The position numbers were made by a program, and so were the translations under genes. From Massilia putida (GTDB lineage Bacteria; Pseudomonadota; Gammaproteobacteria; Burkholderiales; Burkholderiaceae_D): a DNA stretch of 64,000 bases. The DNA lies in contig NZ_CP019037.1 in NCBI RefSeq assembly GCF_001941825.1, positions 372,001 to 436,000 on the forward strand. The letters run 5' to 3'. Under the pieces are notes generated by a model, which did not search any database, was not told the origin of the DNA, and saw only the letters and a program-made list of their open reading frames with translations. This document shows positions 1-64,000 of this stretch, piece by piece (the stretch's first letter is position 1; each line of letters opens with the position of its first letter).

Positions 1-556
1 CGTCGTGCTGAGCGCGCTGTTCCCCAGTTATCTCGTGGACTACCTGCACCTCGAACTGGCGCAGATGGGATTCATCCTGTCCGCGATCGGCTTCGGCGGC
101 ACGCTCGGGACACTGGCGATGCCGGCGCTGTCCGACCGCCTGGGCCGCAAGCCTGTCATGCTCGTGTCGGTCATCGGCGCGTGCGCGGGTCTCGTGATGC
201 TGATGCAGAGCGGCCGCGATCCGGTGTACCTGTTCGCCTCGCTGCTGGTGACGCTGTTCTTCACGTTCAGCATGATCTGCCTGACGGTCGGTCCGCTCAG
301 CGCGGAGGCGGTGCCGGCGTCGCTGATGTCGACCGCGTCGGGGATCGTCATCGGCACGGGCGAGATCTTCGGCGGCGGCGCGGCGCCGGCCATCGCGGGC
401 TATGTCGCCAAGCATTTCGGGATCCAATACATCCTGCATCTCGCGCTCGGCAGCCTCGTGCTCGGCTTCATCGTCGTGCTCGCGCTGCGCGAAACCGCGC
501 CGGCACGCGTGGCCAGTCAGGGCAAGCGTCGAACCGCGCCGTCCAACGTGACCTGA
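1..556 (+). CDS. MFS transporter, C-terminal part (truncated by window edge)
   Basis: This is the last ~184 residues of a major facilitator superfamily permease; the start lies left of the window. Six hydrophobic segments are visible, which corresponds to the C-terminal half of a 12-TM protein. The cytoplasmic loop has the MFS motif-A-like string SDRLGRKPVM near residue 45, expected between two helices of the C-terminal bundle. A basic tail (QGKRRTAP) ends the protein. It converges with the TetR gene, with only 7 bp between the stops. The substrate cannot be read from this part; the adjoining aromatic operon suggests an aromatic acid, which is inference only. Confidence 0.85.
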   Translation, partial: VVLSALFPSYLVDYLHLELAQMGFILSAIGFGGTLGTLAMPALSDRLGRKPVMLVSVIGACAGLVMLMQSGRDPVYLFASLLVTLFFTFSMICLTVGPLSAEAVPASLMSTASGIVIGTGEIFGGGAAPAIAGYVAKHFGIQYILHLALGSLVLGFIVVLALRETAPARVASQGKRRTAPSNVT

Positions 557-563
557 CGCGCTG

Positions 564-1259
564 CTAGTCCTGCCCGGGCTCGAGCACGGAGAAGATCGGC
601 CCGTCCACGCTGCCGGTCGCCGGCAGCGGCATGGCGGCGATGGCATGCGCCTCGTCGAGCGGCAGGCCCATGCCGTGCAGGACGGTGCTAAGCATGTCCT
701 CGATATGGTCCGGGTGCCCCGGCTCGGTCAGCAGCGTTTCGATGCTGTAGAAGATCGAGCCGAGGATGATGTCGCGGACGACCAGTGCGTTCGTTTTGGG
801 GAAGCGCCCGCTCGCCATGCCGGCCTGGATGTCGCGCGTGAGATAGGTATCGAGCAGCTTGCCCCGCACCGTGTGGCGCGAGCCGATCCGTGTGAGGAAT
901 TCGCCCCAGATCGGATAACGCAGCGCCATCCTCACGTAGAGACGCGTACCGACGGCGATCCGTAAGGCCGGGTCGTCGTACTTCTGCACGATAGGGTCGA
1001 TGGTACCCAATACTTCATCGCTCATTTCCCCCGCCACGGCCGCCAACAGGTCGGCCGTCGTCTTGAAGTAATTGTAGAACGTTCCCCGCGCAACGCCGGC
1101 CGCCGCGATGAAATCATCGATCACCGGAACGTCCGGCCCCTTCGCCGCGAAGACCCGCAGTGCGCTTTGCATCATGAGGGCACGTGTCTTTTCGCGGCGT
1201 TGCTGGCCCACGCGGGCACGGTAGTCGGGATTGGCGATCGGGATTGGTTGTCTGGCCAT
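564..1259 (-). CDS. TetR/AcrR family transcriptional regulator
   Basis: A 231-residue TetR-family repressor. The N-terminal helix-turn-helix spans about residues 18-65 and includes the typical GVARGTFYNYFKTTADLL recognition-helix region. The C-terminal ligand domain is not family-specific. I chose the ATG giving MARQPIPIAN because AGGA lies about 8 nt upstream and the TetR homology begins soon after; a longer frame open to 1352 would run through the candidate operator. It is transcribed divergently from the FAH-VOC-monooxygenase operon and very likely controls it and itself. The inducer would be a substrate or intermediate of that operon (inference). Confidence 0.9.
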   Translation of the reverse strand: MARQPIPIANPDYRARVGQQRREKTRALMMQSALRVFAAKGPDVPVIDDFIAAAGVARGTFYNYFKTTADLLAAVAGEMSDEVLGTIDPIVQKYDDPALRIAVGTRLYVRMALRYPIWGEFLTRIGSRHTVRGKLLDTYLTRDIQAGMASGRFPKTNALVVRDIILGSIFYSIETLLTEPGHPDHIEDMLSTVLHGMGLPLDEAHAIAAMPLPATGSVDGPIFSVLEPGQD

Positions 1260-1334
1260 GCGGAGTCCTAGTTTGAGGCGATACGGCAACAATCGCGATT
1301 TTACGCGATTCGTTCCAGGCCAACCCTGATTTTG

Positions 1335-1373
1335 ATTTGACATTATCGTCAAATTGGACGATTATTCAAATTG
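1335..1373. promoter_or_regulatory. Candidate TetR operator between divergent units
   Basis: The 145-bp divergent gap contains a perfect 7-bp inverted repeat, ATTTGAC-N6-GTCAAAT (1335-1354). Overlapping it is a direct repeat of TCAAATTG at 1349-1356 and 1366-1373. Dyads of this size between a TetR gene and its divergent target are typical operators. Assignment to this TetR protein is inference from position. Confidence 0.5.
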
Positions 1374-1404
1374 ACGCTTCGTCATATCAACATCTGGAGA
1401 CACC

Positions 1405-2241
1405 ATGAAATTGCTTCGTTATGGCCAACCGGGCCAGGAAAAAGTTGGCGCCATCGACAGCGACGGCCAGTTGCGCGACCTGTCCCTGCTGGTGCCCGAT
1501 CTCACGCCGGAGTGGCTCGCGCCGGCGCGCCTGCAGGCGCTGGCCGCGATCCGTCTCGACCGTATGCCCCTCGTGGAAGGCAAGCAGCGCTTCGGCGTCC
1601 CGGTCGCGGGCGTGCGCCAGTTCGTCTGCATCGGCCTCAACTACCGCAAGCATGCCGAGGAATCCGGCCTGCCCATCCCGCAAGAACCCGTCGTGTTCAC
1701 GAAGGCCCTGACCTCCCTCTCCGGCGCCGACGACGACATCGTACTGGCGCCGGGCTCCGAAGAAACCGACTGGGAAATCGAACTCGGCTTCGTCATCGGC
1801 ACCACGGCGCGCAACGTCAAGGTCGAGGACGCGCTGGCTCACGTGGCGGGCTATTGCCTCGCCAACGACGTGTCCGAGCGCAACTGGCAGCTCAAGCGCA
1901 ACGGCCAGTGGGGCAAGGGCAAGAGTTTCGATACGTATGGCCCCATCGGCCCGTGGCTGGCGACCGCCGACGAGATCCGCGACCCGCAGGCGCTGCAGAT
2001 GGAACTGCGTGTCAACGGCGACGTGAAGCAGGCCAGCAATACCGCCGACATGATCTTTTCCGTCGCCGAACTCGTCTCCTACCTGAGCCGCTTCATGACC
2101 CTGCTGCCGGGCGACATCGTCATCACGGGCACGCCGGCCGGTGTCGGCCTGGGCATGAAACCGCCGCAATTCCTCCGCAAGGGCGACGTCGTGACGCTGT
2201 CCATCGACGGACTGGGCACCCAGACCCAGCGCGTCGTCTGA
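1405..2241 (+). CDS. Fumarylacetoacetate hydrolase family protein
   Basis: A 278-residue FAH-fold enzyme, the class that includes acylpyruvate hydrolases, 2-keto-4-pentenoate hydratases and HHDD isomerase/decarboxylases. The FAH core begins near residue 70 at VCIGLNYRKHAEES. The metal-binding acidic set is visible as WEIELGFVIG (two Glu) and ANDVSERNWQ (Asp). The C-terminal GDIVITGTPAGVG motif is typical. GGAG lies 7-8 nt before the ATG. It is the first gene of a three-gene operon with a VOC dioxygenase 3 bp downstream and a hydroxylase after it. It should therefore hydrolyse or isomerise the ring-cleavage product; the exact reaction is not resolved. Confidence 0.9.
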   Translation: MKLLRYGQPGQEKVGAIDSDGQLRDLSLLVPDLTPEWLAPARLQALAAIRLDRMPLVEGKQRFGVPVAGVRQFVCIGLNYRKHAEESGLPIPQEPVVFTKALTSLSGADDDIVLAPGSEETDWEIELGFVIGTTARNVKVEDALAHVAGYCLANDVSERNWQLKRNGQWGKGKSFDTYGPIGPWLATADEIRDPQALQMELRVNGDVKQASNTADMIFSVAELVSYLSRFMTLLPGDIVITGTPAGVGLGMKPPQFLRKGDVVTLSIDGLGTQTQRVV

Positions 2242-2244
2242 GCC

Positions 2245-3192
2245 ATGGACGCCGCCATCGCGTGCGCACGCCGGCCGGGCGTCCTCGGCGTGCACTCGAT
2301 TCATGAATTCGCGCTCGACGTGCCCGACCTCGACGTCGCCGCGCACTTCTACCGCAGCTTCGGCCTGGACGTGCGGGCCGAGGGGGACGGATTGTCGCTG
2401 TACACCTACGGCCACCCGCACCGCTGGGCGCGCGTCCTCCCGGGCGAGGCGAAGCGGCTCGCCTGGATCAGCTGGGGCATCTACGCCGACGACCTCGCCG
2501 CGTTTGCCGCGCATCTCGACCGGCACGGCGTCGCACGCATCCAGGCGCCGGCGGGCGCCGACCCATGCGGGATCTGGTTCAGCGGCCCGGACGGCATGGC
2601 GCAACAACTGGTCGTGGCGGACAAGTGCACGCCGGACGCCAAGTCGCCGCGCACCTTCCCGCCCGAGGCAAGCCTGGCGGGACGCGCGCCGCACCGCAGC
2701 GACGTACGCCCCGTGCTGCCGCGCCGCCTGTCACACATCCTGACCTTCAGCGCCGACGTCGACGCCGCGCTGCACTTTTATACGGACATCCTGGGCCTGC
2801 GCCTGTCCGACCGGTCCGGCTCGATCATCGCGTTCATGCATGGGGCGCACGGCAGCGACCATCACCTGATCGCGCTGGCGTCGTCGACCGGCTACGGACT
2901 GCACCACTGCAGCTGGGATGTGGCCTCGCTCGACGACGTCGCCCTCGGCAAGCAGCAGTGCGCGGCCGCGGGCTATGCCGACGGCTGGGGACTCGGCCGC
3001 CACGTGCTGGGGTCGAACTATTTCCGCTACGTGCGCGATCCGTGGGGCAGCTACGCCGAATACTCGTTCGACATCGATCACGTCGCGGCCACCCAGGACT
3101 GGCCGGCGGCGGACCATCCGCCGGAAGACTCGCTGTACGTATGGGGCGACGTGCCGCCCGCCGATTTCACGCGCAACTACGAAGTGACCTGA
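2245..3192 (+). CDS. VOC-family extradiol ring-cleavage dioxygenase
   Basis: A 315-residue two-domain vicinal-oxygen-chelate protein of the type I extradiol dioxygenase class. Domain 1 spans about residues 15-125 and domain 2 about 160-285. Domain 2 carries the expected Fe(II) ligands: His164 (RLSHILTF), His221 (GLHHCSWD) and Glu272 (YAEYSFD). This makes a catalytic enzyme more likely than a structural relative. The ATG follows the FAH stop after 3 bp, so translation is probably coupled. It likely opens a catecholic ring made by the downstream hydroxylase. The substrate is unknown. Confidence 0.88.
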   Translation: MDAAIACARRPGVLGVHSIHEFALDVPDLDVAAHFYRSFGLDVRAEGDGLSLYTYGHPHRWARVLPGEAKRLAWISWGIYADDLAAFAAHLDRHGVARIQAPAGADPCGIWFSGPDGMAQQLVVADKCTPDAKSPRTFPPEASLAGRAPHRSDVRPVLPRRLSHILTFSADVDAALHFYTDILGLRLSDRSGSIIAFMHGAHGSDHHLIALASSTGYGLHHCSWDVASLDDVALGKQQCAAAGYADGWGLGRHVLGSNYFRYVRDPWGSYAEYSFDIDHVAATQDWPAADHPPEDSLYVWGDVPPADFTRNYEVT

Positions 3193-3219
3193 ACAGAATA
3201 CGAAGAGAGGAGCAGAGAC

Positions 3220-4842
3220 ATGAACACCAACGACGACGTTGTCTACGACGTCATCCAGATCGGCTACGGCCCCGTCAGCGAGATCAGCGCCCTGATGCTG
3301 GCGCGCCAGGGTCACCGCGTGGCCGTGTTCGAGCGCTGGACCGAACGCTATCCGCTGCCGCGCGCGGTCTGTATCGACCACGAGATCTACCGCGTCTTGG
3401 CCGCCAACGGCCTGCGCGACGAGCTGCCGGGCGTCAGCCATCCCGCCCCGCCCTACCGCTGGTTCAACGCCGAGTGGAAGGAACTGCTGCACATCGACTG
3501 GTCGGCCGAATCGATCTCCGGCGGCACCGAGGTGAACTTCGTGCACCAGCCGACCCTCGAACGCATGTTCGACCGGGCGGTGCGCGCACGGCCCGAGATC
3601 GAGGTCAACCTCGGCTGGGAAGTACAGCACGTGCGCCAGACGCCGGACTACGCCGAGGTGGTCGCGCGCCACGTCGACAGCGGCGAGCTGCGCATCGCGC
3701 GCGCCCGCTACGTGCTCGGCGCGGACGGCGCCAACAGCATGGTGCGCGAGGCCATCGGCGGCGCCCGCGAGGACCGCGGCTTCGAAGCGGACTGGCTCGT
3801 CATCGACATCCTGCCGAACGAGGGCGTGACACTGGACGTCCCCGCCGCCGCGCAGTACTGCAATCCGGCCCGCCCGACCACGATCGTGCCGGCGGGCGTG
3901 TGCGACGGCCGCCACTACCGCCGCTGGGAATTCATGCGCATGCCGGGCGAATCGCGCGAGGAGCTGGAAAACGAGGCGACCGCATGGCGCCTGCTCGCAC
4001 CATGGGTGCGCCCGGATCAGGCGACGATGGTGCGCCACAAGCTGTATACCTTCCGCTCGCTGATCGCCGACACCTGGCGCCGCGGCCGCCTGCTGATCGC
4101 GGGCGACGCTGCCCACGTCATGCCGCCGTTCATGGGCCAGGGCATGTGCGCCGGCCTGCGCGATGCGTGGAACCTGTCGTGGAAACTCCACCTGGTGCTG
4201 ACGGGACAGGCGCACGACAGCCTCCTCGACACGTACCAGGAAGAGCGCCGTCCCCACGCCAGCGACATCGTCGACCTGTCGATGTACCTGGGCAAGGTGA
4301 TCTGTATCCCCGATGCGGAAGCGGCCGCGCGGCGCGACCAGGCATTCTTCGACGGCAGCATGCCGCCGCCGCCGCCGTTCCCGTCGCTGACCACCGGACT
4401 CATCGACCGCGCCGGCGGCAGCGTGGCGGGCAAGCTGAGCCCGCATGGCATGGTGAGGTACCAGGGCCGCATCGGCCGCTTCGACGATGTGGTCGGTCTC
4501 GGCTTCACGCTCGTGCTGCGCGGTCCGGCCGAGAAGGCGGCGCTGACGCCGGCAAGCGCCGATGCCGCGCAACGCCTCGGCGTGCGCATCGTCCAACTCG
4601 ACGACGAGGGCATGGCACCCGGCGCCGTGCTGGACCTGGACGGCAAGTTCGGGGCGTTCATGGATGGTCACGGCGCGCGTGCGATGCTCGTCCGCCCCGA
4701 TTTTTACGTGTACGGGAGCACAGCACGGTCGTCGGGGATTGCAGGTCTGCTGGGCCGCCTGGAGGCCGCACTGGATCGGTATGGCGTCAAGCCGTCTGCA
4801 GTTGAGAGCGGCATTGCCTGCACGGCGGCGTCAGGATCGTAG
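3220..4842 (+). CDS. FAD-dependent aromatic hydroxylase (MhpA-like)
   Basis: A 540-residue group A flavoprotein monooxygenase resembling 3-(3-hydroxyphenyl)propionate hydroxylase. The FAD site begins QIGYGPVSEISALML, where the usual third Gly of GxGxxG is Ser. The DG motif is VLGADGANSMVREAIGG and the GD motif is LIAGDAAHVMPPFMGQGMC. A thioredoxin-like C-terminal domain is suggested by length. The Shine-Dalgarno GAGAGGAGCAG precedes the ATG. It is the last gene of the operon that starts with FAH, and would hydroxylate a phenolic substrate with NAD(P)H and O2 to give the diol for the VOC dioxygenase. Substrate unknown. Confidence 0.9.
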   Translation: MNTNDDVVYDVIQIGYGPVSEISALMLARQGHRVAVFERWTERYPLPRAVCIDHEIYRVLAANGLRDELPGVSHPAPPYRWFNAEWKELLHIDWSAESISGGTEVNFVHQPTLERMFDRAVRARPEIEVNLGWEVQHVRQTPDYAEVVARHVDSGELRIARARYVLGADGANSMVREAIGGAREDRGFEADWLVIDILPNEGVTLDVPAAAQYCNPARPTTIVPAGVCDGRHYRRWEFMRMPGESREELENEATAWRLLAPWVRPDQATMVRHKLYTFRSLIADTWRRGRLLIAGDAAHVMPPFMGQGMCAGLRDAWNLSWKLHLVLTGQAHDSLLDTYQEERRPHASDIVDLSMYLGKVICIPDAEAAARRDQAFFDGSMPPPPPFPSLTTGLIDRAGGSVAGKLSPHGMVRYQGRIGRFDDVVGLGFTLVLRGPAEKAALTPASADAAQRLGVRIVQLDDEGMAPGAVLDLDGKFGAFMDGHGARAMLVRPDFYVYGSTARSSGIAGLLGRLEAALDRYGVKPSAVESGIACTAASGS

Positions 4843-4926
4843 TTCTACGCTATTGTCCGGCACGACGGCGCAACCTATAGTCTTGTTCGTCTTCTCCTGG
4901 TTCTTGTTGAAGACCATGGAGTTCAA

Positions 4927-4957
4927 GCTCGCGTCCGCAGGATGCGAGCTTTTTTTT
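4927..4957 (+). terminator. Intrinsic terminator after the module 1 operon
   Basis: A 10-bp stem (GCTCGCGTCC / GGATGCGAGC, one G-U pair) with a 3-nt GCA loop is followed by eight T residues. It lies 84 bp after the monooxygenase stop and only 18 bp before the PAS-LuxR start. It should end the catabolic transcript and isolate the regulator. If the regulator's promoter lies upstream, it could also act as an attenuator. Confidence 0.85.
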
Positions 4958-4975
4958 GATCTGCGCAAAGTAGAC

Positions 4976-5536
4976 ATGAACCAAACGTTCTTTATCGACT
5001 ATGCCGCCATCTTCATGAATGCGCCGGTGGGCATGTGCGTCGCCATCGACCGCACGATCGTGGCGTGCAACCGCGCGCTGGAAGAGATGTTCGGCCATGA
5101 TCCGCAAACGCTGCACGGTTGCTCGTTCGCGGTGCTGTATCCCACGATGGACGAGTTCCTGCGCACCGGCGACCGCGTGACGGCGATGCTCGACCGAACG
5201 GGACGCTATTCGGACGAGCGCATCATGCGCCGGCGTGACGGCGACCTGTTCTGGTGTCACGTAACGGGTTGTCTCTCCGGCACCCGCGATTCCGCGGGCC
5301 CCACCATCTGGACATTCGAAGACGTGAGCATGACGCGCCCCGTGACGGCGCAGTTGACGCCGCGCGAGCGCGAGATCGCCGCCTTCCTGGTGGAGGGCAA
5401 GACGAGCAAGGTGATCGCGCGTTCCGTCAATCTGTCGCCCCGCACGGTGGAGATGCACCGGGCCAGGATGATGAAAAAGTTCGGTGCGGCCACGGCCCTC
5501 GAGCTGGCATACAGGTTGGCGGGCGCGGCGGCATGA
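4976..5536 (+). CDS. PAS domain-LuxR family transcriptional regulator
   Basis: A 186-residue protein with an N-terminal PAS domain (about 8-118, containing MNAPVGMCVAIDRTIVACN and the RRRDGDLFWCHV edge) and a C-terminal LuxR/FixJ-type HTH (about 122-180, LTPREREIAAFLVEGKTSK). No phosphoacceptor receiver domain is present, so the PAS pocket is probably the sensor. I used the ATG at 4976; the frame is open further upstream but crosses the terminator hairpin and the end of the monooxygenase gene. Such single-protein PAS-LuxR regulators often respond to small aromatics or redox. A role in module 1 is inferred from position. Confidence 0.82.
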   Translation: MNQTFFIDYAAIFMNAPVGMCVAIDRTIVACNRALEEMFGHDPQTLHGCSFAVLYPTMDEFLRTGDRVTAMLDRTGRYSDERIMRRRDGDLFWCHVTGCLSGTRDSAGPTIWTFEDVSMTRPVTAQLTPREREIAAFLVEGKTSKVIARSVNLSPRTVEMHRARMMKKFGAATALELAYRLAGAAA

Positions 5537-5548
5537 CGCATCGGGAAA

Positions 5549-5788
5549 TCAGCGACGGGCCGGCATTTCCCCGGTCATGCCGGCCATCACGGTCGCGAGG
5601 GAAACATCATGTGCCGGCATCACGTCGACGCATTGCGCGATGACGCCAGCGATGTCGCCGAGGTAGTCCGCCACCTCGTGTTCGTCCTGCACGTCGGCCA
5701 GCGGGTGATAGCTGCGGGTCGCGATCCCCTGCCCTTCCAGCACCTGCAGCGGATGGCGGTCTATTTTCGCTCCACCGGTAAGTGGCAT
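5549..5788 (-). pseudogene. C-terminal gene remnant, function unknown
   Basis: An open frame of 79 codons reads HPLQVLEGQGIATRSYHPL followed by an acidic helix-like stretch and ends MTGEMPARR. It has no usable start: its only ATG lies inside the transposon-end-like repeat at 5781-5801, so the frame looks truncated by that sequence. I do not recognise the family. It could also be a chance frame, since GC-rich DNA gives many. Confidence 0.3.
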
Positions 5789-5823
5789 TTTTACTTCATA
5801 AGCTGGGGCGTTTTTGCTTCAAC
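5781..5823. repeat. Pair of ~20-bp repeats shared with the 51.4-51.7 kb cluster
   Basis: Two degenerate copies lie in tandem: AGTGGCATTTTTACTTCATA (from 5781) and GGGGCGTTTTTGCTTCAAC (5805-5823). The same consensus, AGTGGCACTTTTACTTCATA, occurs about seven times at 51411-51718. Arrays like this are typical of transposase-binding sites at the ends of Mu/Tn7-like or TniA-type elements, so this may be a relic transposon end. That reading is inference. Confidence 0.6.
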
Positions 5824-5893
5824 GGACGAGCTTCGGCTGGCTCATGCCTACTATCAAAAACCAGCACCATTGAGAGCATGTGGCGGCCTCATT

Positions 5894-5923
5894 CCATTTG
5901 GTATATCATGAATTTTCAAATGG
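5894..5923. promoter_or_regulatory. Candidate autoregulatory operator of the toxin-antitoxin pair
   Basis: A perfect 7-bp inverted repeat, CCATTTG-N16-CAAATGG, lies immediately before the antitoxin start, and its right arm overlaps the GGAGG ribosome-binding site. Antitoxins of this class usually bind such dyads and repress their own operon. Function is inferred from position. Confidence 0.45.
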
Positions 5924-5930
5924 AGGCATC

Positions 5931-6392
5931 ATGACAAAAGCCACGTCCCCCGACAGTACTGATTCGCAACAGCCGGGTTCGGCCCAGAATCCCTTTGCGG
6001 CCTTGCGCCACGAACTGAGTTTCGGGCGCGACCTGGTGCAAGCCATCCGTACTGGTTTTGGAGCCGACCTGCTGGTAGCCGCCGGCGACTATTTTGAGGT
6101 TCCCGCAGCCCGGATCCGGGCCATTACGCGGGTGCCCGATACCACAGCCCACAGACTGGTCAAGCGTCACGCGCTACTGGACGCGTCGGCCTCCGAACGG
6201 CTCTGGCGACTGGCAGACGTCTCGGCCATGGCGGAAGATGTGTTTGAAGATGAGTTGGCGGCCAAGCAGTGGCTGCGCTCGCCCAACCAGGCATTCCGGG
6301 GTGCGGCCCCACTCGACTATCTTGACACGGAACCGGGTGCGAAAGCCGTACGCCATGTTCTGAACGCGATCGCCACGGGCGGCGCCGTATGA
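5931..6392 (+). CDS. DUF2384/Xre-MbcA-ParS family antitoxin
   Basis: A 153-residue antitoxin of the Xre/MbcA/ParS class. The N-terminal part (about 25-75) would be the DNA-binding helical region. The DUF2384 toxin-binding domain covers about 85-150, with RLWRLADVSAMAEDVF and a C-terminal RHVLNAIATGG. The ATG is preceded at 4 nt by GGAGG. The stop overlaps the RES-domain gene by 4 bp (ATGA), the usual antitoxin-first arrangement. The protein should neutralise the RES toxin and repress the operon. The region seems less GC-rich than the surrounding catabolic genes, suggesting acquisition. Confidence 0.9.
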   Translation: MTKATSPDSTDSQQPGSAQNPFAALRHELSFGRDLVQAIRTGFGADLLVAAGDYFEVPAARIRAITRVPDTTAHRLVKRHALLDASASERLWRLADVSAMAEDVFEDELAAKQWLRSPNQAFRGAAPLDYLDTEPGAKAVRHVLNAIATGGAV

Positions 6393-6847
6393 GGATATGG
6401 CGAATTGCCCAACGCAAATACGCACTTGACCGCTTATGTGCCGGCTCAGCGCTGTATGGCGGACGGTGGAATCCGGTCGGGCTGCCTGCACTGTATTGCG
6501 GTGCGTCGATCGCCATCTGCGCGCTTGAGAAATTCGTACACGTTGGATCGGCACCACTACCGCCGCTGGTCCTGGTCGCGGTCAATATCCCCGATCACAG
6601 CAATATTTTTACTCCTGCAATGACCGAACTGCCGTCCGACTGGAACGAACTGCCGACCTCGGTCAGCGCGCAGATTCTCGGCCGCGAATGGCTCGAGCGT
6701 GGTGAAGCGCTCGCCATGCGCGTGCCGTCAGCGGTGCTGCCGGAAGAAAGCAACGTGATTTTGAATCCGCGGCATCCTGACTTTCAACACGTGGAGTTGA
6801 CCGTCATCCGGCCGTTTTCGTTCGACCAGCGCATGTTCAAGCAGTAA
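6389..6847 (+). CDS. RES-domain toxin (NAD+-degrading family)
   Basis: A 152-residue RES-family protein. The residues that name the family are in place: Arg in LYGGRWNP, Glu in CALEKFVHVG and Ser in LPEESNVILNP. The end (RPFSFDQRMFKQ) is typical, and the length equals known members. Characterised relatives (MbcT, Xre-RES toxins) deplete cellular NAD+ by hydrolysis or phosphorolysis; that is family knowledge. It overlaps the antitoxin gene by 4 bp, so the two are translationally coupled. It appears intact. Confidence 0.92.
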   Translation: MRIWRIAQRKYALDRLCAGSALYGGRWNPVGLPALYCGASIAICALEKFVHVGSAPLPPLVLVAVNIPDHSNIFTPAMTELPSDWNELPTSVSAQILGREWLERGEALAMRVPSAVLPEESNVILNPRHPDFQHVELTVIRPFSFDQRMFKQ

Positions 6848-7076
6848 ACGTAGCGTCGCGGCCGATCGTCGTCCCGGGCAGGTATTGAAAGCCGCGGTAT
6901 GAATACCGGTATAACCATACCGAAGAGATAGCTGTATTCAACGTAGTCCAAGCTAAGTTGAATAGATTTGCCGACAGGTTTTAGCGTTTCACGGACGGAT
7001 TTTCGACCCCATCCGAGCGCCCCGGGGTCAAGAAAGGGCGTCTATTTTTTCGCAACTGAACAACATTGCTCGACAA

Positions 7077-7096
7077 TACTGTATTGGCATACAGTA
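7077..7096. promoter_or_regulatory. LexA box (SOS operator) over a sigma70-like promoter
   Basis: The 20-mer TACTGTATTGGCATACAGTA is a perfect match to the beta/gammaproteobacterial LexA consensus CTGT-N8-ACAG and is extended by the flanking TA on both sides. A TTGCTC -35-like hexamer lies at 7066-7071, with a weaker TACAGT -10 at 7090-7095 inside the box. It sits 33 bp before the start codon of the 328-residue gene, so LexA should block its transcription. Confidence 0.85.
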
Positions 7097-7128
7097 AAAT
7101 TGAGTCAACTTCATCACTGGAGGTCCGG

Positions 7129-8115
7129 ATGCAAACTGCCAGAAGTAACCCCGAGCTCCTCAACTTCGAAAGCTTTGAGCAGATTACCTCGCTGCCGGAG
7201 TACCGCCCCAACAATCCGCTGACCCATGAGAACTACCGGCAGATCCTCGGGTGGTACCACTTCGTTGAAAAGCAATGCTGCTGTGTTCAACGCGCAAGCG
7301 GCACCTTGTGTGGCACGCCGCACAACCATGTTTGGGTTGCAAAACTAAAAGACGGCACGGTTACCATCTTGGGCGCGGATTGTGCGAACGATAAGTTCGG
7401 CGCTGACAGCACAGTGTTTAAAGACATCAGCCTTGCCATGAACGCCAGGCGCGAGAAGGAACGAGCGGATAAAGTTCGAAGCCTGGTCGAACAAAGCACG
7501 CATTTTGAGAACGAGTTGCGCGCAGCCATCGTTCGGGTCAGGCAAGCACGTATGCAGCTCGACGAGTTCCTGAGCAGTGTCGGACACGAGTTCCGCCGGA
7601 GAATCGTGAACATGGCGAAGACCGGTAATGCCAGCGTCGTCATCGAAGGAGTCAAAGTTCGGTACGACCAGAAGTCGGGGAAAAATACCCCTGAGACCAG
7701 CATCATCAAACATACGCTTGGCGTCCTTGATGGGCTTTCAGCAATCGACTATCAGCAGTTCCTGCGGCTTACTGTTGAAATGGAACATATCAAGGCTGCC
7801 TTCGTCGAGGCGAGAACTTCCACTCGGGTGAACCGGGCAATCAAGGCAAAGCTCGGTTACCACATTGAACAATGCGAGCCTGCGCTGGTACAGGCCGAGC
7901 AGCTGGTGGGGGTGGTGACCCGCTTCTTTCGCAATCAAGCCTGGCTTTACTGTTTTTTTACCGATGACAGAAGCGAACGGGCTCGGCTTGCGAAAAGAGC
8001 AATGAATGAATCGGGTATCGAAGGTAGCCGCGATCAGGCTAAAGCATGGCTGACGCAACGTGAACACGAGTTGTGCCGAGAACTCGGTGTAGATCGTATT
8101 CGGCTTTGCCGATGA
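7129..8115 (+). CDS. SOS-regulated protein of unknown function with Cys/His cluster
   Basis: A 328-residue protein I do not recognise. I took the ATG at 7129 because GGAGG lies 5 nt upstream; an upstream in-frame TTG would sit inside the promoter. The N-terminal quarter has a putative zinc site: Cys residues in KQCCCVQRASGTLCG, then TPHNHVW and ADCANDKFG. The middle (about 110-250) is predicted helical and rich in Lys, Arg and Glu, possibly a coiled coil. The C-terminal end again looks helical. There is no signal peptide or TM segment. The perfect LexA box indicates a DNA-damage-inducible product. It lies next to the toxin-antitoxin pair and has less GC-biased codons than the catabolic genes. 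Confidence 0.8.
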   Translation: MQTARSNPELLNFESFEQITSLPEYRPNNPLTHENYRQILGWYHFVEKQCCCVQRASGTLCGTPHNHVWVAKLKDGTVTILGADCANDKFGADSTVFKDISLAMNARREKERADKVRSLVEQSTHFENELRAAIVRVRQARMQLDEFLSSVGHEFRRRIVNMAKTGNASVVIEGVKVRYDQKSGKNTPETSIIKHTLGVLDGLSAIDYQQFLRLTVEMEHIKAAFVEARTSTRVNRAIKAKLGYHIEQCEPALVQAEQLVGVVTRFFRNQAWLYCFFTDDRSERARLAKRAMNESGIEGSRDQAKAWLTQREHELCRELGVDRIRLCR

Positions 8116-8593
8116 ACAGGGTTCGGCATCTTTAGCGAAATCGCGTACGCTCCACCGCCTCAGGTTCCCGGCGTGATGGAGGTGTCAGGAATTTTGTGTG
8201 CCGAGGTCGGTTTAAAGACGAATGAGCGGTGGATCAAAGATCAAAGATGAAAGACTAAAAGGGATGTGCTGGAACGAGAGCAACAAGGTGTAAACTGGTC
8301 GGGACTGGGCAGCCATTAAGGACCGGCTTCGCCGCACTGTCCACCTGGCGCTGGAGGTAGTCCAAGCGGACGTACACGACTATAGTCCTGGCACAAAAAT
8401 AGCGGCCGTGTTCGCAGAAGAACTGACGCTACGGCCCACGCACTTCTGCCCGAAGTCCTTTGGTCGCTAAAAGCAGCGAATCTTCCGGCCCGTCACCCAG
8501 CGCGGAAAGGCTGGAGGCCGCACATCATCATCGCGCAACCCTGACCGGAATCATATTTGTCCTAAAGACCGGAATATCAAAAGGGCCATGCGC
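8116..8593. other. 478-bp gap, no gene seen
   Basis: No convincing frame, RNA gene or repeat is visible. The sequence is a mixed-composition junction between the SOS-linked gene and the chemoreceptor gene and may hold decayed mobile DNA. Confidence 0.4.
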
Positions 8594-10153
8594 TCATGCT
8601 TGCGTCAGTTCGTAGACGACTTCAGCCCGCGCGACGCGGTCGGCATGCCCTTCGGGAACGGCCCCGTCCGGGCCCGGTTCGAGCTTGAAGCGGGCCACCA
8701 TGTGAGACAGCTTGCGGGCCTGCTCGCGCATAGCTTCCGCAGTCGCGCTGGCCTGCTGGACCATGGCCGCGTTTTGGCGAGTCGCCCCGTCCATGGAGAG
8801 GATCGCTTCGCCGATTTGCTCGATGCCGCGCGTTTGCTCGGCGCTGGCCGCCGAGATATCGCCGACCATGCCGGTCACGCGCCGTACGCCGTCCACCACC
8901 TCGCCGATCGTCGCGCCGGCTTCGCCGACCAGGCGCTGGCCGTCGTCCACCTTGGCGGCCGATTCGCCGATCAATGCCTTGATTTCCCTCGCCGCTAGCG
9001 CCGAGCGCTGCGCGAGGTTGCGCACCTCGGCGGCCACCACGGCGAACCCCCTGCCCTGCTCGCCGGCGCGCGCCGCTTCCACGGAGGCGTTCAGGGCCAG
9101 CAAGTTGGTCTGGAACGAGATGCCGTCGATGACGGCAATGATGTCGACGATCCTGGTCGACGCGGCGCCGATCTCGCCCATCGTCGTTACCACCTCGTGC
9201 ACCGCCGTACCGCCGCGTGCAGCCACGTCGGCGGCGTGACTGACAAGCGTGTCGGCCCGCCCCGCATTCTCGGCGTTCTGCTGCACGGCTGCCGTCAACG
9301 CTTCCATGGAGGCCGCGGTCCGCGACAGCGAGCCCACCTGTGCCTCGTTTCGGGCCGCGAGCGCAGCACTGCCCTGGGCGATTTCCTCGGCCAGGGGCAG
9401 CAGCACCTCGGTCGTATGCCTGACATCGGCGACGAGTTTTCCGATGCCCTCCTGCATGTGCTTGAGCGCCGCCGCGATCTGCCCGATCTCGTCCCTCGAT
9501 GCGACGTCGATCGGCTGGGTCAGGTCGCCCGCAGCGACGGCCTTCATCGCCGCGATCATCTTGCGCAGCGGGCTGGAAATCGACGTCACCAGCGACACGC
9601 CGACGGCGCCGGCCGTCAATAGGCTGAATACCATGATGATCGAGGCGCACTGAATCGAGAATGCATAGTCCTCCTGAGCCTTCGCGTACGCGATCTCCAC
9701 TCGCCTGCCTTGCGCGACCTCCAGGCGTTCGGCGCCGCCGATCGCCTGCGCCAGCGTGTCCTGAAAGGCTGCGGCATCCGCACCGCTCTGCAGCGACTTC
9801 GCGTCCAAGGCAAGCTTCGTCCACGCGGCGTGGAACGTTGCGTTCGCGCTCCTGGCGTCGTCGCTCTGCAGCAGTTTGGTATAGGCGGCCCAGGCCTGCG
9901 CCAGGTCCTGCATCCGCCTTGCGATCGCCGGCGCTTCGCCAGCCGAAGAGGCCAGATCGCGTGCGGCCAAGAGGTCCATTTTCATGCGGCCCACCAGCCG
10001 AACCGCCTGGAACCCTTGCTGGTAGAGGGTATCCACGGATCCCTTGGTGACGGTGAAGCTGACCATGCTGCCGACGCCCGCGACGCCGGAAAGGATGGAA
10101 AGGATGGCCAAGCCGCCCAGCAGGCGGGCCTTGATGGAAAGATGGATGTTCAT
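8594..10153 (-). CDS. Methyl-accepting chemotaxis protein
   Basis: A 519-residue chemoreceptor. TM1 is at about 10-33. A four-helix-bundle periplasmic sensor (about 35-185) has no Cache/PAS features. TM2 is at about 188-210, HAMP at about 212-262 ([19 protein letters not shown]) and the cytoplasmic signalling domain runs from about 265 to the end. The hairpin tip includes [20 protein letters not shown] and [19 protein letters not shown]. It lies downstream of the SMP-30 gene on the same strand, 85 bp away, so it may share the LysR-type operator at 11384 and mediate taxis toward the catabolic substrate (inference). Confidence 0.93.
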
Positions 10154-10238
10154 GAGTCTCCGTTGTGGTCGATGCGACGGCGCCGTCTTCGTGCGGCGTA
10201 TCCGCCGGACGGGCCCACGCGCACGCGGGCCCGGCGGC

Positions 10239-11255
10239 TTACCAGTGAATCAGGGCAAGGCCTGGCACCGGAGACCGGAAATACGGGATGGTGTTTCCCA
10301 TCAAGCTGCCGAGGTACACGGTGCGCAGGTCGGGGCCGCCGAACGTCAGGCTCGCCATCCAGGGCGCCAGCGTGCCCTTCGCGGCCTGCATGATTTCCGG
10401 CGTCAGGGTCTTGTCCGCGTAATGGCGGTTGAGGGTGGCCGTGGCCTCGGGGTTCCCGTCGTCCAGCAGGGTCAGCACGTCGCCGTCGGGGGTCAGTGCG
10501 ATCAGCTTGTCGCTCATGATGAGCGTAATCCACAAGTTGCCGGCGGCGTCGAAGGCGAAGCCGTCAGGGAATCCATCCAGTTGCGACGGACCGTAGATTT
10601 CGCGGCCGTACAGCGAACCATCGTCTGCAACGCGCAGGCGCGAGATGCGGCGGGCGTTGCTCTCGACGACATACAGCCACTCCTCCTTCGCGTCGAAGCG
10701 GATCTCGTTGGTGCCGCCGAAGCCCTCGGCGACAATGCGGATCCCCTTGTCGTCCATCAGCGCGATATAGCCGTCCAGCACGCCCGCGTTGATCGAATCC
10801 GTCCAGGGCACCATGCGGGTCGTGACGGTGAGCCATACGCGTCCTTTCGAGTCGCGCGCGACAAAGTTGGCCTTGCCAATCGGGCGGCCGTCGATTTCCG
10901 AATACAGCGTGCGCAGCGTCCCTTCGCGCGTCAGCAACTCGACGCTGTCGGTGCCCCAGTTGGCGATGACGATGTCGCCGTTTTCCAACAGCGCCAGCCC
11001 GTTCGGCAGCGAGCCTTTGGCCATGACATACCGGTCTTCGAAGCCTTGTTGCGTGTCGGCGTCGCCCGACCGTGTCGGCACGATCAGCCGCTGCGTGCCG
11101 TCGGCATCGATACGCATCACGCCGCCGCGCGCGTCCGCGACCAGCAGGCTGCCGTCACGCTGGGCAAGGATGCATTCCGGACGCTGAAGATCCTGGCCAA
11201 CCGTACGGATCCGTGCCCGGTCGACCTGCCAGCCCTTGAGTGGATTTGTCGTCAT
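10239..11255 (-). CDS. SMP-30/gluconolactonase-like beta-propeller protein
   Basis: A 338-residue six-bladed propeller of the SMP-30/strictosidine synthase-like family. Likely metal ligands are Glu in [10 protein letters not shown], Asn in [10 protein letters not shown] and Asp in [10 protein letters not shown]. The start giving MTTNPLKGW is chosen because upstream residues are not family-like. No signal peptide is seen, so it should be cytoplasmic. Such enzymes hydrolyse lactones; here a lactone in the aromatic pathway is plausible but unproven. It is divergent from the LysR gene, with the 40-bp motif between them 129 bp from its start. Confidence 0.82.
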
Positions 11256-11383
11256 TATTGCTTCTTTGTCAAATAGTTGAGTGAGTAGTCCGCACGTTCT
11301 GCCGACTTGCGACAGGGTGCGCATGCGGTCCGGATAAAACACTTTGCTCGTCGAACGATCATAAGCAAGAAAAAAACCTATGG

Positions 11384-11423
11384 AAAACCGTTTATATCGT
11401 TTTAAACTATCAAAAAAATCGGT
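11384..11423. promoter_or_regulatory. LysR-type 40-bp operator motif, copy A
   Basis: It begins AAAACCGTTTATATCGTTTT and ends with a CTATCAA block, an A-tract and ATCGGT. Two other 40-bp copies occur at 20508-20547 and 28802-28841 in the same orientation. This copy lies between the divergent LysR and SMP-30 genes, 18 bp before the LysR start, as expected for an autoregulated LysR site. Confidence 0.75.
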
Positions 11424-11440
11424 AAAACAATGGAGACCTC

Positions 11441-12352
11441 ATGCGATTCAAACGACTCGATCTCAACCTGGTCGTGGCCCTGGACGCCCTGCTCGCGGAG
11501 CGCAGCGTCACCAGGGCGGGCCAGCGGCTGAACATCAGCCAGACCACCCTCAGCGACGCGCTCGGGCGGCTGCGCGACTATTTCAACGACGAGCTGCTGA
11601 TCCAGGTCGGCCGGAAGATGGTTCCGACACCGCTCGGCGAAAGCCTTGTCGGCCCCGCCCGCAACATGCTGCTGCAGGCGGAGGCGATGGTGAATACGAA
11701 GCCGAGTTTCGATCCCGGCGCGGCCGTCCGCTCGTTCACGCTGATGATGAGCGACTACATCAGCACCGTCCTGATCTCGAAGGTCGCCCCGGCGCTGAGC
11801 CGAATCGCGCCGCACGTTACGCTCGATGTATTGCCGCATTCGTCCGTACCGTGGGAGTCGCTCGCGCGCGGCGAGACCGACTTCCTGATCATGCCGCAGG
11901 CCTACCTGTCGTCCGACCACCCCAGCGAACCCTTGTTCGATGACAGCTTCGTCTGCATCGTCGCCACGGACAACGAACTGGTCGGCGACACGATCGACCT
12001 GGAGCAGTTCATGCGCATGGGCCATGTGCTCACGCGCTTCGGCAACAACCGCACGCCTTCCATCGACGAATGGTTCTTCAAGCGCTTCGGCAACGAGCGC
12101 CGGATCGAGATGATCACGATGGGCTTTTATGCCGTGCCCCAGGCCATCGTCGGCACCAACCGGATCGCGACCATCCAGCGCACGCTGGCGGACTATTACG
12201 CGACGATGCTGCCGATCCGCGTGGTCGACCACCTCTTCGAGCTGCCCACCATTTCCACAGGCCTGCAGTGGAACCGCTTTGCGGACAGCGATCCGGGCAT
12301 GGCGTGGATGCGTTCGGTGCTGCGCGAGCACAGCGCGACGATCCACGGTTGA
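11441..12352 (+). CDS. LysR family transcriptional regulator
   Basis: A 303-residue LysR regulator of the NodD/LinR-like branch, beginning with the characteristic MRFKRLDLNLVVALDALL. The winged HTH spans about residues 6-65, including SVTRAGQRLNISQTTLSDAL. The effector domain spans about 90-300. GGAG lies 6 nt before the ATG. It is divergent from the SMP-30/MCP unit and convergent with the MFS gene, with 2 bp between the stops. The 40-bp motif in its promoter recurs before the DUF1302-led unit and the 28737 monooxygenase unit, so I infer it is the master regulator of module 2. Confidence 0.9.
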   Translation: MRFKRLDLNLVVALDALLAERSVTRAGQRLNISQTTLSDALGRLRDYFNDELLIQVGRKMVPTPLGESLVGPARNMLLQAEAMVNTKPSFDPGAAVRSFTLMMSDYISTVLISKVAPALSRIAPHVTLDVLPHSSVPWESLARGETDFLIMPQAYLSSDHPSEPLFDDSFVCIVATDNELVGDTIDLEQFMRMGHVLTRFGNNRTPSIDEWFFKRFGNERRIEMITMGFYAVPQAIVGTNRIATIQRTLADYYATMLPIRVVDHLFELPTISTGLQWNRFADSDPGMAWMRSVLREHSATIHG

Positions 12353-12354
12353 CT

Positions 12355-13533
12355 TCAGTCCGCGGCGGGCGCCGCAGTCAACGGCGCCTGGCCTGCCCGG
12401 CTGCGCTTCATGCCGCGGCCCAGCAGGGCGAAACACGTCACGCCGATGGCGCCGAACCCGGCGACCGCCATGCCGAGGCCCGCGAAGCCGAAGCGCTGGG
12501 CGACGATGCCCGCGATCGCCGGGGCCAGCGCGGAACCGATCATCAGCATCGCGGGGGTCAACGCATTGGTGCGCCCGCTGGGATCCAGGCGCGCCGTCAG
12601 CCCGAACACGAAGGGATGGGCGAAGATGATCACGAACGCGTAGAAGCTCGCCGCCATGGCGTAGGGGGCGAAACTCGACGAACTGGAAATCGTGAACGCC
12701 AGTCCAACCTGTACCAACGTCGCGCCGATCGCCACGCCGACCTGCGGCAGGCGCTTCTGCAGGAAGCCGGAAAGCGGCGCAGGAAACAGGTTCACGATGC
12801 CGATTGCCGCCAGCAGGCTGTTTACATGGTCGAGCCCGAATCCACGCGCCATCCCGATGCGCTCGAGGAAGCTGAAAATGATCGACTGGTTCAGCGCCAG
12901 GCAGGCGACGCCCGTCACCAGCAGCCACACGGCCCGCGGAACGCGCACGGGCTCGGACGGCCGCGTGGCGCCGGCGCCGCTGGCCTGGTCGGCGGGAAAG
13001 CCAAGCGATGCCAGCGCCGCGCTCGCCATCAGCCCCGCCATCACGACGAACAGGCTGGGACTGCCGGCGGTGGCCATCAGTCGGGGCACGAGCGCATAGA
13101 ACACGACCGCAAATACGCCGAGCGCGGTGCCGGCCAGCGCGAACAGGCGGTGGGGATTGCCCGACCGTCCCATGGCACCGTGGGCCATCGACAGGCCGCA
13201 GCCGGTCCCGATCCCGGCGACGATGTGCAGGGCAACCAGTGCCGGCCATGCGGTCGCCCGTGACGCCATCAGCAGCCCCGCCGCCGACACCGCGAAGCCG
13301 CCGGCCGCGCAGAGGCGACGCGGAACGCGGTCGAAGCGTGGCGCGGACCAGACGCTGGCGCCGACCGCGCCAAGCAGGAACAGGGTGACGGTCAGGCCCG
13401 CGTGCTCGAAATCGAGTCCGTAATGCTGGACCAGGGTGCCGACCCAGAGCGGCAAGGCCACGAGGTCGATCAGGCCGGCCACATGGGCCAGCATCAGGGC
13501 GAATGTGCCACGAGTGGCTTGGTTGCTGCTCAT
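12355..13533 (-). CDS. MFS transporter
   Basis: A 392-residue, 12-TM major facilitator permease. The first helix is at about residues 10-30 and the motif-A-like loop reads SAPRFDRVPRRLCAAG. The start MSSNQATRG is supported by GGAG 7 nt upstream. It is the most downstream gene of the exporter block led by DUF1302, 25 bp after the MMPL gene. Its own ligand cannot be deduced. Uptake or efflux of a pathway compound is the simplest role. Confidence 0.85.
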   Translation of the reverse strand: MSSNQATRGTFALMLAHVAGLIDLVALPLWVGTLVQHYGLDFEHAGLTVTLFLLGAVGASVWSAPRFDRVPRRLCAAGGFAVSAAGLLMASRATAWPALVALHIVAGIGTGCGLSMAHGAMGRSGNPHRLFALAGTALGVFAVVFYALVPRLMATAGSPSLFVVMAGLMASAALASLGFPADQASGAGATRPSEPVRVPRAVWLLVTGVACLALNQSIIFSFLERIGMARGFGLDHVNSLLAAIGIVNLFPAPLSGFLQKRLPQVGVAIGATLVQVGLAFTISSSSSFAPYAMAASFYAFVIIFAHPFVFGLTARLDPSGRTNALTPAMLMIGSALAPAIAGIVAQRFGFAGLGMAVAGFGAIGVTCFALLGRGMKRSRAGQAPLTAAPAAD

Positions 13534-13558
13534 AGATTTCTCCAGTGGGTACTGCACA

Positions 13559-16009
13559 TCAATCCGGCATCGGCGTGCCGGCCGCGACCGGCGCACCGTC
13601 GGCCGTGCACGCCGGCGGCGCGTGCCGCGCGGCCATGCGCGGGCGCAGCAGGAAGTGTCCCAGCGCGGGCAGCAGGATCAGCGCGCCGAGCATGTTCAGC
13701 AGGAACATGAAGGCTAGCAGAATGCCCATGTCGGCCTGGAACTTGATGGGCGAGAAAGCCCATGTCGCAACACCGACGGCAAGCGTGACGCCGGTGAGCA
13801 TGACGACCTTGCCCGTGAACAGCAGGGCCCGGTAATAGGCTTCCGACAGGCTCATTCCGTCACGCATGCGCGCCAGCATGACGCTCAGGATGTAGAGCGC
13901 GTAGTCGATGCCGATGCCGACACCGAGCGCGATCACGGGCAGCGTGGCGACCTTGACACCGATGCCCAGGCACACCATCAATGCCTCGGCCAGCACCGAC
14001 GTCAGCATCAGCGGCAGGATCGCCACCACGACGGCGCGCCAGGAGCGGAAGGTGACGAAGCACAGGACGACGACGGCGCCATACACCAGGAACAGCATTT
14101 CGTACCACGAGCGCTTGACGACGATGTTCGTGGCGGCCTCGATACCCGCGCTGCCCGCGGCTTGCAGGAACTGGACGTCCGGGCTGTTGTTGGCCGCGGC
14201 GAAGCCCTCGACGTGCGCGACGACGCGCGCCAGGGTGTCGGCCCGGTGATCCTTCAGGTACACGTACAGGGTCAGGAGGCCGCAGGATTCGTTGTACAGG
14301 CCGCGCGGCGCGCCCGCCGTCACCGTATTGAGCATGTCCTGGTTCTTCACGAGCTCATACCACTTCGGGCTGGCCTCGTTCAGGCCACTCAGCATGCGCC
14401 GGTTCAACAACGCCAGCGTGTTGACCGACTCCACGCCGTCGAGCTGGCGCAATTCCCACTCGAGGGCGTCGACGCGCTTCAGCACGTCGTAGCTCGAGCA
14501 GCCGCCGTTGTCGGGCGTCTTGACCAGGACGGCGTAGACGTCGCTGCTGGCGCCGTAGTGCTGGTTCATGTATGCCACGTCGCGGTTGTAGCGCGAATCC
14601 GGACGGAGTTCCGGCGCACCCGGATCGAGGTCGCCGATCTTCAGATGGTGGCTCACCGCCAGGCCGGCAGCGGCGACGACGCAGGCGCACAGCACCGCCA
14701 GCGTCGCGTACGACTTGCGCGTAAACAGGTCGAGGACGCGCCACAGGCGCTCCTTGTCGGCGCCGGACGCCTCGGCTGCCTCGGCGCGCAGGCTGCGCTC
14801 GGCGGCGCGTTGGCTGACGCCGGTGTACGACAGCAGGATCGGCAACAGGATCAGGTTCGTGAAGATCAGCGCGGCAACCCCGATGCTGGCGGCGACCGCC
14901 AGTTCCTTGATGACCCGGATGTCGATCACCAGCAGGACGGCGAAGCCGACGGCGTCGGCCAGCAGTGCGGTCAGGCCGGCGAGGAACAGGCGCCGGAAGG
15001 TAAAGCGCGCCGCCACGAGCTTGTGGGCGCCGCGCCCGATGTCCTGCATGATGCCGTTCATCTTCTGCGCGCCGTGGCTCATCCCGATCGCGAAGATGAG
15101 GAACGGTACCAGCATCGAATAAGGGTCCAGCGCATAGCCCAGCGTGGGCAACAGCCCGAGCTGCCAGACGACGGCGATCAGCGAACTCACGACGACCAGC
15201 ACGGTCGAGCGCACGCAGCGGGTGAACCAGTAGACCATGGCGGCCGCGATCGCGATCGCGATGCCGAAGAACAGCAGCACCTGGCGCAGGCCGTCGATCA
15301 GGTCGCCGACGATCTTGGCGAAGCCCGTCACGTGGATGCGTACGCCCTGCGTCTCGTACCTGGCGCGGATCGTTTCCAGCGCGGCGGACAAGACCCGGTA
15401 GTCGAGCGCCCTGCCATGCGCGTCGACGGCCATCAGCGGCACGTAGATCACGCTGGAGCGGCCGTCGAGCGCCACGGTCTGGCCGATCTCGTTGGAGCGC
15501 GCGACGTTCGCTTCGAGCTTGCGCAGGCCGGGAGCGCTCCCGTCGTAGTCTTCGGGGATCACCGGACCGCCTTCGAGTCCTTCCTCCGTCACGCCGGTCC
15601 AGCGCGTGTTCGGCGTCCACAGGGACTTCATGAACGGCCGGTCGACACCCGGCAGCAGGAACACCTCGTCGTTGATCTTCGCCAGCGTCGCGAGGTAACG
15701 GGCGTCGTAGATAGTGCCCGCGGGGTTCTCGACCACGATGCGCACGGCGTTGCCGAGACCGCTCAACTCCTTCTGGTATTTCAGGTAGTTGGCGATGTAC
15801 GGGTGACCGGTCGGAATGGTTTTTTCGAAGCTCGCGTTCAGGCGCAGCTTGCTGGCCTGGAAACCGAGGATGCCGGTGATCACGGCGCACAGCACGATGA
15901 CGACCAGGCGATGGTTGAACAACAGGCGTTCGAGTAACGAACCGGACTGCGGGTCGAAACGCGCCAGATCGGTCGGCGCGTTGCGGTCGGTAGAGGTTGT
16001 CGGCATCAT
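13559..16009 (-). CDS. RND superfamily (MMPL) transporter
   Basis: An 816-residue RND permease with two MMPL repeats. TM1 is at about 22-40, a large periplasmic loop follows to about 225, then a cluster of five TMs; the second half repeats this arrangement. Helix motifs such as FLIFAIGMSHGAQKMNG and ALGVGIGIDYALYILSV (GxxxD type) mark the proton-relay region. The ATG overlaps the stop of the YCF48 gene by 4 bp (ATGA). Its operon has YCF48, DUF1329 and DUF1302 genes upstream, a set often seen together in Burkholderiales and Pseudomonas catabolic loci. Transport of a hydrophobic substrate across the envelope is inferred. Confidence 0.9.
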   Translation of the reverse strand: MMPTTSTDRNAPTDLARFDPQSGSLLERLLFNHRLVVIVLCAVITGILGFQASKLRLNASFEKTIPTGHPYIANYLKYQKELSGLGNAVRIVVENPAGTIYDARYLATLAKINDEVFLLPGVDRPFMKSLWTPNTRWTGVTEEGLEGGPVIPEDYDGSAPGLRKLEANVARSNEIGQTVALDGRSSVIYVPLMAVDAHGRALDYRVLSAALETIRARYETQGVRIHVTGFAKIVGDLIDGLRQVLLFFGIAIAIAAAMVYWFTRCVRSTVLVVVSSLIAVVWQLGLLPTLGYALDPYSMLVPFLIFAIGMSHGAQKMNGIMQDIGRGAHKLVAARFTFRRLFLAGLTALLADAVGFAVLLVIDIRVIKELAVAASIGVAALIFTNLILLPILLSYTGVSQRAAERSLRAEAAEASGADKERLWRVLDLFTRKSYATLAVLCACVVAAAGLAVSHHLKIGDLDPGAPELRPDSRYNRDVAYMNQHYGASSDVYAVLVKTPDNGGCSSYDVLKRVDALEWELRQLDGVESVNTLALLNRRMLSGLNEASPKWYELVKNQDMLNTVTAGAPRGLYNESCGLLTLYVYLKDHRADTLARVVAHVEGFAAANNSPDVQFLQAAGSAGIEAATNIVVKRSWYEMLFLVYGAVVVLCFVTFRSWRAVVVAILPLMLTSVLAEALMVCLGIGVKVATLPVIALGVGIGIDYALYILSVMLARMRDGMSLSEAYYRALLFTGKVVMLTGVTLAVGVATWAFSPIKFQADMGILLAFMFLLNMLGALILLPALGHFLLRPRMAARHAPPACTADGAPVAAGTPMPD

Positions 16010-17106
16010 TTTGCGGCCATGGAAACGGTGGGAGCGGCGGATGGCGCGACGGCCGGCAGGCGCAGCACGCCAAAGACACTGGCGGCGATTATGCTGCCGT
16101 CGGCGTCGACCAGCAGGTCGTTCAGCGGCGGCAGGGCCGGAACGTTCAAGGGGACCAGCGCGGTGGCGCCGGGTCCGGCGGCGAGCACCTGGCCCGCCTG
16201 GTTGACCGCCACGATGCCGTCGGCGCCACGGACCCCGATGGCGGTGATCGCCGCCGGCGTGGGCGATTCGAGCTTGTTCCAGCTCGCGCCGCGGTCGCGG
16301 GAGCGATATGCGTTGCCGCGCAGGCCGCCCACCACGACTTCGTCCGCGCCGGGGAGGCACAGGGCGAAGAAGCTCCCCTTGTAGCCCGTGTCGAGGCGTT
16401 CGAAATGCAGCCCGCCGTCCGTGGCGCGCAGCAGCAGTCCCTGCTCGCCCGCGATGTAGACGACGTCGCCCGTCGATCGCACGGCATACAGGTGGTTGCC
16501 CTTCGGGTTGTCGAGCCGGCCCATCAGCGACGTCCACGTCTTGCCGCCGTCGCGGGTACGGAACGCCAGGTTGTAGGCGCCGACGACGATCCCGTTGAGC
16601 GCGTCGCCGAAATGCAGCGCCAGGAAGGGCTTGTCCGGTCCGTCCCGGACCAGGCGCTGGGCGTCGGCCAGGTCGCGCGCCGCACGGGGCGCCCCGGTCT
16701 CGGCCTGGGCGTCGCGCAGCGCGAGTTGCGCCGCCTGCACGCCGTCCAGCTGGCGCGACCAGGTCTCGCCGCCGTCTGCGCTGTGCAGGACCACCCCGTA
16801 GTGTCCGGTGGCCCATCCCTGCCGTGGGGTTGGGAACTGGACCGCCGTCAGCGTGACGCTGGTCGGCACCCTGGCCTGGCGCCAGGACTTGCCGCCGTCG
16901 TCGGACAGCGCGACGACGCCGTGCTCGCCTACCGCCACCAGACGCTTGCCGGCGTGCGCCAGCCCCGCCAGGAAGACCCGGCCGGGCTGCCGCACCATCG
17001 TCGCGGGCCGCGTCAACGGATCCGCGACCGGGACCGCCGCGTGGGCGGCACCGGCCGCCAGCGTGCCGGCCACCGCCAGCATCGAAACAACATACTTGAA
17101 CTTCAT
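16006..17106 (-). CDS. YCF48/BNR-repeat periplasmic propeller protein
   Basis: A 366-residue secreted beta-propeller of the photosystem-II-stability-factor-like (YCF48, BNR) family. The signal peptide is MKFKYVVSMLAVAGTLAAG, ending AHA before AVPVADP. BNR-type Asp boxes recur, for example DGGKSWRQ, DGGETWSRQ, DGGKTWTSL and DRGASWNKL. GGAG precedes the chosen ATG by about 7 nt; an in-frame ATG 21 nt upstream is less suitable for a signal peptide. It is coupled to the MMPL gene by an overlap and probably acts as a periplasmic partner of that transporter. Confidence 0.88.
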   Translation of the reverse strand: MKFKYVVSMLAVAGTLAAGAAHAAVPVADPLTRPATMVRQPGRVFLAGLAHAGKRLVAVGEHGVVALSDDGGKSWRQARVPTSVTLTAVQFPTPRQGWATGHYGVVLHSADGGETWSRQLDGVQAAQLALRDAQAETGAPRAARDLADAQRLVRDGPDKPFLALHFGDALNGIVVGAYNLAFRTRDGGKTWTSLMGRLDNPKGNHLYAVRSTGDVVYIAGEQGLLLRATDGGLHFERLDTGYKGSFFALCLPGADEVVVGGLRGNAYRSRDRGASWNKLESPTPAAITAIGVRGADGIVAVNQAGQVLAAGPGATALVPLNVPALPPLNDLLVDADGSIIAASVFGVLRLPAVAPSAAPTVSMAAK

Positions 17107-17140
17107 GATTCGCTCCGCGATAACCACCGTGCCGACATGC

Positions 17141-18493
17141 TCAGCGCTGACCTTCCCCAGCCATCGCTTCCGGCGTGAACACCGTATTGCCGTAGCGAGG
17201 CATGATCTTGTACTGCTCGGCCTTCTCGTTCAGCACGCCGTTCACGTACCACGCACCCGAAACCAGGTCGTAGAAGCCGAATTCCTGCGGCGGCGCCGTG
17301 GCCGGCAGGTCGGGCATCACGATCGGGTTCGCGAACATGGTCTTCCACAGCTGGCCGTTGGCATCCCAGCGGTCGCCCAGTACCGCCGCCCAGGTATCCT
17401 CGTCCAGGTAGTAGCGGCCCTTGGGCGCCTGGTGGCGCTTGCCCGGCGCCAGGTTGGCCTCGACCACCCACACGCGGTGCAGCTCCCAGCGGACGTAGTC
17501 CGGGTTCAGGTGGTGCTCGCCGATCAGGTCCGCGATCTTCGGCTGCAGCATCTTGTTGCTGTTGTAGGGGATGTAGATCTCCTTCTTGCCGACCAGCTTC
17601 CAGTCGAACCGGTCCAATCGGCCGTTGAAGACGTCCACCTCGTCGAACGACATGATCCCGGCCGTCGCCGGGGTCGGCGTGTCGCAGCAGGCGATCGGCA
17701 GCTTGCGTACGCGGCGCTGGCCGGTCAGGTAGACCCATGCCTGGGTGCGCTCGGGGTTCAGGTTCTCGCGACCGACGATCGCTTCGCCGGCGCGGATCGG
17801 CGGGCCGGCATTGACGAGGCGGATCAGCCAGTATTCGCCGTTGTAGTTGCCCGCGCTGCCGTCCTTGAAGTAGTACGGCATCTGGAAGTCGCCGCGGCCG
17901 TCGACGGTCGTGACCTGCTTGCCGTCGGCGGTCACCTGGATGCCGCGGAAGTCCGCGTGCCAGTCGCTGCCGCGCCAGCGCAGCAGGTGGTTCCACATCG
18001 CTTCGGCGCCGTTCTTCGGGATCGGGAACGGAACGCCGCCATAGACGCCTTCCGGTACCATGCCGTTCAGCTTGCCGCTGGTGGCGTTCTTGAACGTGTT
18101 GTCGTACACCCACTGCGGAGCGGCCGCCGTGCGGTGGGTCGGATACACGTCGAGGCGGAACGTGTCCGGGTGCTTCTTCAGCATGGCCTTGACGCCGTCG
18201 GTCAGCTTGTCCGCGTACTGGGCCGCGTTCTTAGCCGTGATGGTGTACAGCGGCTTTTCGTTCGCGAACGGGTCGCCGCGCTTGCCGCCGTTGGCGAAGC
18301 CGGGAATGGCCTTCGTATAGCCGCCGTCCCAGGCGGGGATGGTGCCGTCCTTGTTGCCGGCACGCTCGCCGCCGAGCGGGGTCAGCGTGGTCTTGAGCTG
18401 CGCCGCCTCATCGGGCATGGCCGCGTGGGCGGCTGCGCCCAGCACCAGCAGGCTGCACAGGGTCGCCAGCGCGGTCTTGTGTGGTCGAATCAT
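17141..18493 (-). CDS. DUF1329 periplasmic/outer-membrane-associated protein
   Basis: A 450-residue DUF1329 protein with a signal peptide (MIRPHKTALATLCSLLVLGA, cleaved after AHA). Family signatures include the N-terminal LTPLGGERAGNKDGTIPAWDGG, split here as LTPLGGERAGNKDG and TIPAWDGG, and the acidic PEDTW-like region DEDTWAAVLGDRWDA. DUF1329 resembles LolA/LolB folds and may carry lipophilic molecules. It is 16 bp from the DUF1302 gene and 34 bp from the YCF48 gene on the same strand, so all should be cotranscribed. Molecular function is unproven. Confidence 0.9.
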   Translation of the reverse strand: MIRPHKTALATLCSLLVLGAAAHAAMPDEAAQLKTTLTPLGGERAGNKDGTIPAWDGGYTKAIPGFANGGKRGDPFANEKPLYTITAKNAAQYADKLTDGVKAMLKKHPDTFRLDVYPTHRTAAAPQWVYDNTFKNATSGKLNGMVPEGVYGGVPFPIPKNGAEAMWNHLLRWRGSDWHADFRGIQVTADGKQVTTVDGRGDFQMPYYFKDGSAGNYNGEYWLIRLVNAGPPIRAGEAIVGRENLNPERTQAWVYLTGQRRVRKLPIACCDTPTPATAGIMSFDEVDVFNGRLDRFDWKLVGKKEIYIPYNSNKMLQPKIADLIGEHHLNPDYVRWELHRVWVVEANLAPGKRHQAPKGRYYLDEDTWAAVLGDRWDANGQLWKTMFANPIVMPDLPATAPPQEFGFYDLVSGAWYVNGVLNEKAEQYKIMPRYGNTVFTPEAMAGEGQR

Positions 18494-18509
18494 AGTTGTC
18501 TCCTCGATG

Positions 18510-20189
18510 TTAGAAGGTGCGGCGCACGGACAGCGATACGAAGTCGCGGTCCTTCAGGCTTTGCTTGAAGGTCTGGTTGGCCAGCGAAATCGGCACCAGG
18601 AACGTGCCTTCCGGTCCGAAGTAATGCGTGTAGTTGATGCCGATGCGCCAGGTGTCCAGGTAGGCGCCGTTGATGCCGACGCTGACGTCGCCGCCGTGCG
18701 ACACGCCGAAGCCGCCCACCACCGACGACCTGCCGCTCGGGGTGTAGCCGAGACCGACCGGCACGCTGATGTCGATGCCGGGCCAGGCCTGGCGGTACGA
18801 GGGCTCGTAGATAGTGCGCAGCGACCACGCGTTGCGCGTCGTGTTCGGGTCGAGCGCGCCGGCGTTCTTCGTGATGCTCGTGCGGCGATTCCACGCGACC
18901 TCGCCGACCCAGCTCGCCTCGCTGGCGATGAAGCTGGGACCCAGCGACGCGATCCACGAGAACTGGGCCTGCAGCGAGTTGCCGACGGCGTACAGCGGAT
19001 TGTGGTTGTTGTCGCTGGTGCCCGCCAGGTCCACCTGGGCGACGCTCTGCAACGCCAGGTTGCGGTGCACGGAGACCTCGCCCGCGAAGTTCACGTTGCC
19101 GACCGACGTGCTCGCACTGACGCCATACGTACGGGTATGCTCGTGGTAGGCGAGCTGGTACTCGCCGATCTGATTCGGCGCCACCGGCGGCGTGCTGAAC
19201 GAGCCCGGCTTGACCAGGACCTGGAAGTTGCGGTCGTTGTACTGCAGGGCGTAGAAGCCGAGATCGAGATCGCTGTCCCCGAGCCGGTATTTCAACTGCA
19301 GGCCGCCCTGCCCCGAGCGACCGCCCTTCATGTCGGCCGCGCGGCGGAAGAAGATCGACGTGCCGGCACCCGGCACGTACAGCATGTCGGACCCGGGCAG
19401 CGTGAAGTCGGGCGCCATCCCGGAAAAATAGCTGCCGAGGCCCGGCAGGCGGTTTTCTTCCCAGCCGAGCTTGTAGTAACCGGCCACCGCCAGGTTCGGC
19501 GTGAGCTGGATCTGGCCCGACACCTGGTTGTCGGGGCGGATCAATTCGTTGAAGCGCAGATTCGGCACCGACAACGCCTTGTTGACGTCGATCGGCGCCT
19601 GGCCCGCTGCGATGCCGTTCCCGCCGAAGAACACGCTCTCGCCCCAGATCAGCGCATGGCGTCCGAGGCGGAACGTGACCGGTGTGCCCGCCGGTTCGAA
19701 GCGGCCGGACACAAACGCATCGAGGATCTCAGCATCGCGCCCGTTGTACTTCCGGGTCTGGCTCGGAAAACGGTCATGCGCGACACCGAAGGCGTTCACG
19801 GTGCCTGGCGCGCTGTCGTTGTCGTTCGACGTGTTGTAGGCGAAGTCATACCATGCCGCGCCACTGACCCGCACGCCGAACTGCCTGTAGCTCGCGTCGA
19901 ACTCGGACAGCAGGTCGACACGGTTCGAGATGAATCCGCGGTCGAAATTGCGGTCCCCGTCGTCCTGGTTGGGATCGACCTTCAGCGCGTCCGACGCGTT
20001 CTTCGCGCGCACGCCCGTGCTGTACTTCACTGTGTTATCCCAGCGCAGCTTGAGATCGGGATTGCCGCTGTCCAGCTCCGACGCGTGGACGGCCGGCACG
20101 ATGAACAGATGGGCCAGCAGGACCGTCAGCAAGCGCGCCTTCGGCGCCTTGGACATGCCTGCATCGGATGAATCGCGGGTGCTTTGCAT
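18510..20189 (-). CDS. DUF1302 outer-membrane beta-barrel protein
   Basis: A 559-residue DUF1302 protein. The leader includes KARLLTVLLAHLFIVPAVHA, after which the mature domain starts SELDSGNPDLKLRWDNTVKY, a family hallmark. Alternating hydrophobic/polar strands and the terminal aromatic residue (VRRTF) indicate an outer-membrane barrel. AAGGAG lies 8 nt before the ATG. It heads the exporter/uptake operon (DUF1302-DUF1329-YCF48-MMPL-MFS). A 22-codon frame, a hairpin and the 40-bp operator lie upstream. The role is probably passage of a hydrophobic growth substrate, by family context only. Confidence 0.9.
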   Translation of the reverse strand: MQSTRDSSDAGMSKAPKARLLTVLLAHLFIVPAVHASELDSGNPDLKLRWDNTVKYSTGVRAKNASDALKVDPNQDDGDRNFDRGFISNRVDLLSEFDASYRQFGVRVSGAAWYDFAYNTSNDNDSAPGTVNAFGVAHDRFPSQTRKYNGRDAEILDAFVSGRFEPAGTPVTFRLGRHALIWGESVFFGGNGIAAGQAPIDVNKALSVPNLRFNELIRPDNQVSGQIQLTPNLAVAGYYKLGWEENRLPGLGSYFSGMAPDFTLPGSDMLYVPGAGTSIFFRRAADMKGGRSGQGGLQLKYRLGDSDLDLGFYALQYNDRNFQVLVKPGSFSTPPVAPNQIGEYQLAYHEHTRTYGVSASTSVGNVNFAGEVSVHRNLALQSVAQVDLAGTSDNNHNPLYAVGNSLQAQFSWIASLGPSFIASEASWVGEVAWNRRTSITKNAGALDPNTTRNAWSLRTIYEPSYRQAWPGIDISVPVGLGYTPSGRSSVVGGFGVSHGGDVSVGINGAYLDTWRIGINYTHYFGPEGTFLVPISLANQTFKQSLKDRDFVSLSVRRTF

Positions 20190-20320
20190 CTATGTCTCCT
20201 TAGGTGGGCTGGATGACCAGCCTTCTTGTGTCAGGCCCGGCGCGCCGCCGATGTCGGCGCGACCGGACGAACGCATGCTTGCCGCATGCGGCGATCTATG
20301 AAGCGGGTGGACTGCGTGAC

Positions 20321-20353
20321 GGCTGACGGAGGGGCGTCGCGCCACCGTCAGCC
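20321..20353 (-). other. Stem-loop in the leader of the DUF1302 operon
   Basis: Perfect 9-bp arms GGCTGACGG / CCGTCAGCC enclose a 15-nt loop. No T-tract follows. It lies just after the stop of the 22-codon frame and 130 bp before the DUF1302 start, so it may affect mRNA stability or attenuation. Confidence 0.5.
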
Positions 20354-20357
20354 GGCG

Positions 20358-20426
20358 CTATCGTGCGGCCACGGGCCGGAAAGCGAAGGTGGCGGGTTGC
20401 GCCGGGTCGGTGCGGTACGGGGTCAT
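20358..20426 (-). CDS. 22-residue leader ORF (MTPYRTDPAQPATFAFRPVA...)
   Basis: A 23-codon frame has an unusually good ribosome-binding site: AAGGAGA about 8 nt before the ATG. It is the first frame after the operator at 20508 in the DUF1302-led transcript and is followed by a stable stem-loop. The peptide is Pro/Ala/Arg-rich with no signal or TM segment. It could be a leader peptide, a tiny functional protein or a chance frame; the strong SD argues against chance. Confidence 0.45.
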   Translation of the reverse strand: MTPYRTDPAQPATFAFRPVAAR

Positions 20427-20507
20427 GACGATGTCTCCTTGTTGGTCTTTTGGCTCCGTGTGGGAGTCCTTTTGTTATCCCATGATAGACATGAGACACA
20501 CGCATTG

Positions 20508-20547
20508 AAAACCGTTTGTTCCGGTTTGAACTATCAAGAAAATCGGT
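20508..20547. promoter_or_regulatory. LysR-type 40-bp operator motif, copy B
   Basis: It starts AAAACCGTTTGTTCCGGTTT and ends with CTATCAAGAAAATCGGT, matching copy A over nearly its whole length. It lies between the ABM-domain gene and the 22-codon leader frame, 82 bp before the latter, and should control the leftward DUF1302-led operon. Confidence 0.75.
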
Positions 20548-20565
20548 ACATCAATCGATCACTGT

Positions 20566-20865
20566 TCAAAAGGCATTGACGACCGTTTCCAGATGCGTCA
20601 CGACCGGGAGCCCGTCGAAGCAATGACCGACCAGGGCGCGCCACGCCTGGAAGTCTTCGCTCGACCGGAAATGCACGGTGTGGTCCTCCAGGGATTCCCA
20701 ACGCACCAGCAAGCGGTATGCGCGCCGGTTTTCGATCCCGCGCTGCAAGACCATGGAGAGGCAGCCGCGCGCGCGCCGGAACAGCGGCGCCGCCTGCGCC
20801 ACGCCCGCTTCGAATACGGCTTCCATGCCGGGTTTTACGAGGATGTCTGCACTTTCCAATACCAT
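20566..20865 (-). CDS. Antibiotic biosynthesis monooxygenase (ABM)-like protein
   Basis: A 99-residue ABM-fold (dimeric alpha+beta barrel) protein. It begins MVLESADILVKPGMEAVFEA, followed by the RRARGCLSMVLQRGIENRR strand region and YRLLVRWESLEDHTVHF, which is typical of ABM/YgiN proteins. AGGAGGG lies 4 nt before the ATG. It is the last gene of the leftward catabolic unit and lies 80 bp after the alpha/beta hydrolase gene. YgiN-type members oxidise quinols, and others only bind hydrophobic ligands; here a role on a quinol intermediate is plausible. Confidence 0.82.
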   Translation of the reverse strand: MVLESADILVKPGMEAVFEAGVAQAAPLFRRARGCLSMVLQRGIENRRAYRLLVRWESLEDHTVHFRSSEDFQAWRALVGHCFDGLPVVTHLETVVNAF

Positions 20866-20944
20866 ATTCCCTCCTGTTAAACGGCCGCACCAGCGGTCGC
20901 ACGGTAAAAGTCGAGCGCATTTGGGCGCCGCTTATCGTCGGCGC

Positions 20945-22126
20945 TCATCGGGACTCTGCGCCGACGCGGCCGCCCAGGTTTTCCGCGATCCAGTCCGCGA
21001 TGAACGCGCCGGCGTTCGCCATGTTGTCGAGGCTGACATGGTGGACGCCGCCTTCGCGATCCGTGAAGATCTTCAGCTCGCGCTTCGGGCTATTCACCAG
21101 CTGGTCATAGGTCTGGTACGCGTATTCCACCGGGATCTGGCGGTCCTGCTCGCCGTGCGTGACGAGGAACGGCACCTGCACGCGGTCCAGGATCCCGTTC
21201 AGGTGTATCTGCTCGGCCTTGGCCATGAACGCGTCCATGTCGTTCGCACCCCATACCCAGCGCACGTGTTCCCAGTAATGCGGCACAGGGTTCTCGCCCT
21301 CTCGCTTGAGACGACGCTTCTGCATCTCGCCCCAGTTGTGGTTGGCGCCCCACACGGCGCCAAGTGCGAAACGCGGCTCGAAGGCGACCGCGCGCGGCGT
21401 GTAGTAGCCGCCCAGCGACACACCCATCATGCCGATGCGCCCGGGGTCGACGTCGGCGCGCGTCTCGAGGTAGTCGACCACCTTGCCCGCCCAGGCCTCG
21501 CTGTTCACGAGCGCCGGCATGGCGTGCAGGCGCAGCGCCTCGCCGGTGCCCGGCTGGTCGAGGTACAGGCAGGCGATGCCGCGCTGGGTCAACTGCTTCG
21601 TGATCTGCGTGCGTGCCAGCATTTCCTTCGTGCTGTCCAGGCCATTCACGCACAGCATGACCGGCTGGCGTGCGTCCGGCGCGACGCCCTCGGCATGGAA
21701 CAGGATCCCCGCAAGGTTGGCGTCGCCGTACGGGATCTCGACGCGCTCGCAACGTACGCCCATCAGTTCCTGCGCTTCCTGGAATAGCGCGACGTAGCGC
21801 TGGTACAGCACCTTGCGCGGCGCGAAGCCGTGCGCCTGCATGCGTTCCGCGCAGGCGAAATACTGGACCGCGCGGTCGAGCTTTTCGCCGGCGCTGTAGC
21901 GGCGCCCGAGCGCCTTGTCTTCCTGCGCCAGGTCGACGAGCTTGTCGCCCATGGCGACCCAGGCCTGGAAGAAGGCTTCGGTACCGGGATCGTCGCCCTG
22001 CGTGGCGAGGTCGCGCAGCGGGCGGCAGACTTCGTCGATCTCGCCGATCCTGCCACCGCTTTCCAGCGCCGCGTTGACGGCCAGGCTCCAGACGTAATTC
22101 GTGGGAAAATATTGGAACATCGACAT
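20945..22126 (-). CDS. Alpha/beta hydrolase of the FrsA/DHPON-hydrolase type
   Basis: A 393-residue alpha/beta hydrolase with an N-terminal helical cap (about 1-125), as in 2,6-dihydroxypseudooxynicotine hydrolase and FrsA-like proteins. The nucleophile elbow is GMMGVSLGGYY, the acid is probably Asp in VTHGEQDRQIP, and the base is His in EGGVHHVSLDN. Characterised relatives cleave C-C bonds of 1,3-diketones. It starts 12 bp after the epimerase gene ends and is in the same transcript. In this pathway it may cleave a beta-diketone product of ring opening (inference). Confidence 0.85.
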   Translation of the reverse strand: MSMFQYFPTNYVWSLAVNAALESGGRIGEIDEVCRPLRDLATQGDDPGTEAFFQAWVAMGDKLVDLAQEDKALGRRYSAGEKLDRAVQYFACAERMQAHGFAPRKVLYQRYVALFQEAQELMGVRCERVEIPYGDANLAGILFHAEGVAPDARQPVMLCVNGLDSTKEMLARTQITKQLTQRGIACLYLDQPGTGEALRLHAMPALVNSEAWAGKVVDYLETRADVDPGRIGMMGVSLGGYYTPRAVAFEPRFALGAVWGANHNWGEMQKRRLKREGENPVPHYWEHVRWVWGANDMDAFMAKAEQIHLNGILDRVQVPFLVTHGEQDRQIPVEYAYQTYDQLVNSPKRELKIFTDREGGVHHVSLDNMANAGAFIADWIAENLGGRVGAESR

Positions 22127-22138
22127 GTTTGATTCTTC

Positions 22139-23083
22139 CTATTGAGTTCGTTGCAATGCGTTGCGGATCAGTTCCCCGATCGAGCCGTCGTGACGGAAGC
22201 CAAGCCCCTCGGCGGTACGGGCGTCCAGTGGCGGCTGGCTTGCGAACGCGGCCTCCAGCTCGGGGTTCGGCGCGTACGTGACGAGACCGCGGCGGTCGGC
22301 GCCATACATCTCCGCCAGGCCGTCCACCAGTTCCGCGATCGTCAGGCGCAGCACCGGCAGCGTGAATTCCCGGCGGCCCAGGACCTGCCCGGGCGCCAGC
22401 GCGGCTGCGTGGAGGAAGTTGTCGACGCAGCAGGCGACCGACATCCACCATGCCACGCCCTGCGGCGACACCGGGCAGGTGAAGCGTTCGCCGGCGGACA
22501 GGCGCCAGAAGATGTCGCTCATGAACGAAGAAAGCAGGCCGTTCGGCACCGGGGGACGCGCCACGATGCCGGGCAGGCGCAGGATGCGGCCGTCGACCCA
22601 GCCGCGCCGGCTGTAGTCCTTCACGAGGATCTCGCCGGCCAGCTTGTGCGCGCCATAGCTCAGCTGCGGTGCGAGCGGCGTCGCATCATCGACCTTCGCC
22701 CCCATCCGGCCATACACGGCGATGGTGCTGGCGAACACGAACACCGGTGCCTGCACCTGGCGCCGGCTACGCTCGAGCAACGCCAGGGTGCCCTGCAGGT
22801 TCACCTCGAGCCCGAGCTCGAAGTTGCGCTCGGCCGCGCCGCCGGGGACGCTGGCCAGGTGGAAGATCACGTCGTACGGCTGGGCGAACAGGTCGTCGAG
22901 CATCCCTTCGGCGGCGATGCTGCCTTCGAACCGGCGCACGCGCTGGTCCTTCGCCTGGGCGTCGAAGGCAATGTCCATCAGGCTCAGGGACTCGACGGCC
23001 CGGCCGCCGGCGCCCGTCGCCAGCAGACGGTCGACGAGGGCCTTGCCGACGAAGCCGTTGGCGCCGGTCACGAGGACTCTCAT
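22139..23083 (-). CDS. NAD-dependent epimerase/dehydratase (extended SDR, DenD-like)
   Basis: A 314-residue extended short-chain dehydrogenase. The Rossmann motif is VLVTGANGFVGKALVD at residues 3-18. The catalytic YxxxK is SYGAHKLAGE, with Ser in FASTIAVYGR. The arrangement resembles D-erythronate dehydrogenase and related sugar-acid SDRs. Its ATG overlaps the upstream FAH stop by 4 bp, so the genes are translationally coupled. It probably oxidises a hydroxyl in a pathway intermediate. The exact substrate cannot be told. Confidence 0.87.
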   Translation of the reverse strand: MRVLVTGANGFVGKALVDRLLATGAGGRAVESLSLMDIAFDAQAKDQRVRRFEGSIAAEGMLDDLFAQPYDVIFHLASVPGGAAERNFELGLEVNLQGTLALLERSRRQVQAPVFVFASTIAVYGRMGAKVDDATPLAPQLSYGAHKLAGEILVKDYSRRGWVDGRILRLPGIVARPPVPNGLLSSFMSDIFWRLSAGERFTCPVSPQGVAWWMSVACCVDNFLHAAALAPGQVLGRREFTLPVLRLTIAELVDGLAEMYGADRRGLVTYAPNPELEAAFASQPPLDARTAEGLGFRHDGSIGELIRNALQRTQ

Positions 23084-24072
23084 TGGACCTCCTTGCGCGC
23101 GGCGGGCACGAAGCGGTGGTCGATGGCGCCGAACACGGACTGGCCGGCGCCGTCGAGCATGTCGAAACGCAGGCGCTCCCCGTAACGCAGGAATGGGGTC
23201 GACGCCTCGCCGTTGGCGATCGTCTCGAGCGCACGGCGTTCGGCCAGGCAAGCAGATCCGACCTTCCCGACATCCTTGTTCGAGAACGTACCCGTCCCGA
23301 TCACGGTGCCGGCGCCGAGGCGGCGGTTGTACGCGATGTGGGCGACGATGTCGGCGAAGCTGAAGTCCATCTCGCGCCCGTTCGGATTGCCGAACCATTC
23401 GCCATTGCGCTCGACACGCAAGTCGAGATGGACGCGGCCATCGCGCCAGGCATCGCCGAGTTCGTCCGGCGTGACGGCCACGGGCGCGAACACGGTGGCG
23501 GGCTTGGCGAGGATGAAGCCGAAGCCCATGCCCAGTTCGCGGAACAGGTGGGTGCGCATGCTGACGTCGTTGAACAGCATCAGCAGCTTGACGTGGCCCA
23601 GCGCGTCCTCGGCCCTGGTGCCGGACGGCACGTCGTCCAGCACGACAGCGACCTCGCCCTCGAAGTCGGCGTTGTCGGCTTCGCTCGGGAACGGGTAGTC
23701 GTCGCAGGGCCCGTAGAAATCGTCGGCCTGGCGCTGGATCAGGATCGGGACCGCCTTGTCCTTCTTGACGGTCAGGTTGTAGGCGCGTTCCATGATGTCG
23801 CCGTGATTCAAAAACGCCGATGCGTCGATGAACTGATAGGCCCTTGGGAACGGCGCGGCGACCGCGCGCGGATCGAAGCGGAAGGACTCGGGAGCCTCGC
23901 CGCGGTTGAGCTGCGCATAGATGTCCTGCAGAAGGGGCTCGACCTCGTCCCAGCGGTCGATCGCCTGCTGCATGGTCGACACGCACGCGGGCTTGCATGC
24001 CGTCTGCAGCTCGCGCGATACGACCAGCAGGCGGCCGTCGCGGCTGCCGTCTCTCAGGGTCGCCAGTTTCAT
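23080..24072 (-). CDS. Fumarylacetoacetate hydrolase family protein (long form)
   Basis: A 330-residue FAH-family enzyme, close in length to bacterial fumarylacetoacetases of the FahA2 type. It begins MKLATLRDGSRDGRLLVVS, typical for that group. Metal ligands are visible in NADFEGEVAVVLDD (Glu pair) and LLMLFNDVSMR (Asp). The C-terminal region has FLRYGERLRFDML. AAGGAG stands 8 nt before the ATG. It precedes the epimerase gene with an ATGA overlap. It probably hydrolyses a fumaryl- or maleyl-pyruvate/acetoacetate-like compound. Confidence 0.88.
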   Translation of the reverse strand: MKLATLRDGSRDGRLLVVSRELQTACKPACVSTMQQAIDRWDEVEPLLQDIYAQLNRGEAPESFRFDPRAVAAPFPRAYQFIDASAFLNHGDIMERAYNLTVKKDKAVPILIQRQADDFYGPCDDYPFPSEADNADFEGEVAVVLDDVPSGTRAEDALGHVKLLMLFNDVSMRTHLFRELGMGFGFILAKPATVFAPVAVTPDELGDAWRDGRVHLDLRVERNGEWFGNPNGREMDFSFADIVAHIAYNRRLGAGTVIGTGTFSNKDVGKVGSACLAERRALETIANGEASTPFLRYGERLRFDMLDGAGQSVFGAIDHRFVPAARKEVQ

Positions 24073-24155
24073 GGATTGTCTCCTTGGTGATATGCCGATC
24101 CTCGTTGGATCAGCTCGATTAGTTCGACGTGGTCCGGGGCGAAGTCGTCGTTCAT
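24069..24155 (-). CDS. 28-residue small ORF coupled to the FAH gene
   Basis: Seven nucleotides after the SDR stop, a 29-codon frame (MNDDFAPDHVELIELIQRG...) runs to a TGA that overlaps the FAH start as ATGA. It fills the otherwise unexplained SDR-FAH gap. Its composition is acidic and helical. It lacks a strong Shine-Dalgarno but could be translated by coupling. It may be a small functional protein, a degenerate N-terminus or a chance frame. Confidence 0.35.
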   Translation of the reverse strand: MNDDFAPDHVELIELIQRGSAYHQGDNP

Positions 24156-24162
24156 GTCCGGC

Positions 24163-24921
24163 TCACTGGAGCGGCCGGCCGCCGTCGACCGGGATCACGG
24201 CGCCGGTGGTGAACGTCAGGTGCGTGGCCACGGCCACCACCGCCAGCGCCACTTCGCGCGGATCGGCCAGGCGTTTCAACGGCGTGCGGGCGGCCTGCTC
24301 GTCGCGCCAGCCATGGTCCATGGATTTGACGAATTCCGTGTCCGACAGGCCCGGCGAGACCGACACCACGCGGATCGCCGGCGCCAGCGCGCGCGCCAGC
24401 GATCTGGTCATGTTGTCCACGGCCGCCTTGGACGCGCAATACATCACGTTGCTGCCCATCGCGGTGACGGCGGCGATCGACGACACGTTCACGACCAGGC
24501 CGTTCCCGTTCGCCTCCAGAAGCGCGCGCAGTGCGCGCACGGCGGCGAACGGCCCACGCACGTTGGTGGACAGAATGCGCTCGATCAACCCGTCGTCCAG
24601 CGCATCGAGGTCGTGGTGCGGCACGAAGCTCGTCGTGCCGGCGCAGTTGACGAGGATGTCGCAGCGGCCGTAGCGCCGCCCGATCTCGTCCGCCAGGCCG
24701 GCCAGGGCCGCGCTGTCGGTGACCGGCGCGGCGAGCGCCGCATGCGGCAGCGCCGCCACCGGCAGCTGCGACGCCAGTGTCGCAGCCTTGTCGGCCGAGC
24801 TGTTGTAGCCCACCACGACGGCCGCGCCCTGGGCGGCCAGTTCGCGGCAGATGGCGGCGCCGATGCCGCCGGCGCCGCCGGTCACCAGCGCCACCCTGCC
24901 TTGCAACGCGTGCGTGCTCAT
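24163..24921 (-). CDS. Short-chain dehydrogenase/reductase (SDR)
   Basis: A 252-residue classical SDR. It has the [12 protein letters not shown] nucleotide-binding motif at about residues 15-26, the NCAG motif, catalytic Ser in [10 protein letters not shown] and YxxxK in [11 protein letters not shown], and a C-terminal [10 protein letters not shown]. The ATG overlaps the HisD stop by 4 bp. It probably reduces or oxidises a ketone/alcohol pair in module 2. FabG and many catabolic dehydrogenases share this architecture, so specificity is open. Confidence 0.9.
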
Positions 24922-26201
24922 GCCGTCTTCTTCAGGCGGCGCACGCGGATGTCCGCCTGCTCCTTGTGGCCCGAGAAGTGCTCCAGCGCGCACAGGCGCG
25001 AGCACACTTCGCCGATCTGTACCGACGCCTCGTCGGTCAGGATGCGCTGGTAGGTGTGCGTCTTGATGAATTTGCCCACCCACAGGCCGCCCGTGTAGCG
25101 GCCGGCACCCATCGTCGGCAGCGTATGGTTGGTTCCGATCACCTTGTCGCCATAGGAGACGTTCGTGCGGTGGCCGAGGAACAGCCCGCCGTAGCTCGTC
25201 ATGCGGTCGAGGAACCAGTCGGGATCTTCCGTCATCACCTGCACGTGCTCGGAGCAGATGCGCTCGGACTCCTGCAGCATCTCCTCGTTGGTATCGCACA
25301 GGATGATCTCGCCGTAGTCACGCCACGAGGCGCTGGCCACCGGCGCCGTGTCCAGGCGCGCCAGCACTTGTTCGATCGCGGCCGGCAATTCCTCAGCGAT
25401 CTTGCGGCTCGTCGTCACGCAGTACGCGGGCGATGTCGGGCCGTGCTCGGCCTGGCCGAGCAGGTCCACCGCGACCAGTTCGGCGTCGACGGTATCGTCG
25501 CAGATGACCATGGTCTCGGTCGGGCCGGCGAACAGGTCGATGCCGACGCGGCCGAACAGCTGGCGCTTGGCTTCGGCCACGTACGCGTTACCCGGGCCGA
25601 CGATCATGTCGACCGGCGCGATGTTCTCGGTACCGATCGCCATCGCCGCCACGCCCTGCACCCCGCCCATCACATAGATCTCGTCGGCGCCGGCCAGCGC
25701 CATCGCGGCGACGATTTCCGGCGACGGCTTGCCGTCGAACGGCGGCGCGCAGGCGATCACGCGCTTCACGCCGGCGACCTTCGCGGTCAGCACGCTCATG
25801 TGCGCCGACGCCAGCAACGGATATTTACCGCCCGGGATGTAGCAGCCGACGGAATTGACGGGGATGTTCTTGTGCCCGAGGACGACGCCCGGCAAGGTCT
25901 CGACTTCGACGTCGCGCAGCGACAGCAGCTGCACCTGCGCGAAGCGGCGAATCTGGGCCTGGGCAAACTTTATGTCTTCCAGAGCCTGCGGGCTAAGCGA
26001 ATCGATGCAGCCCTGGATCTCTTCCTGCGACAGGCGCAGCGAGGGCGGATTCCACTTGTCGAATTTTTCCGAATACTCGCGTACGGCCTGCTCGCCGCGC
26101 GCCTCGATGTCGGCGATGATGTTTTCGACGGTCGTGCGCACCTGCGCGTTGATTTCCGCCTTGGCCTCGACCGACTTGCCCTTCTTCAGATACTTGATCA
26201 T
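24918..26201 (-). CDS. Histidinol dehydrogenase-family enzyme (catabolic HisD paralogue)
   Basis: A 427-residue HisD-family protein. The Zn-site motifs are present: [14 protein letters not shown] (Gln/His), the SEHVQV Glu-His pair that would act as catalytic base, and [38 protein letters not shown] is the usual NAD-binding block, in two parts. No other histidine-biosynthesis gene is nearby, and it is coupled by overlap to an SDR. It is therefore more likely a catabolic alcohol dehydrogenase, like HpsN for dihydroxypropanesulfonate, than true HisD. Confidence 0.88.
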
Positions 26202-26282
26202 GGTGTCACCTGTGATGTGTTTTAAGTGAATCCTCGATGTGAGGATGTCGCTGGTATGTGGCTGGTATTCGTTGGCGCGCAG

Positions 26283-26651
26283 TCAGTCGTCCGGACCGCG
26301 CCGGTCGAGGAAAATCTCGCCCTGCTCCACCCGCACCGGCAGTGCGTCGAGCGCCGCGCCGAGACAGGGGCCATGGGTGCAGACCCCATCCTCGATCCCG
26401 AAGCGCGCCGCGTGCGCATAGCACATGATCTGCGTCCCGTCGTGCGTCAGGAACCGGTGCCGCATGTATTCCAGGGGACGGCCGTTGTGCGGGCAACTGT
26501 TCCGGTAGGCATACACGCGCTCGCCCCGGCGGATGACGAAGACCGTATCCTCGCCCGCACCGCCTGGATCGAAGCCGCGCGCGGTGCCGTCCGGGACCTG
26601 GTCGAGGCGGCACAGCGGTTGTGGCGCGTCGGGCAGGGGCGCCGCACTCAA
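26283..26651 (-). CDS. Rieske [2Fe-2S] ferredoxin-type protein
   Basis: A 122-residue stand-alone Rieske protein with the cluster ligands Cys53-Pro-His55 (NSCPHNGRP) and Cys77-x2-His80 (IMCYAHAARF). I chose a TTG start because its bases overlap the VOC gene stop in the 4-base TTGA pattern of coupled genes, and family similarity starts soon after; no ATG or GTG fits. Its size matches a ferredoxin component, not an oxygenase subunit. No Rieske oxygenase alpha subunit or reductase gene lies nearby, so its electron acceptor is unknown. Confidence 0.83.
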   Translation of the reverse strand: MSAAPLPDAPQPLCRLDQVPDGTARGFDPGGAGEDTVFVIRRGERVYAYRNSCPHNGRPLEYMRHRFLTHDGTQIMCYAHAARFGIEDGVCTHGPCLGAALDALPVRVEQGEIFLDRRGPDD

Positions 26652-27583
26652 TGGTTGCCGCCGCTCGGAAACCACGGCTCGCGCAGGCTGAACAGGAACA
26701 CCTGCGACGTGTCCTCGGCCGCCGTGCACTCGCGCGGGGTCCAGCTGTCGTCATGGGTGTCCATGTCGGCGTCGTACTCCAGCGTGCCGCCCAGCGGCGA
26801 GTTGAAGTACCAGAACCAGTTGGAGCCGTAGATGTGGCGGCCCGGCCCCCAGAAGCTCTTGTAACCCTTGGCGGCGAAAGCAGCGCCGGCGCGCAGAAGT
26901 TCGTGCACGCTGCCCATGTGAAAGGTGAAGTGGTTGATACCTTTCATGAAAGCGGGCGCCTGGATCAGGAACAGCGTATGGTGGTCGGCGCAGCCGGCCG
27001 GGCGCAGGAACGGTCCGGTCCCGGTGAAGCGGTCCGACACACGGAAGCCCAGGCGCTCGACATAGAAACGCTCGGCGACAGCGACGTCGGGCACGAACAG
27101 CACCACGTGCGACAGGCTGCGCGGCACCGGCAGCGCGGCATCGGGATCGGCCGCGACCTGGTTGACGGGACGTTGGGCTGGACGGCCAGGCACGTTGACC
27201 GGCACGGCCGGCGCCTCGTACGGACGGCGTACGCTGACCTGGAAGCCAACCGCCAGGCCGATATCGTCGACGGCATGGATCGATCCGTCGGCGTCCTCGC
27301 GGACGTCGCGGTCCTTCGACAGTTCGGCCTTGATCTGCGCAAGCGTCGCGCGGTCCTTCACACCGTAGATCACTGCGCGGATGTTGGGCGATTTTCCGAT
27401 CGGCGGCGGAAGGGCCGGGTCGCTGTCGTGGCGTACGACCACCGACGTGCCGTCGAGTGCTTCGAATACGCCATGCGTGTCCGACGCCGCGACCTCGACC
27501 AGGCCGTAGTCCTTCAGGCATTGCTTGCAGGCGGCGACATCGTCGACACCGAACACCAGGGTATCGGGTCCGAGGATATTCAT
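26648..27583 (-). CDS. VOC-family extradiol dioxygenase
   Basis: A 311-residue two-domain VOC protein. The Fe(II) ligand set is present in domain 2: His159 (SLSHVVLFV), His218 (INHFTFHMG) and Glu269 (TLEYDADMD). The ATG is preceded by AAGGAG at 8 nt. It is located directly downstream of a salicylate-hydroxylase-like gene, so the pair should hydroxylate and then cleave a ring. The downstream neighbour is the Rieske ferredoxin, which could reactivate an oxidised Fe(II) dioxygenase as XylT-type ferredoxins do (inference; XylT itself is a plant-type ferredoxin). Confidence 0.87.
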   Translation of the reverse strand: MNILGPDTLVFGVDDVAACKQCLKDYGLVEVAASDTHGVFEALDGTSVVVRHDSDPALPPPIGKSPNIRAVIYGVKDRATLAQIKAELSKDRDVREDADGSIHAVDDIGLAVGFQVSVRRPYEAPAVPVNVPGRPAQRPVNQVAADPDAALPVPRSLSHVVLFVPDVAVAERFYVERLGFRVSDRFTGTGPFLRPAGCADHHTLFLIQAPAFMKGINHFTFHMGSVHELLRAGAAFAAKGYKSFWGPGRHIYGSNWFWYFNSPLGGTLEYDADMDTHDDSWTPRECTAAEDTSQVFLFSLREPWFPSGGNH

Positions 27584-27612
27584 TGGATTGGCTCCTTGTT
27601 TGGGTCTTGTGA

Positions 27613-28737
27613 TCAGATCGGGCCGGCAAGGGCGGCCTGGGAATCGCGCATCAGTTGCGAGAACGCCTGCCGCGAGTCCGGCGAGCGTTCCAGCTGGCCT
27701 AGCTTCACCGAGTTTTCGACGATCAGCCGGGCACGTGGAAGGCGGCGCTGCATGTAAGCCTCGAGTGCGGTCGCCAGGGATGCCGGATGGCGCGCCAGTT
27801 CCTCGGCCAGCACCAGCGCGTCCTCGACGGCCGCGCCGGCACCGGAGGCCAGGTGCGGCGTGGTCGCATGCACGGCGTCCCCGAGCAGCACCACGCGCCC
27901 CTGATACCAGGGCGACGTGATGAGGAGCGTTTCCAGCGGGCGGTAAAGGATGCGGGAGTCCGCGTTCAGGCCGTCGCGGATCGCGCCGACCGGACCGCCG
28001 AAACCAGCCAGCTCGGTCGCCAGGCGCTGCGGCCACTCCTTGGGATCGATGAACGTGTTGTCCGGCACGTGCAAGGTAAAGAACAAGTACATCTCGTCCT
28101 GCGAAACCGGGTTGACGCCGGCTTTCACGCGCGGGCCCATGAACATGTGTGGACGGTCAATCTCCGCAGGGCGCCGGACCAGGGCGCGCCAGCAACCCTG
28201 CCCCGTGAATTCGGGCTTCGGTGCGTGCGGGAACACGGCCTGACGCACCTTGGAGCTGAGACCGTCGGCCCCGATCACGAGGTCGTAACGAGAACGCGAG
28301 CCATCGGTGAACGTCACGTCAACGCCGTCCTCGTCCTGCTCGATGCCGACGAAGGTGACGCCCAGGCGCACCGACGTGCCGGATGCGAGTGTCGCCTGGG
28401 ACAGGATTCTGGCCAGGACCGGACGCAGGATGCCACCGCCACCCGGGACATCGATACCCGCCAGCCGGGGCGTCGGCAATTCGGTGAGGAGCGTTCCATC
28501 CGCATCGCACAGGCGCACGCCGTCTGCGCAAAAGCCCTGGTCCATGACCTGGTCGATGATGCCAAGCGTGGAGAAAGCGCGCAGCGTCGGTCCGCTGATC
28601 GTGATGCCAGCGCCGTACACCTGCCAGTCGGAGTCGAGCTCAACCAGGTCGACCTGGTCGCCCCGTTTGCGCAGGCTGATGGCGGCGGCCATGCCGCCGA
28701 TGCCACCGCCGATGATCAATACTCGTTGGCTCTTCAT
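27613..28737 (-). CDS. FAD-dependent monooxygenase (salicylate hydroxylase-like)
   Basis: A 374-residue group A flavin monooxygenase. It has a GxGxxG motif (VLIIGGGIGGMAAAISL, residues 6-22), a DG motif (LVIGADGLSSKVRQAVF) and a GD motif (VVLLGDAVHATTPHLASGAG). Length and the missing C-terminal domain favour salicylate or 6-hydroxynicotinate-type hydroxylases over MhpA. It is the first gene of a ten-gene leftward unit ending at the ABM gene, with the third 40-bp operator 65 bp upstream of its start. It probably carries out the first oxidation of the pathway. Confidence 0.9.
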   Translation of the reverse strand: MKSQRVLIIGGGIGGMAAAISLRKRGDQVDLVELDSDWQVYGAGITISGPTLRAFSTLGIIDQVMDQGFCADGVRLCDADGTLLTELPTPRLAGIDVPGGGGILRPVLARILSQATLASGTSVRLGVTFVGIEQDEDGVDVTFTDGSRSRYDLVIGADGLSSKVRQAVFPHAPKPEFTGQGCWRALVRRPAEIDRPHMFMGPRVKAGVNPVSQDEMYLFFTLHVPDNTFIDPKEWPQRLATELAGFGGPVGAIRDGLNADSRILYRPLETLLITSPWYQGRVVLLGDAVHATTPHLASGAGAAVEDALVLAEELARHPASLATALEAYMQRRLPRARLIVENSVKLGQLERSPDSRQAFSQLMRDSQAALAGPI

Positions 28738-28801
28738 GTCTCCATGCTCCGTTTGTTGTTAGATACATGCGAGAGATCATAGAGAGTCGTCGGGCTTTTT
28801 A

Positions 28802-28841
28802 AAAACCGTTTATAACGGTTCGAGGCATCAAGAAATCCGGT
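28802..28841. promoter_or_regulatory. LysR-type 40-bp operator motif, copy C
   Basis: It starts AAAACCGTTTATAACGGTTC, containing a perfect AACCGTT-TAT-AACGGTT dyad, and ends with CATCAAGAAATCCGGT. It lies 65 bp before the monooxygenase start. A TATGAT -10-like hexamer on the minus strand lies between them. Confidence 0.75.
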
Positions 28842-28916
28842 GCGTCGGCATGCGGTAACGCCGCCATGGCAGCTCATGGTGTCTCGTTAAAGTCGCTAAG
28901 GGATATCGAAATGAAA

Positions 28917-29740
28917 GGCTGTGTTCGCGTTATTTATGTGAACTGAAACCCGTTGTGAAGGTCAGACGCATCGTCGAGTTAACTCATGAGGAGTAACGAT
29001 GCGCAGCCTGACGTTCGACGAATTGTTCGCCATGTTGTCGGCGGTCGCTTTGTCCGCAGACGACCTGGCCAGGTTACGAGAATGGCTCGCGAGCATCGGC
29101 CATCCGTCCGAGTGCATTGCCCTGATCGAACAGGCGACGGCGGGCCGGCCGTGTCCGCATTGCGGTTGCGCCCGCAAGCACCGCTGCGGCCAGGCGAGCG
29201 GACTGCAGCGCTTCCGCTGTCTCGGTTGCAGGCGCACCCATAACGCACTCACCCGCACACCGCTGGCGCGGTGGCGTGGCGCAGCGGCGGGGCATCAACC
29301 GGGAGCACGACTGTCTGCTCGTCGCGCGCGACCGCAGCGGCCAGACGCTCGACTTTTACACGGGACGCGGCCAGGTGACGGTGGCGCAACTGCATCGATA
29401 CCTCCCGCCCGTGCTGCCCGCCGACGTTCTGCTGATCAGCGACGGGGCCATCGCCTATCGTCATTTCGCAGAGCAGGCCGGCATCACGCATGAAGCGGTG
29501 AATGTGAAAGCCGGCGTCCGGGCGCGCGGCGCGATCCACATTCAAAATGTGAACAGCTGGCACAGCCGATTCAAAAGCTGGCTGGTGCGGTTCCGTGGTG
29601 TGGCGAGTCGCTATCTAATCAATTACTCGGGATGGCAGCGGTTATTGGATGCGCGCCGACTGACGACACCCGCCCGCTTGCTGTACGCAGCAGTTCAGCT
29701 CGGTTAAGCGGCCATTTGCTCAATTATCGCGAACACAGCC
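28917..29740 (+). mobile_element. IS1595-family insertion, internally deleted (824 bp)
   Basis: The ends are inverted repeats: GGCTGTGTTCGCG plus TTATTTA at the left and its near complement at 29721-29740. A perfect 8-bp target duplication, AAATGAAA, flanks it (28909-28916 and 29741-29748), the size expected for IS1595. The transposase is shortened and out of frame, so this copy cannot move on its own. The insertion point is the T-tract of the porin terminator. Confidence 0.9.
28999..29707 (+). pseudogene. IS1595-family transposase, deleted and frameshifted
   Basis: Frame 1 (from ATG 28999) encodes the N-terminal domain with zinc-ribbon pairs RPCPHCGCARKH and RFRCLGCRRTHNALT. After TPLARWR near 29275 the reading frame changes, and the homology resumes as INREHDCLLVARDRSGQTLD through VNSWHSRFKSWLVRF to the end at 29707. 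The segment that should lie between, including the first catalytic Asp region, is missing; family members are roughly 250 bp longer. The product is inactive. Confidence 0.88.
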
Positions 29741-29748
29741 AAATGAAA

Positions 29749-29774
29749 CGGCCCCGTTCGGGCGAACGGGGCCG
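29749..29774 (-). terminator. Intrinsic terminator of the porin gene
   Basis: A perfect 12-bp stem (CGGCCCCGTTCG / CGAACGGGGCCG) closes on a 2-nt GG gap, effectively a tetraloop after opening one pair. On the minus strand it is followed by TTTCATTT, which is also the IS1595 target duplication. It lies 27 bp after the porin stop. Confidence 0.8.
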
Positions 29775-29800
29775 GACTATCGGCATGGAGATGGCGGGGT

Positions 29801-30886
29801 TCAGAACCGGTGGATCGTTCCGAAGATGACGCTGTTGATGCTCTGTCCCGGGGCCACCGCGATACCGGGCCCGCCGGCCGAGCTGACCGTGAAGCTGGCC
29901 GTGCTCTCGTTCTGCACGCGCGAAATGCCGCCGTACAGACCCGTGCGTTTCGACAGCAGGTAGTCGTGGCGCAAGCCGTACGACTTCGCATTGCCGCTGC
30001 TGCTCGCGCGTTTCGTGTACTGGCCGTAGCTGACCAGCAGCGTGCCGCGCGGCGTCGCCCGCACGAGCGCATTGAGCTCGTAGAAATGGTTGTCGGGATT
30101 GGCGAAGCTCGCGTTAATCGCCGACGCCACATCGTTGCTACGAGAGTGAGACTGATAGATGAGGGCCGGCTTGACGAGTCCGAAATCGTACGAGGCGCCC
30201 AGCAGCCAATAGCGGCCGGTCTTCGCCGGCGTCGCCGCCGTGAGAGCCGCCGTGTTCGCGTAGGCCTGCTGCAAATAGTCGACGTCCACCGCGAGCGCAC
30301 CGTTCCGGTAAGTCAGCGCGGCGGAACTCGTCTTGCCCAACCCGTGCGGCTGGCCGTCGGCGTTCTCGTTGCCCAGTCCGTGGAACAGGCGCAGCGTCAG
30401 GCCGGCGAAGGTGGGCGAGGTATAGCGTATCGAGTTCGCGGTGCGCGCCGCCGGTACGAACACGAAGTTGTTGGTGGCGTTGCCCCAACCGAGCGTGTTC
30501 AACTCGCCCAGCGAATACGTCACATAACTGAGGAACAGCGGCGTGTAGTTGACGCCGACCTGCACCTGCCCCAGATTGCCCTTCAGCCCGACCCACGCCT
30601 CGCGGCCGAACAGCACGCCGTTGTTGGCGAGTGCGCCGGTGTCCGCATTGAATCCGCTTTCGAGGCGGAAGATGGCCTGGGTGCCGCCGCCGAGGTCTTC
30701 GCTGCCCTGGAAGCCGAAGCGCGTCGGCGCGACGGCGCTGGAATCGACGCGCGTCGTCGTCACGCCATTGGTCCGTCCGGATTGCACGGCGAGGTCGATC
30801 AGGCCGTAGAACGTGACATTCGTCTGGGCTTGTGCGCCCGACGAGAGTGCGGCGAGCGCGAATCCTGCCATGGTCGTCTTTTTCAT
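29801..30886 (-). CDS. Porin, Gram-negative 16-strand type
   Basis: A 361-residue outer-membrane porin of the Neisseria/Burkholderia (OpcP/Omp32-like) family. The signal peptide MKKTTMAGFALAALSSGAQA is followed by QTNVTFYGLIDLAV, the classic first strand. The internal SRFGFQG-like motif reads APTRFGFQGSEDLGGG, and the last residues (FGTIHRF) end in Phe as needed for BAM recognition. AAAGGAG precedes the ATG by 5 nt. The terminator follows. It is the last gene of module 3 and should admit small anionic aromatics. Confidence 0.93.
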   Translation of the reverse strand: MKKTTMAGFALAALSSGAQAQTNVTFYGLIDLAVQSGRTNGVTTTRVDSSAVAPTRFGFQGSEDLGGGTQAIFRLESGFNADTGALANNGVLFGREAWVGLKGNLGQVQVGVNYTPLFLSYVTYSLGELNTLGWGNATNNFVFVPAARTANSIRYTSPTFAGLTLRLFHGLGNENADGQPHGLGKTSSAALTYRNGALAVDVDYLQQAYANTAALTAATPAKTGRYWLLGASYDFGLVKPALIYQSHSRSNDVASAINASFANPDNHFYELNALVRATPRGTLLVSYGQYTKRASSSGNAKSYGLRHDYLLSKRTGLYGGISRVQNESTASFTVSSAGGPGIAVAPGQSINSVIFGTIHRF

Positions 30887-30989
30887 GTGTCTCCTTTGGA
30901 TATTCGAATCCTTGTTATCGTGTCGCCGGCTGCCCGTGCGACCGCTGCGGGCGGGGACGCCGTCCCCTGGCCCGCGCCGCCTGCGCCGC

Positions 30990-32555
30990 CTACGCTGCAA
31001 GGCGGTATTCCAGCCCTCCCAGCAGCTCCAACAGCGCACCGGCGCTGGCGGCGACGCCGAACACGTAATGGTCCGGCCGGACGATCGCAGCACGGCAGCC
31101 GTGCCGCGCCAGCCAGCCGGCGACGACGCCGTCCAGTTCGCGGGTCTCGATGCTTCCCGCAACGCGTGCGAATCCGGCGTTGCGTGGCGTGACGCTGACG
31201 AGCGTGCCCAGCGACGTCGCACGCGCAGCCAGTGCCGGCGGCAATTCGTCGATACGCAGGTCCGTGACGATGCGCCAGCCGGTGCCAACCACGTCGTCCA
31301 GCAACGCCGGGCCGCCCGGGCCTTCGACGCGCGGCTGCGGGAACAGCGAACCTGTGCCATTGCCACCGCTCGGCGCGAGCAGGCCTTCCATCAGGGGAGG
31401 AATGATGTCCTGGCGCGGCACGGTCCTGATCGTCCCGCCGGCCGCCTCGATGAGATCCGCGTCGCGCGCACGTGCGGCGGCCGGATCGCGCTCGCAGATG
31501 ACGGCGCCGATCTCCTTGATGCGCGTGGTCAGGCGGCGCACGTGTTCGCGCCGCTCTTCCGTGTACGTGTCCAGCAGCCGTTCGGCCGCATCGCCATCGA
31601 CATCGCCATCGAGCACGGCCCGCAGCTTCCACGTCAGATTCGCGACGTCGCGTACACCCTGGCACATACCCTGGCCCAGGAACGGCGGCTGCTGGTGCGC
31701 GGCGTCGCCCGCGATGAACACGCGGCCGACGCGCCACTCGCGCGCCACCAGCGCGTGGAAGCGGTAGCTGGCCTGGCGCCACAGCGTCGCGTCCTCGGGA
31801 CCGATCCACCGCCGCAGCACGCTCCATGCGCCCTCCTCCTTCGCCATGTACGCGGGATCCTCGCCCGGCAGCAGCGAGATTTCCCAGCGCCGGTGGTTGC
31901 CCGGGCCGATCACGTAGGTGCATGGGCGCACCGGCTCGCAATACTGCACGCTCGTCTGCGGCAGCTTGGCCAGACCACGTTCGTTGACCTGCACGTCGAC
32001 GACGAGCCATGGTTCGTCGAATTCCAGGTCCTCCAGCGTGATGCCGACGGCGTCGCGCACGGCACTGGACGCGCCGTCGCAACCGATCACGTAGCGGGCG
32101 CGCACCGAGCCCTCGTCGAAGTGCACCGTGGCGCCATCGGCATCTTGCTCGACGCCGGTGAAACGCCGGCCCAGCACGACGTCGACGGACGCTAGCCCCT
32201 GCACGTGCTCGCGCAGCGCCGCCTCCACCGGCGGTTGCGTGAACACCATCGACGGCGTGTGGCCCAGCGGGTACGGCGGCTCCACGGTGGCGAGACGCTT
32301 GATCAGGCTGCCGTCGACACCGTAGTACTCGGAGGGCGTGAACGGTTCGCAGTGCGGCGCGACGGCGTCCGCCAGGCCCAGGTTCTGGAATACGCGCATG
32401 ATCTCGTGGTCGAGGGCGATGGCGCGCGGCTTCGGGTAGACCTCGTGGCTGCGGTCCACGACAAGCGTACGGATACCGGCCTGGCCCAGCAGCGCGGCCG
32501 CGACGGCGCCCGAGGGGCCGAAACCGACCACGACGACGTCATACTCGCCGTTCAT
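30990..32555 (-). CDS. FAD-dependent aromatic hydroxylase (MhpA-like)
   Basis: A 521-residue group A monooxygenase. The FAD motif VVVVGFGPSGAVAAALL (7-23) is intact, with DG motif VIGCDGASSAVRDAVG and GD motif FIAGDAAHQQPPFLGQGMC. The C-terminal domain is thioredoxin-like by length. The ATG overlaps the FAH stop by 4 bp. It is a paralogue of the 3220-4842 enzyme, differing in its normal third glycine. With the neighbouring VOC and FAH genes it forms module 3, acting on an alkyl- or carboxyalkyl-phenol (inference from MhpA). Confidence 0.9.
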   Translation of the reverse strand: MNGEYDVVVVGFGPSGAVAAALLGQAGIRTLVVDRSHEVYPKPRAIALDHEIMRVFQNLGLADAVAPHCEPFTPSEYYGVDGSLIKRLATVEPPYPLGHTPSMVFTQPPVEAALREHVQGLASVDVVLGRRFTGVEQDADGATVHFDEGSVRARYVIGCDGASSAVRDAVGITLEDLEFDEPWLVVDVQVNERGLAKLPQTSVQYCEPVRPCTYVIGPGNHRRWEISLLPGEDPAYMAKEEGAWSVLRRWIGPEDATLWRQASYRFHALVAREWRVGRVFIAGDAAHQQPPFLGQGMCQGVRDVANLTWKLRAVLDGDVDGDAAERLLDTYTEERREHVRRLTTRIKEIGAVICERDPAAARARDADLIEAAGGTIRTVPRQDIIPPLMEGLLAPSGGNGTGSLFPQPRVEGPGGPALLDDVVGTGWRIVTDLRIDELPPALAARATSLGTLVSVTPRNAGFARVAGSIETRELDGVVAGWLARHGCRAAIVRPDHYVFGVAASAGALLELLGGLEYRLAA

Positions 32556-33418
32556 GGCTGCTCGTCCTCGATCGTGTTGCGCAGCAGGCCCACGCCTTCG
32601 ATCTCGACCTCGATCGTATCGCCGGCCTTCATCCACACGGGCGGCGTGCGCGACTGGCCGACGCCGGCCGGGGTACCCATCGCGATCACGTCGCCCGGCT
32701 CCAGCGTCAGGCATTCCGTCAGCAGCGCGATCGTCTCGGCCACGTCCCAGATCATGTCCTTCGTGTTCGCATCCTGCATGACGTGGCCATTCAGGCGCGA
32801 CTGGATCGAGAGGCCCACGCCGCCGGCCGGGAGTTCGTCGGCGGACACCAGGACGGGGCCCAGTGCGCCCGTGCGGTCGAAGTTTTTACCGATGGTCCAC
32901 TGCGGCGTGCGTTTTTGATAATCGCGCACGGAGATGTCGTTGAAGCACGCGTAGCCGAACACATAGTCCAGCGCGTCCTCGCGCTTGACGTGGCGGGCGC
33001 GCTTGCCGATGACGACGGCCAGTTCGGCCTCGTAGTCGAATTTTTCCGACACGCGCGGACGCGGCGATGCTTCGCCGTGGGCCAGCAGCGACGTCGTCCC
33101 GCGCAGGAAGAACCACGGATAGACGGGTTTCTCGCGGCCGCTCTCGGCGGCGTGGTCGTAGTAGTTTAAGCCCAGGCAGACGGTCTTGCCCGGCTCCGGC
33201 ACGACGGGGGCCAGGGCCACGCCGGCCAGCAGCTGGCGTTCGGCGCCGGCCGCTTCGAGGGCGCGCCGTGCCGCTGCCACGAGGTCGATGCCGGCGGCCA
33301 GCGCGGCACGCACGTCGGACGGAACGTCGGGGACCGCGCGGTTGATGTCGACGATGTGCTCGCCGTCGACGACGGCCAGGCGGGTTTCGGTACCGCTACG
33401 ATAGGTGACGAATTTCAT
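32552..33418 (-). CDS. Fumarylacetoacetate hydrolase family protein
   Basis: A 288-residue FAH-family enzyme with the core TVCLGLNYYDHAAESG, the acidic pair FDYEAELAVVIGK and the Asp of YACFNDISVRDYQKR. The end ALEPGDVIAMGTPAGVG-like stretch is read as LEPGDVIAMGTPAGVG. It resembles acylpyruvase/5-oxopent-3-ene tricarboxylate decarboxylase relatives. It lies between the VOC and hydroxylase genes, 9 bp after VOC and overlapping the hydroxylase start by 4 bp. Confidence 0.9.
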   Translation of the reverse strand: MKFVTYRSGTETRLAVVDGEHIVDINRAVPDVPSDVRAALAAGIDLVAAARRALEAAGAERQLLAGVALAPVVPEPGKTVCLGLNYYDHAAESGREKPVYPWFFLRGTTSLLAHGEASPRPRVSEKFDYEAELAVVIGKRARHVKREDALDYVFGYACFNDISVRDYQKRTPQWTIGKNFDRTGALGPVLVSADELPAGGVGLSIQSRLNGHVMQDANTKDMIWDVAETIALLTECLTLEPGDVIAMGTPAGVGQSRTPPVWMKAGDTIEVEIEGVGLLRNTIEDEQP

Positions 33419-33427
33419 TGCTCTTCC

Positions 33428-34321
33428 TTACAGTTCGGTGAAACGGATTTTTTTCTGGGCTTGCTTGATGCGGTCCGACGGCGGCTTCGACACGCCCCAC
33501 TGGTCGAACCGGCCCGGCGGCCACTTCCAGTCCGCGGGGCCGCCGACCTTGTACGTGTCGTCGACCTGCAGCACGTCGGCCGTGTACTCGATGACGAAAT
33601 CGTCGGGGCCGACGAAGTACGAGAACACGTTGTTGCCGGGTCCGTGGCGGCCCACGCCCCATTCGATGGGCCAGCCCGCGTCGTTCATGCGCCCGGCGCC
33701 GCGCATGACGGCGTCCAGGTCGGGCATCACGAAGGCGATGTGATTCAGCGTGTCGGCATCGCTGTCGGCCAGCGCGATGCTGTGGTGGTCGCGGTTGCAG
33801 CGCATGAACGCCATGACTTTCGTGCGGTCGGAGAGCCGGAACCCGAGAGCCTCCTCGAAGAAGCGCTGGGCGACGGCCACGTCGGCGCTGTTGAACACGA
33901 CGTGCGTGATGCGGCTCGGCGCGTCGCGGTGCGCCCGTTCGGTATGGCGCTCGTCGCCGTGCACGAAGCGCAGGATGCGGCCCTGCGGGTCGGCGATGGT
34001 GACGGCCGTGCCGCCGCCCGGCTCGTCGACCGGCGCGGGACCGGACAGCACCCGGCCGCCGGCGCCCGGCACGCGCGCCGCGATCGTATCGAGGTCGGTG
34101 CGGTCGGCCACGCTGAACGTCACGTTGCGCACGACCGGCGCGTCGTCTTTGTGGAGCGCGAGAATATGATGAAAGCTGCCGGCACCGCGCAGGTACACGG
34201 CGTCGGTGGTCCTGGCGACGGTCTGCAAATGCCAGGTGTCGTTGTAAAAGCGCTCGGCGGCGTCGAGGTCGGTGACGCCGATGGCGATGCTGCGCAGTTG
34301 GCCGGCGGGGGATGCGGGCAT
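33428..34321 (-). CDS. VOC-family extradiol dioxygenase
   Basis: A 297-residue two-domain VOC protein. The probable Fe(II) ligands are His140 (RITHVVFNS), His194 (LNHIAFVM) and Glu245 (FVIEYTADV). AAGGAG lies 7 nt before the ATG giving MPASPAGQLRS. The longer frame would start inside the amidohydrolase gene. It is 10 bp downstream of that gene. It should cleave the catechol made by the 30990-32555 hydroxylase. Confidence 0.87.
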   Translation of the reverse strand: MPASPAGQLRSIAIGVTDLDAAERFYNDTWHLQTVARTTDAVYLRGAGSFHHILALHKDDAPVVRNVTFSVADRTDLDTIAARVPGAGGRVLSGPAPVDEPGGGTAVTIADPQGRILRFVHGDERHTERAHRDAPSRITHVVFNSADVAVAQRFFEEALGFRLSDRTKVMAFMRCNRDHHSIALADSDADTLNHIAFVMPDLDAVMRGAGRMNDAGWPIEWGVGRHGPGNNVFSYFVGPDDFVIEYTADVLQVDDTYKVGGPADWKWPPGRFDQWGVSKPPSDRIKQAQKKIRFTEL

Positions 34322-34331
34322 GGATGACTCC

Positions 34332-35360
34332 TTAGTCGAGCCCGAGGAAACGGGCGGCGTTATGGGTGACAAGTTGCGCGCGCACGTCGGCGTCGGCAAT
34401 CGCGGCGGCGATGCTGTCGACCGGGCGCGCGTCGTGGAAGGCGAACGGGTAATCGGTGCCGATCATGAGCTGCGACGCGCCGAAGCGGTCGACGAGATGC
34501 CGCAGTGTCGGCGCGTCGAACACCAGCGTGTCGTAGAACAGCCGGCGCGCCTGCTCGGACGGGCTTTCGGGCATCGCGTCGCGCAGGTCGGGAAACACCC
34601 GGCGCGCCTGCTCGAGGCGCGGCAGCAGCGACGCCAGCGTGCCGCCTCCATGGCTGAACGCCATCTTCAGCGCGGGCAGGCGGCCGATCAGGTTCGACGT
34701 CAGGACGGACGCGGCGGCGAGGCCGACATCGGTCGGGTACGCGAGGGCCGGCAGCAGTTTCTCGGGACCGACGAGACGCTCGGCGCCTGCGGGCTTGAGC
34801 GCATGGACGAACACGGCGGCGCCTTTCTCGGCACAGGCGGCGAAGAACGGCGCGAATTCGGGCGCGCCCACCGGTTTTTCATTGATATTGCTGCCCACTT
34901 CGATGGCCTTGAAGCCGAGTTTGTCGACGGCGTGATCGAGTTCGGCCAGCGCGAGGTCGAGGTCCTGCAGCGGCACGGCACCCATGCCGACCAGGCGCCC
35001 CCCCGACAGCGCGGCCATCTCCGCGATTTGTTCGTTCATGTAGCGCAGCAGCTGCGCCGCCGCGGCGCCGTCCATCCAGTACGACAGCAGTTCCGGCATC
35101 GGCGAGATCGCCTGGACGGCGAGGCCCATCGGGTCCATGTCCTCGATACGCCGCGTCGGGCTCCAGGCGCGCTCGGACACGGTGCGATACACCTTGCCGG
35201 CGATGATCACGTGGCGATGGCACGCGTGCGCCGGCGCCATCGACGGCCAGGACGCGGGCACGACGTTGCCGAGGTGGCGCGGCAGGTCGTGCGGGATCAC
35301 GTGCGCGTGCACGTCGATACCGCAGCCGCAGCCGTCCTTGTGCCGAGGTGCGGCGCTCAT
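34332..35360 (-). CDS. Amidohydrolase family 2 (ACMSD-like) protein
   Basis: A 342-residue metal-dependent hydrolase/decarboxylase. Metal motifs are IDVHAHVIPHD (HxH near residue 17), His in AVFVHALKPAG, His in MAFSHGGGT and Asp in MIGTDYPFAFHD. This order fits the aminocarboxymuconate-semialdehyde decarboxylase/gamma-resorcylate decarboxylase family. It overlaps the GlcG/HbpS gene by 4 bp. A non-oxidative decarboxylation of an aromatic acid or a ring-opened semialdehyde is likely, but the substrate is not known. Confidence 0.88.
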   Translation of the reverse strand: MSAAPRHKDGCGCGIDVHAHVIPHDLPRHLGNVVPASWPSMAPAHACHRHVIIAGKVYRTVSERAWSPTRRIEDMDPMGLAVQAISPMPELLSYWMDGAAAAQLLRYMNEQIAEMAALSGGRLVGMGAVPLQDLDLALAELDHAVDKLGFKAIEVGSNINEKPVGAPEFAPFFAACAEKGAAVFVHALKPAGAERLVGPEKLLPALAYPTDVGLAAASVLTSNLIGRLPALKMAFSHGGGTLASLLPRLEQARRVFPDLRDAMPESPSEQARRLFYDTLVFDAPTLRHLVDRFGASQLMIGTDYPFAFHDARPVDSIAAAIADADVRAQLVTHNAARFLGLD

Positions 35361-35803
35361 GCGGACACCAGTCCCGCTGCGGCCACGCCGGCCGCGCAGA
35401 TCGCCTCGTCCTGGGCGCCGGTGCCGCCGCTGGCGCCGACCGCACCGATCAGGGTGCCGTTTGCGTTACGGATCGCCACGGCGCCGGCCTGGGGGATGAA
35501 ACGGCCCTGACTGGAGGACGCCAAGGCATTGAAGAACACCGGGTTGTCCTGGGCGCGCTGGTGCAGGACGCCGCTGGCCACGCCCATGCCGGCGGCGGCG
35601 TAGGCCTTGCCGAGCGCGATGTCGACGCGCAGCATGGTGGCGCCATCCTCGCGCTGCAGGGCGACCGGATGGCCCGAGGCGTCCAATACCACCACGGCCA
35701 CCGGCGGCAATCCGTCCGCGCGCGCCGAATCTAGCGCGCCGGCAAGAATCGCGTTTGCCTCGGCCAGGGTCGGGCCCGAGGCCCGGTCAAGAGCTTCGTT
35801 CAT
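35357..35803 (-). CDS. GlcG/HbpS family (DUF336) protein
   Basis: A 148-residue GlcG/HbpS-like protein with VVVLDASGHPVALQREDGA, a region matching the conserved core, and KAYAAAGMGVASG. The ATG at 35803 has GGAG 9 nt upstream; the other in-frame ATG 15 nt earlier has none. Members bind haem or cobalamin-like ligands, and some are found in aromatic or glycolate operons without known activity. It is the first gene of the module 3 enzyme set after the permease. Confidence 0.85.
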   Translation of the reverse strand: MNEALDRASGPTLAEANAILAGALDSARADGLPPVAVVVLDASGHPVALQREDGATMLRVDIALGKAYAAAGMGVASGVLHQRAQDNPVFFNALASSSQGRFIPQAGAVAIRNANGTLIGAVGASGGTGAQDEAICAAGVAAAGLVSA

Positions 35804-35882
35804 GTCAATGTTCTCCATAAAATCGGAATGTGGTGCGCGGGCGGCCACCGGCCTCGCGCCGGCGCCGCCACCGCGAAGACGT

Positions 35883-37259
35883 TCAGTCCTCGGCGAGCGA
35901 TACCTGCAAGGCGCCCGGTTCGGCTGCCGCCGCGACGCCATCGGGTCCGTCCTTCACGCCGCCACGGACGATCAGGAAGGACATGCATGCCAGGAGCAGG
36001 GAGGCGGCAAGCACATAGAAGGTATAGGTCGGATCCGGGTTGACCGACTTGACCAGACCGATGACGAGCGGACCGAGCATGCCGCCGACGCGGTTGATGC
36101 CAACCGCAAGTCCGACGCCTGTGCTGCGCACCTCGGTGGGGTAGATCATCGCGATATAGTTGTTCTGCACCGACTGCCCGCCGAACACGAAGAAGCCGGC
36201 GGCTGCCACCAACACCATCATCATGACCGTGCCGTGTGCATGGCTGAGGGCGAGCATCGCCAACGCGGCCATGAACCACCAGATCACCATGGCCTTGACC
36301 CGGCTCCTGGTGAGATCGGCTACCGTGCCGCTCCCAATGCCCCCGAACAAGGCCGCGGTCATGATCAAGGCGCCATACGTGGCGGCGGACGACATCGCTT
36401 CACCACGCTGCACGAGCAGGGTCGGCAACCATCCGGTCAGGCCATGGACGCAGAACAGGCTGAGCGCGCCCGACAGCCACGCGACAATGGTCTTGCGGCG
36501 GTACGGCGCCTGCAGCAGCGTCGCGACCGGTGCCGCACGGCGCGCTGCCGCGGTCGTGAATTCCGCGCCGTCGTACAAGTGCTTGCGTGCCGGACGAAGC
36601 TGCGCCAGGACACGACCGATGCCGTCGAAGTCGCGTTTCGCCGCCAGGTATTGTGCGGATTCCGGCAGCCAGCAGTGGGCCGCCACGGCAACGGCAATCG
36701 AAATGGCACCGGCATAATAGATTGCCTGCCAACCGAATGAGGTCGCCAGGAAAGCGCCGGCAAAACCGGCCATGATGCCGCCGAGGCTAAATCCGAACTG
36801 GAACACCCAGATGGTATAGACATTCGCGCTCCGCCGAGGCGCCCACTCGTTGATGTAGGAAATCGTCAGCGGCGTAATCATGCCCAGTGCGGTACCCAGG
36901 CACAGGCGCAATCCGGCGAATTGCAGCGGATTTTGTGCGACAGCCGCGAGCGACAGGCTCGCCAGTCCCATGCCATACAGCGCCCACAGCATTACCTTGC
37001 GCCTGCCGATCCGGTCGGCCAGCAGGCCTTGCAATACCGAGCCGATCGACAGTCCGACGATCCCGCTCGACAGCATCATGCCGATTTGCGACGGCTGCGG
37101 ATGCCATGATTTCAGGATGAGCGGGATCGCATACGCCGCATTGAAGAGTTCATACCCGTCGAAAAACATGATGATGCCGATGAGGGCCCCGAGCTTCCAG
37201 TGAAAGCTGCTGATCTCTGCGCCTTCGATTTCCTCGCGCACGTCTAGTCTTGTTGCCAT
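35883..37259 (-). CDS. MFS aromatic acid permease (AAHS family)
   Basis: A 458-residue 12-TM permease of the aromatic acid:H+ symporter group. TM1 has IIMFFDGYELFNAAYAIP, with the acidic residues typical for the family. The loop motif GLLADRIGRRKVML lies between TM2 and TM3. AAGGAG lies 8 nt before the ATG. It is the first gene of the leftward module 3 operon, divergent from the LysR gene at 37420. It likely imports the aromatic acid degraded by that module. Confidence 0.9.
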   Translation of the reverse strand: MATRLDVREEIEGAEISSFHWKLGALIGIIMFFDGYELFNAAYAIPLILKSWHPQPSQIGMMLSSGIVGLSIGSVLQGLLADRIGRRKVMLWALYGMGLASLSLAAVAQNPLQFAGLRLCLGTALGMITPLTISYINEWAPRRSANVYTIWVFQFGFSLGGIMAGFAGAFLATSFGWQAIYYAGAISIAVAVAAHCWLPESAQYLAAKRDFDGIGRVLAQLRPARKHLYDGAEFTTAAARRAAPVATLLQAPYRRKTIVAWLSGALSLFCVHGLTGWLPTLLVQRGEAMSSAATYGALIMTAALFGGIGSGTVADLTRSRVKAMVIWWFMAALAMLALSHAHGTVMMMVLVAAAGFFVFGGQSVQNNYIAMIYPTEVRSTGVGLAVGINRVGGMLGPLVIGLVKSVNPDPTYTFYVLAASLLLACMSFLIVRGGVKDGPDGVAAAAEPGALQVSLAED

Positions 37260-37305
37260 TGATTGTCTCCTTGACGACGCAGCGCACATGGCACCGGCCG
37301 ACGTA

Positions 37306-37413
37306 TTTTTAGGACTCGGGACCGGTTGGTCATGGCCGGTTTCCCCCATCGATTGACGCATGGTACGTTTGGAGGAATAATCGGAAAAGCCGCTTTGCTC
37401 GATTTTAGGAATC
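37306..37413. promoter_or_regulatory. Spaced direct repeat in a LysR-permease divergent promoter
   Basis: The motif TTTTAGGA(C/A)TC occurs at 37306-37316 and 37403-37413, with one mismatch. An ACCGG-N10-CCGGT-like dyad lies between them near 37322. The 160-bp divergent region has no sequence similar to the 40-bp motif of module 2, so the LysR proteins likely use different sites. A binding role is inferred. Confidence 0.3.
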
Positions 37414-37419
37414 CAAATT

Positions 37420-38322
37420 TTGAATATCGCAGACCTCGACCTGAACGTGCTTGTGGTGTTCGACGCGATGCTGCAGCACCAGAGCGTGACGCGCGCCGGG
37501 CACGCCCTGGACCTGAGCCAGCCGGCCATGAGCGCCGCGCTGTCCAAGATGCGCAGCCAGCTGGGCGACCCGCTCTTCGTGCGCACCGGGCACGGCATGC
37601 GGCCGACGCCGCGTGCGCTGCAGTTGTCCGAACCGGTCAAGAAAATATTGGAAATGGTGCGCCTGGAAGTGCTGCAGCAACCGGCATTCGATCCGACGAC
37701 GGCGCACCGGGTCTTCACCGTCATCACGCCCGATATCGGCGAAACCGTGTTCATGCCGAAGATCCTGGCCCATCTTCAGGCTCACGCTCCGCACATTGCC
37801 ATCCGATCGGTCGCGATCTCCTCGGAAGGTGCGGGCGAGGCGCTGGAACTCGGCCAGGCGGACCTGGCGATCGGGTACTTCCCCGACCTGGCCAAACCGG
37901 GCTTCTACCAGCAGCGGCTGTTCAAGAACACGTTTGCCTGCATGGTCCGCGCCGACCATCCGCGCATCCATGACACCCTGACCGTCGACCAGTTCATGCA
38001 GGAGTCGCACGCGCTCGTGCGCCCGGCCGGCCGCACCCACCTGTTCGAGCAGTACCTCAACAGCAAGAACATCAAGCTCGACGTGCGCGCCGAACTCTCG
38101 CATTTCGCGAGCCTGCTGACGATCATTTCGAGCTCGGACCTGATCGCCACGGTCCCACGCGACATCGGCCACGTGTTCGCCACGCTGGCCAAGGTCCGGC
38201 TTCTCGATCCCCCGTTGAAGCCGCCCTCCTTCCACCTCATGCAGCACTGGCATACCGTGATGCATGCGGATTCGGCGAACGTCTGGCTCAGGCAGATGGT
38301 CAAGAACCTGTTCAACGACTGA
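37420..38322 (+). CDS. LysR family transcriptional regulator
   Basis: A 300-residue LysR protein of the NodD/LinR branch, starting NIADLDLNVLVVFDAML. The HTH covers about residues 5-65 with SVTRAGHALDLSQPAMSAAL. The best start is TTG at 37420, with AGGA 9 nt upstream; no ATG gives an intact HTH. It is divergent from the AAHS permease and probably activates module 3. It converges with the next LysR gene, 15 bp between stops. Confidence 0.88.
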   Translation: MNIADLDLNVLVVFDAMLQHQSVTRAGHALDLSQPAMSAALSKMRSQLGDPLFVRTGHGMRPTPRALQLSEPVKKILEMVRLEVLQQPAFDPTTAHRVFTVITPDIGETVFMPKILAHLQAHAPHIAIRSVAISSEGAGEALELGQADLAIGYFPDLAKPGFYQQRLFKNTFACMVRADHPRIHDTLTVDQFMQESHALVRPAGRTHLFEQYLNSKNIKLDVRAELSHFASLLTIISSSDLIATVPRDIGHVFATLAKVRLLDPPLKPPSFHLMQHWHTVMHADSANVWLRQMVKNLFND

Positions 38323-38337
38323 CGTGAGGCGCCGCCG

Positions 38338-39318
38338 CTACTCCGGATTCGGCACGTAGAATGCCTCCGCCGCCGGGGAAACAGACTCGTCCGGTGCCGC
38401 ATCGCCGGTCGACGGTTCCTCGACCACACCCAGCAATTCCTCGCTGACCTGCCGGATCAGGCGCGAGATTTCCCGCGTCGCCAAATCGCCGGATTTCTGG
38501 GCGGTGGTGCTCAAGTACACCTGGCGCGACACTTTCGGATTGATCAGGCGTGCGATGCTCAGGCGCTGTTGCTGGACCTCCTGTTGGACGGTGGATGCCG
38601 ACAGCAAAGCATATCCGACACCTGCGGCCACGACTTCCTTCATGATGGCCACTGAATCGATCTCGGCAGCCACCTTGAAGGTGACGCCGTTACGGCGTGC
38701 TATCTGCTCGAGGAAGGATCTGAAATTGCTGGGCTGCGAAGGCAACAGGATGGACTGGCCGTCGAGGCACGAAAAGTCGACTTCGTCAGGTGCCGTCAGG
38801 CTGTCGCCGGCCGGGCCCACCACGCACAGTTGCGAACGCGCCAGCGGCTTCTCGGTGACGCTGTTGGCGCTGGGCCGCAAGACGAAGCCGAGGTCGACAC
38901 GTCCGAGCGCCAACCATTCTTCGATCTGGCCGCTGAACGCCTCGGTGACATGCAGTGTGACCTCAGGATAGCGGCGCTGCGCTTCGAGGATGATCCGGGC
39001 CACCAGTGGCGCCGTGACCGACGGCACCACCGCCAAGCGCACCGTCCCGCGCGGTACGCCGGCGCTGCCGCGGATCTCGGCGGCCAGGCGGTCCGCGTCG
39101 GCGAGGAGCTCGCGCGCCCGCGGCAGGATTTTCTGGCCCAGTTCCGTCAGGACGAGGCCGCGTCCCGTGCGCAGGAACAGGCGCCCCTTGTATTCGGCCT
39201 CGAACGCCGACATTTGCCGGCTCAGCGTCGAGGCACCCATGTCGTATTGGGCCGACGCCTTCGACAGGCTTCCCAGCTCCGCGATCTTCACAAACATCTG
39301 CAACTTGGCCAAATCCAT
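38338..39318 (-). CDS. LysR family transcriptional regulator
   Basis: A 326-residue LysR regulator. The N-terminal HTH (MDLAKLQMFVKIAELGSLSK, to about residue 60) and the effector domain (about 90-300) are typical of the CysB/CatR-like branch and unlike the two NodD-like regulators in the window. A ~20-residue acidic tail with Pro ends it. It is the last gene of the 39363-49980 leftward block, 44 bp after the decarboxylase gene. It is a likely regulator of that block, though a downstream position is unusual. Confidence 0.88.
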   Translation of the reverse strand: MDLAKLQMFVKIAELGSLSKASAQYDMGASTLSRQMSAFEAEYKGRLFLRTGRGLVLTELGQKILPRARELLADADRLAAEIRGSAGVPRGTVRLAVVPSVTAPLVARIILEAQRRYPEVTLHVTEAFSGQIEEWLALGRVDLGFVLRPSANSVTEKPLARSQLCVVGPAGDSLTAPDEVDFSCLDGQSILLPSQPSNFRSFLEQIARRNGVTFKVAAEIDSVAIMKEVVAAGVGYALLSASTVQQEVQQQRLSIARLINPKVSRQVYLSTTAQKSGDLATREISRLIRQVSEELLGVVEEPSTGDAAPDESVSPAAEAFYVPNPE

Positions 39319-39362
39319 GCCGACCTCCGTTCATCCATTCAGCCAGGCACATTGTAGGCCGT

Positions 39363-39932
39363 TCACGGCTTGGGCGGCGGCAAAACCGGCAAGTCGGGAG
39401 CAACGCCCGGTGGCAGGCCGATATCGAACACATTCAGTGTCATCGCCACCAGCGTGTAATAGCCGACGATGCCCACCAGTTCCACCACCGCTGTCGTGCC
39501 CAGCAATTCCACCGCCTCGGCGTACAGCGCGTCGTCGACACGCTTCTGCTCGTGCATCTGGACGGTGAAGCGGTAGATCACCCGCTCGGCGGCATCCCCG
39601 AAACCGGGAGCAACGCCGGCCGCGATGGCATCGATGAGCCCCGGGTTGAGTCCGGCCTTGAGGGCTTCGTTCTTGTGCGCATACCATTCGTAGTGCGCGT
39701 TCCAGTGACGCGCCGTGACCAGGATGGCGAGCTCCGACAGGGAGGCCGGCAGCGACGTGCCGTAGCGGACCAGTTCGCCCAGGTGCTGCGCTCGACTGGC
39801 GAGTTCGGGGCTGGCCAGCCATGCCGCCAGCGGCGCAGGCGCCTTGCCGCGTGGGCCGCTTACGGTGGCGTCGTAGACCTCGCGCTGACGCGCGTTCATC
39901 GCCTCGCGCGCCGGCATCTCCAGCCGGCTCAT
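39363..39932 (-). CDS. Carboxymuconolactone decarboxylase (CMD) family protein
   Basis: A 189-residue CMD-family protein. The core reads ELAILVTARHWNAHYEWYAH followed by KNEALKAGLNPGLIDAI, which resembles PcaC-like and AhpD-like members but lacks the AhpD CxxC pair. It overlaps the PcaD-like gene stop by 4 bp, a pcaD-pcaC-like order. This suggests decarboxylation of a muconolactone analogue in a beta-ketoadipate-like route. Reaction not proven. Confidence 0.86.
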   Translation of the reverse strand: MSRLEMPAREAMNARQREVYDATVSGPRGKAPAPLAAWLASPELASRAQHLGELVRYGTSLPASLSELAILVTARHWNAHYEWYAHKNEALKAGLNPGLIDAIAAGVAPGFGDAAERVIYRFTVQMHEQKRVDDALYAEAVELLGTTAVVELVGIVGYYTLVAMTLNVFDIGLPPGVAPDLPVLPPPKP

Positions 39933-40753
39933 GCGCAAGCCTCCATCGATTGCGCCTGCCCGCCCAACAGGAAGCTCGAGATCCTCGTGTTGAACACGAC
40001 CGGACGCTCGAGATTCGGCAAGTGGCCGGCCTCGCCGATCTCGGCATACGCGGCGCCGGGGATGGCCTCGGCCATGCGCCGCATGACGGCCGGCAAACCG
40101 CCATCCTCGGCCCCGGCGAGCAACATGCACGGTACGCGAATACCGGTGATTTCCTCCCGCAGGTCATATGCCTGCAGGGCCCTGGCACACCGGATGAAGC
40201 CCTCGGCCGGCGTGGCGGCGATCATGTGCAGGATGTCGTCCAGCGCCGCCGATGGCCGCGCCATGAACGACGCGGTCAACCACCGTGCCGCCGTCGGCCC
40301 GGCCAGCGCGGCCATGCCGGCGTCGCACGCGATGGCGATGCGCTCCTCCCATGCATGCGCCGCGCCCGGCGGCGCGACCCACTGGCCGTCGCACGCAAGC
40401 ACACGCTCGACGCGCCGTGGATGGCGTGCCGCCACGCCGAGCACCGTCACGGCGCCCATCGATACGCCGACCAGTGCCGCACGCTCGATCGCCACGTGGT
40501 CCATCAGGGCGACCAGGTCGTCGATCAGGAGGTCGAACGTGCACGGTTCCGCCGGCACGGCCGAGCCACCATGGCCACGCTGGTCGTAGCGCAGGATGCG
40601 GAAATGGCGTCGCAGGTAGTCCACCTGGCGGTCCCACATGGACAGGTTGGTGGCCAGTGAATTACTGAATACCAGCCAGGGCAGATTGCCCCGGCCATCG
40701 ATACGGTAGGCGATATCGACGCCGTCCCTGGTTGCGAATCGTTCCATCACCAT
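39929..40753 (-). CDS. Alpha/beta hydrolase, 3-oxoadipate enol-lactonase (PcaD)-like
   Basis: A 274-residue alpha/beta hydrolase. NSLATNLSMWDRQ and RILRYDQRGHGGS are typical of PcaD. The nucleophile is Ser in LVGVSMGAVTV, the acid is Asp in LLAGAEDGGLP and the base is His in GEAGHLPNLE. AGGAG lies about 9 nt before the ATG (MVMERFATRDG). It is followed with overlap by a CMD gene, so the two may act successively on an enol-lactone. Confidence 0.87.
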   Translation of the reverse strand: MVMERFATRDGVDIAYRIDGRGNLPWLVFSNSLATNLSMWDRQVDYLRRHFRILRYDQRGHGGSAVPAEPCTFDLLIDDLVALMDHVAIERAALVGVSMGAVTVLGVAARHPRRVERVLACDGQWVAPPGAAHAWEERIAIACDAGMAALAGPTAARWLTASFMARPSAALDDILHMIAATPAEGFIRCARALQAYDLREEITGIRVPCMLLAGAEDGGLPAVMRRMAEAIPGAAYAEIGEAGHLPNLERPVVFNTRISSFLLGGQAQSMEACA

Positions 40754-40773
40754 GTCATGCTTCTCCTTTTGCG

Positions 40774-41367
40774 TCAGCCGCGCTGGTAAGGCGCGTAATG
40801 ATTCACCAGGTCGGCGGCTGCCGGCAGCTGTTCGATCACATCCGCCAACGCGGCCGTCGCGACGACCCTGTCGAAGCTGGCAATCGCATACAGGATGTCG
40901 CCGAGCGCGAAATATCGAACCTGCCGCAAGGCCCGGTGCCGGGCCAGGCCGGCGTTGAGCGCCTCGATCAGGATCGCCCGCCTTTCCAAGCCCTGCTGCG
41001 GAAAGCGCGCCAGCAACAGGCGCGCCGGCGCACCGGCACCGGCCGGCCCGTCGTGGACGGCAACCGCGTGCAGGCAAGCGCGGCTGCGCCCAACCGTGCG
41101 CGGCAACACGCGCTTCGACCAGGGCGTCGAGTTGGCACCGGAGACCGCCAGGTACTCCGGGGTCTCGAGCGCGGCGCTCGACGCCAGGTCGTACAGCGCC
41201 ATCCAGCGCGGCCAGCCCTCGACGCAGACCCAGCGCGCGCCACTCTCCACACCGGGCAAGCCCAGACGCTGCGGCAAATGCTCGGTGTCGTACCAGTCGT
41301 GGAACTCTGCTTCCATGTCCGCCGGCGCTTCCATCATCACCAGCAGCAGCGCCTTATCAAGCCTCAT
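40774..41367 (-). CDS. Dimeric alpha/beta-barrel domain protein, function unknown
   Basis: A 197-residue protein that looks like a tandem ferredoxin-like (dimeric alpha+beta barrel, EthD/DUF4286-like) fold. MEAEFHDWYDTEHLPQRLG is the EthD-type signature at about residues 18-36, and the second half repeats strand-helix patterns. ATG 41367 is preferred to GTG 41373 because GGGAG then sits at the correct distance. It overlaps the preceding hydrolase gene by 11 bp. Such proteins are common in ring-degradation clusters, often as small enzymes or stabilisers. Confidence 0.72.
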   Translation of the reverse strand: MRLDKALLLVMMEAPADMEAEFHDWYDTEHLPQRLGLPGVESGARWVCVEGWPRWMALYDLASSAALETPEYLAVSGANSTPWSKRVLPRTVGRSRACLHAVAVHDGPAGAGAPARLLLARFPQQGLERRAILIEALNAGLARHRALRQVRYFALGDILYAIASFDRVVATAALADVIEQLPAAADLVNHYAPYQRG

Positions 41368-42190
41368 GTTCACTCTCCCTATCGGGCTTCTCCGCCAGCC
41401 CGTGTCTACCTAGAAAATCCTCCATCGCCGCGGCGACGGCCGCGGGATGCTGCACCGCCATCAAATGGCCCGCGTCGATGCCGACCAGCGTGGCATGCGG
41501 CAGGCGCCGGCCCAACGCGGCCACCTCGGTCCACGGCCGCAAGGGATCATGCGCACCCGCCAACAGCAGGCATGGCATGTTGATCGTCCCGATCACGTCA
41601 TCGAGCATGAAATTGACCAGGGCGCGGTTGGCGTGGGCATAGCCGACAGGGTCGCTGGCGAGGAAGCGTGCCCGATAACGCCGGAACACGTCGGCGTCGC
41701 GCGTCGCCACGGGCGGATACGAGCGCGCCAGGGTTGCATCGGCGATCGCGCGCATGCCCTGCCGGACCGCCACCTCGGCCCGCGCCTCCAGATATTCACG
41801 GCGTGCCGGGTCGACGCCGGTCGCCGGGGCGCATAGCACCAGCGCCGCCACTGAACGCGGAGCGCGGCTGGCGAACGCGAGCGCAGTGGTAGCGCCGGCG
41901 GCGAGACTGACCAAGACATAGGGGGGTGGCAGGTCCAGGTGGTCCAGCAGCGCGCACAGGTCAGCCACCTGGTCGTCCACGCCAAATGGAGCACGCACCT
42001 TCTCGGACGCACCGGCGCCGCGCTGGTCGTAGCGCAGGCAGCGAAAGCGCGTGCCGAAGACAGCGGCCAGTGCATCCCAGCTGCGCAGGGAGCCGCCCAG
42101 CTCGTGGATGAACACCAGCGTACGAGCGCCGCTGCCGCTCGATTCGTAGTGAATGCCGACGCCGGAACCATCGCACCAGCCGGTCGTCAT
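41357..42190 (-). CDS. Alpha/beta-hydrolase fold protein lacking the usual nucleophile
   Basis: A 277-residue alpha/beta-hydrolase fold protein, recognised by FIHELGGSLRSWDALAAVF, RCLRYDQRGAG and the C-terminal DAGHLMAVQHP. The elbow reads YVLVSLAAGATTA: the position normally held by the nucleophile (G-x-S-x-G) is Ala97 (S-L-A-A-G). The Asp (GAHDPLRPW) and His remain. It may be a cofactor-independent enzyme, a C-C hydrolase using another mechanism, or non-catalytic. It overlaps both neighbours by 4 and 11 bp, so it is a fixed member of the operon. Confidence 0.85.
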   Translation of the reverse strand: MTTGWCDGSGVGIHYESSGSGARTLVFIHELGGSLRSWDALAAVFGTRFRCLRYDQRGAGASEKVRAPFGVDDQVADLCALLDHLDLPPPYVLVSLAAGATTALAFASRAPRSVAALVLCAPATGVDPARREYLEARAEVAVRQGMRAIADATLARSYPPVATRDADVFRRYRARFLASDPVGYAHANRALVNFMLDDVIGTINMPCLLLAGAHDPLRPWTEVAALGRRLPHATLVGIDAGHLMAVQHPAAVAAAMEDFLGRHGLAEKPDRESEHEA

Positions 42191-43854
42191 AGCGAGATCG
42201 CGGCGCCGTCCGCCATGGCCGGTGCCGCCTGTGCGGCCCCGCAACGCTGCGCTTGCAAGATCATATCGGCCGCCTTTTCCGCGATCATGATCACCGGGGC
42301 GTTCAGGTTGCCGCCGACAATGCGCGGCATCACGGACGCATCGGCGACGCGCAGGCCGGCAATACCGTGCACCCGCAATTGTGGATCGACCACCGCATCC
42401 AGGCCGACGCCCATGGCGCAGGTGCCGCTGGGATGGCAGGACGGACGCGCGTTCTCGCGCACGAACGCTTCAAGCTCGGCGTCGCTCTGCAATGCCGGGC
42501 CGGGACTGATTTCCCGTTCCAGCAGCGGCGCGAGACGGGTTGTCGCCATCAGTTGGCGGGTCTGCCGTACGGCGCGCACCAGCGCGGCGACATCCTCGGG
42601 TTCGCCGAGCAGGCCGGTTTGCACGAGTGGCGCGTCACCCGCCCGCGCCGAACGCAGCGTGACGGTGCCCCGGCTAAGGGGATAGCGCAGCGCGTTGCGC
42701 GCGGTGACCACGTGGCCGACGCCTTCGCGTATGCAGGGGAACCACAGCTGGGCATTCAGCGCGACCGGACTGAAGAAGAATTGCACGTCGGCCTTGGCGA
42801 GCGCCGGCAACGTCTTCCGGAACGCCCAGCAGGTCAGGGGTAGTTGCGCCAGCGGTCCGGTGCCGAACAGTTTCCAGCGCAGTGCCGACAAGAGCGTCCG
42901 GTCGAAGCGCAGCTCGCGGTGGAAGCTGATATTGCCGCGTGCCTGGTAACTCATGGCGACGACCGCGTGGTCTTGCAGGTTCTGCCCTACCCCGTGCAGG
43001 TTCAGGCAGGGTTCGATGCCGACCCGCGCCAGTTCGTCAGCCGGGCCTATGCCCGACAGCATCAGCAATTGAGGCGAGTTATAGGCGCCGCCGCACAGGA
43101 TCACTTCGCGCCTCGCGTGGGCGCGCAGCAGCCTGCCGTCCTGTAGGTACTCGACGCCGACCGCGCGATGGTTGTCCAGCAGGACGCGTTGGGCCAGGGC
43201 GTGCAGTGCCAGCGTGAGATTGCGGCGCTTCAGCGCCGGATGCAGGTAGGCGCGGGCCGAGCTGGCGCGCCTGCCCTTTTTCGTGATCGAAAACTCCACC
43301 TGCGCGAAGCCTTCCGAACTCGGGCCGCAGATATCGTCGTTGATCGGACAGCCGAGTTCGCGCGCACCCGCCATCATCGCCGGATAGAAGGGATCGCGCT
43401 CGTTGTTCGCGCGCACCACGCTCATCGGTCCGCTGCCGCCGTGGTAGGCCGTTTCGCCGCGCCAGTTCGATTCGGCCTTCTTAAAGTAGGGCAGCACGTC
43501 CTCATAGCCCCAGCCGTCGCAACCGAGCGCGTGCCATTCGTCGTAGTCGGCGGCGTCGCCCCGCGAATACGTCATGCCGTTGACGGTGCCCGTTCCGCCG
43601 AGCACCTTGCCGCGTTGCAGCGGAAAACGCCGTCCGCCGGCATGCGGCGCGGCCTCGCTCTCGTATTGCCAGCTGACCGAAGGATCCTTCAACAGGGCAT
43701 AGAAGGCCGCGGGCATCGGCACGGTCGACTTGTCGTCCATGCCGCCAGCCTCAAGCAACAGCACGCGGTTGGCCGGATCGGCGCTGAGGCGGTTCGCAAG
43801 CACCGAGCCGGCCGAACCGCTGCCGACGACAATATAATCAAACGTGGTCGCCAT
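42187..43854 (-). CDS. GMC family FAD oxidoreductase (choline dehydrogenase-like)
   Basis: A 555-residue glucose-methanol-choline oxidoreductase. FAD-binding GSGSAGSVLANRL (about 12-24) and the signature GKVLGGTGTVNGM are intact. The active-site end has SCHPSGTCAMG, NLNAPVIMIAEK and the His-Asn pair. It likely oxidises an alcohol to an aldehyde in the lactone/ester pathway and feeds electrons to the quinone pool or O2. It overlaps the VOC gene by 17 bp. Confidence 0.92.
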   Translation of the reverse strand: MATTFDYIVVGSGSAGSVLANRLSADPANRVLLLEAGGMDDKSTVPMPAAFYALLKDPSVSWQYESEAAPHAGGRRFPLQRGKVLGGTGTVNGMTYSRGDAADYDEWHALGCDGWGYEDVLPYFKKAESNWRGETAYHGGSGPMSVVRANNERDPFYPAMMAGARELGCPINDDICGPSSEGFAQVEFSITKKGRRASSARAYLHPALKRRNLTLALHALAQRVLLDNHRAVGVEYLQDGRLLRAHARREVILCGGAYNSPQLLMLSGIGPADELARVGIEPCLNLHGVGQNLQDHAVVAMSYQARGNISFHRELRFDRTLLSALRWKLFGTGPLAQLPLTCWAFRKTLPALAKADVQFFFSPVALNAQLWFPCIREGVGHVVTARNALRYPLSRGTVTLRSARAGDAPLVQTGLLGEPEDVAALVRAVRQTRQLMATTRLAPLLEREISPGPALQSDAELEAFVRENARPSCHPSGTCAMGVGLDAVVDPQLRVHGIAGLRVADASVMPRIVGGNLNAPVIMIAEKAADMILQAQRCGAAQAAPAMADGAAISL

Positions 43855-44296
43855 GGCCTGCCTGCAAGGTGCTGGCCTCGAACATGGGCTTCGGACGCTG
43901 CACGAATTCGATCAAGTTGCCCGCGTTGTCTCGGATGAACATGTTGGAGCCGAACGTAAAGGTCTTGACCCACACGATGTCGGCACCCCGTGCGCGGATC
44001 GCCTCCGACAGCGCCACCACGTCCTCCACCGCGAAACTGATGTGCTTGTTGCCGTGGGTCCGCACATCCTGATTTGGCTGAAAGCGTTCTTCGGACGCCG
44101 CTTTGGCACCTGGAACCTCGAACAGCTCCACGCGCAGGTTACCGTTCTTCAGGATGGCGATCTGTGCCGGGATGGCGTCGATCGCATTGCGCCGCTCCAG
44201 CTTGAAGTCGAGGACATGTTCCCACCATTGGATCGCCTGTTCCAGGTCGGGCACGCTGACACCGACGTGGTCATACCAGAATTCGAATGTACTCAT
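43838..44296 (-). CDS. Single-domain VOC family protein
   Basis: A 152-residue glyoxalase/VOC-fold protein. It starts MSTFEFWYDHVGVSVPDLEQ, with His10. KHISFAVEDV and AGNLIEFVQRP supply the other probable metal ligands (His, Glu). It is half the size of the extradiol enzymes in the window, so it is more like a methylmalonyl-CoA epimerase, lactoylglutathione lyase or isomerase type. It overlaps the GMC gene by 17 bp and lies downstream of the porin. Confidence 0.83.
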   Translation of the reverse strand: MSTFEFWYDHVGVSVPDLEQAIQWWEHVLDFKLERRNAIDAIPAQIAILKNGNLRVELFEVPGAKAASEERFQPNQDVRTHGNKHISFAVEDVVALSEAIRARGADIVWVKTFTFGSNMFIRDNAGNLIEFVQRPKPMFEASTLQAGHGDHV

Positions 44297-44414
44297 GTGG
44301 CTCACTTTCTGTTGTCGTCGCGCCTGCGCGGCGCGACGGTTACCATAGCCGCTATGGGGCGCTGGCGCTTGTCGTTTTCAGCAAAGCTGAAGTGCAAATA
44401 TTGCAAACCACCGG

Positions 44415-45479
44415 TCAAAACGCCATGCGGATTCCGGCGATCAGGGAGCGAACGTCACCGCCGTTGTACACGGGATCGAACCCGGTGCTCACCCCGGTCG
44501 CCGAAGTAAAGACCGGATAGGAGCCGGAGGCGCCCATCGGCTGGTAGTAGGCTTTGGCGTCGTTCCATACCTGGGCCAGGCCGGCGTACAGGAAGGTGCG
44601 CTTGCTCAGGTTGTAATCGAAGCGTACGCTGGCGGCGCGCGCGTTGGCGTTCGCCAGGACACGGTTATGCAGGATGCCGTAATCGAGCCACAAGGCATTG
44701 CGGCCCACCGGCACGGTAGCCGACAGCGCGACCGAAATCTTGCTGGTGCGGTTCACGACGGCGTCGTGCGTGCGCGTGTCCTGCACCATCAGCGACGGCG
44801 TGGCGAAACCGAAGTCGTACGAGGTGCCGAAGGTCCCGATGTGCACCGACGACCCCGGCTCGACGAATTCGTGGCCGTGCGACACGTAATACGCACCGTT
44901 CACTTTCCATTTGTCGTACTGATAACGGGCTTGCCCTTCGACCGCCCTTCCCGAGCCGTTATGCTCGTCGACCGCGTATTCGACCGACAGCACGAGTCCT
45001 CTCATGTCCGGCGTCTCGTAGCGGATCGCGTTGCTGAGGAGCTGCGTGGTGTTGCCATAGTAGAGAAAATAGTTCGTCGACGCGCCCCAGCGCAGCGCCC
45101 AGAAGCTGGCGATGGTCTCGTCCGACAGGGATTGCATGCGCCCGACCTTGAGCGTGCCGAGCGCCTTGCTCGTGAGTCCCAAGGTGGCGGTACGGCTGAA
45201 CAACCCATTCGATGAACCTGCCCCGGTATCCGGGCTGAACGGCATCTGCAAGTCGAACACGGCGGCATTGCCGCCGCCGAGATCTTCGACGCCCTGGAAG
45301 TTCAAGCGGCTCTGGTTCAATTGGCCGGAACTCTGCCGGGTCAGCATGCCGCGTCCGGTGTCGATGCGCTCCATCGACACATCGAGATAGCCGCTGACCC
45401 GCACGCCTGACTCGGCGTGCGCGGCGCAGGTGGCCAACGCGAGGGCAAGCGGCATGCAGCCGGCGAATTTTTTACTCAT
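44415..45479 (-). CDS. Porin, Gram-negative 16-strand type
   Basis: A 354-residue outer-membrane porin with signal peptide MSKKFAGCMPLALALATCAA ending in AHA and the mature start ESGVRVSGYLDVSMERI. The loop VQGVEDLGGG-type motif reads FQGVEDLGGGNAAVFDLQ, and the terminal strand is LIAGIRMAF with a Phe end. GGAG lies 8 nt before the ATG. It is a second porin, only distantly like that at 29801, serving the 39-50 kb block. It likely admits an anionic ester or lactone. Confidence 0.92.
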   Translation of the reverse strand: MSKKFAGCMPLALALATCAAHAESGVRVSGYLDVSMERIDTGRGMLTRQSSGQLNQSRLNFQGVEDLGGGNAAVFDLQMPFSPDTGAGSSNGLFSRTATLGLTSKALGTLKVGRMQSLSDETIASFWALRWGASTNYFLYYGNTTQLLSNAIRYETPDMRGLVLSVEYAVDEHNGSGRAVEGQARYQYDKWKVNGAYYVSHGHEFVEPGSSVHIGTFGTSYDFGFATPSLMVQDTRTHDAVVNRTSKISVALSATVPVGRNALWLDYGILHNRVLANANARAASVRFDYNLSKRTFLYAGLAQVWNDAKAYYQPMGASGSYPVFTSATGVSTGFDPVYNGGDVRSLIAGIRMAF

Positions 45480-45638
45480 GCATCGTCTCCAGTCGTGTTG
45501 TGATCCTGGTCGTCGCCAGGCTAGTGTTGTACTGCTCAACGACGCCAGAATAGCCGCTCGGCGCGCCCGTGCATCTAGCCCCGGCTGCAAACCTGTCATG
45601 CATTTCCTGCACGGAAAATCACCGGCCGGAGCCGAAAC

Positions 45639-45672
45639 GGAAACGGCCCGCCGTCGCCGGCGGGCCGTTTCC
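45639..45672 (-). terminator. Strong hairpin after the carboxylesterase gene
   Basis: Perfect 15-bp arms (GGAAACGGCCCGCCG / CGGCGGGCCGTTTCC) enclose a TCGC loop, 22 bp after the esterase stop. The T-run that follows on the minus strand is short (GTTTCGG), so termination may be partial. It separates the esterase/MFS/amidohydrolase set from the porin set. Confidence 0.6.
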
Positions 45673-45693
45673 GTGTTAAGCGAAATCTCGCGA

Positions 45694-47304
45694 TTACGCC
45701 GGTTCCAGGCGGCGATAGAATCCGCAAAAAAAATCGAGCGCCGTCTCGTTGAACGGCCGCCCGGCCACGGCGACGGCGGCGCTCCCACCCAGCCGCAAGG
45801 TATTGGCGCCGGCGGCATCGAAGCGCGGCCAGGCCGGCAACCCGGTGGTGGCGGGGTCGCCGTTCGTGGCGAAGCTGACCCAGTAGCTCGACATCGCATC
45901 CGCGAGCAGCTGGTCCGCATCCGTCCAAGGCCACGGAAGCGCCGCGAGATTATTAAAGGCGTACCAGAGTTCCGCACCGTGGTAGCTGCCAAAGCCGCCG
46001 GGTGGCGCCGGTTCGTGATAGGCCGCGTCGGGCAGCGGCGGCGCATGCATGAAGTTGAACAAATATACGGGCGCTTGCACCGTGCCTACGTGCAGCTGGG
46101 CGAACCGGTACGCCTGGTACGCGAATCCCATGTCGCGTCGTACCCGGTAGCTCGATGCGAGGGCCTGGGCATCGTCCCGATGTGGATACAGCGCCAGGAA
46201 GCTGTCGGCGTATTCGCCGAAGGTGTCGCGAGCGAATGCCGCGAAGCCGGCGCTCGTCTGCAGTGCCGGCATCGGATACGCCGCCGACTCATCCAAGGTA
46301 TAGCCGGCGAGCAGCGATATCGGCATCTGCTGGCCAGCGCTGAACACCTCGTCCACCGGACGCGCCAGCAACTGCCCATCCACGATCGGTCCCCAGATGC
46401 CACGTGCGCCGCCGAGCAGCTGGTCGGCGGGCAGCGCGCGCAATTGCGCCAGGCTGTGCGCCCCCAACGGCGCCAGCGTCGCCACGCCGATGGCCTCGGC
46501 CTCTGCCAGGGAGCGCATGGGCGCGCCCATCAAACCTCCGTCGAACCGCCCCGAGCTATGCACGATAGCGCGCTGGAACAGCCCCTGAGCCTGCCCCGAC
46601 GCCATCAGCACGCTGACATGCGCTGCCCCGGCCGACTGGCCGAACAAGGTAACGCGGCGCGGATCGCCGCCGAAGGCCGCGATATTCTTGCGTACCCAGC
46701 GCAAGGCAGCCAGCACGTCCATGCTCGCATAGTTGCCGGAGCCGCCTCCCTCGGCAGAAAGCGCCGGATGCGCGAGATAACCGAGCGCCCCGACCCGGTA
46801 GTTGACACTGACGACGATGCTGCCCTTGCGCGCGAGGCGTTCGCCATCCGACACCGGATGCGAGCCGCTGCCGAAGCGGTGTCCGCCGCCATAGACCCAG
46901 ACGATGACGGGCAGATCCGCCAACGCCTTGCCGGCTGGCGCCCACACATTCAGGTAGAGGCAATCCTCGCTGAGCGCGCATTCGGGCGGTTCGGCGAAGG
47001 AAAACTGGCGCATGATGGAATCGTCGGCGATGGCCGATTGCACGCATGCCGCGCCATAGCGGTCGGCCTGCAGCACACCATGCCACGGCAGCACCGGCTG
47101 CGGCGGCCGCCAGCGCAGCGCGCCGACCGGAGGGGCGGCGTATGGAATTCCCTTGTAGACGCGGCAGGCTTCGTCGGCCGACAGGCGACCTTCGAGCGCA
47201 CCGCCTTCGACCTGGAGCACCTCGGTGGCCCGTATGCCTTCCGCTGCGGTAGCCGACGGACGGATGCGCGCCGGCGCCCTGGCTGCCACTTGCTCGACCG
47301 CCAT
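45694..47304 (-). CDS. Type B carboxylesterase
   Basis: A 536-residue alpha/beta-hydrolase of the type B carboxylesterase family. Hallmarks are SEDCLYLNVWAP, the oxyanion hole VYGGGHRFGSG (Gly139-141), the nucleophile Ser224 in TLFGQSAGAAHV and His in GGFGSYHGAELWYAF. No signal peptide is evident, so it is likely cytoplasmic or periplasmic by an unseen route. Its start shares a base with the MFS stop. It should hydrolyse aryl or alkyl esters at the head of the pathway. Confidence 0.92.
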   Translation of the reverse strand: MAVEQVAARAPARIRPSATAAEGIRATEVLQVEGGALEGRLSADEACRVYKGIPYAAPPVGALRWRPPQPVLPWHGVLQADRYGAACVQSAIADDSIMRQFSFAEPPECALSEDCLYLNVWAPAGKALADLPVIVWVYGGGHRFGSGSHPVSDGERLARKGSIVVSVNYRVGALGYLAHPALSAEGGGSGNYASMDVLAALRWVRKNIAAFGGDPRRVTLFGQSAGAAHVSVLMASGQAQGLFQRAIVHSSGRFDGGLMGAPMRSLAEAEAIGVATLAPLGAHSLAQLRALPADQLLGGARGIWGPIVDGQLLARPVDEVFSAGQQMPISLLAGYTLDESAAYPMPALQTSAGFAAFARDTFGEYADSFLALYPHRDDAQALASSYRVRRDMGFAYQAYRFAQLHVGTVQAPVYLFNFMHAPPLPDAAYHEPAPPGGFGSYHGAELWYAFNNLAALPWPWTDADQLLADAMSSYWVSFATNGDPATTGLPAWPRFDAAGANTLRLGGSAAVAVAGRPFNETALDFFCGFYRRLEPA

Positions 47305-48683
47305 CAGCGCACCGCCGCGGGCTTGAATTCCGGCTCGGCCGCCGTCGATGCCTTGACCAGCGCCGCCATTTCGTTCTGATAGAAGCGCATGCCATATACC
47401 GTCAGCACCAGTCCCAGCAGCATGGCGGGCAAGGGTGTAATGGAAATCGCGTAGATCAAGCCCTGGTCGTTCTGGAATACGCGATCCGTGACGAGCGCGG
47501 TGGCGGTCGGGCCCAGCGCCATGCCGAAGATCGACACCAGCAACAGATGCACCGCAGTGATCTTGCCGCGCATTTGGTTACGGGTCACGTCCTGCAGCAC
47601 ACTTGGCATCGAGGCCACCGCCATCGCATTGGCGAAGCCGAACAGCCCGCACGCCACCAGCGCCAGGTGATAGTCGCCAAGGAAAGGCAGCGCGGCGATG
47701 CAGGGAATCGTGATGAACCACGAAAACACGAACACCTGCATCCGCGAACCGTAGGCGCCACGCGTCTTGAGCCAATCGCTGAGTACACCACTGACCAGGC
47801 ACCCCGCGATCCCGCCCGGCATGACTACCGAACCGATCAGTACACCGGCACTCGCCGGTGGCAGGCCGTACTTGCGTGCGAAAAAGGTCGGAATCCACGA
47901 CAACACCGCGTACGCCGAAAATGCGCACAGACTGAAGGTGCCGAAGATGGCCAGCCACATGGCACGGCGCTGTTTCAGGTAAGCCAGCAGCGATTCACCG
48001 GCCAGTGCACCGGTACCCGATTGGGCTGCCACCTGCTGCCGCAGCGGCTCCTTGATCGTCAGGACCAGCAGCGCGACCAGGAGTCCGGGCAAGCCGACCG
48101 CGATAAAGGCGCTCTTCCACGGCGGCAGCAGTCCCAAGAGCGGCCAGTCGAAATCGGCACCGTGGAATGACTTCAACACCAGGCCGCCGATGATCAAGGC
48201 GCCCTGCCCGCCAGCGAAGGTACTGATGGTGAATATGCCGTTGGCGCGGCCGCGTTGCGAGCTCGGAAAGAAATCCGCGAGCAGGGAAAAGACGGCGGGC
48301 ATCAGGATCGCCTCGCCGATGCCCACCCCTACGCGCGCCAGGAACAGTTCGGCGAAACTATTGGCGAAACCGCACAACACCGTCATCACGCTCCACAGGG
48401 CGATACCGGCCGACAGCAGCTTGCGGCGCTGCATCCGGTCCACCAGATAGCCGCTGGGGATACCCATCACACTGTACAGCAGCACGAAAGACAGTCCTTG
48501 CAACAGGCTGATGCCGGTGTCGGACACGCCGAGCGACTGGCGCACTGGCGCGACTAGCAAGGTGATAATCGACTTGTCCACGAACGCCAGAGTTGCGGCA
48601 ACAATGAATACGAATAGCGCGTACCACGCCAGTGCGGCGGGCGGATAGGCGCGCGCGTCCGGCGCGCTCTGATGGTCATACAT
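47304..48683 (-). CDS. MFS transporter (spinster/AAHS-like)
   Basis: A 459-residue 12-TM permease. TM1 has AATLAFVDKSIITLLVAPV, with the DR/K pattern of the Spns/hexuronate-like group. The loop motif GYLVDRMQRRKLL and VGIGEAILMPAVFSLL fit. It lies 64 bp downstream of the amidohydrolase and abuts the esterase gene. Uptake of the ester or its acid product is inferred. Confidence 0.87.
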   Translation of the reverse strand: MYDHQSAPDARAYPPAALAWYALFVFIVAATLAFVDKSIITLLVAPVRQSLGVSDTGISLLQGLSFVLLYSVMGIPSGYLVDRMQRRKLLSAGIALWSVMTVLCGFANSFAELFLARVGVGIGEAILMPAVFSLLADFFPSSQRGRANGIFTISTFAGGQGALIIGGLVLKSFHGADFDWPLLGLLPPWKSAFIAVGLPGLLVALLVLTIKEPLRQQVAAQSGTGALAGESLLAYLKQRRAMWLAIFGTFSLCAFSAYAVLSWIPTFFARKYGLPPASAGVLIGSVVMPGGIAGCLVSGVLSDWLKTRGAYGSRMQVFVFSWFITIPCIAALPFLGDYHLALVACGLFGFANAMAVASMPSVLQDVTRNQMRGKITAVHLLLVSIFGMALGPTATALVTDRVFQNDQGLIYAISITPLPAMLLGLVLTVYGMRFYQNEMAALVKASTAAEPEFKPAAVR

Positions 48684-48747
48684 GTTTGTCTCCTGATTTT
48701 GTTTTCGTCGTTACGATGGTGGGACCGGCAAGGATTGCCGGCGTGCC

Positions 48748-49980
48748 CTACCCAAGCACTGCCGCGCGTTGTAATGCTCCCACAGGCACCTTGTGAAACT
48801 TCCCATTCTGCATGATCGCCAGCAGCTTGTCCGGCTGCTGGAGGATGCGGATGTCGGCCACCGGATCGCCGTCGACCAGCAGCAGGTCGGCAAGGAACCC
48901 CGGTCGAATCTGGCCGAGTTCGTGCTCCATGCCCATCAATTGCGCACCGAGGCGCGTCGCCGCGACCAGGGTCTCGGCCGGCGTGTAGCCGAACAGCTTT
49001 ACGAACAATTCGAGGTCGCGGGCATTGGCACCGATCGGGTTCCACGGAAAACCATAGTCGCCGCCGGGCAGCACCCGAATACCGCGGCGCCGCATCTCGC
49101 CATACACTTCCTGGTTGCGCTCGATCTGCTCCACGAAGCCTGCGCGCTCGACCACGTCGCGCGTGAAGCCGAATGCTTCGCCCAGGTAGGCCTTGGCATA
49201 CACGATGCCAATCGCCGGCGCGACAAAGATGCGGTCCTTCGCCGCTTCGAGCATGTCCAGCGCTTCGCTGTCCGCGTAGGTGCAGTGGTAGACAATGCGA
49301 AAGCCGTGCCGCACCGCCATCTTGACGCTGTCGCGCGCTTGGGCGTGCGCCGCCAGCCATACGCCGGCTTCCCGTGCTTCCTCGGCCGCCGCCGCCACCT
49401 CGGCTTCGGTATAGTGAACCTGCATCGAACCGCCTGGGCCGAAGGCATCGTCGCCGGACAACAGCAGCTTGATCGAGCCGACGCCTTCCTGCGCCATGGC
49501 CTTGACGAACGCGCGAATGCTGTCGGGACCGTCGCGCTCCTTGTCGGCCCCTGCGGGCCGCTCGAACGTGGAACTGACCAGCCGCGGGCCTGGCAGGTAA
49601 CCGCCGCGCAGCTCCTTCTGCAGGGCGATCTCGAAGCGTGGCCCCTTTGAGCCAGCAGAATACGCGGAGGTGAAGCCGGCGTCGAGCAGGACGCGGGCGT
49701 TATGCGCCGTGACGAGCAGGTGCTCTTCCGGCGGAATGGTCCTTTCCTTAAAGATGCGGCCGACCGACGACAAGAAGGACAGATGCGCGTGTGGCTCGAT
49801 CAGGCCCGGCATCAGCGTAGCGCCGCCACAGTCGATCACACGCGCGTTATCGGCGGGGATTCCCCCGGGAGCTTGCGCCACTGCTCGGATACGCGGACCT
49901 TCGACCAGCACCTCAGCCCGAAAGCGGTCCCGGCCACTGCCGTCGAAAAGTTGAACGTTCTTAAAAAGTATTGAATCCAT
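48748..49980 (-). CDS. Amidohydrolase (imidazolonepropionase-like family)
   Basis: A 410-residue amidohydrolase with the metal motif LIEPHAHLSFL (His64, His66). A probable carbamylated Lys lies in GSIKLLLSGDD, followed by WLAAHAQARDS, IVYHCTYADSE and LPGGDYGFPW. It is the first gene of the long leftward block. There is no signal peptide. Substrates of this family range from imidazolonepropionate to proline dipeptides and organophosphates; an amide or lactone is possible here. Confidence 0.87.
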   Translation of the reverse strand: MDSILFKNVQLFDGSGRDRFRAEVLVEGPRIRAVAQAPGGIPADNARVIDCGGATLMPGLIEPHAHLSFLSSVGRIFKERTIPPEEHLLVTAHNARVLLDAGFTSAYSAGSKGPRFEIALQKELRGGYLPGPRLVSSTFERPAGADKERDGPDSIRAFVKAMAQEGVGSIKLLLSGDDAFGPGGSMQVHYTEAEVAAAAEEAREAGVWLAAHAQARDSVKMAVRHGFRIVYHCTYADSEALDMLEAAKDRIFVAPAIGIVYAKAYLGEAFGFTRDVVERAGFVEQIERNQEVYGEMRRRGIRVLPGGDYGFPWNPIGANARDLELFVKLFGYTPAETLVAATRLGAQLMGMEHELGQIRPGFLADLLLVDGDPVADIRILQQPDKLLAIMQNGKFHKVPVGALQRAAVLG

Positions 49981-50251
49981 GAATCTCCTCTACATGCCGG
50001 ACGACCGGTTCTCCACGACTGGCGAGGGCCGCTATCGTGTTTGTCCTGTCTGGTCGAGCATATGTGTTCGGGATCGGCTTGCCCACGCCTGAATATGCAA
50101 AGCAGCAGTGCACGTTCAGCAAAAGAGTGGACCTTCGTCGCAACCGAGCACCACGAGCGCGAGATTCGCTAGCCAAACGTCGAGCGCGCATGGCGGTTTG
50201 ATGCGAAAGAACTGCACATATGCCGGGCCGGGCCACGGGTAGACTGACGGG

Positions 50252-51178
50252 ATGAGTGCACCAGCCGAACCGAAATACCGAACGACCAACTGGAAGGACT
50301 ACAACGAAGCGTTGAGAACGCGCGGTTCGCTGCTGGTTTGGCTGGACAAGGACATGCGCTGGCACGGCGGCGCCAGCCGCAAACGGGGCCGCAGCCCGAC
50401 GTACAGTGAGGCGGCGATTCAGTTCTGTCTGACGATGAAAAGCCTGTTCAACCTGCAGCTGCGGCAGGCGATGGGCATGACGCAACGCCTGCTAAGGTTG
50501 GCCGGTCTGGACTGGCAGGTGCCCGATTTCAGCACAGTCGGCCGGCGCCAGAAACATCTGGCGGTTACGATTTGGGCGCGTGCGACGACCACGGGATTGA
50601 ATTTCCTGGTGCACAGCACCGGCATCAAGATGCTCGGCGAGGGCGAGTGGAAAACGAAGAAGCGCGGGGCCGACTATCGGCGTCAATGGCGCAAGGTCCA
50701 TCTTGCAATTGACGCGACCACGCTGGAAATTCGGGCCATCGAAGTGACCGGCACCGGCGACGCGCCGCTGCTGCCGTGCCTGCTCGACCAGATCGGCAAC
50801 GATGAGCCCATCGCGAGCGTCAGTGGCGACGGCGCTTACGACATGAAGGACTGCCATGAGGCCATCGCGCGGCGAGGCGCTGAAGCAGTCATTCCAACTC
50901 GCAGGAACGCCAAGCCATGGAAGGACCGTCGGCCGGGCGCCGAAGCGCGCAATGCGATCCTGGATGTCACGCGCCGCCTCGGACGGAAAATATGGAAGAA
51001 ATGGACTGGCTATCATCGACGCAGCCTCGTGGAAACCAAGATGCGTTGCTTCAAGCTGCTGGGTGAGCGTTTTATGGCACGTGACTTCGACCGCCAGGTC
51101 GCCGAGTTGCAGATGCGCGCCGCCATCCTCAACCGCTTCACGTGGCTGGGCACGCCCAGGACGGTCGCCATGCCGTGA
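50252..51178 (+). CDS. IS5-family transposase (IS903-like)
   Basis: A 308-residue DDE transposase. NWKDYNEALRTRGSLLVWLD is the usual IS903-type N-terminus. The catalytic core shows AIDATTLEIRAIEVTG, VSGDGAYDMKDCHEAI (second Asp) and HRRSLVETKMRCFKLLGERF (Glu within the YREK-like motif). The reading frame looks complete, so it may be active if both ends exist. It lies between the amidohydrolase promoter and the repeat cluster. Confidence 0.9.
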   Translation: MSAPAEPKYRTTNWKDYNEALRTRGSLLVWLDKDMRWHGGASRKRGRSPTYSEAAIQFCLTMKSLFNLQLRQAMGMTQRLLRLAGLDWQVPDFSTVGRRQKHLAVTIWARATTTGLNFLVHSTGIKMLGEGEWKTKKRGADYRRQWRKVHLAIDATTLEIRAIEVTGTGDAPLLPCLLDQIGNDEPIASVSGDGAYDMKDCHEAIARRGAEAVIPTRRNAKPWKDRRPGAEARNAILDVTRRLGRKIWKKWTGYHRRSLVETKMRCFKLLGERFMARDFDRQVAELQMRAAILNRFTWLGTPRTVAMP

Positions 51179-51231
51179 TTCCGTCCGGGGTTTGGAGTAT
51201 TACGCGCCCAGCTAGATTATTCAACAAAGCC
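50252..51231 (+). mobile_element. IS5-family insertion element, right end seen, left end uncertain
   Basis: The transposase gene is followed 33 bp later by the terminal repeat GGCTTTGTTGAATAAT (complement of 51216-51231), typical of IS903-like IS5 members. No matching left repeat was found between 49981 and 50251, so the left end may be degenerate or lost. I mark only the part supported by gene and right repeat. Confidence 0.7.
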
Positions 51232-51410
51232 GTGCTCCACCTGGCTGCTGCAGGCCATTTTTGCAATAAAGCCGCTCGAAACCAGTCCTTACGGAATTGC
51301 CTGCCACCCAGGAAGCGGATGTGCTCTGACAATATCCGATATCCGCGTGTTTAGTGTAAAGCTCAGGAAGCTCGTTTCACGGCACGTCGGCTGCCTCTAG
51401 GAATCGGCGA

Positions 51411-51718
51411 AGTTCCACTTTTACTTCATATCTTCAGAAGTCGCAGTCTTACTTCATAAACAGTTCCACTCTTACTTCATCGGACGGTTCGCTCCATGTG
51501 GCGCCGGCACGTCGACGTAAGTCATTGATTTTTAATGCCTCGGTTTTGATCCGGCGGCGAACAATTGCCAATTCGCAAAGGTTTCGCGGGCGAGTGGCAC
51601 TTTTACTTCATAAACAGTCGCACTTTTACTTCATCGAACCCCAGGCAGGCGGTCGGCAGGGTACTTGCTTTGGCGAGTGGCATGTTTAGTTCCGAAGCCG
51701 CGGCACATTTGCTTCAAC
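51411..51718. repeat. Seven degenerate ~20-bp repeats (TACTTCATA type)
   Basis: Copies start near 51411, 51439, 51462, 51593, 51616, 51676 and 51701. Examples are AGTGGCACTTTTACTTCATA (51593) and AGTCGCACTTTTACTTCATC (51616); outer copies are more degenerate. They fall in a group of three, a 112-bp gap, then four. Two related copies are at 5781-5823. The array resembles transposase-binding sites at transposon ends. No transposase of that type is left here. Confidence 0.65.
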
Positions 51719-52110
51719 AGACGACATCGGAGCCAAGCGGCCCGATGACCTGGACAGGCCAAAGATAAGTTCCGCAGGTACATAGACCAGGGACCCGAAT
51801 CGGCAGGTTTTCCGTGACACGTCACGGCATCGCAGGCGATCGCTGTCGAGGACGAACGCTCAGGCCCGATGCTGGCATGCCAATACATCCTGGCTGGCCT
51901 CTGTCGGAAAAACTAGACGACGGGCCGCGCAAACCCGACGGCTTCGAAAAATTGTCGAGAGACCGATAATGAACAGGCGTTGATGTGTGAACGACTGAAT
52001 TTGGCTTGGCCAAGCACTGGCGTTTCCCTAGGATTATGGCAGTCCAGTACCTTGGCGCCAAAGCGAATCAAGAACACTGGCCGCCGCGCTCTTCAGACAG
52101 GAGAGAAACG

Positions 52111-52138
52111 GGCAAAAAATACCCGCCGGGAGGCGGGT
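52111..52138 (-). terminator. Intrinsic terminator (minus strand)
   Basis: A 7-bp stem ACCCGCC / GGCGGGT with a GGGA loop (52121-52138) is followed on the minus strand by ATTTTTTGCC. It lies ~520 bp beyond the diguanylate cyclase stop and could end that transcript or one from a lost gene. Confidence 0.6.
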
Positions 52139-52656
52139 TGAATCTATTTTCTTGGAGGAAGATAGAGGAGACATAAGCATCATGCTGCATCGCACAAGGA
52201 CTGTCCAATGACGGTTCGTGATACCTGAAATGCGTCCAACCCATGTCTCATCAGACTATGATTTAAACTCGACATTATCAAAAATATTGTCGATTTATAA
52301 TTTCTCCCTACTACACTCCGTCGAGCCCTCGCGCGTCACGCCAAGCGTTGCTGCCGTCCTCAACGTAACTGAGGTGCCTAAGATCACTTGTGTCGTCGCT
52401 TCGAATATCTCGGGCGTCCGATCTACGCAGAACATACAATTGCGACAGTAAAGTCTCCCGGTCCTATCGAAGTCATTACGGTGCGAACTACCGGTTTCGA
52501 CGCCGCGCCGGCGACGATAGCTTCGGCTGCGATCGAAAACGTACCGGTCGTGGGAGACTCACGCAAGGCGACGTTCGTGTCCCGCCAGCTAGCGAATTCC
52601 GATCGGCCTGAACCGACTCCGGCGAAGCGCATCGTCTCCGGCGACCACGGCATGGG

Positions 52657-54609
52657 CTACGGTGAATGCCGCAAACATGTGCTACGCCGATCAGGTAGGA
52701 CCCGCCCTCGCCCGGCCTTTTTCGCTTCATACATCCAGTAGTCGGCTTCCTTGACGAGATCAGCCCCCGACACGCTGCTCTCAGGCGTAAAGATGGCGAT
52801 ACCGATACTTGCGCCGACAGTCGCGCCCTGCCCGCACAGGTCGACAGGGGCCGAGATCTGCTCGACGACCTTCTGTGCCACCGCATGCGCATCCGCATAC
52901 GTATCCGTCATGTCTTCCAGGAGCACCGTGAATTCGTCACCGGCCAGGCGGAATACGCTGTCGGTCTTGCGCACCGTATCCTGCAGGCGCCGGGCGATCT
53001 CGCACAGCAGCTTGTCGCCCGCCTCATGGCCGTGACTGTCGTTGACGGCCTTGAATCCGTCCAGGTCGATGAACAACACGCCCAGCATCTTGCCGGTGCG
53101 TCTCGAGCGCGCCTGTGCGATGGGAAGGCTTTCGGTCAGGGCGCGTCGGTTCAGGAGCCCGGTCAACGCGTCGTGGCGCGAGTCGTACTCCCGCTGGGCC
53201 TCGAGCGCCTTGCGCTCCGTGATGTCGTGCAGGAAGGCGCTGAAGATTGTCGTGCCTTTCACTTCCAGCGCGGTGATCCGCACTTCCACCGTGAGACCGG
53301 AGCCATCCTTGCGAACAGCCGGGAGTTCAAGGCGCTGGTTCAGGACGGATGCGGAACCGGTCGCCAAATAACGCGCCATTCCGCGCCGATGCATCGCGCC
53401 CATCTCGGCCGGAATGATCAACGCGTCCAGCGGCCGCCCGACCGCCTCGCCGGCGCACCATCCGAAGGTCGTCTCGGCCTGCCGGTTCCACTCGCGCACG
53501 ATGCCATCCCGGTCCAGGCCGATGTAGGCATCGTTGGCGTTCTCGATCACGCTGCGCAGCTCGGCTTCCCGGTCCTTGAGCAATTGTTCGGCTTGCTGTT
53601 GAAGGGCCATGGCACTTCGCAGCATGGCAACCGCGTCGTTCAATTCCCTGGTACGGGTCGCGACACGCGTTTCCAGATCGGCGTGCAGCGCCTGCAGTTT
53701 CGCTTCGGCCTCCTTCTGCGCCTGGATATCCTTAATGGCCGCGACGTAGTACAGCAGCTCACCATCCGGCCCGGTTTTCTTCGTGACGTTCAGGTTGATC
53801 CAGACGAGGCTGCCATCCTTTCTGACGTAGCGTTTCTCCAGCTGGTATTGGTCGATCGTGCCGGCTTCAAGTTGCCGTAGCAACGCGAGATCCGTGTCCA
53901 GGTCCGGTGGATAGGTAATGTCGCGGAATGTCGTCCGGTACAGTTCCTCCGGCGCGTAGCCGACGATTCGGCACAATGCCTCGTTGACGCTTAGCCAGCC
54001 GCCATCCGGTGCCACCATTGCCATGCCGATACTGGCAAGGTCGAAGACCGACCGGAATCGTGCCTCGCTGTATGCGATCGCATCGCCGGAGCGCTCGACG
54101 CTATGACGCGCGACTGCCAGCGCCTCGCGGTAATGCATTTCTTTCGTAACGATGTCGGCGAGGTCCCGCAATGCCTGCAGATCCTCGGCGGACAACCACC
54201 GCGGTCTCGAGTCGATAGCGCACAGCGTCCCCAGCGCGTGACCTCCGGCGCTGCGAATCGGTACACCGGCATAAAACCTGATGTTCGGATCGCCGTTGAC
54301 GAGGGCATTGTCCTCAAACCGCGGATCGGCGGTGGCATCGGAAACGACCAGCGGCGCACTCTGCAGTATGGCATGCGCGCAGAAGGCGACCTCGCGGGAA
54401 GTCTCCCCGACGTCCAGTCCAACGCGCGACTTGAACCATTGGCGGTCCTTGTCGACCAGCGAGAACACGGCAATGGGCACACCAAGCAGGCGCGTCGTCA
54501 GGCGGGTGATCTGGTCGAAGACCGGTTCCGGGGCAGTATCCAATATGTCGAGGGACTTGAGCAGTTCCTGACGCTCCGATTCGTCGGAAGGAAGAGAGGC
54601 TGCAGGCAT
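52657..54609 (-). CDS. Diguanylate cyclase with GAF and two PAS domains
   Basis: A 650-residue signalling protein. GAF spans about residues 22-155 (WFKSRVGLDVGETSREVAFC and FYAGVPIRSAGGHALGTLCA), PAS-PAC spans 185-305, a coiled-coil linker 305-340, a second PAS 345-470 and GGDEF 480-640. The signature is RLAGDEFTVLLEDM, i.e. AGDEF, which is permitted for activity, with substrate motif DLDGFKAVNDSHGHEAGD. No EAL domain and no TM segment. It should make c-di-GMP in response to cytosolic signals. The ATG has only a weak Shine-Dalgarno, and IS3 debris lies directly upstream, so its promoter may have been altered. Confidence 0.92.
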   Translation of the reverse strand: MPAASLPSDESERQELLKSLDILDTAPEPVFDQITRLTTRLLGVPIAVFSLVDKDRQWFKSRVGLDVGETSREVAFCAHAILQSAPLVVSDATADPRFEDNALVNGDPNIRFYAGVPIRSAGGHALGTLCAIDSRPRWLSAEDLQALRDLADIVTKEMHYREALAVARHSVERSGDAIAYSEARFRSVFDLASIGMAMVAPDGGWLSVNEALCRIVGYAPEELYRTTFRDITYPPDLDTDLALLRQLEAGTIDQYQLEKRYVRKDGSLVWINLNVTKKTGPDGELLYYVAAIKDIQAQKEAEAKLQALHADLETRVATRTRELNDAVAMLRSAMALQQQAEQLLKDREAELRSVIENANDAYIGLDRDGIVREWNRQAETTFGWCAGEAVGRPLDALIIPAEMGAMHRRGMARYLATGSASVLNQRLELPAVRKDGSGLTVEVRITALEVKGTTIFSAFLHDITERKALEAQREYDSRHDALTGLLNRRALTESLPIAQARSRRTGKMLGVLFIDLDGFKAVNDSHGHEAGDKLLCEIARRLQDTVRKTDSVFRLAGDEFTVLLEDMTDTYADAHAVAQKVVEQISAPVDLCGQGATVGASIGIAIFTPESSVSGADLVKEADYWMYEAKKAGRGRVLPDRRSTCLRHSP

Positions 54610-54650
54610 GTAGTAACTCGTTAAGTGGACCGAGGCTTGAAGGGCATCTG

Positions 54651-54734
54651 CTCGGCACTTTATCAGACCACCGAACTTGGCGCGCCATTTGTAAAACGTC
54701 GTGTTGCTGATGCCGTGCTCGCGGCACAGCTCCG
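54651..54734 (-). pseudogene. IS3-family orfA remnant
   Basis: On the minus strand the sequence translates as ELCREHGISNTTFYKWRAKF followed by GG, the C-terminal half of an IS3 orfA helix-turn-helix protein. The N-terminal half is missing, and the remaining frame runs toward the diguanylate cyclase gene. It is opposite in direction to the orfB remnant beside it, so at least two rearrangements happened. Confidence 0.7.
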
Positions 54735-54764
54735 GTCGCCGAGTCGTTCTTCAGCAGTTTGAAA

Positions 54765-54947
54765 GGAGCGCATCCGCAAGCGCATCTACAAGACGCGGGA
54801 CCTGGCCCGCGCCGATATCTTCGACTACATCGAAGTCTTTTACAATCGAACCAGGCGCCACAGCCATCTGGGTGGTGTTAGCCCAGAGGCATTTGAACGC
54901 GCCTCAGCGTGAGATCGGAATTTGTCTACTGAACTGGGGGAAGTCCA
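54765..54947 (+). pseudogene. IS3-family orfB C-terminal remnant with terminal repeat
   Basis: The frame encodes [20 protein letters not shown], then [20 protein letters not shown], the typical end of an IS3 integrase. An extra T in a T-run near 54837-54841 breaks the frame. TGTCTACTGAACTGGGGGAA and the ending TCCA at 54947 look like the element's terminal repeat. Everything upstream, including the catalytic residues, is gone. Confidence 0.75.
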
Positions 54948-55153
54948 GTTTGCCTATTTCGCAAGCACGGTAGTGGAACCCGCATGAATACTCGTTTTCA
55001 TTTCCTAATAAGCCAACTTGTCCACAGAAAATGTGGAGAAGTTTGAACAGGCAAGCGCACATAAGCATCAGTTAGTGGTTCTATCGGCCCTGTGAACGGT
55101 ACGTTCGGGCTACACGAAATATTGCTTATATGATAACGCCTTGCTGTCATATT

Positions 55154-55207
55154 TGGCGCAGTTCTTTAAACTGCGCCATAATTGCGCCAATCTCTTAAAC
55201 GGCGCCA
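55154..55207. promoter_or_regulatory. Palindromic operator cluster upstream of fic
   Basis: A perfect 10-bp inverted repeat TGGCGCAGTT-CTTTA-AACTGCGCCA (55154-55178) is followed by further GCGCCA half-sites at 55184-55189 and 55202-55207, giving three spaced copies. It ends 8 bp before the fic ATG. The Fic protein's N-terminal winged-helix-like region may itself bind here (inference). Confidence 0.6.
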
Positions 55208-55214
55208 ACGCCCA

Positions 55215-56576
55215 ATGCGATCGACGACCGATGTGCGTAATAATATTCTGTCATCCATCAATGGTTTGACCTTGACGGAATTGTTGACCAGGCATCCTGA
55301 TCTGGCGCGCCGTACGGTCCAGCGCGTGATCGCGAAGCTGATCGATGACCGCGAGATCATCGCGGTAGGGGAAGGTAGGGCGCGTCGTTACTTCCGGACT
55401 GCGTCACGTCCCGACGCTGGCGTACCTGCCCTGGTGTCGGATGGCTTTCCCGCATTCATTCCCTTATCGGCCGACAGCCTGGACATCATCGCCTATATCG
55501 ATCAGCCTCCGGAAGCGCGCAACCCGGTGGGCTACCAGCGCGAGTTTCTGGATGCATACCAGCCGAACGCGACCTGGTACTTGTCCGAGTCACTGCGCCG
55601 CCAACTACGTACGATGGGCCGGACCGCGGAAGCGGCGGCGCCCGCAGGTACGTACAGCCGCGCCATCCTGAACCGCCTGCTTATCGATCTGTCGTGGGCC
55701 TCGAGCCATTTGGAAGGAAATACGTATTCTCGTCTCGACACGCGCGAGCTCATCGAACACGGGAAAGCTGCACGCGGCAAGCCCGCCATCGAGACGCAGA
55801 TGATCTTGAATCACAAGACTGCCATCGAGCTGTTGGTGGAAAACATCGACAACGCGGGTTTCAATCGCTACACGCTGATGAACCTGCACAGCGCATTGGC
55901 GGAAAACCTGCTGCCTAACCCGGCGGACGAAGGCCGGATTCGCCAACACGCGGTCGACATCGCGAAAAGCGTCTATCGTCCCCTGTCCACACCGCAACAA
56001 ATCGAAGATACGCTCGATCTGCTACTCGACAAGGCCGGCCAGATTCGTGACCCGTTCGAGCAGTCGTTTTTCATGATGGTGCATTTGCCGTACTTGCAGC
56101 CGTTCGCCGACATCAACAAGCGGACCTCGCGGCTGGCCTCCAATCTGCCGCTGTTTCGCGCCAATCTCTGCCCCCTGACATTCCTCGATGTGCCCGAGCA
56201 GGCCTACAGCCGTGCCACGCTGGGCGTGTACGAGATGACGCGCGTCGAGCTGCTGCGAGACCTGTATGTTTGGGCTTACGAACGCTCGACCCAGGAATAC
56301 CTCGCCATCAAGCAGAACCTGGTTGAGCCCGATCCCTTGCGCCTGGCTTGGCGCGATCTGATCAAGAGCACCATTCGCGCCATCGTTCTCCACCCGGAGC
56401 GCGAACCGCTTGCCTGTATCGCGCACACCGTTTCAGAACAGGTACCCCGCCACGAGCAACCTGATGTACAGGCGCTGATCGTCGAAGAACTCAGGCGGCT
56501 TCACGAAGGTGTGCTGGCACGATACGGTCTGAGGCCGTCCGACTACGCGGCCTGGAAGTCGGTACACAAGCATTGA
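55215..56576 (+). CDS. Fic domain protein (class II-type, HTH N-terminus)
   Basis: A 453-residue Fic protein with an N-terminal HTH-like segment (about 1-62, LTLTELLTRHPDLARRTVQR). The inhibitory motif [S/T]xxxE[G/N] is SSHLEG at residues 163-168, before the core. The Fic motif reads MVHLPYLQPFADINKRTSRL, with catalytic His290 and the variant PFADINKR in place of PFxxGNGR. A C-terminal helical domain follows. I used ATG 55215; a TTG 33 nt upstream lies inside the operator. Relatives AMPylate or otherwise modify proteins, and some are autorepressed by the internal Glu. Confidence 0.88.
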   Translation: MRSTTDVRNNILSSINGLTLTELLTRHPDLARRTVQRVIAKLIDDREIIAVGEGRARRYFRTASRPDAGVPALVSDGFPAFIPLSADSLDIIAYIDQPPEARNPVGYQREFLDAYQPNATWYLSESLRRQLRTMGRTAEAAAPAGTYSRAILNRLLIDLSWASSHLEGNTYSRLDTRELIEHGKAARGKPAIETQMILNHKTAIELLVENIDNAGFNRYTLMNLHSALAENLLPNPADEGRIRQHAVDIAKSVYRPLSTPQQIEDTLDLLLDKAGQIRDPFEQSFFMMVHLPYLQPFADINKRTSRLASNLPLFRANLCPLTFLDVPEQAYSRATLGVYEMTRVELLRDLYVWAYERSTQEYLAIKQNLVEPDPLRLAWRDLIKSTIRAIVLHPEREPLACIAHTVSEQVPRHEQPDVQALIVEELRRLHEGVLARYGLRPSDYAAWKSVHKH

Positions 56577-56991
56577 CGTGCTACCTGGCGGCGCAGTCGT
56601 GGACATTCATATCAGCCGGTGGGATTGAAGGGTTCAATGGGAACCGCGAGCGCAAGCACGTATTTCAGGAGTAGAGCGATTACAAAGTAAGTTGGATCCC
56701 AGTTAAGCTAAACCATAAATGAAATTAACTAACATACGATTCAAATCCACCTCACTCCAGACACGCCGCGGGCTACTCAACGTCCGCCGTCGCCTGCTCG
56801 CAAACAATCAGGTGCTAAAAAAGCAAAAAGTACAAGAAAGAACAAAGAGCGAGCAAGGAATGCCCTCCGGCACGTTACCGCCAGTCCGTAGCAGTCGCAT
56901 CTCCTTGGGGTCGACAAATATATGTTAGTTAATGTCATTTATGGTATAGTCAAACAAGTAGCCTGATCCATCCGATTCAGCCGAGACAGCC
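56577..56991. other. 415-bp gap before the recombinase
   Basis: This interval holds the 234-bp inverted-repeat unit and the presumed promoter of the recombinase. A 69-codon frame at 56719-56928 lies entirely within the unit, is Lys/Arg-rich and has no ribosome-binding site; I do not call it a gene. Confidence 0.5.
56712..56945. repeat. 234-bp unit with 25-bp terminal inverted repeats
   Basis: Left arm 56712-56736 starts ACCATAAATGAAATTAACTA; right arm 56921-56945 is its reverse complement with one mismatch in 25. The enclosed 184 bp has no credible gene. The right arm lies just before a TATAGT -10-like hexamer (56945-56950) for the recombinase gene. It may be a recombinase target, a MITE-like unit or a regulatory hairpin. 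Confidence 0.65.
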
Positions 56992-57989
56992 ATGAACGAT
57001 CCTAAACAGTGGGATGCGAATCCCGTCGCTTCCTTCGACACTTTCATTCAAGGTCCCGAATTCGGCCGTACCAGCCACCGGCTCGGCCTGACCGAACCCA
57101 AGCCTGTCTCCAACAAATCGGCGCACATTTACCGATCGATGTTCGGGAAATTCGCCTTGTGGCTCGCACGGGAAAACAAGGCGTTCACACGCGTGGTCGA
57201 GCAGGACCTGATCCGTTTCATTAGTCAGAACCGGGCCCACGGAGAACAGAACAGCCTGATCTCGCGCCGCTATCTGCGCCTGCTGGAGCGCTGCTACCAC
57301 CACCTGCAAATCAGGCCCAACCCCGCGACCGCCGCACTGCAGGTCGCCGGCGCGAATGGGTATATCGCCCAGGATCACGGCATGCAAGTCCTGGATGCCT
57401 CGGATATCGCTGCCTTCGTCAACGCCCTGCCCCCTCTCAGCCCGCCTGGCCCGAACCGCGCCGGCCGGCCACCAAAGGCGTGGAAACGCCGGCGCGACCA
57501 TGCCATGCAGGCCACGATGCTGTTCGCCGGCCTGCGGGTTGCGGAGGCGATCGGCCTGCGGCTGTCCGAAGTGAACGATCCGTTCGACGGCGCATTCGGC
57601 GACGACGGCATCGTCCTGGCCCTCAGTCCGGAAGGCAAGCACGACACCAGCCACGCGCATGACACGGTGTTGCGCGCCTACGGTGCGCAGGCATTGCGCA
57701 CCTGGCTCAGGGAACGCGAAGCGCTCGGCGTGAAAGGCGACCTGGTGTTCCCGGGCGATCTCGCCGGGAAGCCGATGTCGGCGGTGACCGTGTATCGACA
57801 GGTCCGGGCGACGTTCGGACGCGCCGGCATCGACGTCGACCACAACGGCGGCCGCACGTTGCGCAATACCTTCGCCGTGGAAGAACTGCGGGAAGGCCGT
57901 ACCAGGGGGATCTCAAGAGACTCCTGGGCCTGGCGCTCGAACGCTCGGCGGGCATCTACGAGGTCGCGAAAGGAAAGACACGGGAATGA
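56992..57989 (+). pseudogene. Tyrosine recombinase/integrase, frameshifted near its C-terminus
   Basis: The frame begins MNDPKQWDANPVASFDTFIQ. An N-terminal SAM-like domain (about 40-110) and a catalytic domain follow, with AMQATMLFAGLRVAEAIGLR (catalytic Arg) and GGRTLRNTFAVEELRE (a HxxR-region equivalent in which the His is replaced by Arg/Gly). At a run of five G residues (57905-57909) the frame is lost. In the +1 frame homology resumes as LKRLLGLALERSAGIYEVAK, containing the probable catalytic Tyr, and ends at a TGA that overlaps the next gene's ATG. One extra G would restore a full-length protein. Confidence 0.72.
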
Positions 57990-58477
57990 AGGTATCGGAA
58001 ATCTCCAGCATCCTGGCCCGGGCCGGCCTGCCGGCGCTGACACGCGAGCAACTGCACGAGCTGGCCGGCTGCGACGCCGGCAGGGTTTTCGGCCAGGCGC
58101 TGCGCGCCTTTGACGAGGGCGACCCGGCGCAGCGCGACGTGCTCGAGGCAACCGTGCGGGCGGCGGCTCCCGGCGTGCGCGCCACGTTGCGCGGCCTTGG
58201 CGCCAACCTGCCACTCGACCAGCTGGTGACGATCGCCCGCAAGGAACAGCGCCGGCTGTTCGATGCGCTCGACGCAATCGCGCAACGCGGCGCACCCGCA
58301 GCGAACGCCAGGCGCTACCTCTGCGGGCTGGGAGTCATTCCGGCCTTCCCCGATGCACCGACCACGGAACCTGCGGCCGCCCCCTATTACTCGTTCAAGG
58401 TATTCGGTACAGGGGCCGCGCTGTGCATCGCCGAGGCGCAGACGCGGGCGACGCGCCAGTACACGGTAAAGGGGTAA
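57986..58477 (+). CDS. Recombinase-linked protein of unknown function
   Basis: A 163-residue protein I do not recognise. It is helical and Ala/Arg-rich (LARAGLPALTREQLHELAGC, then GANLPLDQLVTIARKEQRRL), with no TM or signal. Its ATG overlaps the restored recombinase stop (ATGA), so it was translated together with the recombinase. This constant neighbour is likely a recombination directionality or accessory factor, by context only. Confidence 0.6.
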   Translation: MKVSEISSILARAGLPALTREQLHELAGCDAGRVFGQALRAFDEGDPAQRDVLEATVRAAAPGVRATLRGLGANLPLDQLVTIARKEQRRLFDALDAIAQRGAPAANARRYLCGLGVIPAFPDAPTTEPAAAPYYSFKVFGTGAALCIAEAQTRATRQYTVKG

Positions 58478-58507
58478 CTACAGAATTTGGAAAAAATAGT
58501 ACGCTAA

Positions 58508-59733
58508 GAGGGTGTAGACAAAATCAATAACGTAGCTGTGGCATGCTATCCCGATGTCGAAGGAGCATGCCATGGCAACGAGAGATCGACTCGACGGCAT
58601 TGAGCCGTCAAGCAATGCAGGAGGCAGGCCGCCGGCATTGAAGCCTGAGCATATCGCGGTTTTGCACGATATCGTGGCGGAGCGCCCAGGCTAGCTTGAG
58701 TGAAATCGCCGACGAGCTGCACCACCGCTGTGGATTACGCGTGTGCGATGCAACGATTCGTCGTGCGCTGCGTGCACAAGGCATCGTACGACTCAAGCCA
58801 GTGCGTCGGGCGTGTGCGGAGCGAGCCGAGGGCGCCAAGCGGTATGGCTACACGGCAGCGCACCGACGCGAGGACATATCGCCGTACAGCACCAACTTGA
58901 CAGACGCCGAATGGGAGCTGGTCGCTGATTTGTTCGAGCGAGTACCGGGACAACGAGGCACGCCCGTGCATTACAGCCGCCGCGATCTCGTGAATGCGTG
59001 CTCGTATGTGCTTCGAACGGGCTGCGCCTGGCGACTGTTACCCGAGTCGTTCCCACCCTGGCAGGCGGTGTACAAGGCGTTTTCGCGCTGGGTTGGAGCC
59101 GGCGTATTCGAGCTGATGCAGGACCGGCTGCGTGAACAATGGCGTGCACGCATGGGACGCGCGAGCACCCCGAGCGCAGCGGTGATCGATGCACAGTCCA
59201 CTCGCGCCTCGCCGCAGGGTGGCGAAAGCGGATTCGATGCAGGCAAGAAGGTCAAAGGGCGAAAGCGCAATCTCGTGGTTGATACGATGGGGCTACTCAT
59301 CGCCGTCACGGTCACCGCCGCGAGCGTGCAGGACCGGGATGCTGCCGCAGCCGTGGTTACACAAGCGTGCGCCAAAAGCCCTCGGCTAAAAAAGCTTTAT
59401 ACCGATGGCGCATACGGCGGGAAATGTGCCCATGACATCGAGCGGACGCATCATCTTCGTGTCGAAGTCGTTCGTCGTCCAGGTAACAGCACGATCGGAA
59501 CGCTGCATGATTCCAAGGCGGCACCTGGGCCAACTGCTGTTTTCAACTCAGGATTCACGATCCTGCCCAAGCGCTGGGTCGTTGAACGAACCCACGCGTG
59601 GACCGAACGCTGGCGCCGCACAGTGATGCATCACGACGCAAACTCGCTGTGTCGGCGGCTTGGGTTTGGCTGGCCGAGGCGCGTATACTACTCAGCAGGC
59701 TCGCGTATCAAGGTTGATTTTGTCCACACCCTG
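58508..59733 (+). mobile_element. IS5-family insertion sequence (1226 bp), degenerate
   Basis: The ends are AGGGTGTAGACAAAATCAA (left, 58509-58527) and the complement of AGGGTGTGGACAAAATCAA (right, 59714-59732), with one mismatch. Including one outer base each, the flanks carry a 3-bp TAA direct repeat, which fits IS5 subgroups that duplicate TNA. The transposase gene has two frameshifts, so the copy is inactive. Confidence 0.85.
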
Positions 59734-59736
59734 TAA
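58572..59736 (+). pseudogene. IS5-family transposase with N-terminal HTH, two frameshifts
   Basis: ATG 58572 starts MATRDRLDGIEPSSNAGGR and stops at TAG 58692. A frame change there continues with SLSEIADELHHRCGLRVCD (HTH), then the DDE core: NLTDAEWELVADLF, AVIDAQSTRASPQGGE, LYTDGAYGGKCA and WVVERTHAWTERWRR (catalytic E). Near 59648 a second shift moves the normal end (AAWVWLAEARILLSRLAYQG, stop 59715) out of frame. The shifted frame continues through the right repeat and stops at the TAA of the target duplication. Confidence 0.8.
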
Positions 59737-60009
59737 GAACGCCTACCAAAACCTATTAGTAACAAAAATGGCAACCGACGCCGGCACGGAGTTATAGACA
59801 ATTTGCTCATCTAAGCCAAAGCTGCCCATGCGTTGCGTCTCCAGCTTTTCACCGGAACCAATGGACGCTACGTATTTGCACTGTTACAATACCGCCCGTC
59901 ATTGGGGAGTAGCTACCTTTCTCTGAAAGGAGCTTGCGTCAACATCCTTGGCCAGCAGGCCATGGCGCAAGCGGCTCGTCGAGCCTTGCAAGACCTTTGG
60001 CCATATTGC

Positions 60010-61360
60010 GAGGGTGTAAATAATATTGTGTAAACGGTCATTTGGCAGGACACTGCCGCCATTAGGAGAAACGATGACCGTTGTAAAGCGTAACAAGCGG
60101 GCCAAGCCCGATCCGGAACTGCTCAAACTTGCCGACGGCCTGCTGGCAAACTACCAGAAGCCCGAGGACCTGATCGGCGAAAATGGGCTGCTCAAGCAGC
60201 TCACCAAGATGCTGGTCGAGCGCGCGCTGGAAGTCGAGATGACCGACCACCTGGGCCACGACAAAAGCGGCGAGGTGACCAACAGCACTGCCAACACCCG
60301 CAACGGCCATAGCATCAAGACGCTCAAGGGCGATTTCGGCGCGCTGCCGCTTGACGTTCCTCGCGACCGCCAGGGCACGTTCGAGCCGCAGATCGTCGTC
60401 AAGCATCAGACACGCTGGACCGGCTTCGACGACAAAATCATCTCGCTCTACGCGCGTGGCCTGAGCGTGCGGGAGATCCAAAGCCATCTGGAAGAGATGT
60501 ACGGCACCGAGGTGTCACCGACCCTCATTTCCAACGTCACGGACGCTGTCAGCGAGGATGTGAAGCTCTGGCAGGCCCGCCCGCTCGACGCCGTGTACCC
60601 GATCCTCTATCTCGACTGCATTCACGTCAAGGTGCGCGACAACGGCGCGGTGCGTACCAAGGCGGTCTACCTGGCCATCGGCGTCAACATGGATGGCCAC
60701 AAGGAGGTGCTGGGCCTGTGGATCTCCCAAACTGAAGGCGCGAAGTTCTGGCTGCAGGTCGTGACCGAGCTAAAAAATCGTGGCGTGCAGGACATATTCA
60801 TCGCCTGCGTCGACGGCCTGAAAGGCTTCCCGGACGCCATCGAGGCGGTCTACCCGCAGACCTCGGTTCAGCTGTGCATCGTTCACATGGTGCGCAACAG
60901 CCTGAATTTCGTGCCCTGGAAAGCGCAGAAGGAAGTCGCCGCCGATCTGAAGTTGATTTACAGTGCAGCCACTACCGACGAGGCTGAACTCAGGCTTGCC
61001 GAATTCGAAGATAAATGGGATAAACAGTATAAACCGATAGGTCAGTCCTGGCGCCGTAACTGGGCGCGCGTCATACCGTTCTTCGACTACCCGCCGGAAA
61101 TCCGAAAGGTGATATACACCACGAACGCTATTGAATCGATTAACATGAGCCTGCGAAAAGTGACCAAGGCCCGCAGTTCCTTTCCGACCGATGAAGCTGT
61201 CAGCAAGCTGTTTTATCTTGCCCTGAACAACATCAGCAAGAAGTGGACGATGCCGATACGGGACTGGAAAGCTGCGTTAAACCGCTTCGCCATCCAGTTT
61301 GAAGACCGGGTGCCGCAGACTTAAACGAAGAATCGTTTACACAGAATCTGGTACACCCCC
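60010..61360 (+). mobile_element. IS256-family insertion sequence, intact (1351 bp)
   Basis: Terminal repeats start GAGGGTGTAAATAATATTGT at the left and, reversed, GGGGGTGTACCAGATTCTGT at the right, both continuing into GTAAACG. A perfect 8-bp target duplication, CATATTGC (60002-60009, 61361-61368), flanks the element. The transposase frame is complete, so the element is probably recent and mobile. Confidence 0.95.
60074..61324 (+). CDS. IS256-family transposase
   Basis: A 416-residue mutator-type transposase. The DDE residues sit in ILYLDCIHVKV, IACVDGLKGFPDAI and TTNAIESINMSLRKV. AGGAG lies 5-6 nt before the ATG. The N-terminal region has the helical TMTDHLGHDKSGE-like segment, read here as MTDHLGHDKSGEVTN. 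The frame is open throughout, with no damage. Confidence 0.96.
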   Translation: MTVVKRNKRAKPDPELLKLADGLLANYQKPEDLIGENGLLKQLTKMLVERALEVEMTDHLGHDKSGEVTNSTANTRNGHSIKTLKGDFGALPLDVPRDRQGTFEPQIVVKHQTRWTGFDDKIISLYARGLSVREIQSHLEEMYGTEVSPTLISNVTDAVSEDVKLWQARPLDAVYPILYLDCIHVKVRDNGAVRTKAVYLAIGVNMDGHKEVLGLWISQTEGAKFWLQVVTELKNRGVQDIFIACVDGLKGFPDAIEAVYPQTSVQLCIVHMVRNSLNFVPWKAQKEVAADLKLIYSAATTDEAELRLAEFEDKWDKQYKPIGQSWRRNWARVIPFFDYPPEIRKVIYTTNAIESINMSLRKVTKARSSFPTDEAVSKLFYLALNNISKKWTMPIRDWKAALNRFAIQFEDRVPQT

Positions 61361-61480
61361 CATATTGCCCTTCCAGGCCGGACGGGGCGTATGGTCATCG
61401 GTTTTCGTCCGGCTTGGAGCTGTCGTGTCAAAAAAAATCTTCCGTACTGATTCCGCCGCCGTGGTTCTCATGGTGGCGCC

Positions 61481-62491
61481 ATGCTAGTCCCCTTCGTCCT
61501 CCTCCTTCTTTCGGCCGCTGCAATCTATGTGTCGTGCGAATATTTCGTCAACGGCGTGGAATGGGTGGGCCATCGCTTCGGCATGTCGCAGACCGCGACC
61601 GGGACAGTGCTTGCGGCCTTCGGTACTGCACTGCCTGAGAGCGTCGTGACCTTCGTTGCCGTCGTCTTCGGGCACGATGCGGCGCACAAGGAAATCGGTG
61701 TCGGCGCCGCCCTTGGCGGCCCCTTGGTTCTCGCAACCATTGCCTATGCCGTGGTCGGCATCGCGTTCATGACCGTCAAGAATACGCAAGAGCGCCGCGC
61801 GCAAGAGCGCCGCGTCGTTTCACGTCCAGCAAGGCGGCGCCTATTGGACGACCAACGATGGTTCCTGGCGATTTTCGTATGTAAGGTCGCCTTGGGCCTC
61901 GTCGCGTTCGCATTCAAGCCGTGGCTTGGTGTGCTCTTCTTGCTTGCATACGCGGCCTATGTCTGGCGCGAGATAACTGCTTCAGGTGAGACAGCAGACG
62001 CCGAGGAACTTGAGCCTTTGAAACTTACACCGCGCGCCAAGAACCCGCGTACCCTGTGGGCGGTCCTGCAGACGGTTGGCGCACTGGTCGCGATCTTCGC
62101 TGCTTCCCAATTGTTCGTGCGCGAAATCGGCGTGGTAGGACCTCTCCTCGGGTTGCCGGCGCAATTGGTCGCATTACTGCTGAGCCCAATCGCGACGGAG
62201 CTACCGGAAACCATGAACGCCGTCATCTGGGTCCGGCAAGGAAAGTCGGACCTGGCACTTGCCAACATCAGCGGCGCGATGATGATCCAGGCGACTATAC
62301 CAAGCGCGCTTGGCCTCCTATTCACTCCATGGATGCTGGACCGTACGCTCGTATGGGCTGCAGTTGTGACGGTCGCGTCCATCGTCGGGCTGTACTGGTT
62401 TTTGAAGCACCGCCATTTGAGTGCCAGGAAACTCGCCGCGTTCGGGGCTCTGTACATCGTGTTCGCTGCTGGCGTCCCGTTCTTGATGTAA
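61481..62491 (+). CDS. Cation (Ca2+/Na+/H+) exchanger, CaCA superfamily
   Basis: A 336-residue inner-membrane protein with about ten TM helices. The two alpha repeats are visible: GTVLAAFGTALPESVVTFVA in the first half and LLLSPIATELPETMNAVIWV in the second, each with the conserved acidic residue (Glu in PES and PET). A charged loop of about 50 residues separates the halves. The start is ATG 61481, with only a weak Shine-Dalgarno. IS256 lies 120 bp upstream, and an imperfect hairpin GCCGGACG/CGTCCGGC (61377-61413) lies in the leader. Confidence 0.88.
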   Translation: MLVPFVLLLLSAAAIYVSCEYFVNGVEWVGHRFGMSQTATGTVLAAFGTALPESVVTFVAVVFGHDAAHKEIGVGAALGGPLVLATIAYAVVGIAFMTVKNTQERRAQERRVVSRPARRRLLDDQRWFLAIFVCKVALGLVAFAFKPWLGVLFLLAYAAYVWREITASGETADAEELEPLKLTPRAKNPRTLWAVLQTVGALVAIFAASQLFVREIGVVGPLLGLPAQLVALLLSPIATELPETMNAVIWVRQGKSDLALANISGAMMIQATIPSALGLLFTPWMLDRTLVWAAVVTVASIVGLYWFLKHRHLSARKLAAFGALYIVFAAGVPFLM

Positions 62492-62594
62492 TCGCTGAAT
62501 GAAGCGAGCGGCAGCTCGCGCTGCCGCTCGATAGCGGTATCTGAATCAACACAAGCTGACGGTAACAGTTTTCGATCGACGCTCGCTTCGGGTA

Positions 62595-62614
62595 ATATAC
62601 CCCCTTACCCTATA
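62595..62614. promoter_or_regulatory. Candidate operator of the RcnR-like repressor
   Basis: ATATACCCCCTTACCCTATA contains a C5 tract and a C3 tract between A/T-rich arms, as in the G/C-tract operators of DUF156 (RcnR/CsoR) repressors. It lies 16 bp before the GTG start of the repressor. Assignment is inference from position and form. Confidence 0.5.
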
Positions 62615-62629
62615 TTTGAAGGTATACAT

Positions 62630-62905
62630 GTGTCTCACACAACAAGAGAAAAGGCAAAGCTGCTTGCTCGCGTACGCCGTATACGTGGGCAAGTAGAGGC
62701 GATCGAACGCGCCCTGGAGTCTGAAGCCGGGTGTGCCGAGGTTCTGCACCTGCTGGCTGCCGGCCGCGGTGCCATGAACGGCCTGATGGCCGAAGTGATC
62801 GGAGACCATGTTCGCGAACACGTCGCAGCGAGCGACCTGTCAGAAGCCGCGCGTGCGGAAGGCGCGAGCGAACTCCTCGATGTAATCCGAGCCTATCTCA
62901 AGTAG
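62630..62905 (+). CDS. dmeR: RcnR/DmeR-type metal-sensing repressor (DUF156)
   Basis: A 91-residue all-helical metal-responsive repressor. Starting from GTG 62630 it reads MSHTTREKAKLLARVRRIRG. The residues that form the Ni/Co site of RcnR are all present: His3, Cys35, His60 and His64. AAGG lies 8 nt upstream; the overlapping ATG is in another frame. FrmR-type formaldehyde sensors lack His64, so a Co/Ni role is favoured. The operon with a CDF exporter matches DmeRF loci. The symbol is assigned by context and residue pattern. Confidence 0.85.
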   Translation: MSHTTREKAKLLARVRRIRGQVEAIERALESEAGCAEVLHLLAAGRGAMNGLMAEVIGDHVREHVAASDLSEAARAEGASELLDVIRAYLK

Positions 62906-62910
62906 CAGCT

Positions 62911-63087
62911 ATGGCCGTGAAATCGCCATGTGTCGAGCTATGCCAGTTCGACGGCAAGACCGGCTATTGCACAGGATGTCTGCGCACGCTCGCCGAAGCG
63001 CGTGAGTGGAAGAAGATGACGGATCACCGCAGGCATCACATCATCAACGAACGCGCACGGCGCGAGAAAAAGCTGGCCGGGCGATAG
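62911..63087 (+). CDS. DUF1289 family small protein
   Basis: A 58-residue protein with two Cys pairs (PCVELCQ and YCTGCLRT), the signature of DUF1289, suggesting a metal or Fe-S centre. A basic tail (RARREKKLAGR) ends it. It begins 5 bp after the repressor stop and lies 21 bp before the CDF gene, so the three are cotranscribed. DUF1289 members have no assigned reaction. Confidence 0.8.
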   Translation: MAVKSPCVELCQFDGKTGYCTGCLRTLAEAREWKKMTDHRRHHIINERARREKKLAGR

Positions 63088-63108
63088 CGCAGCCGGCCGA
63101 GGAAACCT

Positions 63109-64000
63109 TATGCAAGACCTGACACACTTTCATGCACCGGCCCCGGATCGTCCCCAACCGGAGACGGAAATGAGCCGTTTCGAAGACGCCGCCTTCGGCG
63201 CGGGCCACGACCACATTTTTCTGGGTGCCGGCCACGAAAACAATGAACGCAAGACGTGGGCGGTTATTGCGCTGTGCAGTGCGATGATGCTGCTCGAAAT
63301 CGTCGGGGGGAGCCTGTTCGGCTCACTGGCGCTGGTCGCGGACGGCCTGCACATGTCCACCCATGCCGGGGCGATGCTGATTGCGGCGCTCGCGTACACC
63401 TATGCGCGCAAGCACGCAAGCGACCCGCGCTTCGTGTTCGGCACCGGCAAGCTCGGCGACCTGGCCGGGTTCACGAGTGCCATTGTGCTCGCGATGATTG
63501 CCCTCCTGATCGGTTACGAGGCCGTTACACGTTTCCTCTCACCGGTGCCCATCCACTTCGGCGAGGCGATTCCAGTCGCAATCGTCGGCCTGCTAGTCAA
63601 CATCGCGAGCGTCTGGCTGTTGAGCGGCGACCATCATGGACACAGCCACGGTCACAGCCATGGCCATGGCCATGGACACAGCCACGGTCTCGACCATGAT
63701 GATGAGCACGACCATGAGGAAGAAGCGCAGCGGATCGTGACGTCATCTGGGGTGGTTTCCCTGTCGATCTTCGAAGATGGCGTACCGCCCGTTTTCCGTC
63801 TTGCCTCCGAATCCGCAAGCTGGAAGGTGGCGCCTTCGGCGCTTTCTGTCACGACGGTCCGTCCCAACGGCTTGCAACAATCCTTTGCGTTCGCGGACCA
63901 AGGCGGATACCTCGAGTCGAAGGACGAGATTCCGGAGCCGCATGCATTCAAGGTCATCGTCCGGCTGCCGGATGGTGAACACACGGTCGAGTTCGAAGAA
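63109..64000 (+). CDS. dmeF: CDF family Co/Ni efflux transporter, DmeF-like (truncated by window edge)
   Basis: The first 297 codons of a cation diffusion facilitator. Four TM helices are at about 50-68, 75-95, 118-138 and 152-172. The TM2 transport site is VADGLHMSTHAG (Asp78, His81, with His85 in the usual Asp position). A His-rich loop (175-202, HHGHSHGHSHGHGHGHSHG) follows TM4. After it comes a ~95-residue soluble segment (IVTSSGVVSLSIFEDGVPP, then GYLESKDEIPEPHAFKVIVR) before the expected TM5. GAGG precedes the ATG by 6 nt. It should expel Co2+/Ni2+ in exchange for H+. Confidence 0.88.

Follow-up and report, generated by a model that had tools for sequence, protein, structure and literature searches.

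What do three similar stretches of 40 bp do ahead of three separate gene units in Massilia putida? The window, the 64,000-nucleotide stretch of DNA analyzed here, carries these copies (A, B, and C) at promoters of a catabolic, transport, and chemotaxis gene cluster, and a sequence-only reading of the same DNA had taken them for LysR-type operators that place three leftward units under one regulator. We conclude that the 40-mers are very likely operators for the LysR activator encoded at 11441, a member of the NodD clade, which would serve the three promoters by the mechanism described below. The computational evidence for a regulon with a common operator is good.

The copies, of equal length, lie exactly where they had been placed, at 11384, 20508, and 28802, and the distances given to the leftward start codons (129 bp for A, 82 bp for B, and 65 bp for C) are right. 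Operator A is upstream of the leftward SMP-30/methyl-accepting chemotaxis unit and has the start codon of the LysR gene on its other side; B stands ahead of the DUF1302-led unit and C ahead of the monooxygenase-led unit. A and B agree at 34 of 40 positions, A and C at 30, and B and C at 31. Identity drops to 0–5 of 10 in most 10-base bins flanking the 40-mers, with A and B as exceptions just upstream (7 of 10) and just downstream (6 of 10); the bin with the −10-like element also stays alike (6, 8, and 5 of 10). What needs amending is the orientation: the minus strand, along which the promoters run, is the more natural one for reading the element.

Read on that strand, each operator is composed of two tandem 15-mers of the form A-Y-C-N9-G-R-T (one has A-A-C), 22 bp apart, and a −10-like TATSAT element lies at an identical distance, 20 bp past the 40-mer, in A, B, and C (Table 1). 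The −10 score shows a single peak offset, with 5.0 of 6 for the three window sites and 4.62 for eight sites, reached by none of 5000 shuffles. Neither the tandem boxes nor the −10 at fixed spacing appeared in the sequence-only reading. Together they give the layout of a LysR-type operator, with two spaced dyad-like boxes (first drawn by eye) upstream of and abutting the −35 region and in register with the −10. In the 15-mer register, the one covered by this check and in AT-rich DNA, the six window half-sites have C/A, A/G, or C/G at positions 2/14 and do not take the T-N11-A form; this LysR motif is known to vary, according to PMC10100970. The box 2 region of operator C contains the palindrome AACCGTT-ATA-AACGGTT.

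Table 1. Operators, −10-like elements, and genes of the three units (window positions)
Feature	Position	Strand	Basis or remark
Operator A, 40 bp	11384..11423	-	box 1 11409-11423, box 2 11387-11401; orthologous site in two species
−10-like TATGAT, promoter A	11358..11363	-	
LysR-type regulator, NodD-containing clade, 303 aa	11441..12352	+	Pfam HTH_1, LysR_substrate; tree
SMP-30/gluconolactonase-like protein, unit A	10239..11255	-	PF08450
Methyl-accepting chemotaxis protein, unit A	8594..10153	-	PF00015, PF00672
Operator B, 40 bp	20508..20547	-	box 1 20533-20547, box 2 20511-20525; orthologous site in two species
−10-like TATCAT, promoter B	20482..20487	-	
Putative short leader frame, 22 codons, unit B	20358..20426	-	sequence
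DUF1302 protein, unit B	18510..20189	-	PF06980
DUF1329 protein, unit B	17141..18493	-	PF07044
YCF48/BNR-repeat protein, unit B	16006..17118, start approximate	-	PF14870
MMPL/RND transporter, unit B	13559..15990, start approximate	-	PF03176
MFS transporter, end of unit B	12355..13545, start approximate	-	PF07690
Operator C, 40 bp	28802..28841	-	box 1 28827-28841, box 2 28805-28819; no orthologous site known
−10-like TATGAT, promoter C	28776..28781	-	
FAD-dependent monooxygenase, unit C	27613..28737	-	PF01494, NF005313
VOC-family extradiol-dioxygenase-like, FdeC-like protein, unit C	26648..27613, start approximate	-	
Rieske [2Fe-2S] protein, unit C	26283..26669, start approximate	-	PF00355
Histidinol-dehydrogenase-family (HisD-like) enzyme, unit C	24918..26201	-	PF00815
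Short-chain dehydrogenase (SDR), unit C	24163..24915, start approximate	-	
Fumarylacetoacetate-hydrolase-family (FAA hydrolase) enzyme, unit C	23080..24072	-	PF01557
NAD-dependent epimerase family, unit C	22139..23077, start approximate	-	best model D-erythronate dehydrogenase, below cut-off
Alpha/beta hydrolase like 2,6-dihydroxypseudooxynicotine C-C hydrolase, unit C	20945..22126	-	
103-aa frame ending unit C	20564..20872	-	antibiotic-monooxygenase-like by eye; no Pfam match

Unit C, previously described as ten genes, comprises nine frames from the monooxygenase to the 103-aa frame. A transposase-like remnant (IS1595-like by eye, no Pfam match) starts 158 bp beyond site C.

The element is almost confined to this module. 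A 38-bp pattern drawn from the three copies, with N at variable columns, finds only A, B, and C in the window at up to 3 mismatches (expectation 0.00 from 100 shuffles) and the same three places in the whole 7.52-Mb genome (reversed control, 0). At the same threshold, a looser 24-bp core pattern adds one chromosomal place with 3 mismatches, its reversed control also having 1 match on the chromosome, and there is one extra match with 3 mismatches in T. antibiotica. Across 62 genus genomes, a seven-site pattern with up to 2 mismatches gives 7 matches in 3 genomes, all in the module; because the pattern was built from these same sites, which match without mismatch by construction, only the absence elsewhere is informative. 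Upstream stretches viewed by eye showed no such operator at 16 genus loci (18 of 30 were assessed, the other two being the window gene and an orthologue), and a within-locus repeat search in seven relatives, with at most the best 5 pairs per locus, found no pair at LysR-divergent regions. Operator and LysR orthologue (74% identity or more) are present in the same 3 of the 62 genomes, and because orthologue and module always occur together in the genomes covered, co-occurrence does not tell regulator and module apart.

The two other species with the orthologue (73–75% identity), Massilia sp. PDC64 and Telluria antibiotica, keep the module in a different gene order; the MMPL/RND transporter of unit B is 83–85% identical in two relatives. 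Related operators precede SMP-30 and DUF1302 in both species, and an operator copy adjoins the LysR gene in all three. The motif is thus kept at the orthologous LysR/SMP-30 and DUF1302 promoters, and site C has no orthologous promoter there. Under a matrix built without it, the promoter B site of each relative is the best match in that relative's 60–80-kb stretch, second only to the A site and matches overlapping the latter. From species to species the flanks of A and B change, while the sites themselves are kept. The FAA hydrolase and epimerase genes, part of unit C in M. putida, follow SMP-30 in the relatives, and the hydrolase, dioxygenase, and monooxygenase genes follow MMPL within the DUF1302 run. 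The MFS gene, last of unit B in the window, has its own nod-box-like site in PDC64, with TATCGT at the same offset. Genes placed in different operons across species are still found under an operator. Near-confinement to the module and retention at orthologous promoters, rather than scatter over many unrelated loci, support the reading of three units in one regulon.

The LysR-type assignment of the operator is also supported, now with two refinements: the element is tandem and nod-box-like, its −10 at a fixed distance, and the regulator belongs to the NodD-containing clade. The 11441 protein is 40.1% and 42.5% identical to two rhizobial NodD proteins. In the tree it shares with rhizobial NodD one clade of 39 of the 45 rows (support 100/100), within which it falls in its own 10-row subclade, outside the 5-row NodD subclade, in an order of subclades that the tree leaves unfixed. 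Its group has SQTT in the recognition helix versus SQ[PS]A in the nine others shown. The protein is predicted to bind A, B, and C because of adjacency, co-occurrence, and family, and autoregulation of its gene is predicted because site A directly precedes it.

How close the element comes to a nod box was assessed in several ways. Against eight rhizobial nod boxes, average identity comes to 19.66 of 40 in register 0; it is 8.0–14.5 in 23 other registers and 17.3 in register +9. Under a nod-box matrix, permutation p values are 4e-5 for A, 2e-5 for B, and 3e-3 for C, which ranks only 50 of 127,916; the third-ranked match in the window is coding DNA, at 49960, and no operator comes first in the stretches of the relatives, where their ranks run from 2 to 8. 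We do not take the rhizobial matrix by itself as proof, since its reversed form gives a similar best score in the window (14.7, between 14.8 for A and 14.5 for B). Over 21 loci scored with the rhizobial matrix, the LysR-adjacent site tops its locus in 7 (L036, L037, L038, L054, L059, L060, and L062); scores are clearly high in just two of these, Duganella L060 (32.1) and Rhodobacteraceae L062 (28.8), and the others, in AT-rich intergenic DNA, may be chance matches. Spacings of 31 or 40 score equal to or above 22 in six of eight nodA promoters, and a spacing of 20 ties with 22 in the two orthologous A regions. When the divergent regions at 24 loci were scored strictly for paired A-Y-C-N9-G-R-T boxes, only the two orthologues and three rhizobial NodD loci gave p ≤ 0.003, and the more distant module carriers of this set were not significant. 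PMC5596368 gives the nod box as exact ATC-N9-GAT palindromes; because none of the six window half-sites has this exact form (they read ACC-N9-GAT or A[AC]C-N9-GGT), we call the element nod-box-like and not a nod box.

Several other explanations could account for the three copies. The operators may be real and yet bound by another close LysR relative, at C3:963985 or C3:917844, or by several, leaving 11441 a minor or accessory part. Two further relatives of the 11441 protein (42% and 37% identity) are indeed encoded in the genome, which makes cross-regulation possible, and the C3:963985 gene lies near near-canonical nod boxes and a second monooxygenase/dioxygenase/hydrolase cluster. We nevertheless consider this unlikely, given that the operator is absent from 12 genus genomes that have such a relative (E ≤ 1e-60) without an 11441 orthologue, that the SQTT helix sets the 11441 group apart, and that the 11441 start codon is 17 bp from operator A.

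Less likely still is a promoter or leader function of the 40-bp element that has nothing to do with LysR binding and serves, for example, another sigma factor or a different regulator. Both boxes fit the nod-box layout in register, each of the three species has a copy next to its LysR gene, and, unlike a sigma-factor element, the pattern occurs at no other place in the 62 genomes at up to 2 mismatches, although its fixed position relative to the −10 is what one would expect of a promoter element. Finally, the copies could be duplicated DNA, footprints of mobile elements or recombination without regulatory role, alike through shared ancestry only. The transposase-like remnant near site C and the variable gene order between species fit such an origin; against it, the likeness is largely limited to the 40-mer and the −10, A and B are kept across species though their flanks differ, and every copy is in promoter position ahead of a pathway unit. 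We regard this last explanation as hardly credible.

If the 11441 activator indeed serves these operators, a mechanism can be proposed, in which binding, inducer, mode of activation, and autoregulation are what we infer. A distance of 22 bp, roughly two turns of the helix, separates the two dyad boxes on each operator; the upstream box would be the recognition site, and the downstream box would abut the −35 region. Without inducer, a regulator tetramer would occupy both boxes. The inducer would be a plant polyphenol, with a flavonoid or an early breakdown product as the likeliest candidate, and upon binding it the regulator would shift on the downstream box, relaxing DNA bending and recruiting RNA polymerase to the three leftward promoters. 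Promoter A would then supply the chemoreceptor and SMP-30 lactonase, B the envelope transport proteins, and C a ring-cleavage pathway of monooxygenase, extradiol dioxygenase, and C–C hydrolase; site A, by the LysR gene, could also provide autoregulation. A single NodD-like regulator thus probably activates in concert a pathway that breaks aromatic rings, the transporters belonging to it, and a chemotaxis sensor. The result is a concrete regulon, with boxes and −10 located, that would put chemotaxis, envelope transport, and ring cleavage under one NodD-clade sensor outside nodulation.

The M. putida genome seems to hold two versions of the element: near-canonical nod boxes, on the chromosome near a LysR relative, and the diverged form at the three promoters, in which the fourth base of each box is G instead of C, paired with SQTT for SQ[PS]A in the recognition helix. 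The two versions would allow a direct comparison, in one genome, for the evolution of nod box and recognition helix, and would add two new candidate sensors of flavonoid type whose operators are defined. A broader conjecture, to which we give somewhat less than even credence, is that the nod box belongs to an older class of operators: in soil bacteria without symbiosis, NodD-clade regulators would sense plant polyphenols to eat them and swim to them, symbiosis would have borrowed the circuit, and the two operator versions in one genome would switch specificity naturally between parallel polyphenol circuits.

Root-nodule bacteria use the nod box in sensing plant flavonoids. The layout of two tandem boxes is the same here, as checked on eight real nodA promoters, in which two dyad-like 15-mers are visible at 22-bp spacing, mostly with TTT after box 2. 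The regulators belong to the same clade, and in both systems the site adjoins the divergent regulator gene, 9–11 bp from the start codon at nine Mesorhizobium/Aminobacter loci and 17 bp here. In contrast, the fourth base of each box is G in the window and C in rhizobia (T in some second boxes), and the genes targeted here, unlike those under the rhizobial nod box, serve catabolism, transport, and chemotaxis.

The unit C enzymes resemble those of flavonoid ring cleavage in the fde (naringenin) and ifc (isoflavone) systems. FdeR of Herbaspirillum seropedicae is a LysR activator of the naringenin ring-cleavage operon; passages of PMC8481569 link it to a 2017 paper with NodD-like protein in its title, and those of PMC10799723 describe a footprint of 60 bp that lies between fdeR and fdeA, where LTTR boxes cover the −35. 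The window likewise has a NodD-like LTTR near monooxygenase (matched by family only) and FdeC-type dioxygenase genes, and its VOC enzyme shares 62% identity with a protein that its source calls FdeC; the likeness to H. seropedicae fde is one of description. The fde passages describe one divergent promoter, whereas the window has three with a common operator, one of them before a chemoreceptor. A literature search covering few subscription papers, and therefore weak evidence, did not find FdeR together with nod box, Massilia with nod box, or DUF1302 and DUF1329 with LysR. The word LysR is absent from the main text of the ifc paper (PMC11069340). By enzyme description, the ifc cluster of Variovorax has cupin proteins where the window has Rieske, HisD-like, and FAA hydrolase genes, and it shares with unit C the same trio of FAD monooxygenase, FdeC-type glyoxalase-fold protein, and DHPON-hydrolase-like alpha/beta hydrolase.

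The three 40-bp copies that the sequence-only reading proposed as a LysR-type operator shared by three leftward promoters (elements A, B and C; table below) are present where it placed them, and the distances it gave from them to the start codons, 129, 82 and 65 bp, are right. The elements share 34, 30 and 31 of 40 bases pairwise. A 38-bp pattern drawn from them and allowed up to 3 mismatches matches only these sites in the window (0.00 expected from 100 shuffles) and three times in the 7.52-Mb genome, which comprises three contigs, the window's own (C2) spanning 457 kb; the control gave none. A 24-bp core pattern at the same tolerance finds one additional chromosomal match in this genome (3 mismatches) and one control match.

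Read on the minus strand, each element holds two 15-bp boxes, 1 and 2, separated by 7 bp and followed by TTT; box 1 reads ACC-N9-GAT and box 2 A[AC]C-N9-GGT in all three. Averaged over the three elements, agreement with TATAAT peaks at offset 60 (counted from the first base) with 5.0 of 6, and no other of the 70 offsets exceeds 3.0. For eight operators the corresponding values are 4.62 and at most 2.75, although these are not independent because the two relatives' sites are closely homologous both before SMP-30 (30A/61A, 39 of 40) and before DUF1302 (30B/61B, 34 of 40). Neither 5.0 nor 4.62 was reached in 5000 shuffles. The downstream box directly adjoins the -35 region, the classical arrangement for LysR activation.

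Elements and neighboring features (window positions unless a contig is named; offsets from an element's first base)
Feature	Position	Strand	Detail
Element A	11384-11423	minus	-10-like TATGAT, offset 60
Element B	20508-20547	minus	-10-like TATCAT, offset 60
Element C	28802-28841	minus	-10-like TATGAT, offset 60
LysR-type regulator (11441 protein)	11441-12352	plus	beside A
Leader frame	20358-20426		22 codons
Transposase-like remnant	28999-29706		158 bp past C
Fourth nod-box-like element	37386-37425	minus	ATT-N9-GAT, 22 bp, ATC-N9-GGC
-10-like TACCAT of fourth element	37360-37365	minus	offset 60
MFS gene	~35883-37361		
Second LysR gene	~37420-38322		
Chromosomal nod-box pair	G000:C3:957330-962497		L146 7330-7363, 12464-12497

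Orthologues of the 11441 protein occur in Massilia sp. PDC64 (75%) and Telluria antibiotica (73%), both of which retain much of the module in changed order. PDC64 has DUF1302, DUF1329, MMPL, hydrolase, VOC and monooxygenase genes in one run on the same strand, and SMP-30, FAA hydrolase, epimerase and MCP genes in a second run divergent from LysR; both runs are found likewise in T. antibiotica. The motif is not absent from the orthologous promoters: both relatives carry a related site between the LysR and SMP-30 genes and a second one ahead of DUF1302, in the same orientation and with the -10-like hexamer, TAAGAT for A and TATSAT for B, at offset 60 as in the window. Their B sites are the next-best distinct matches of a matrix built without them. 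In PDC64, the rhizobial nod-box matrix finds a further site before the MFS gene that ends unit B in the window; the boxes of this site are 22 bp apart, and TATCGT stands at offset 60. That genes arranged in differing runs in each species still lie under such a site argues for selection for one regulon. Site C has no orthologous counterpart; in the relatives' stretches searched, the HisD-like gene was not found, and an MFS homologue was found in PDC64 only.

Nor does the motif lie at many unrelated loci. A pattern covering seven sites, with up to 2 mismatches, gave seven matches in 62 genus genomes, all at the module in three genomes, and none in the control; zero-mismatch matches arise by construction, and the informative part is the absence elsewhere. 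The PDC64 MFS site is not among these matches. LysR proteins of at least 74% are found only in the three operator-bearing genomes of the 62, and 12 others have just 38-49% relatives (E 1e-60 or better). In 392 family genomes, an even draw from a larger group, nine have a match at E 1e-85 or better, with only the same three above 49%.

Beyond site C, the transposase-like remnant, IS1595-like by eye and apparently frameshifted, has no Pfam match to its first frame and may mark the edge of a rearranged module. The leader frame between operator B and DUF1302 has a good ribosome site; T. antibiotica has a short frame of different sequence in the matching place.

The best plasmid matches of the 11441 protein include NodD-annotated genes (~42%), and the elements resemble rhizobial nod boxes. 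Two nod-box-type 15-mers 22 bp apart are visible in each of eight nodA upstream regions, the box in R. etli and S. fredii having been placed by its second half and then read 22 bp upstream; the first box of S. fredii is weaker. Scored alone, a spacing of 22 is best in two of the eight and equalled or beaten in six, mostly by 31 or 40, because nodA promoters hold additional ATC/GAT steps. Seven operators aligned with the eight nod boxes average 19.66 of 40 identities at register 0, versus 8.0-14.5 at 24 other registers, save 17.3 at +9. A matrix of eight distinct boxes (left after removing repeats from 17 sequences, eight from nodA promoters and nine adjacent to NodD genes) gives its two highest scores among the window's 127,916 positions to A and then B, with C at rank 50; the five operators in the relatives' stretches take ranks 2 to 8. 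Composition-matched permutation gives p values of 4e-5 (A), 2e-5 (B) and 0.003 (C), and of 8e-5 to 5e-4 for those five. Reciprocally, a seven-operator matrix places the nod box first (five) or second (three) in 1716 positions of the eight nodA upstream stretches. Counted against the operator case are the spacing ties and the additional core-pattern match. Because scanning the window with the nod-box matrix reversed gives a best score of 14.7, similar to those of A and B, and no window half-site is an exact ATC-N9-GAT, we class the elements as nod-box-like rather than as nod boxes; the likeness of site C is weak.

In a 45-row tree, one 39-row clade (support 100/100) unites the 11441 protein with rhizobial NodD and with the LysR proteins of other module-bearing genomes, the 11441 protein lying in its own 10-row subclade (100/99); the tree does not settle the order of subclades. 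Base 4 of rhizobial boxes is C (T in some second boxes), whereas the window operators have G in each box. The helix-turn-helix segment that we take to be the recognition helix reads SQTT in three aligned members of the 11441 group and SQ[PS]A in nine others aligned. The pairing of base 4 with SQTT is a lead only, because two sites depart from it: one in Duganella, with ATCG in box 1 alongside SQSA, and the one before the PDC64 MFS gene, with ATCC in box 2.

Other nod-box-like sites accompany other regulators. A chromosomal LysR relative at C3:963985, 37% to the 11441 protein and within the NodD clade, lies near two near-canonical nod boxes. That at C3:962464 (0 mismatches) lies before an MFS gene but lacks a -10-like hexamer at offset 60; that at C3:957330 (2 mismatches) has TACCAT there when counted by eye and lies upstream of a frame with no Pfam match, followed by homologues of unit C's C-C hydrolase (62%), VOC protein (59%) and monooxygenase (57%). 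Nod-box matches occur in six of the 62 genus genomes (control 0), the pair in four (G000, G030, G062, G070) and three others, at 3 mismatches each, in G074, G081 and G030:C26. The fourth element in the window precedes an MFS gene divergent from the second LysR gene, whose product falls outside the 39-row clade. In Duganella lactea, a strong rhizobial-type match (32.1; L060 9935-9977), with no -10 at offset 60, has a NodD-clade LysR gene on one side and a DUF1302-led cluster on the other. The top nod-box-matrix match in T. antibiotica stretch L088 (G061:C10; 14.2, ~37068-37110, minus strand) lies just before another LysR gene (37128-38021), 36% to the window's second LysR.

The products of unit C are an FAD monooxygenase and VOC, Rieske, HisD-like, SDR, FAA hydrolase, epimerase-like and alpha/beta hydrolase proteins. 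The VOC protein is 62% identical to one that its source names naringenin degradation protein FdeC, the remaining names among the 120 matches listed being generic; the best solved relative of the alpha/beta hydrolase is 2,6-dihydroxypseudooxynicotine hydrolase. On balance, we infer that substrate and inducer would be a flavonoid or related polyphenol, the least certain step here. The ifc isoflavone cluster, related to fde, is described with the same monooxygenase, VOC and hydrolase trio (PMC11069340). FdeR activates fde, with 60 bp covered between fdeR and fdeA (PMC10799723), and is tied to a paper with a NodD-like protein in its title (PMC8481569).

The relevant sequence tests, on near-uniqueness, orthologous promoters and genus-wide specificity, support the proposed shared-operator regulon. 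NodD/FdeR-type control of flavonoid catabolism is already known, and the predicted regulon would be a variant of it with three promoters, a putative diverged nod-box-like operator and a chemoreceptor within the regulon.
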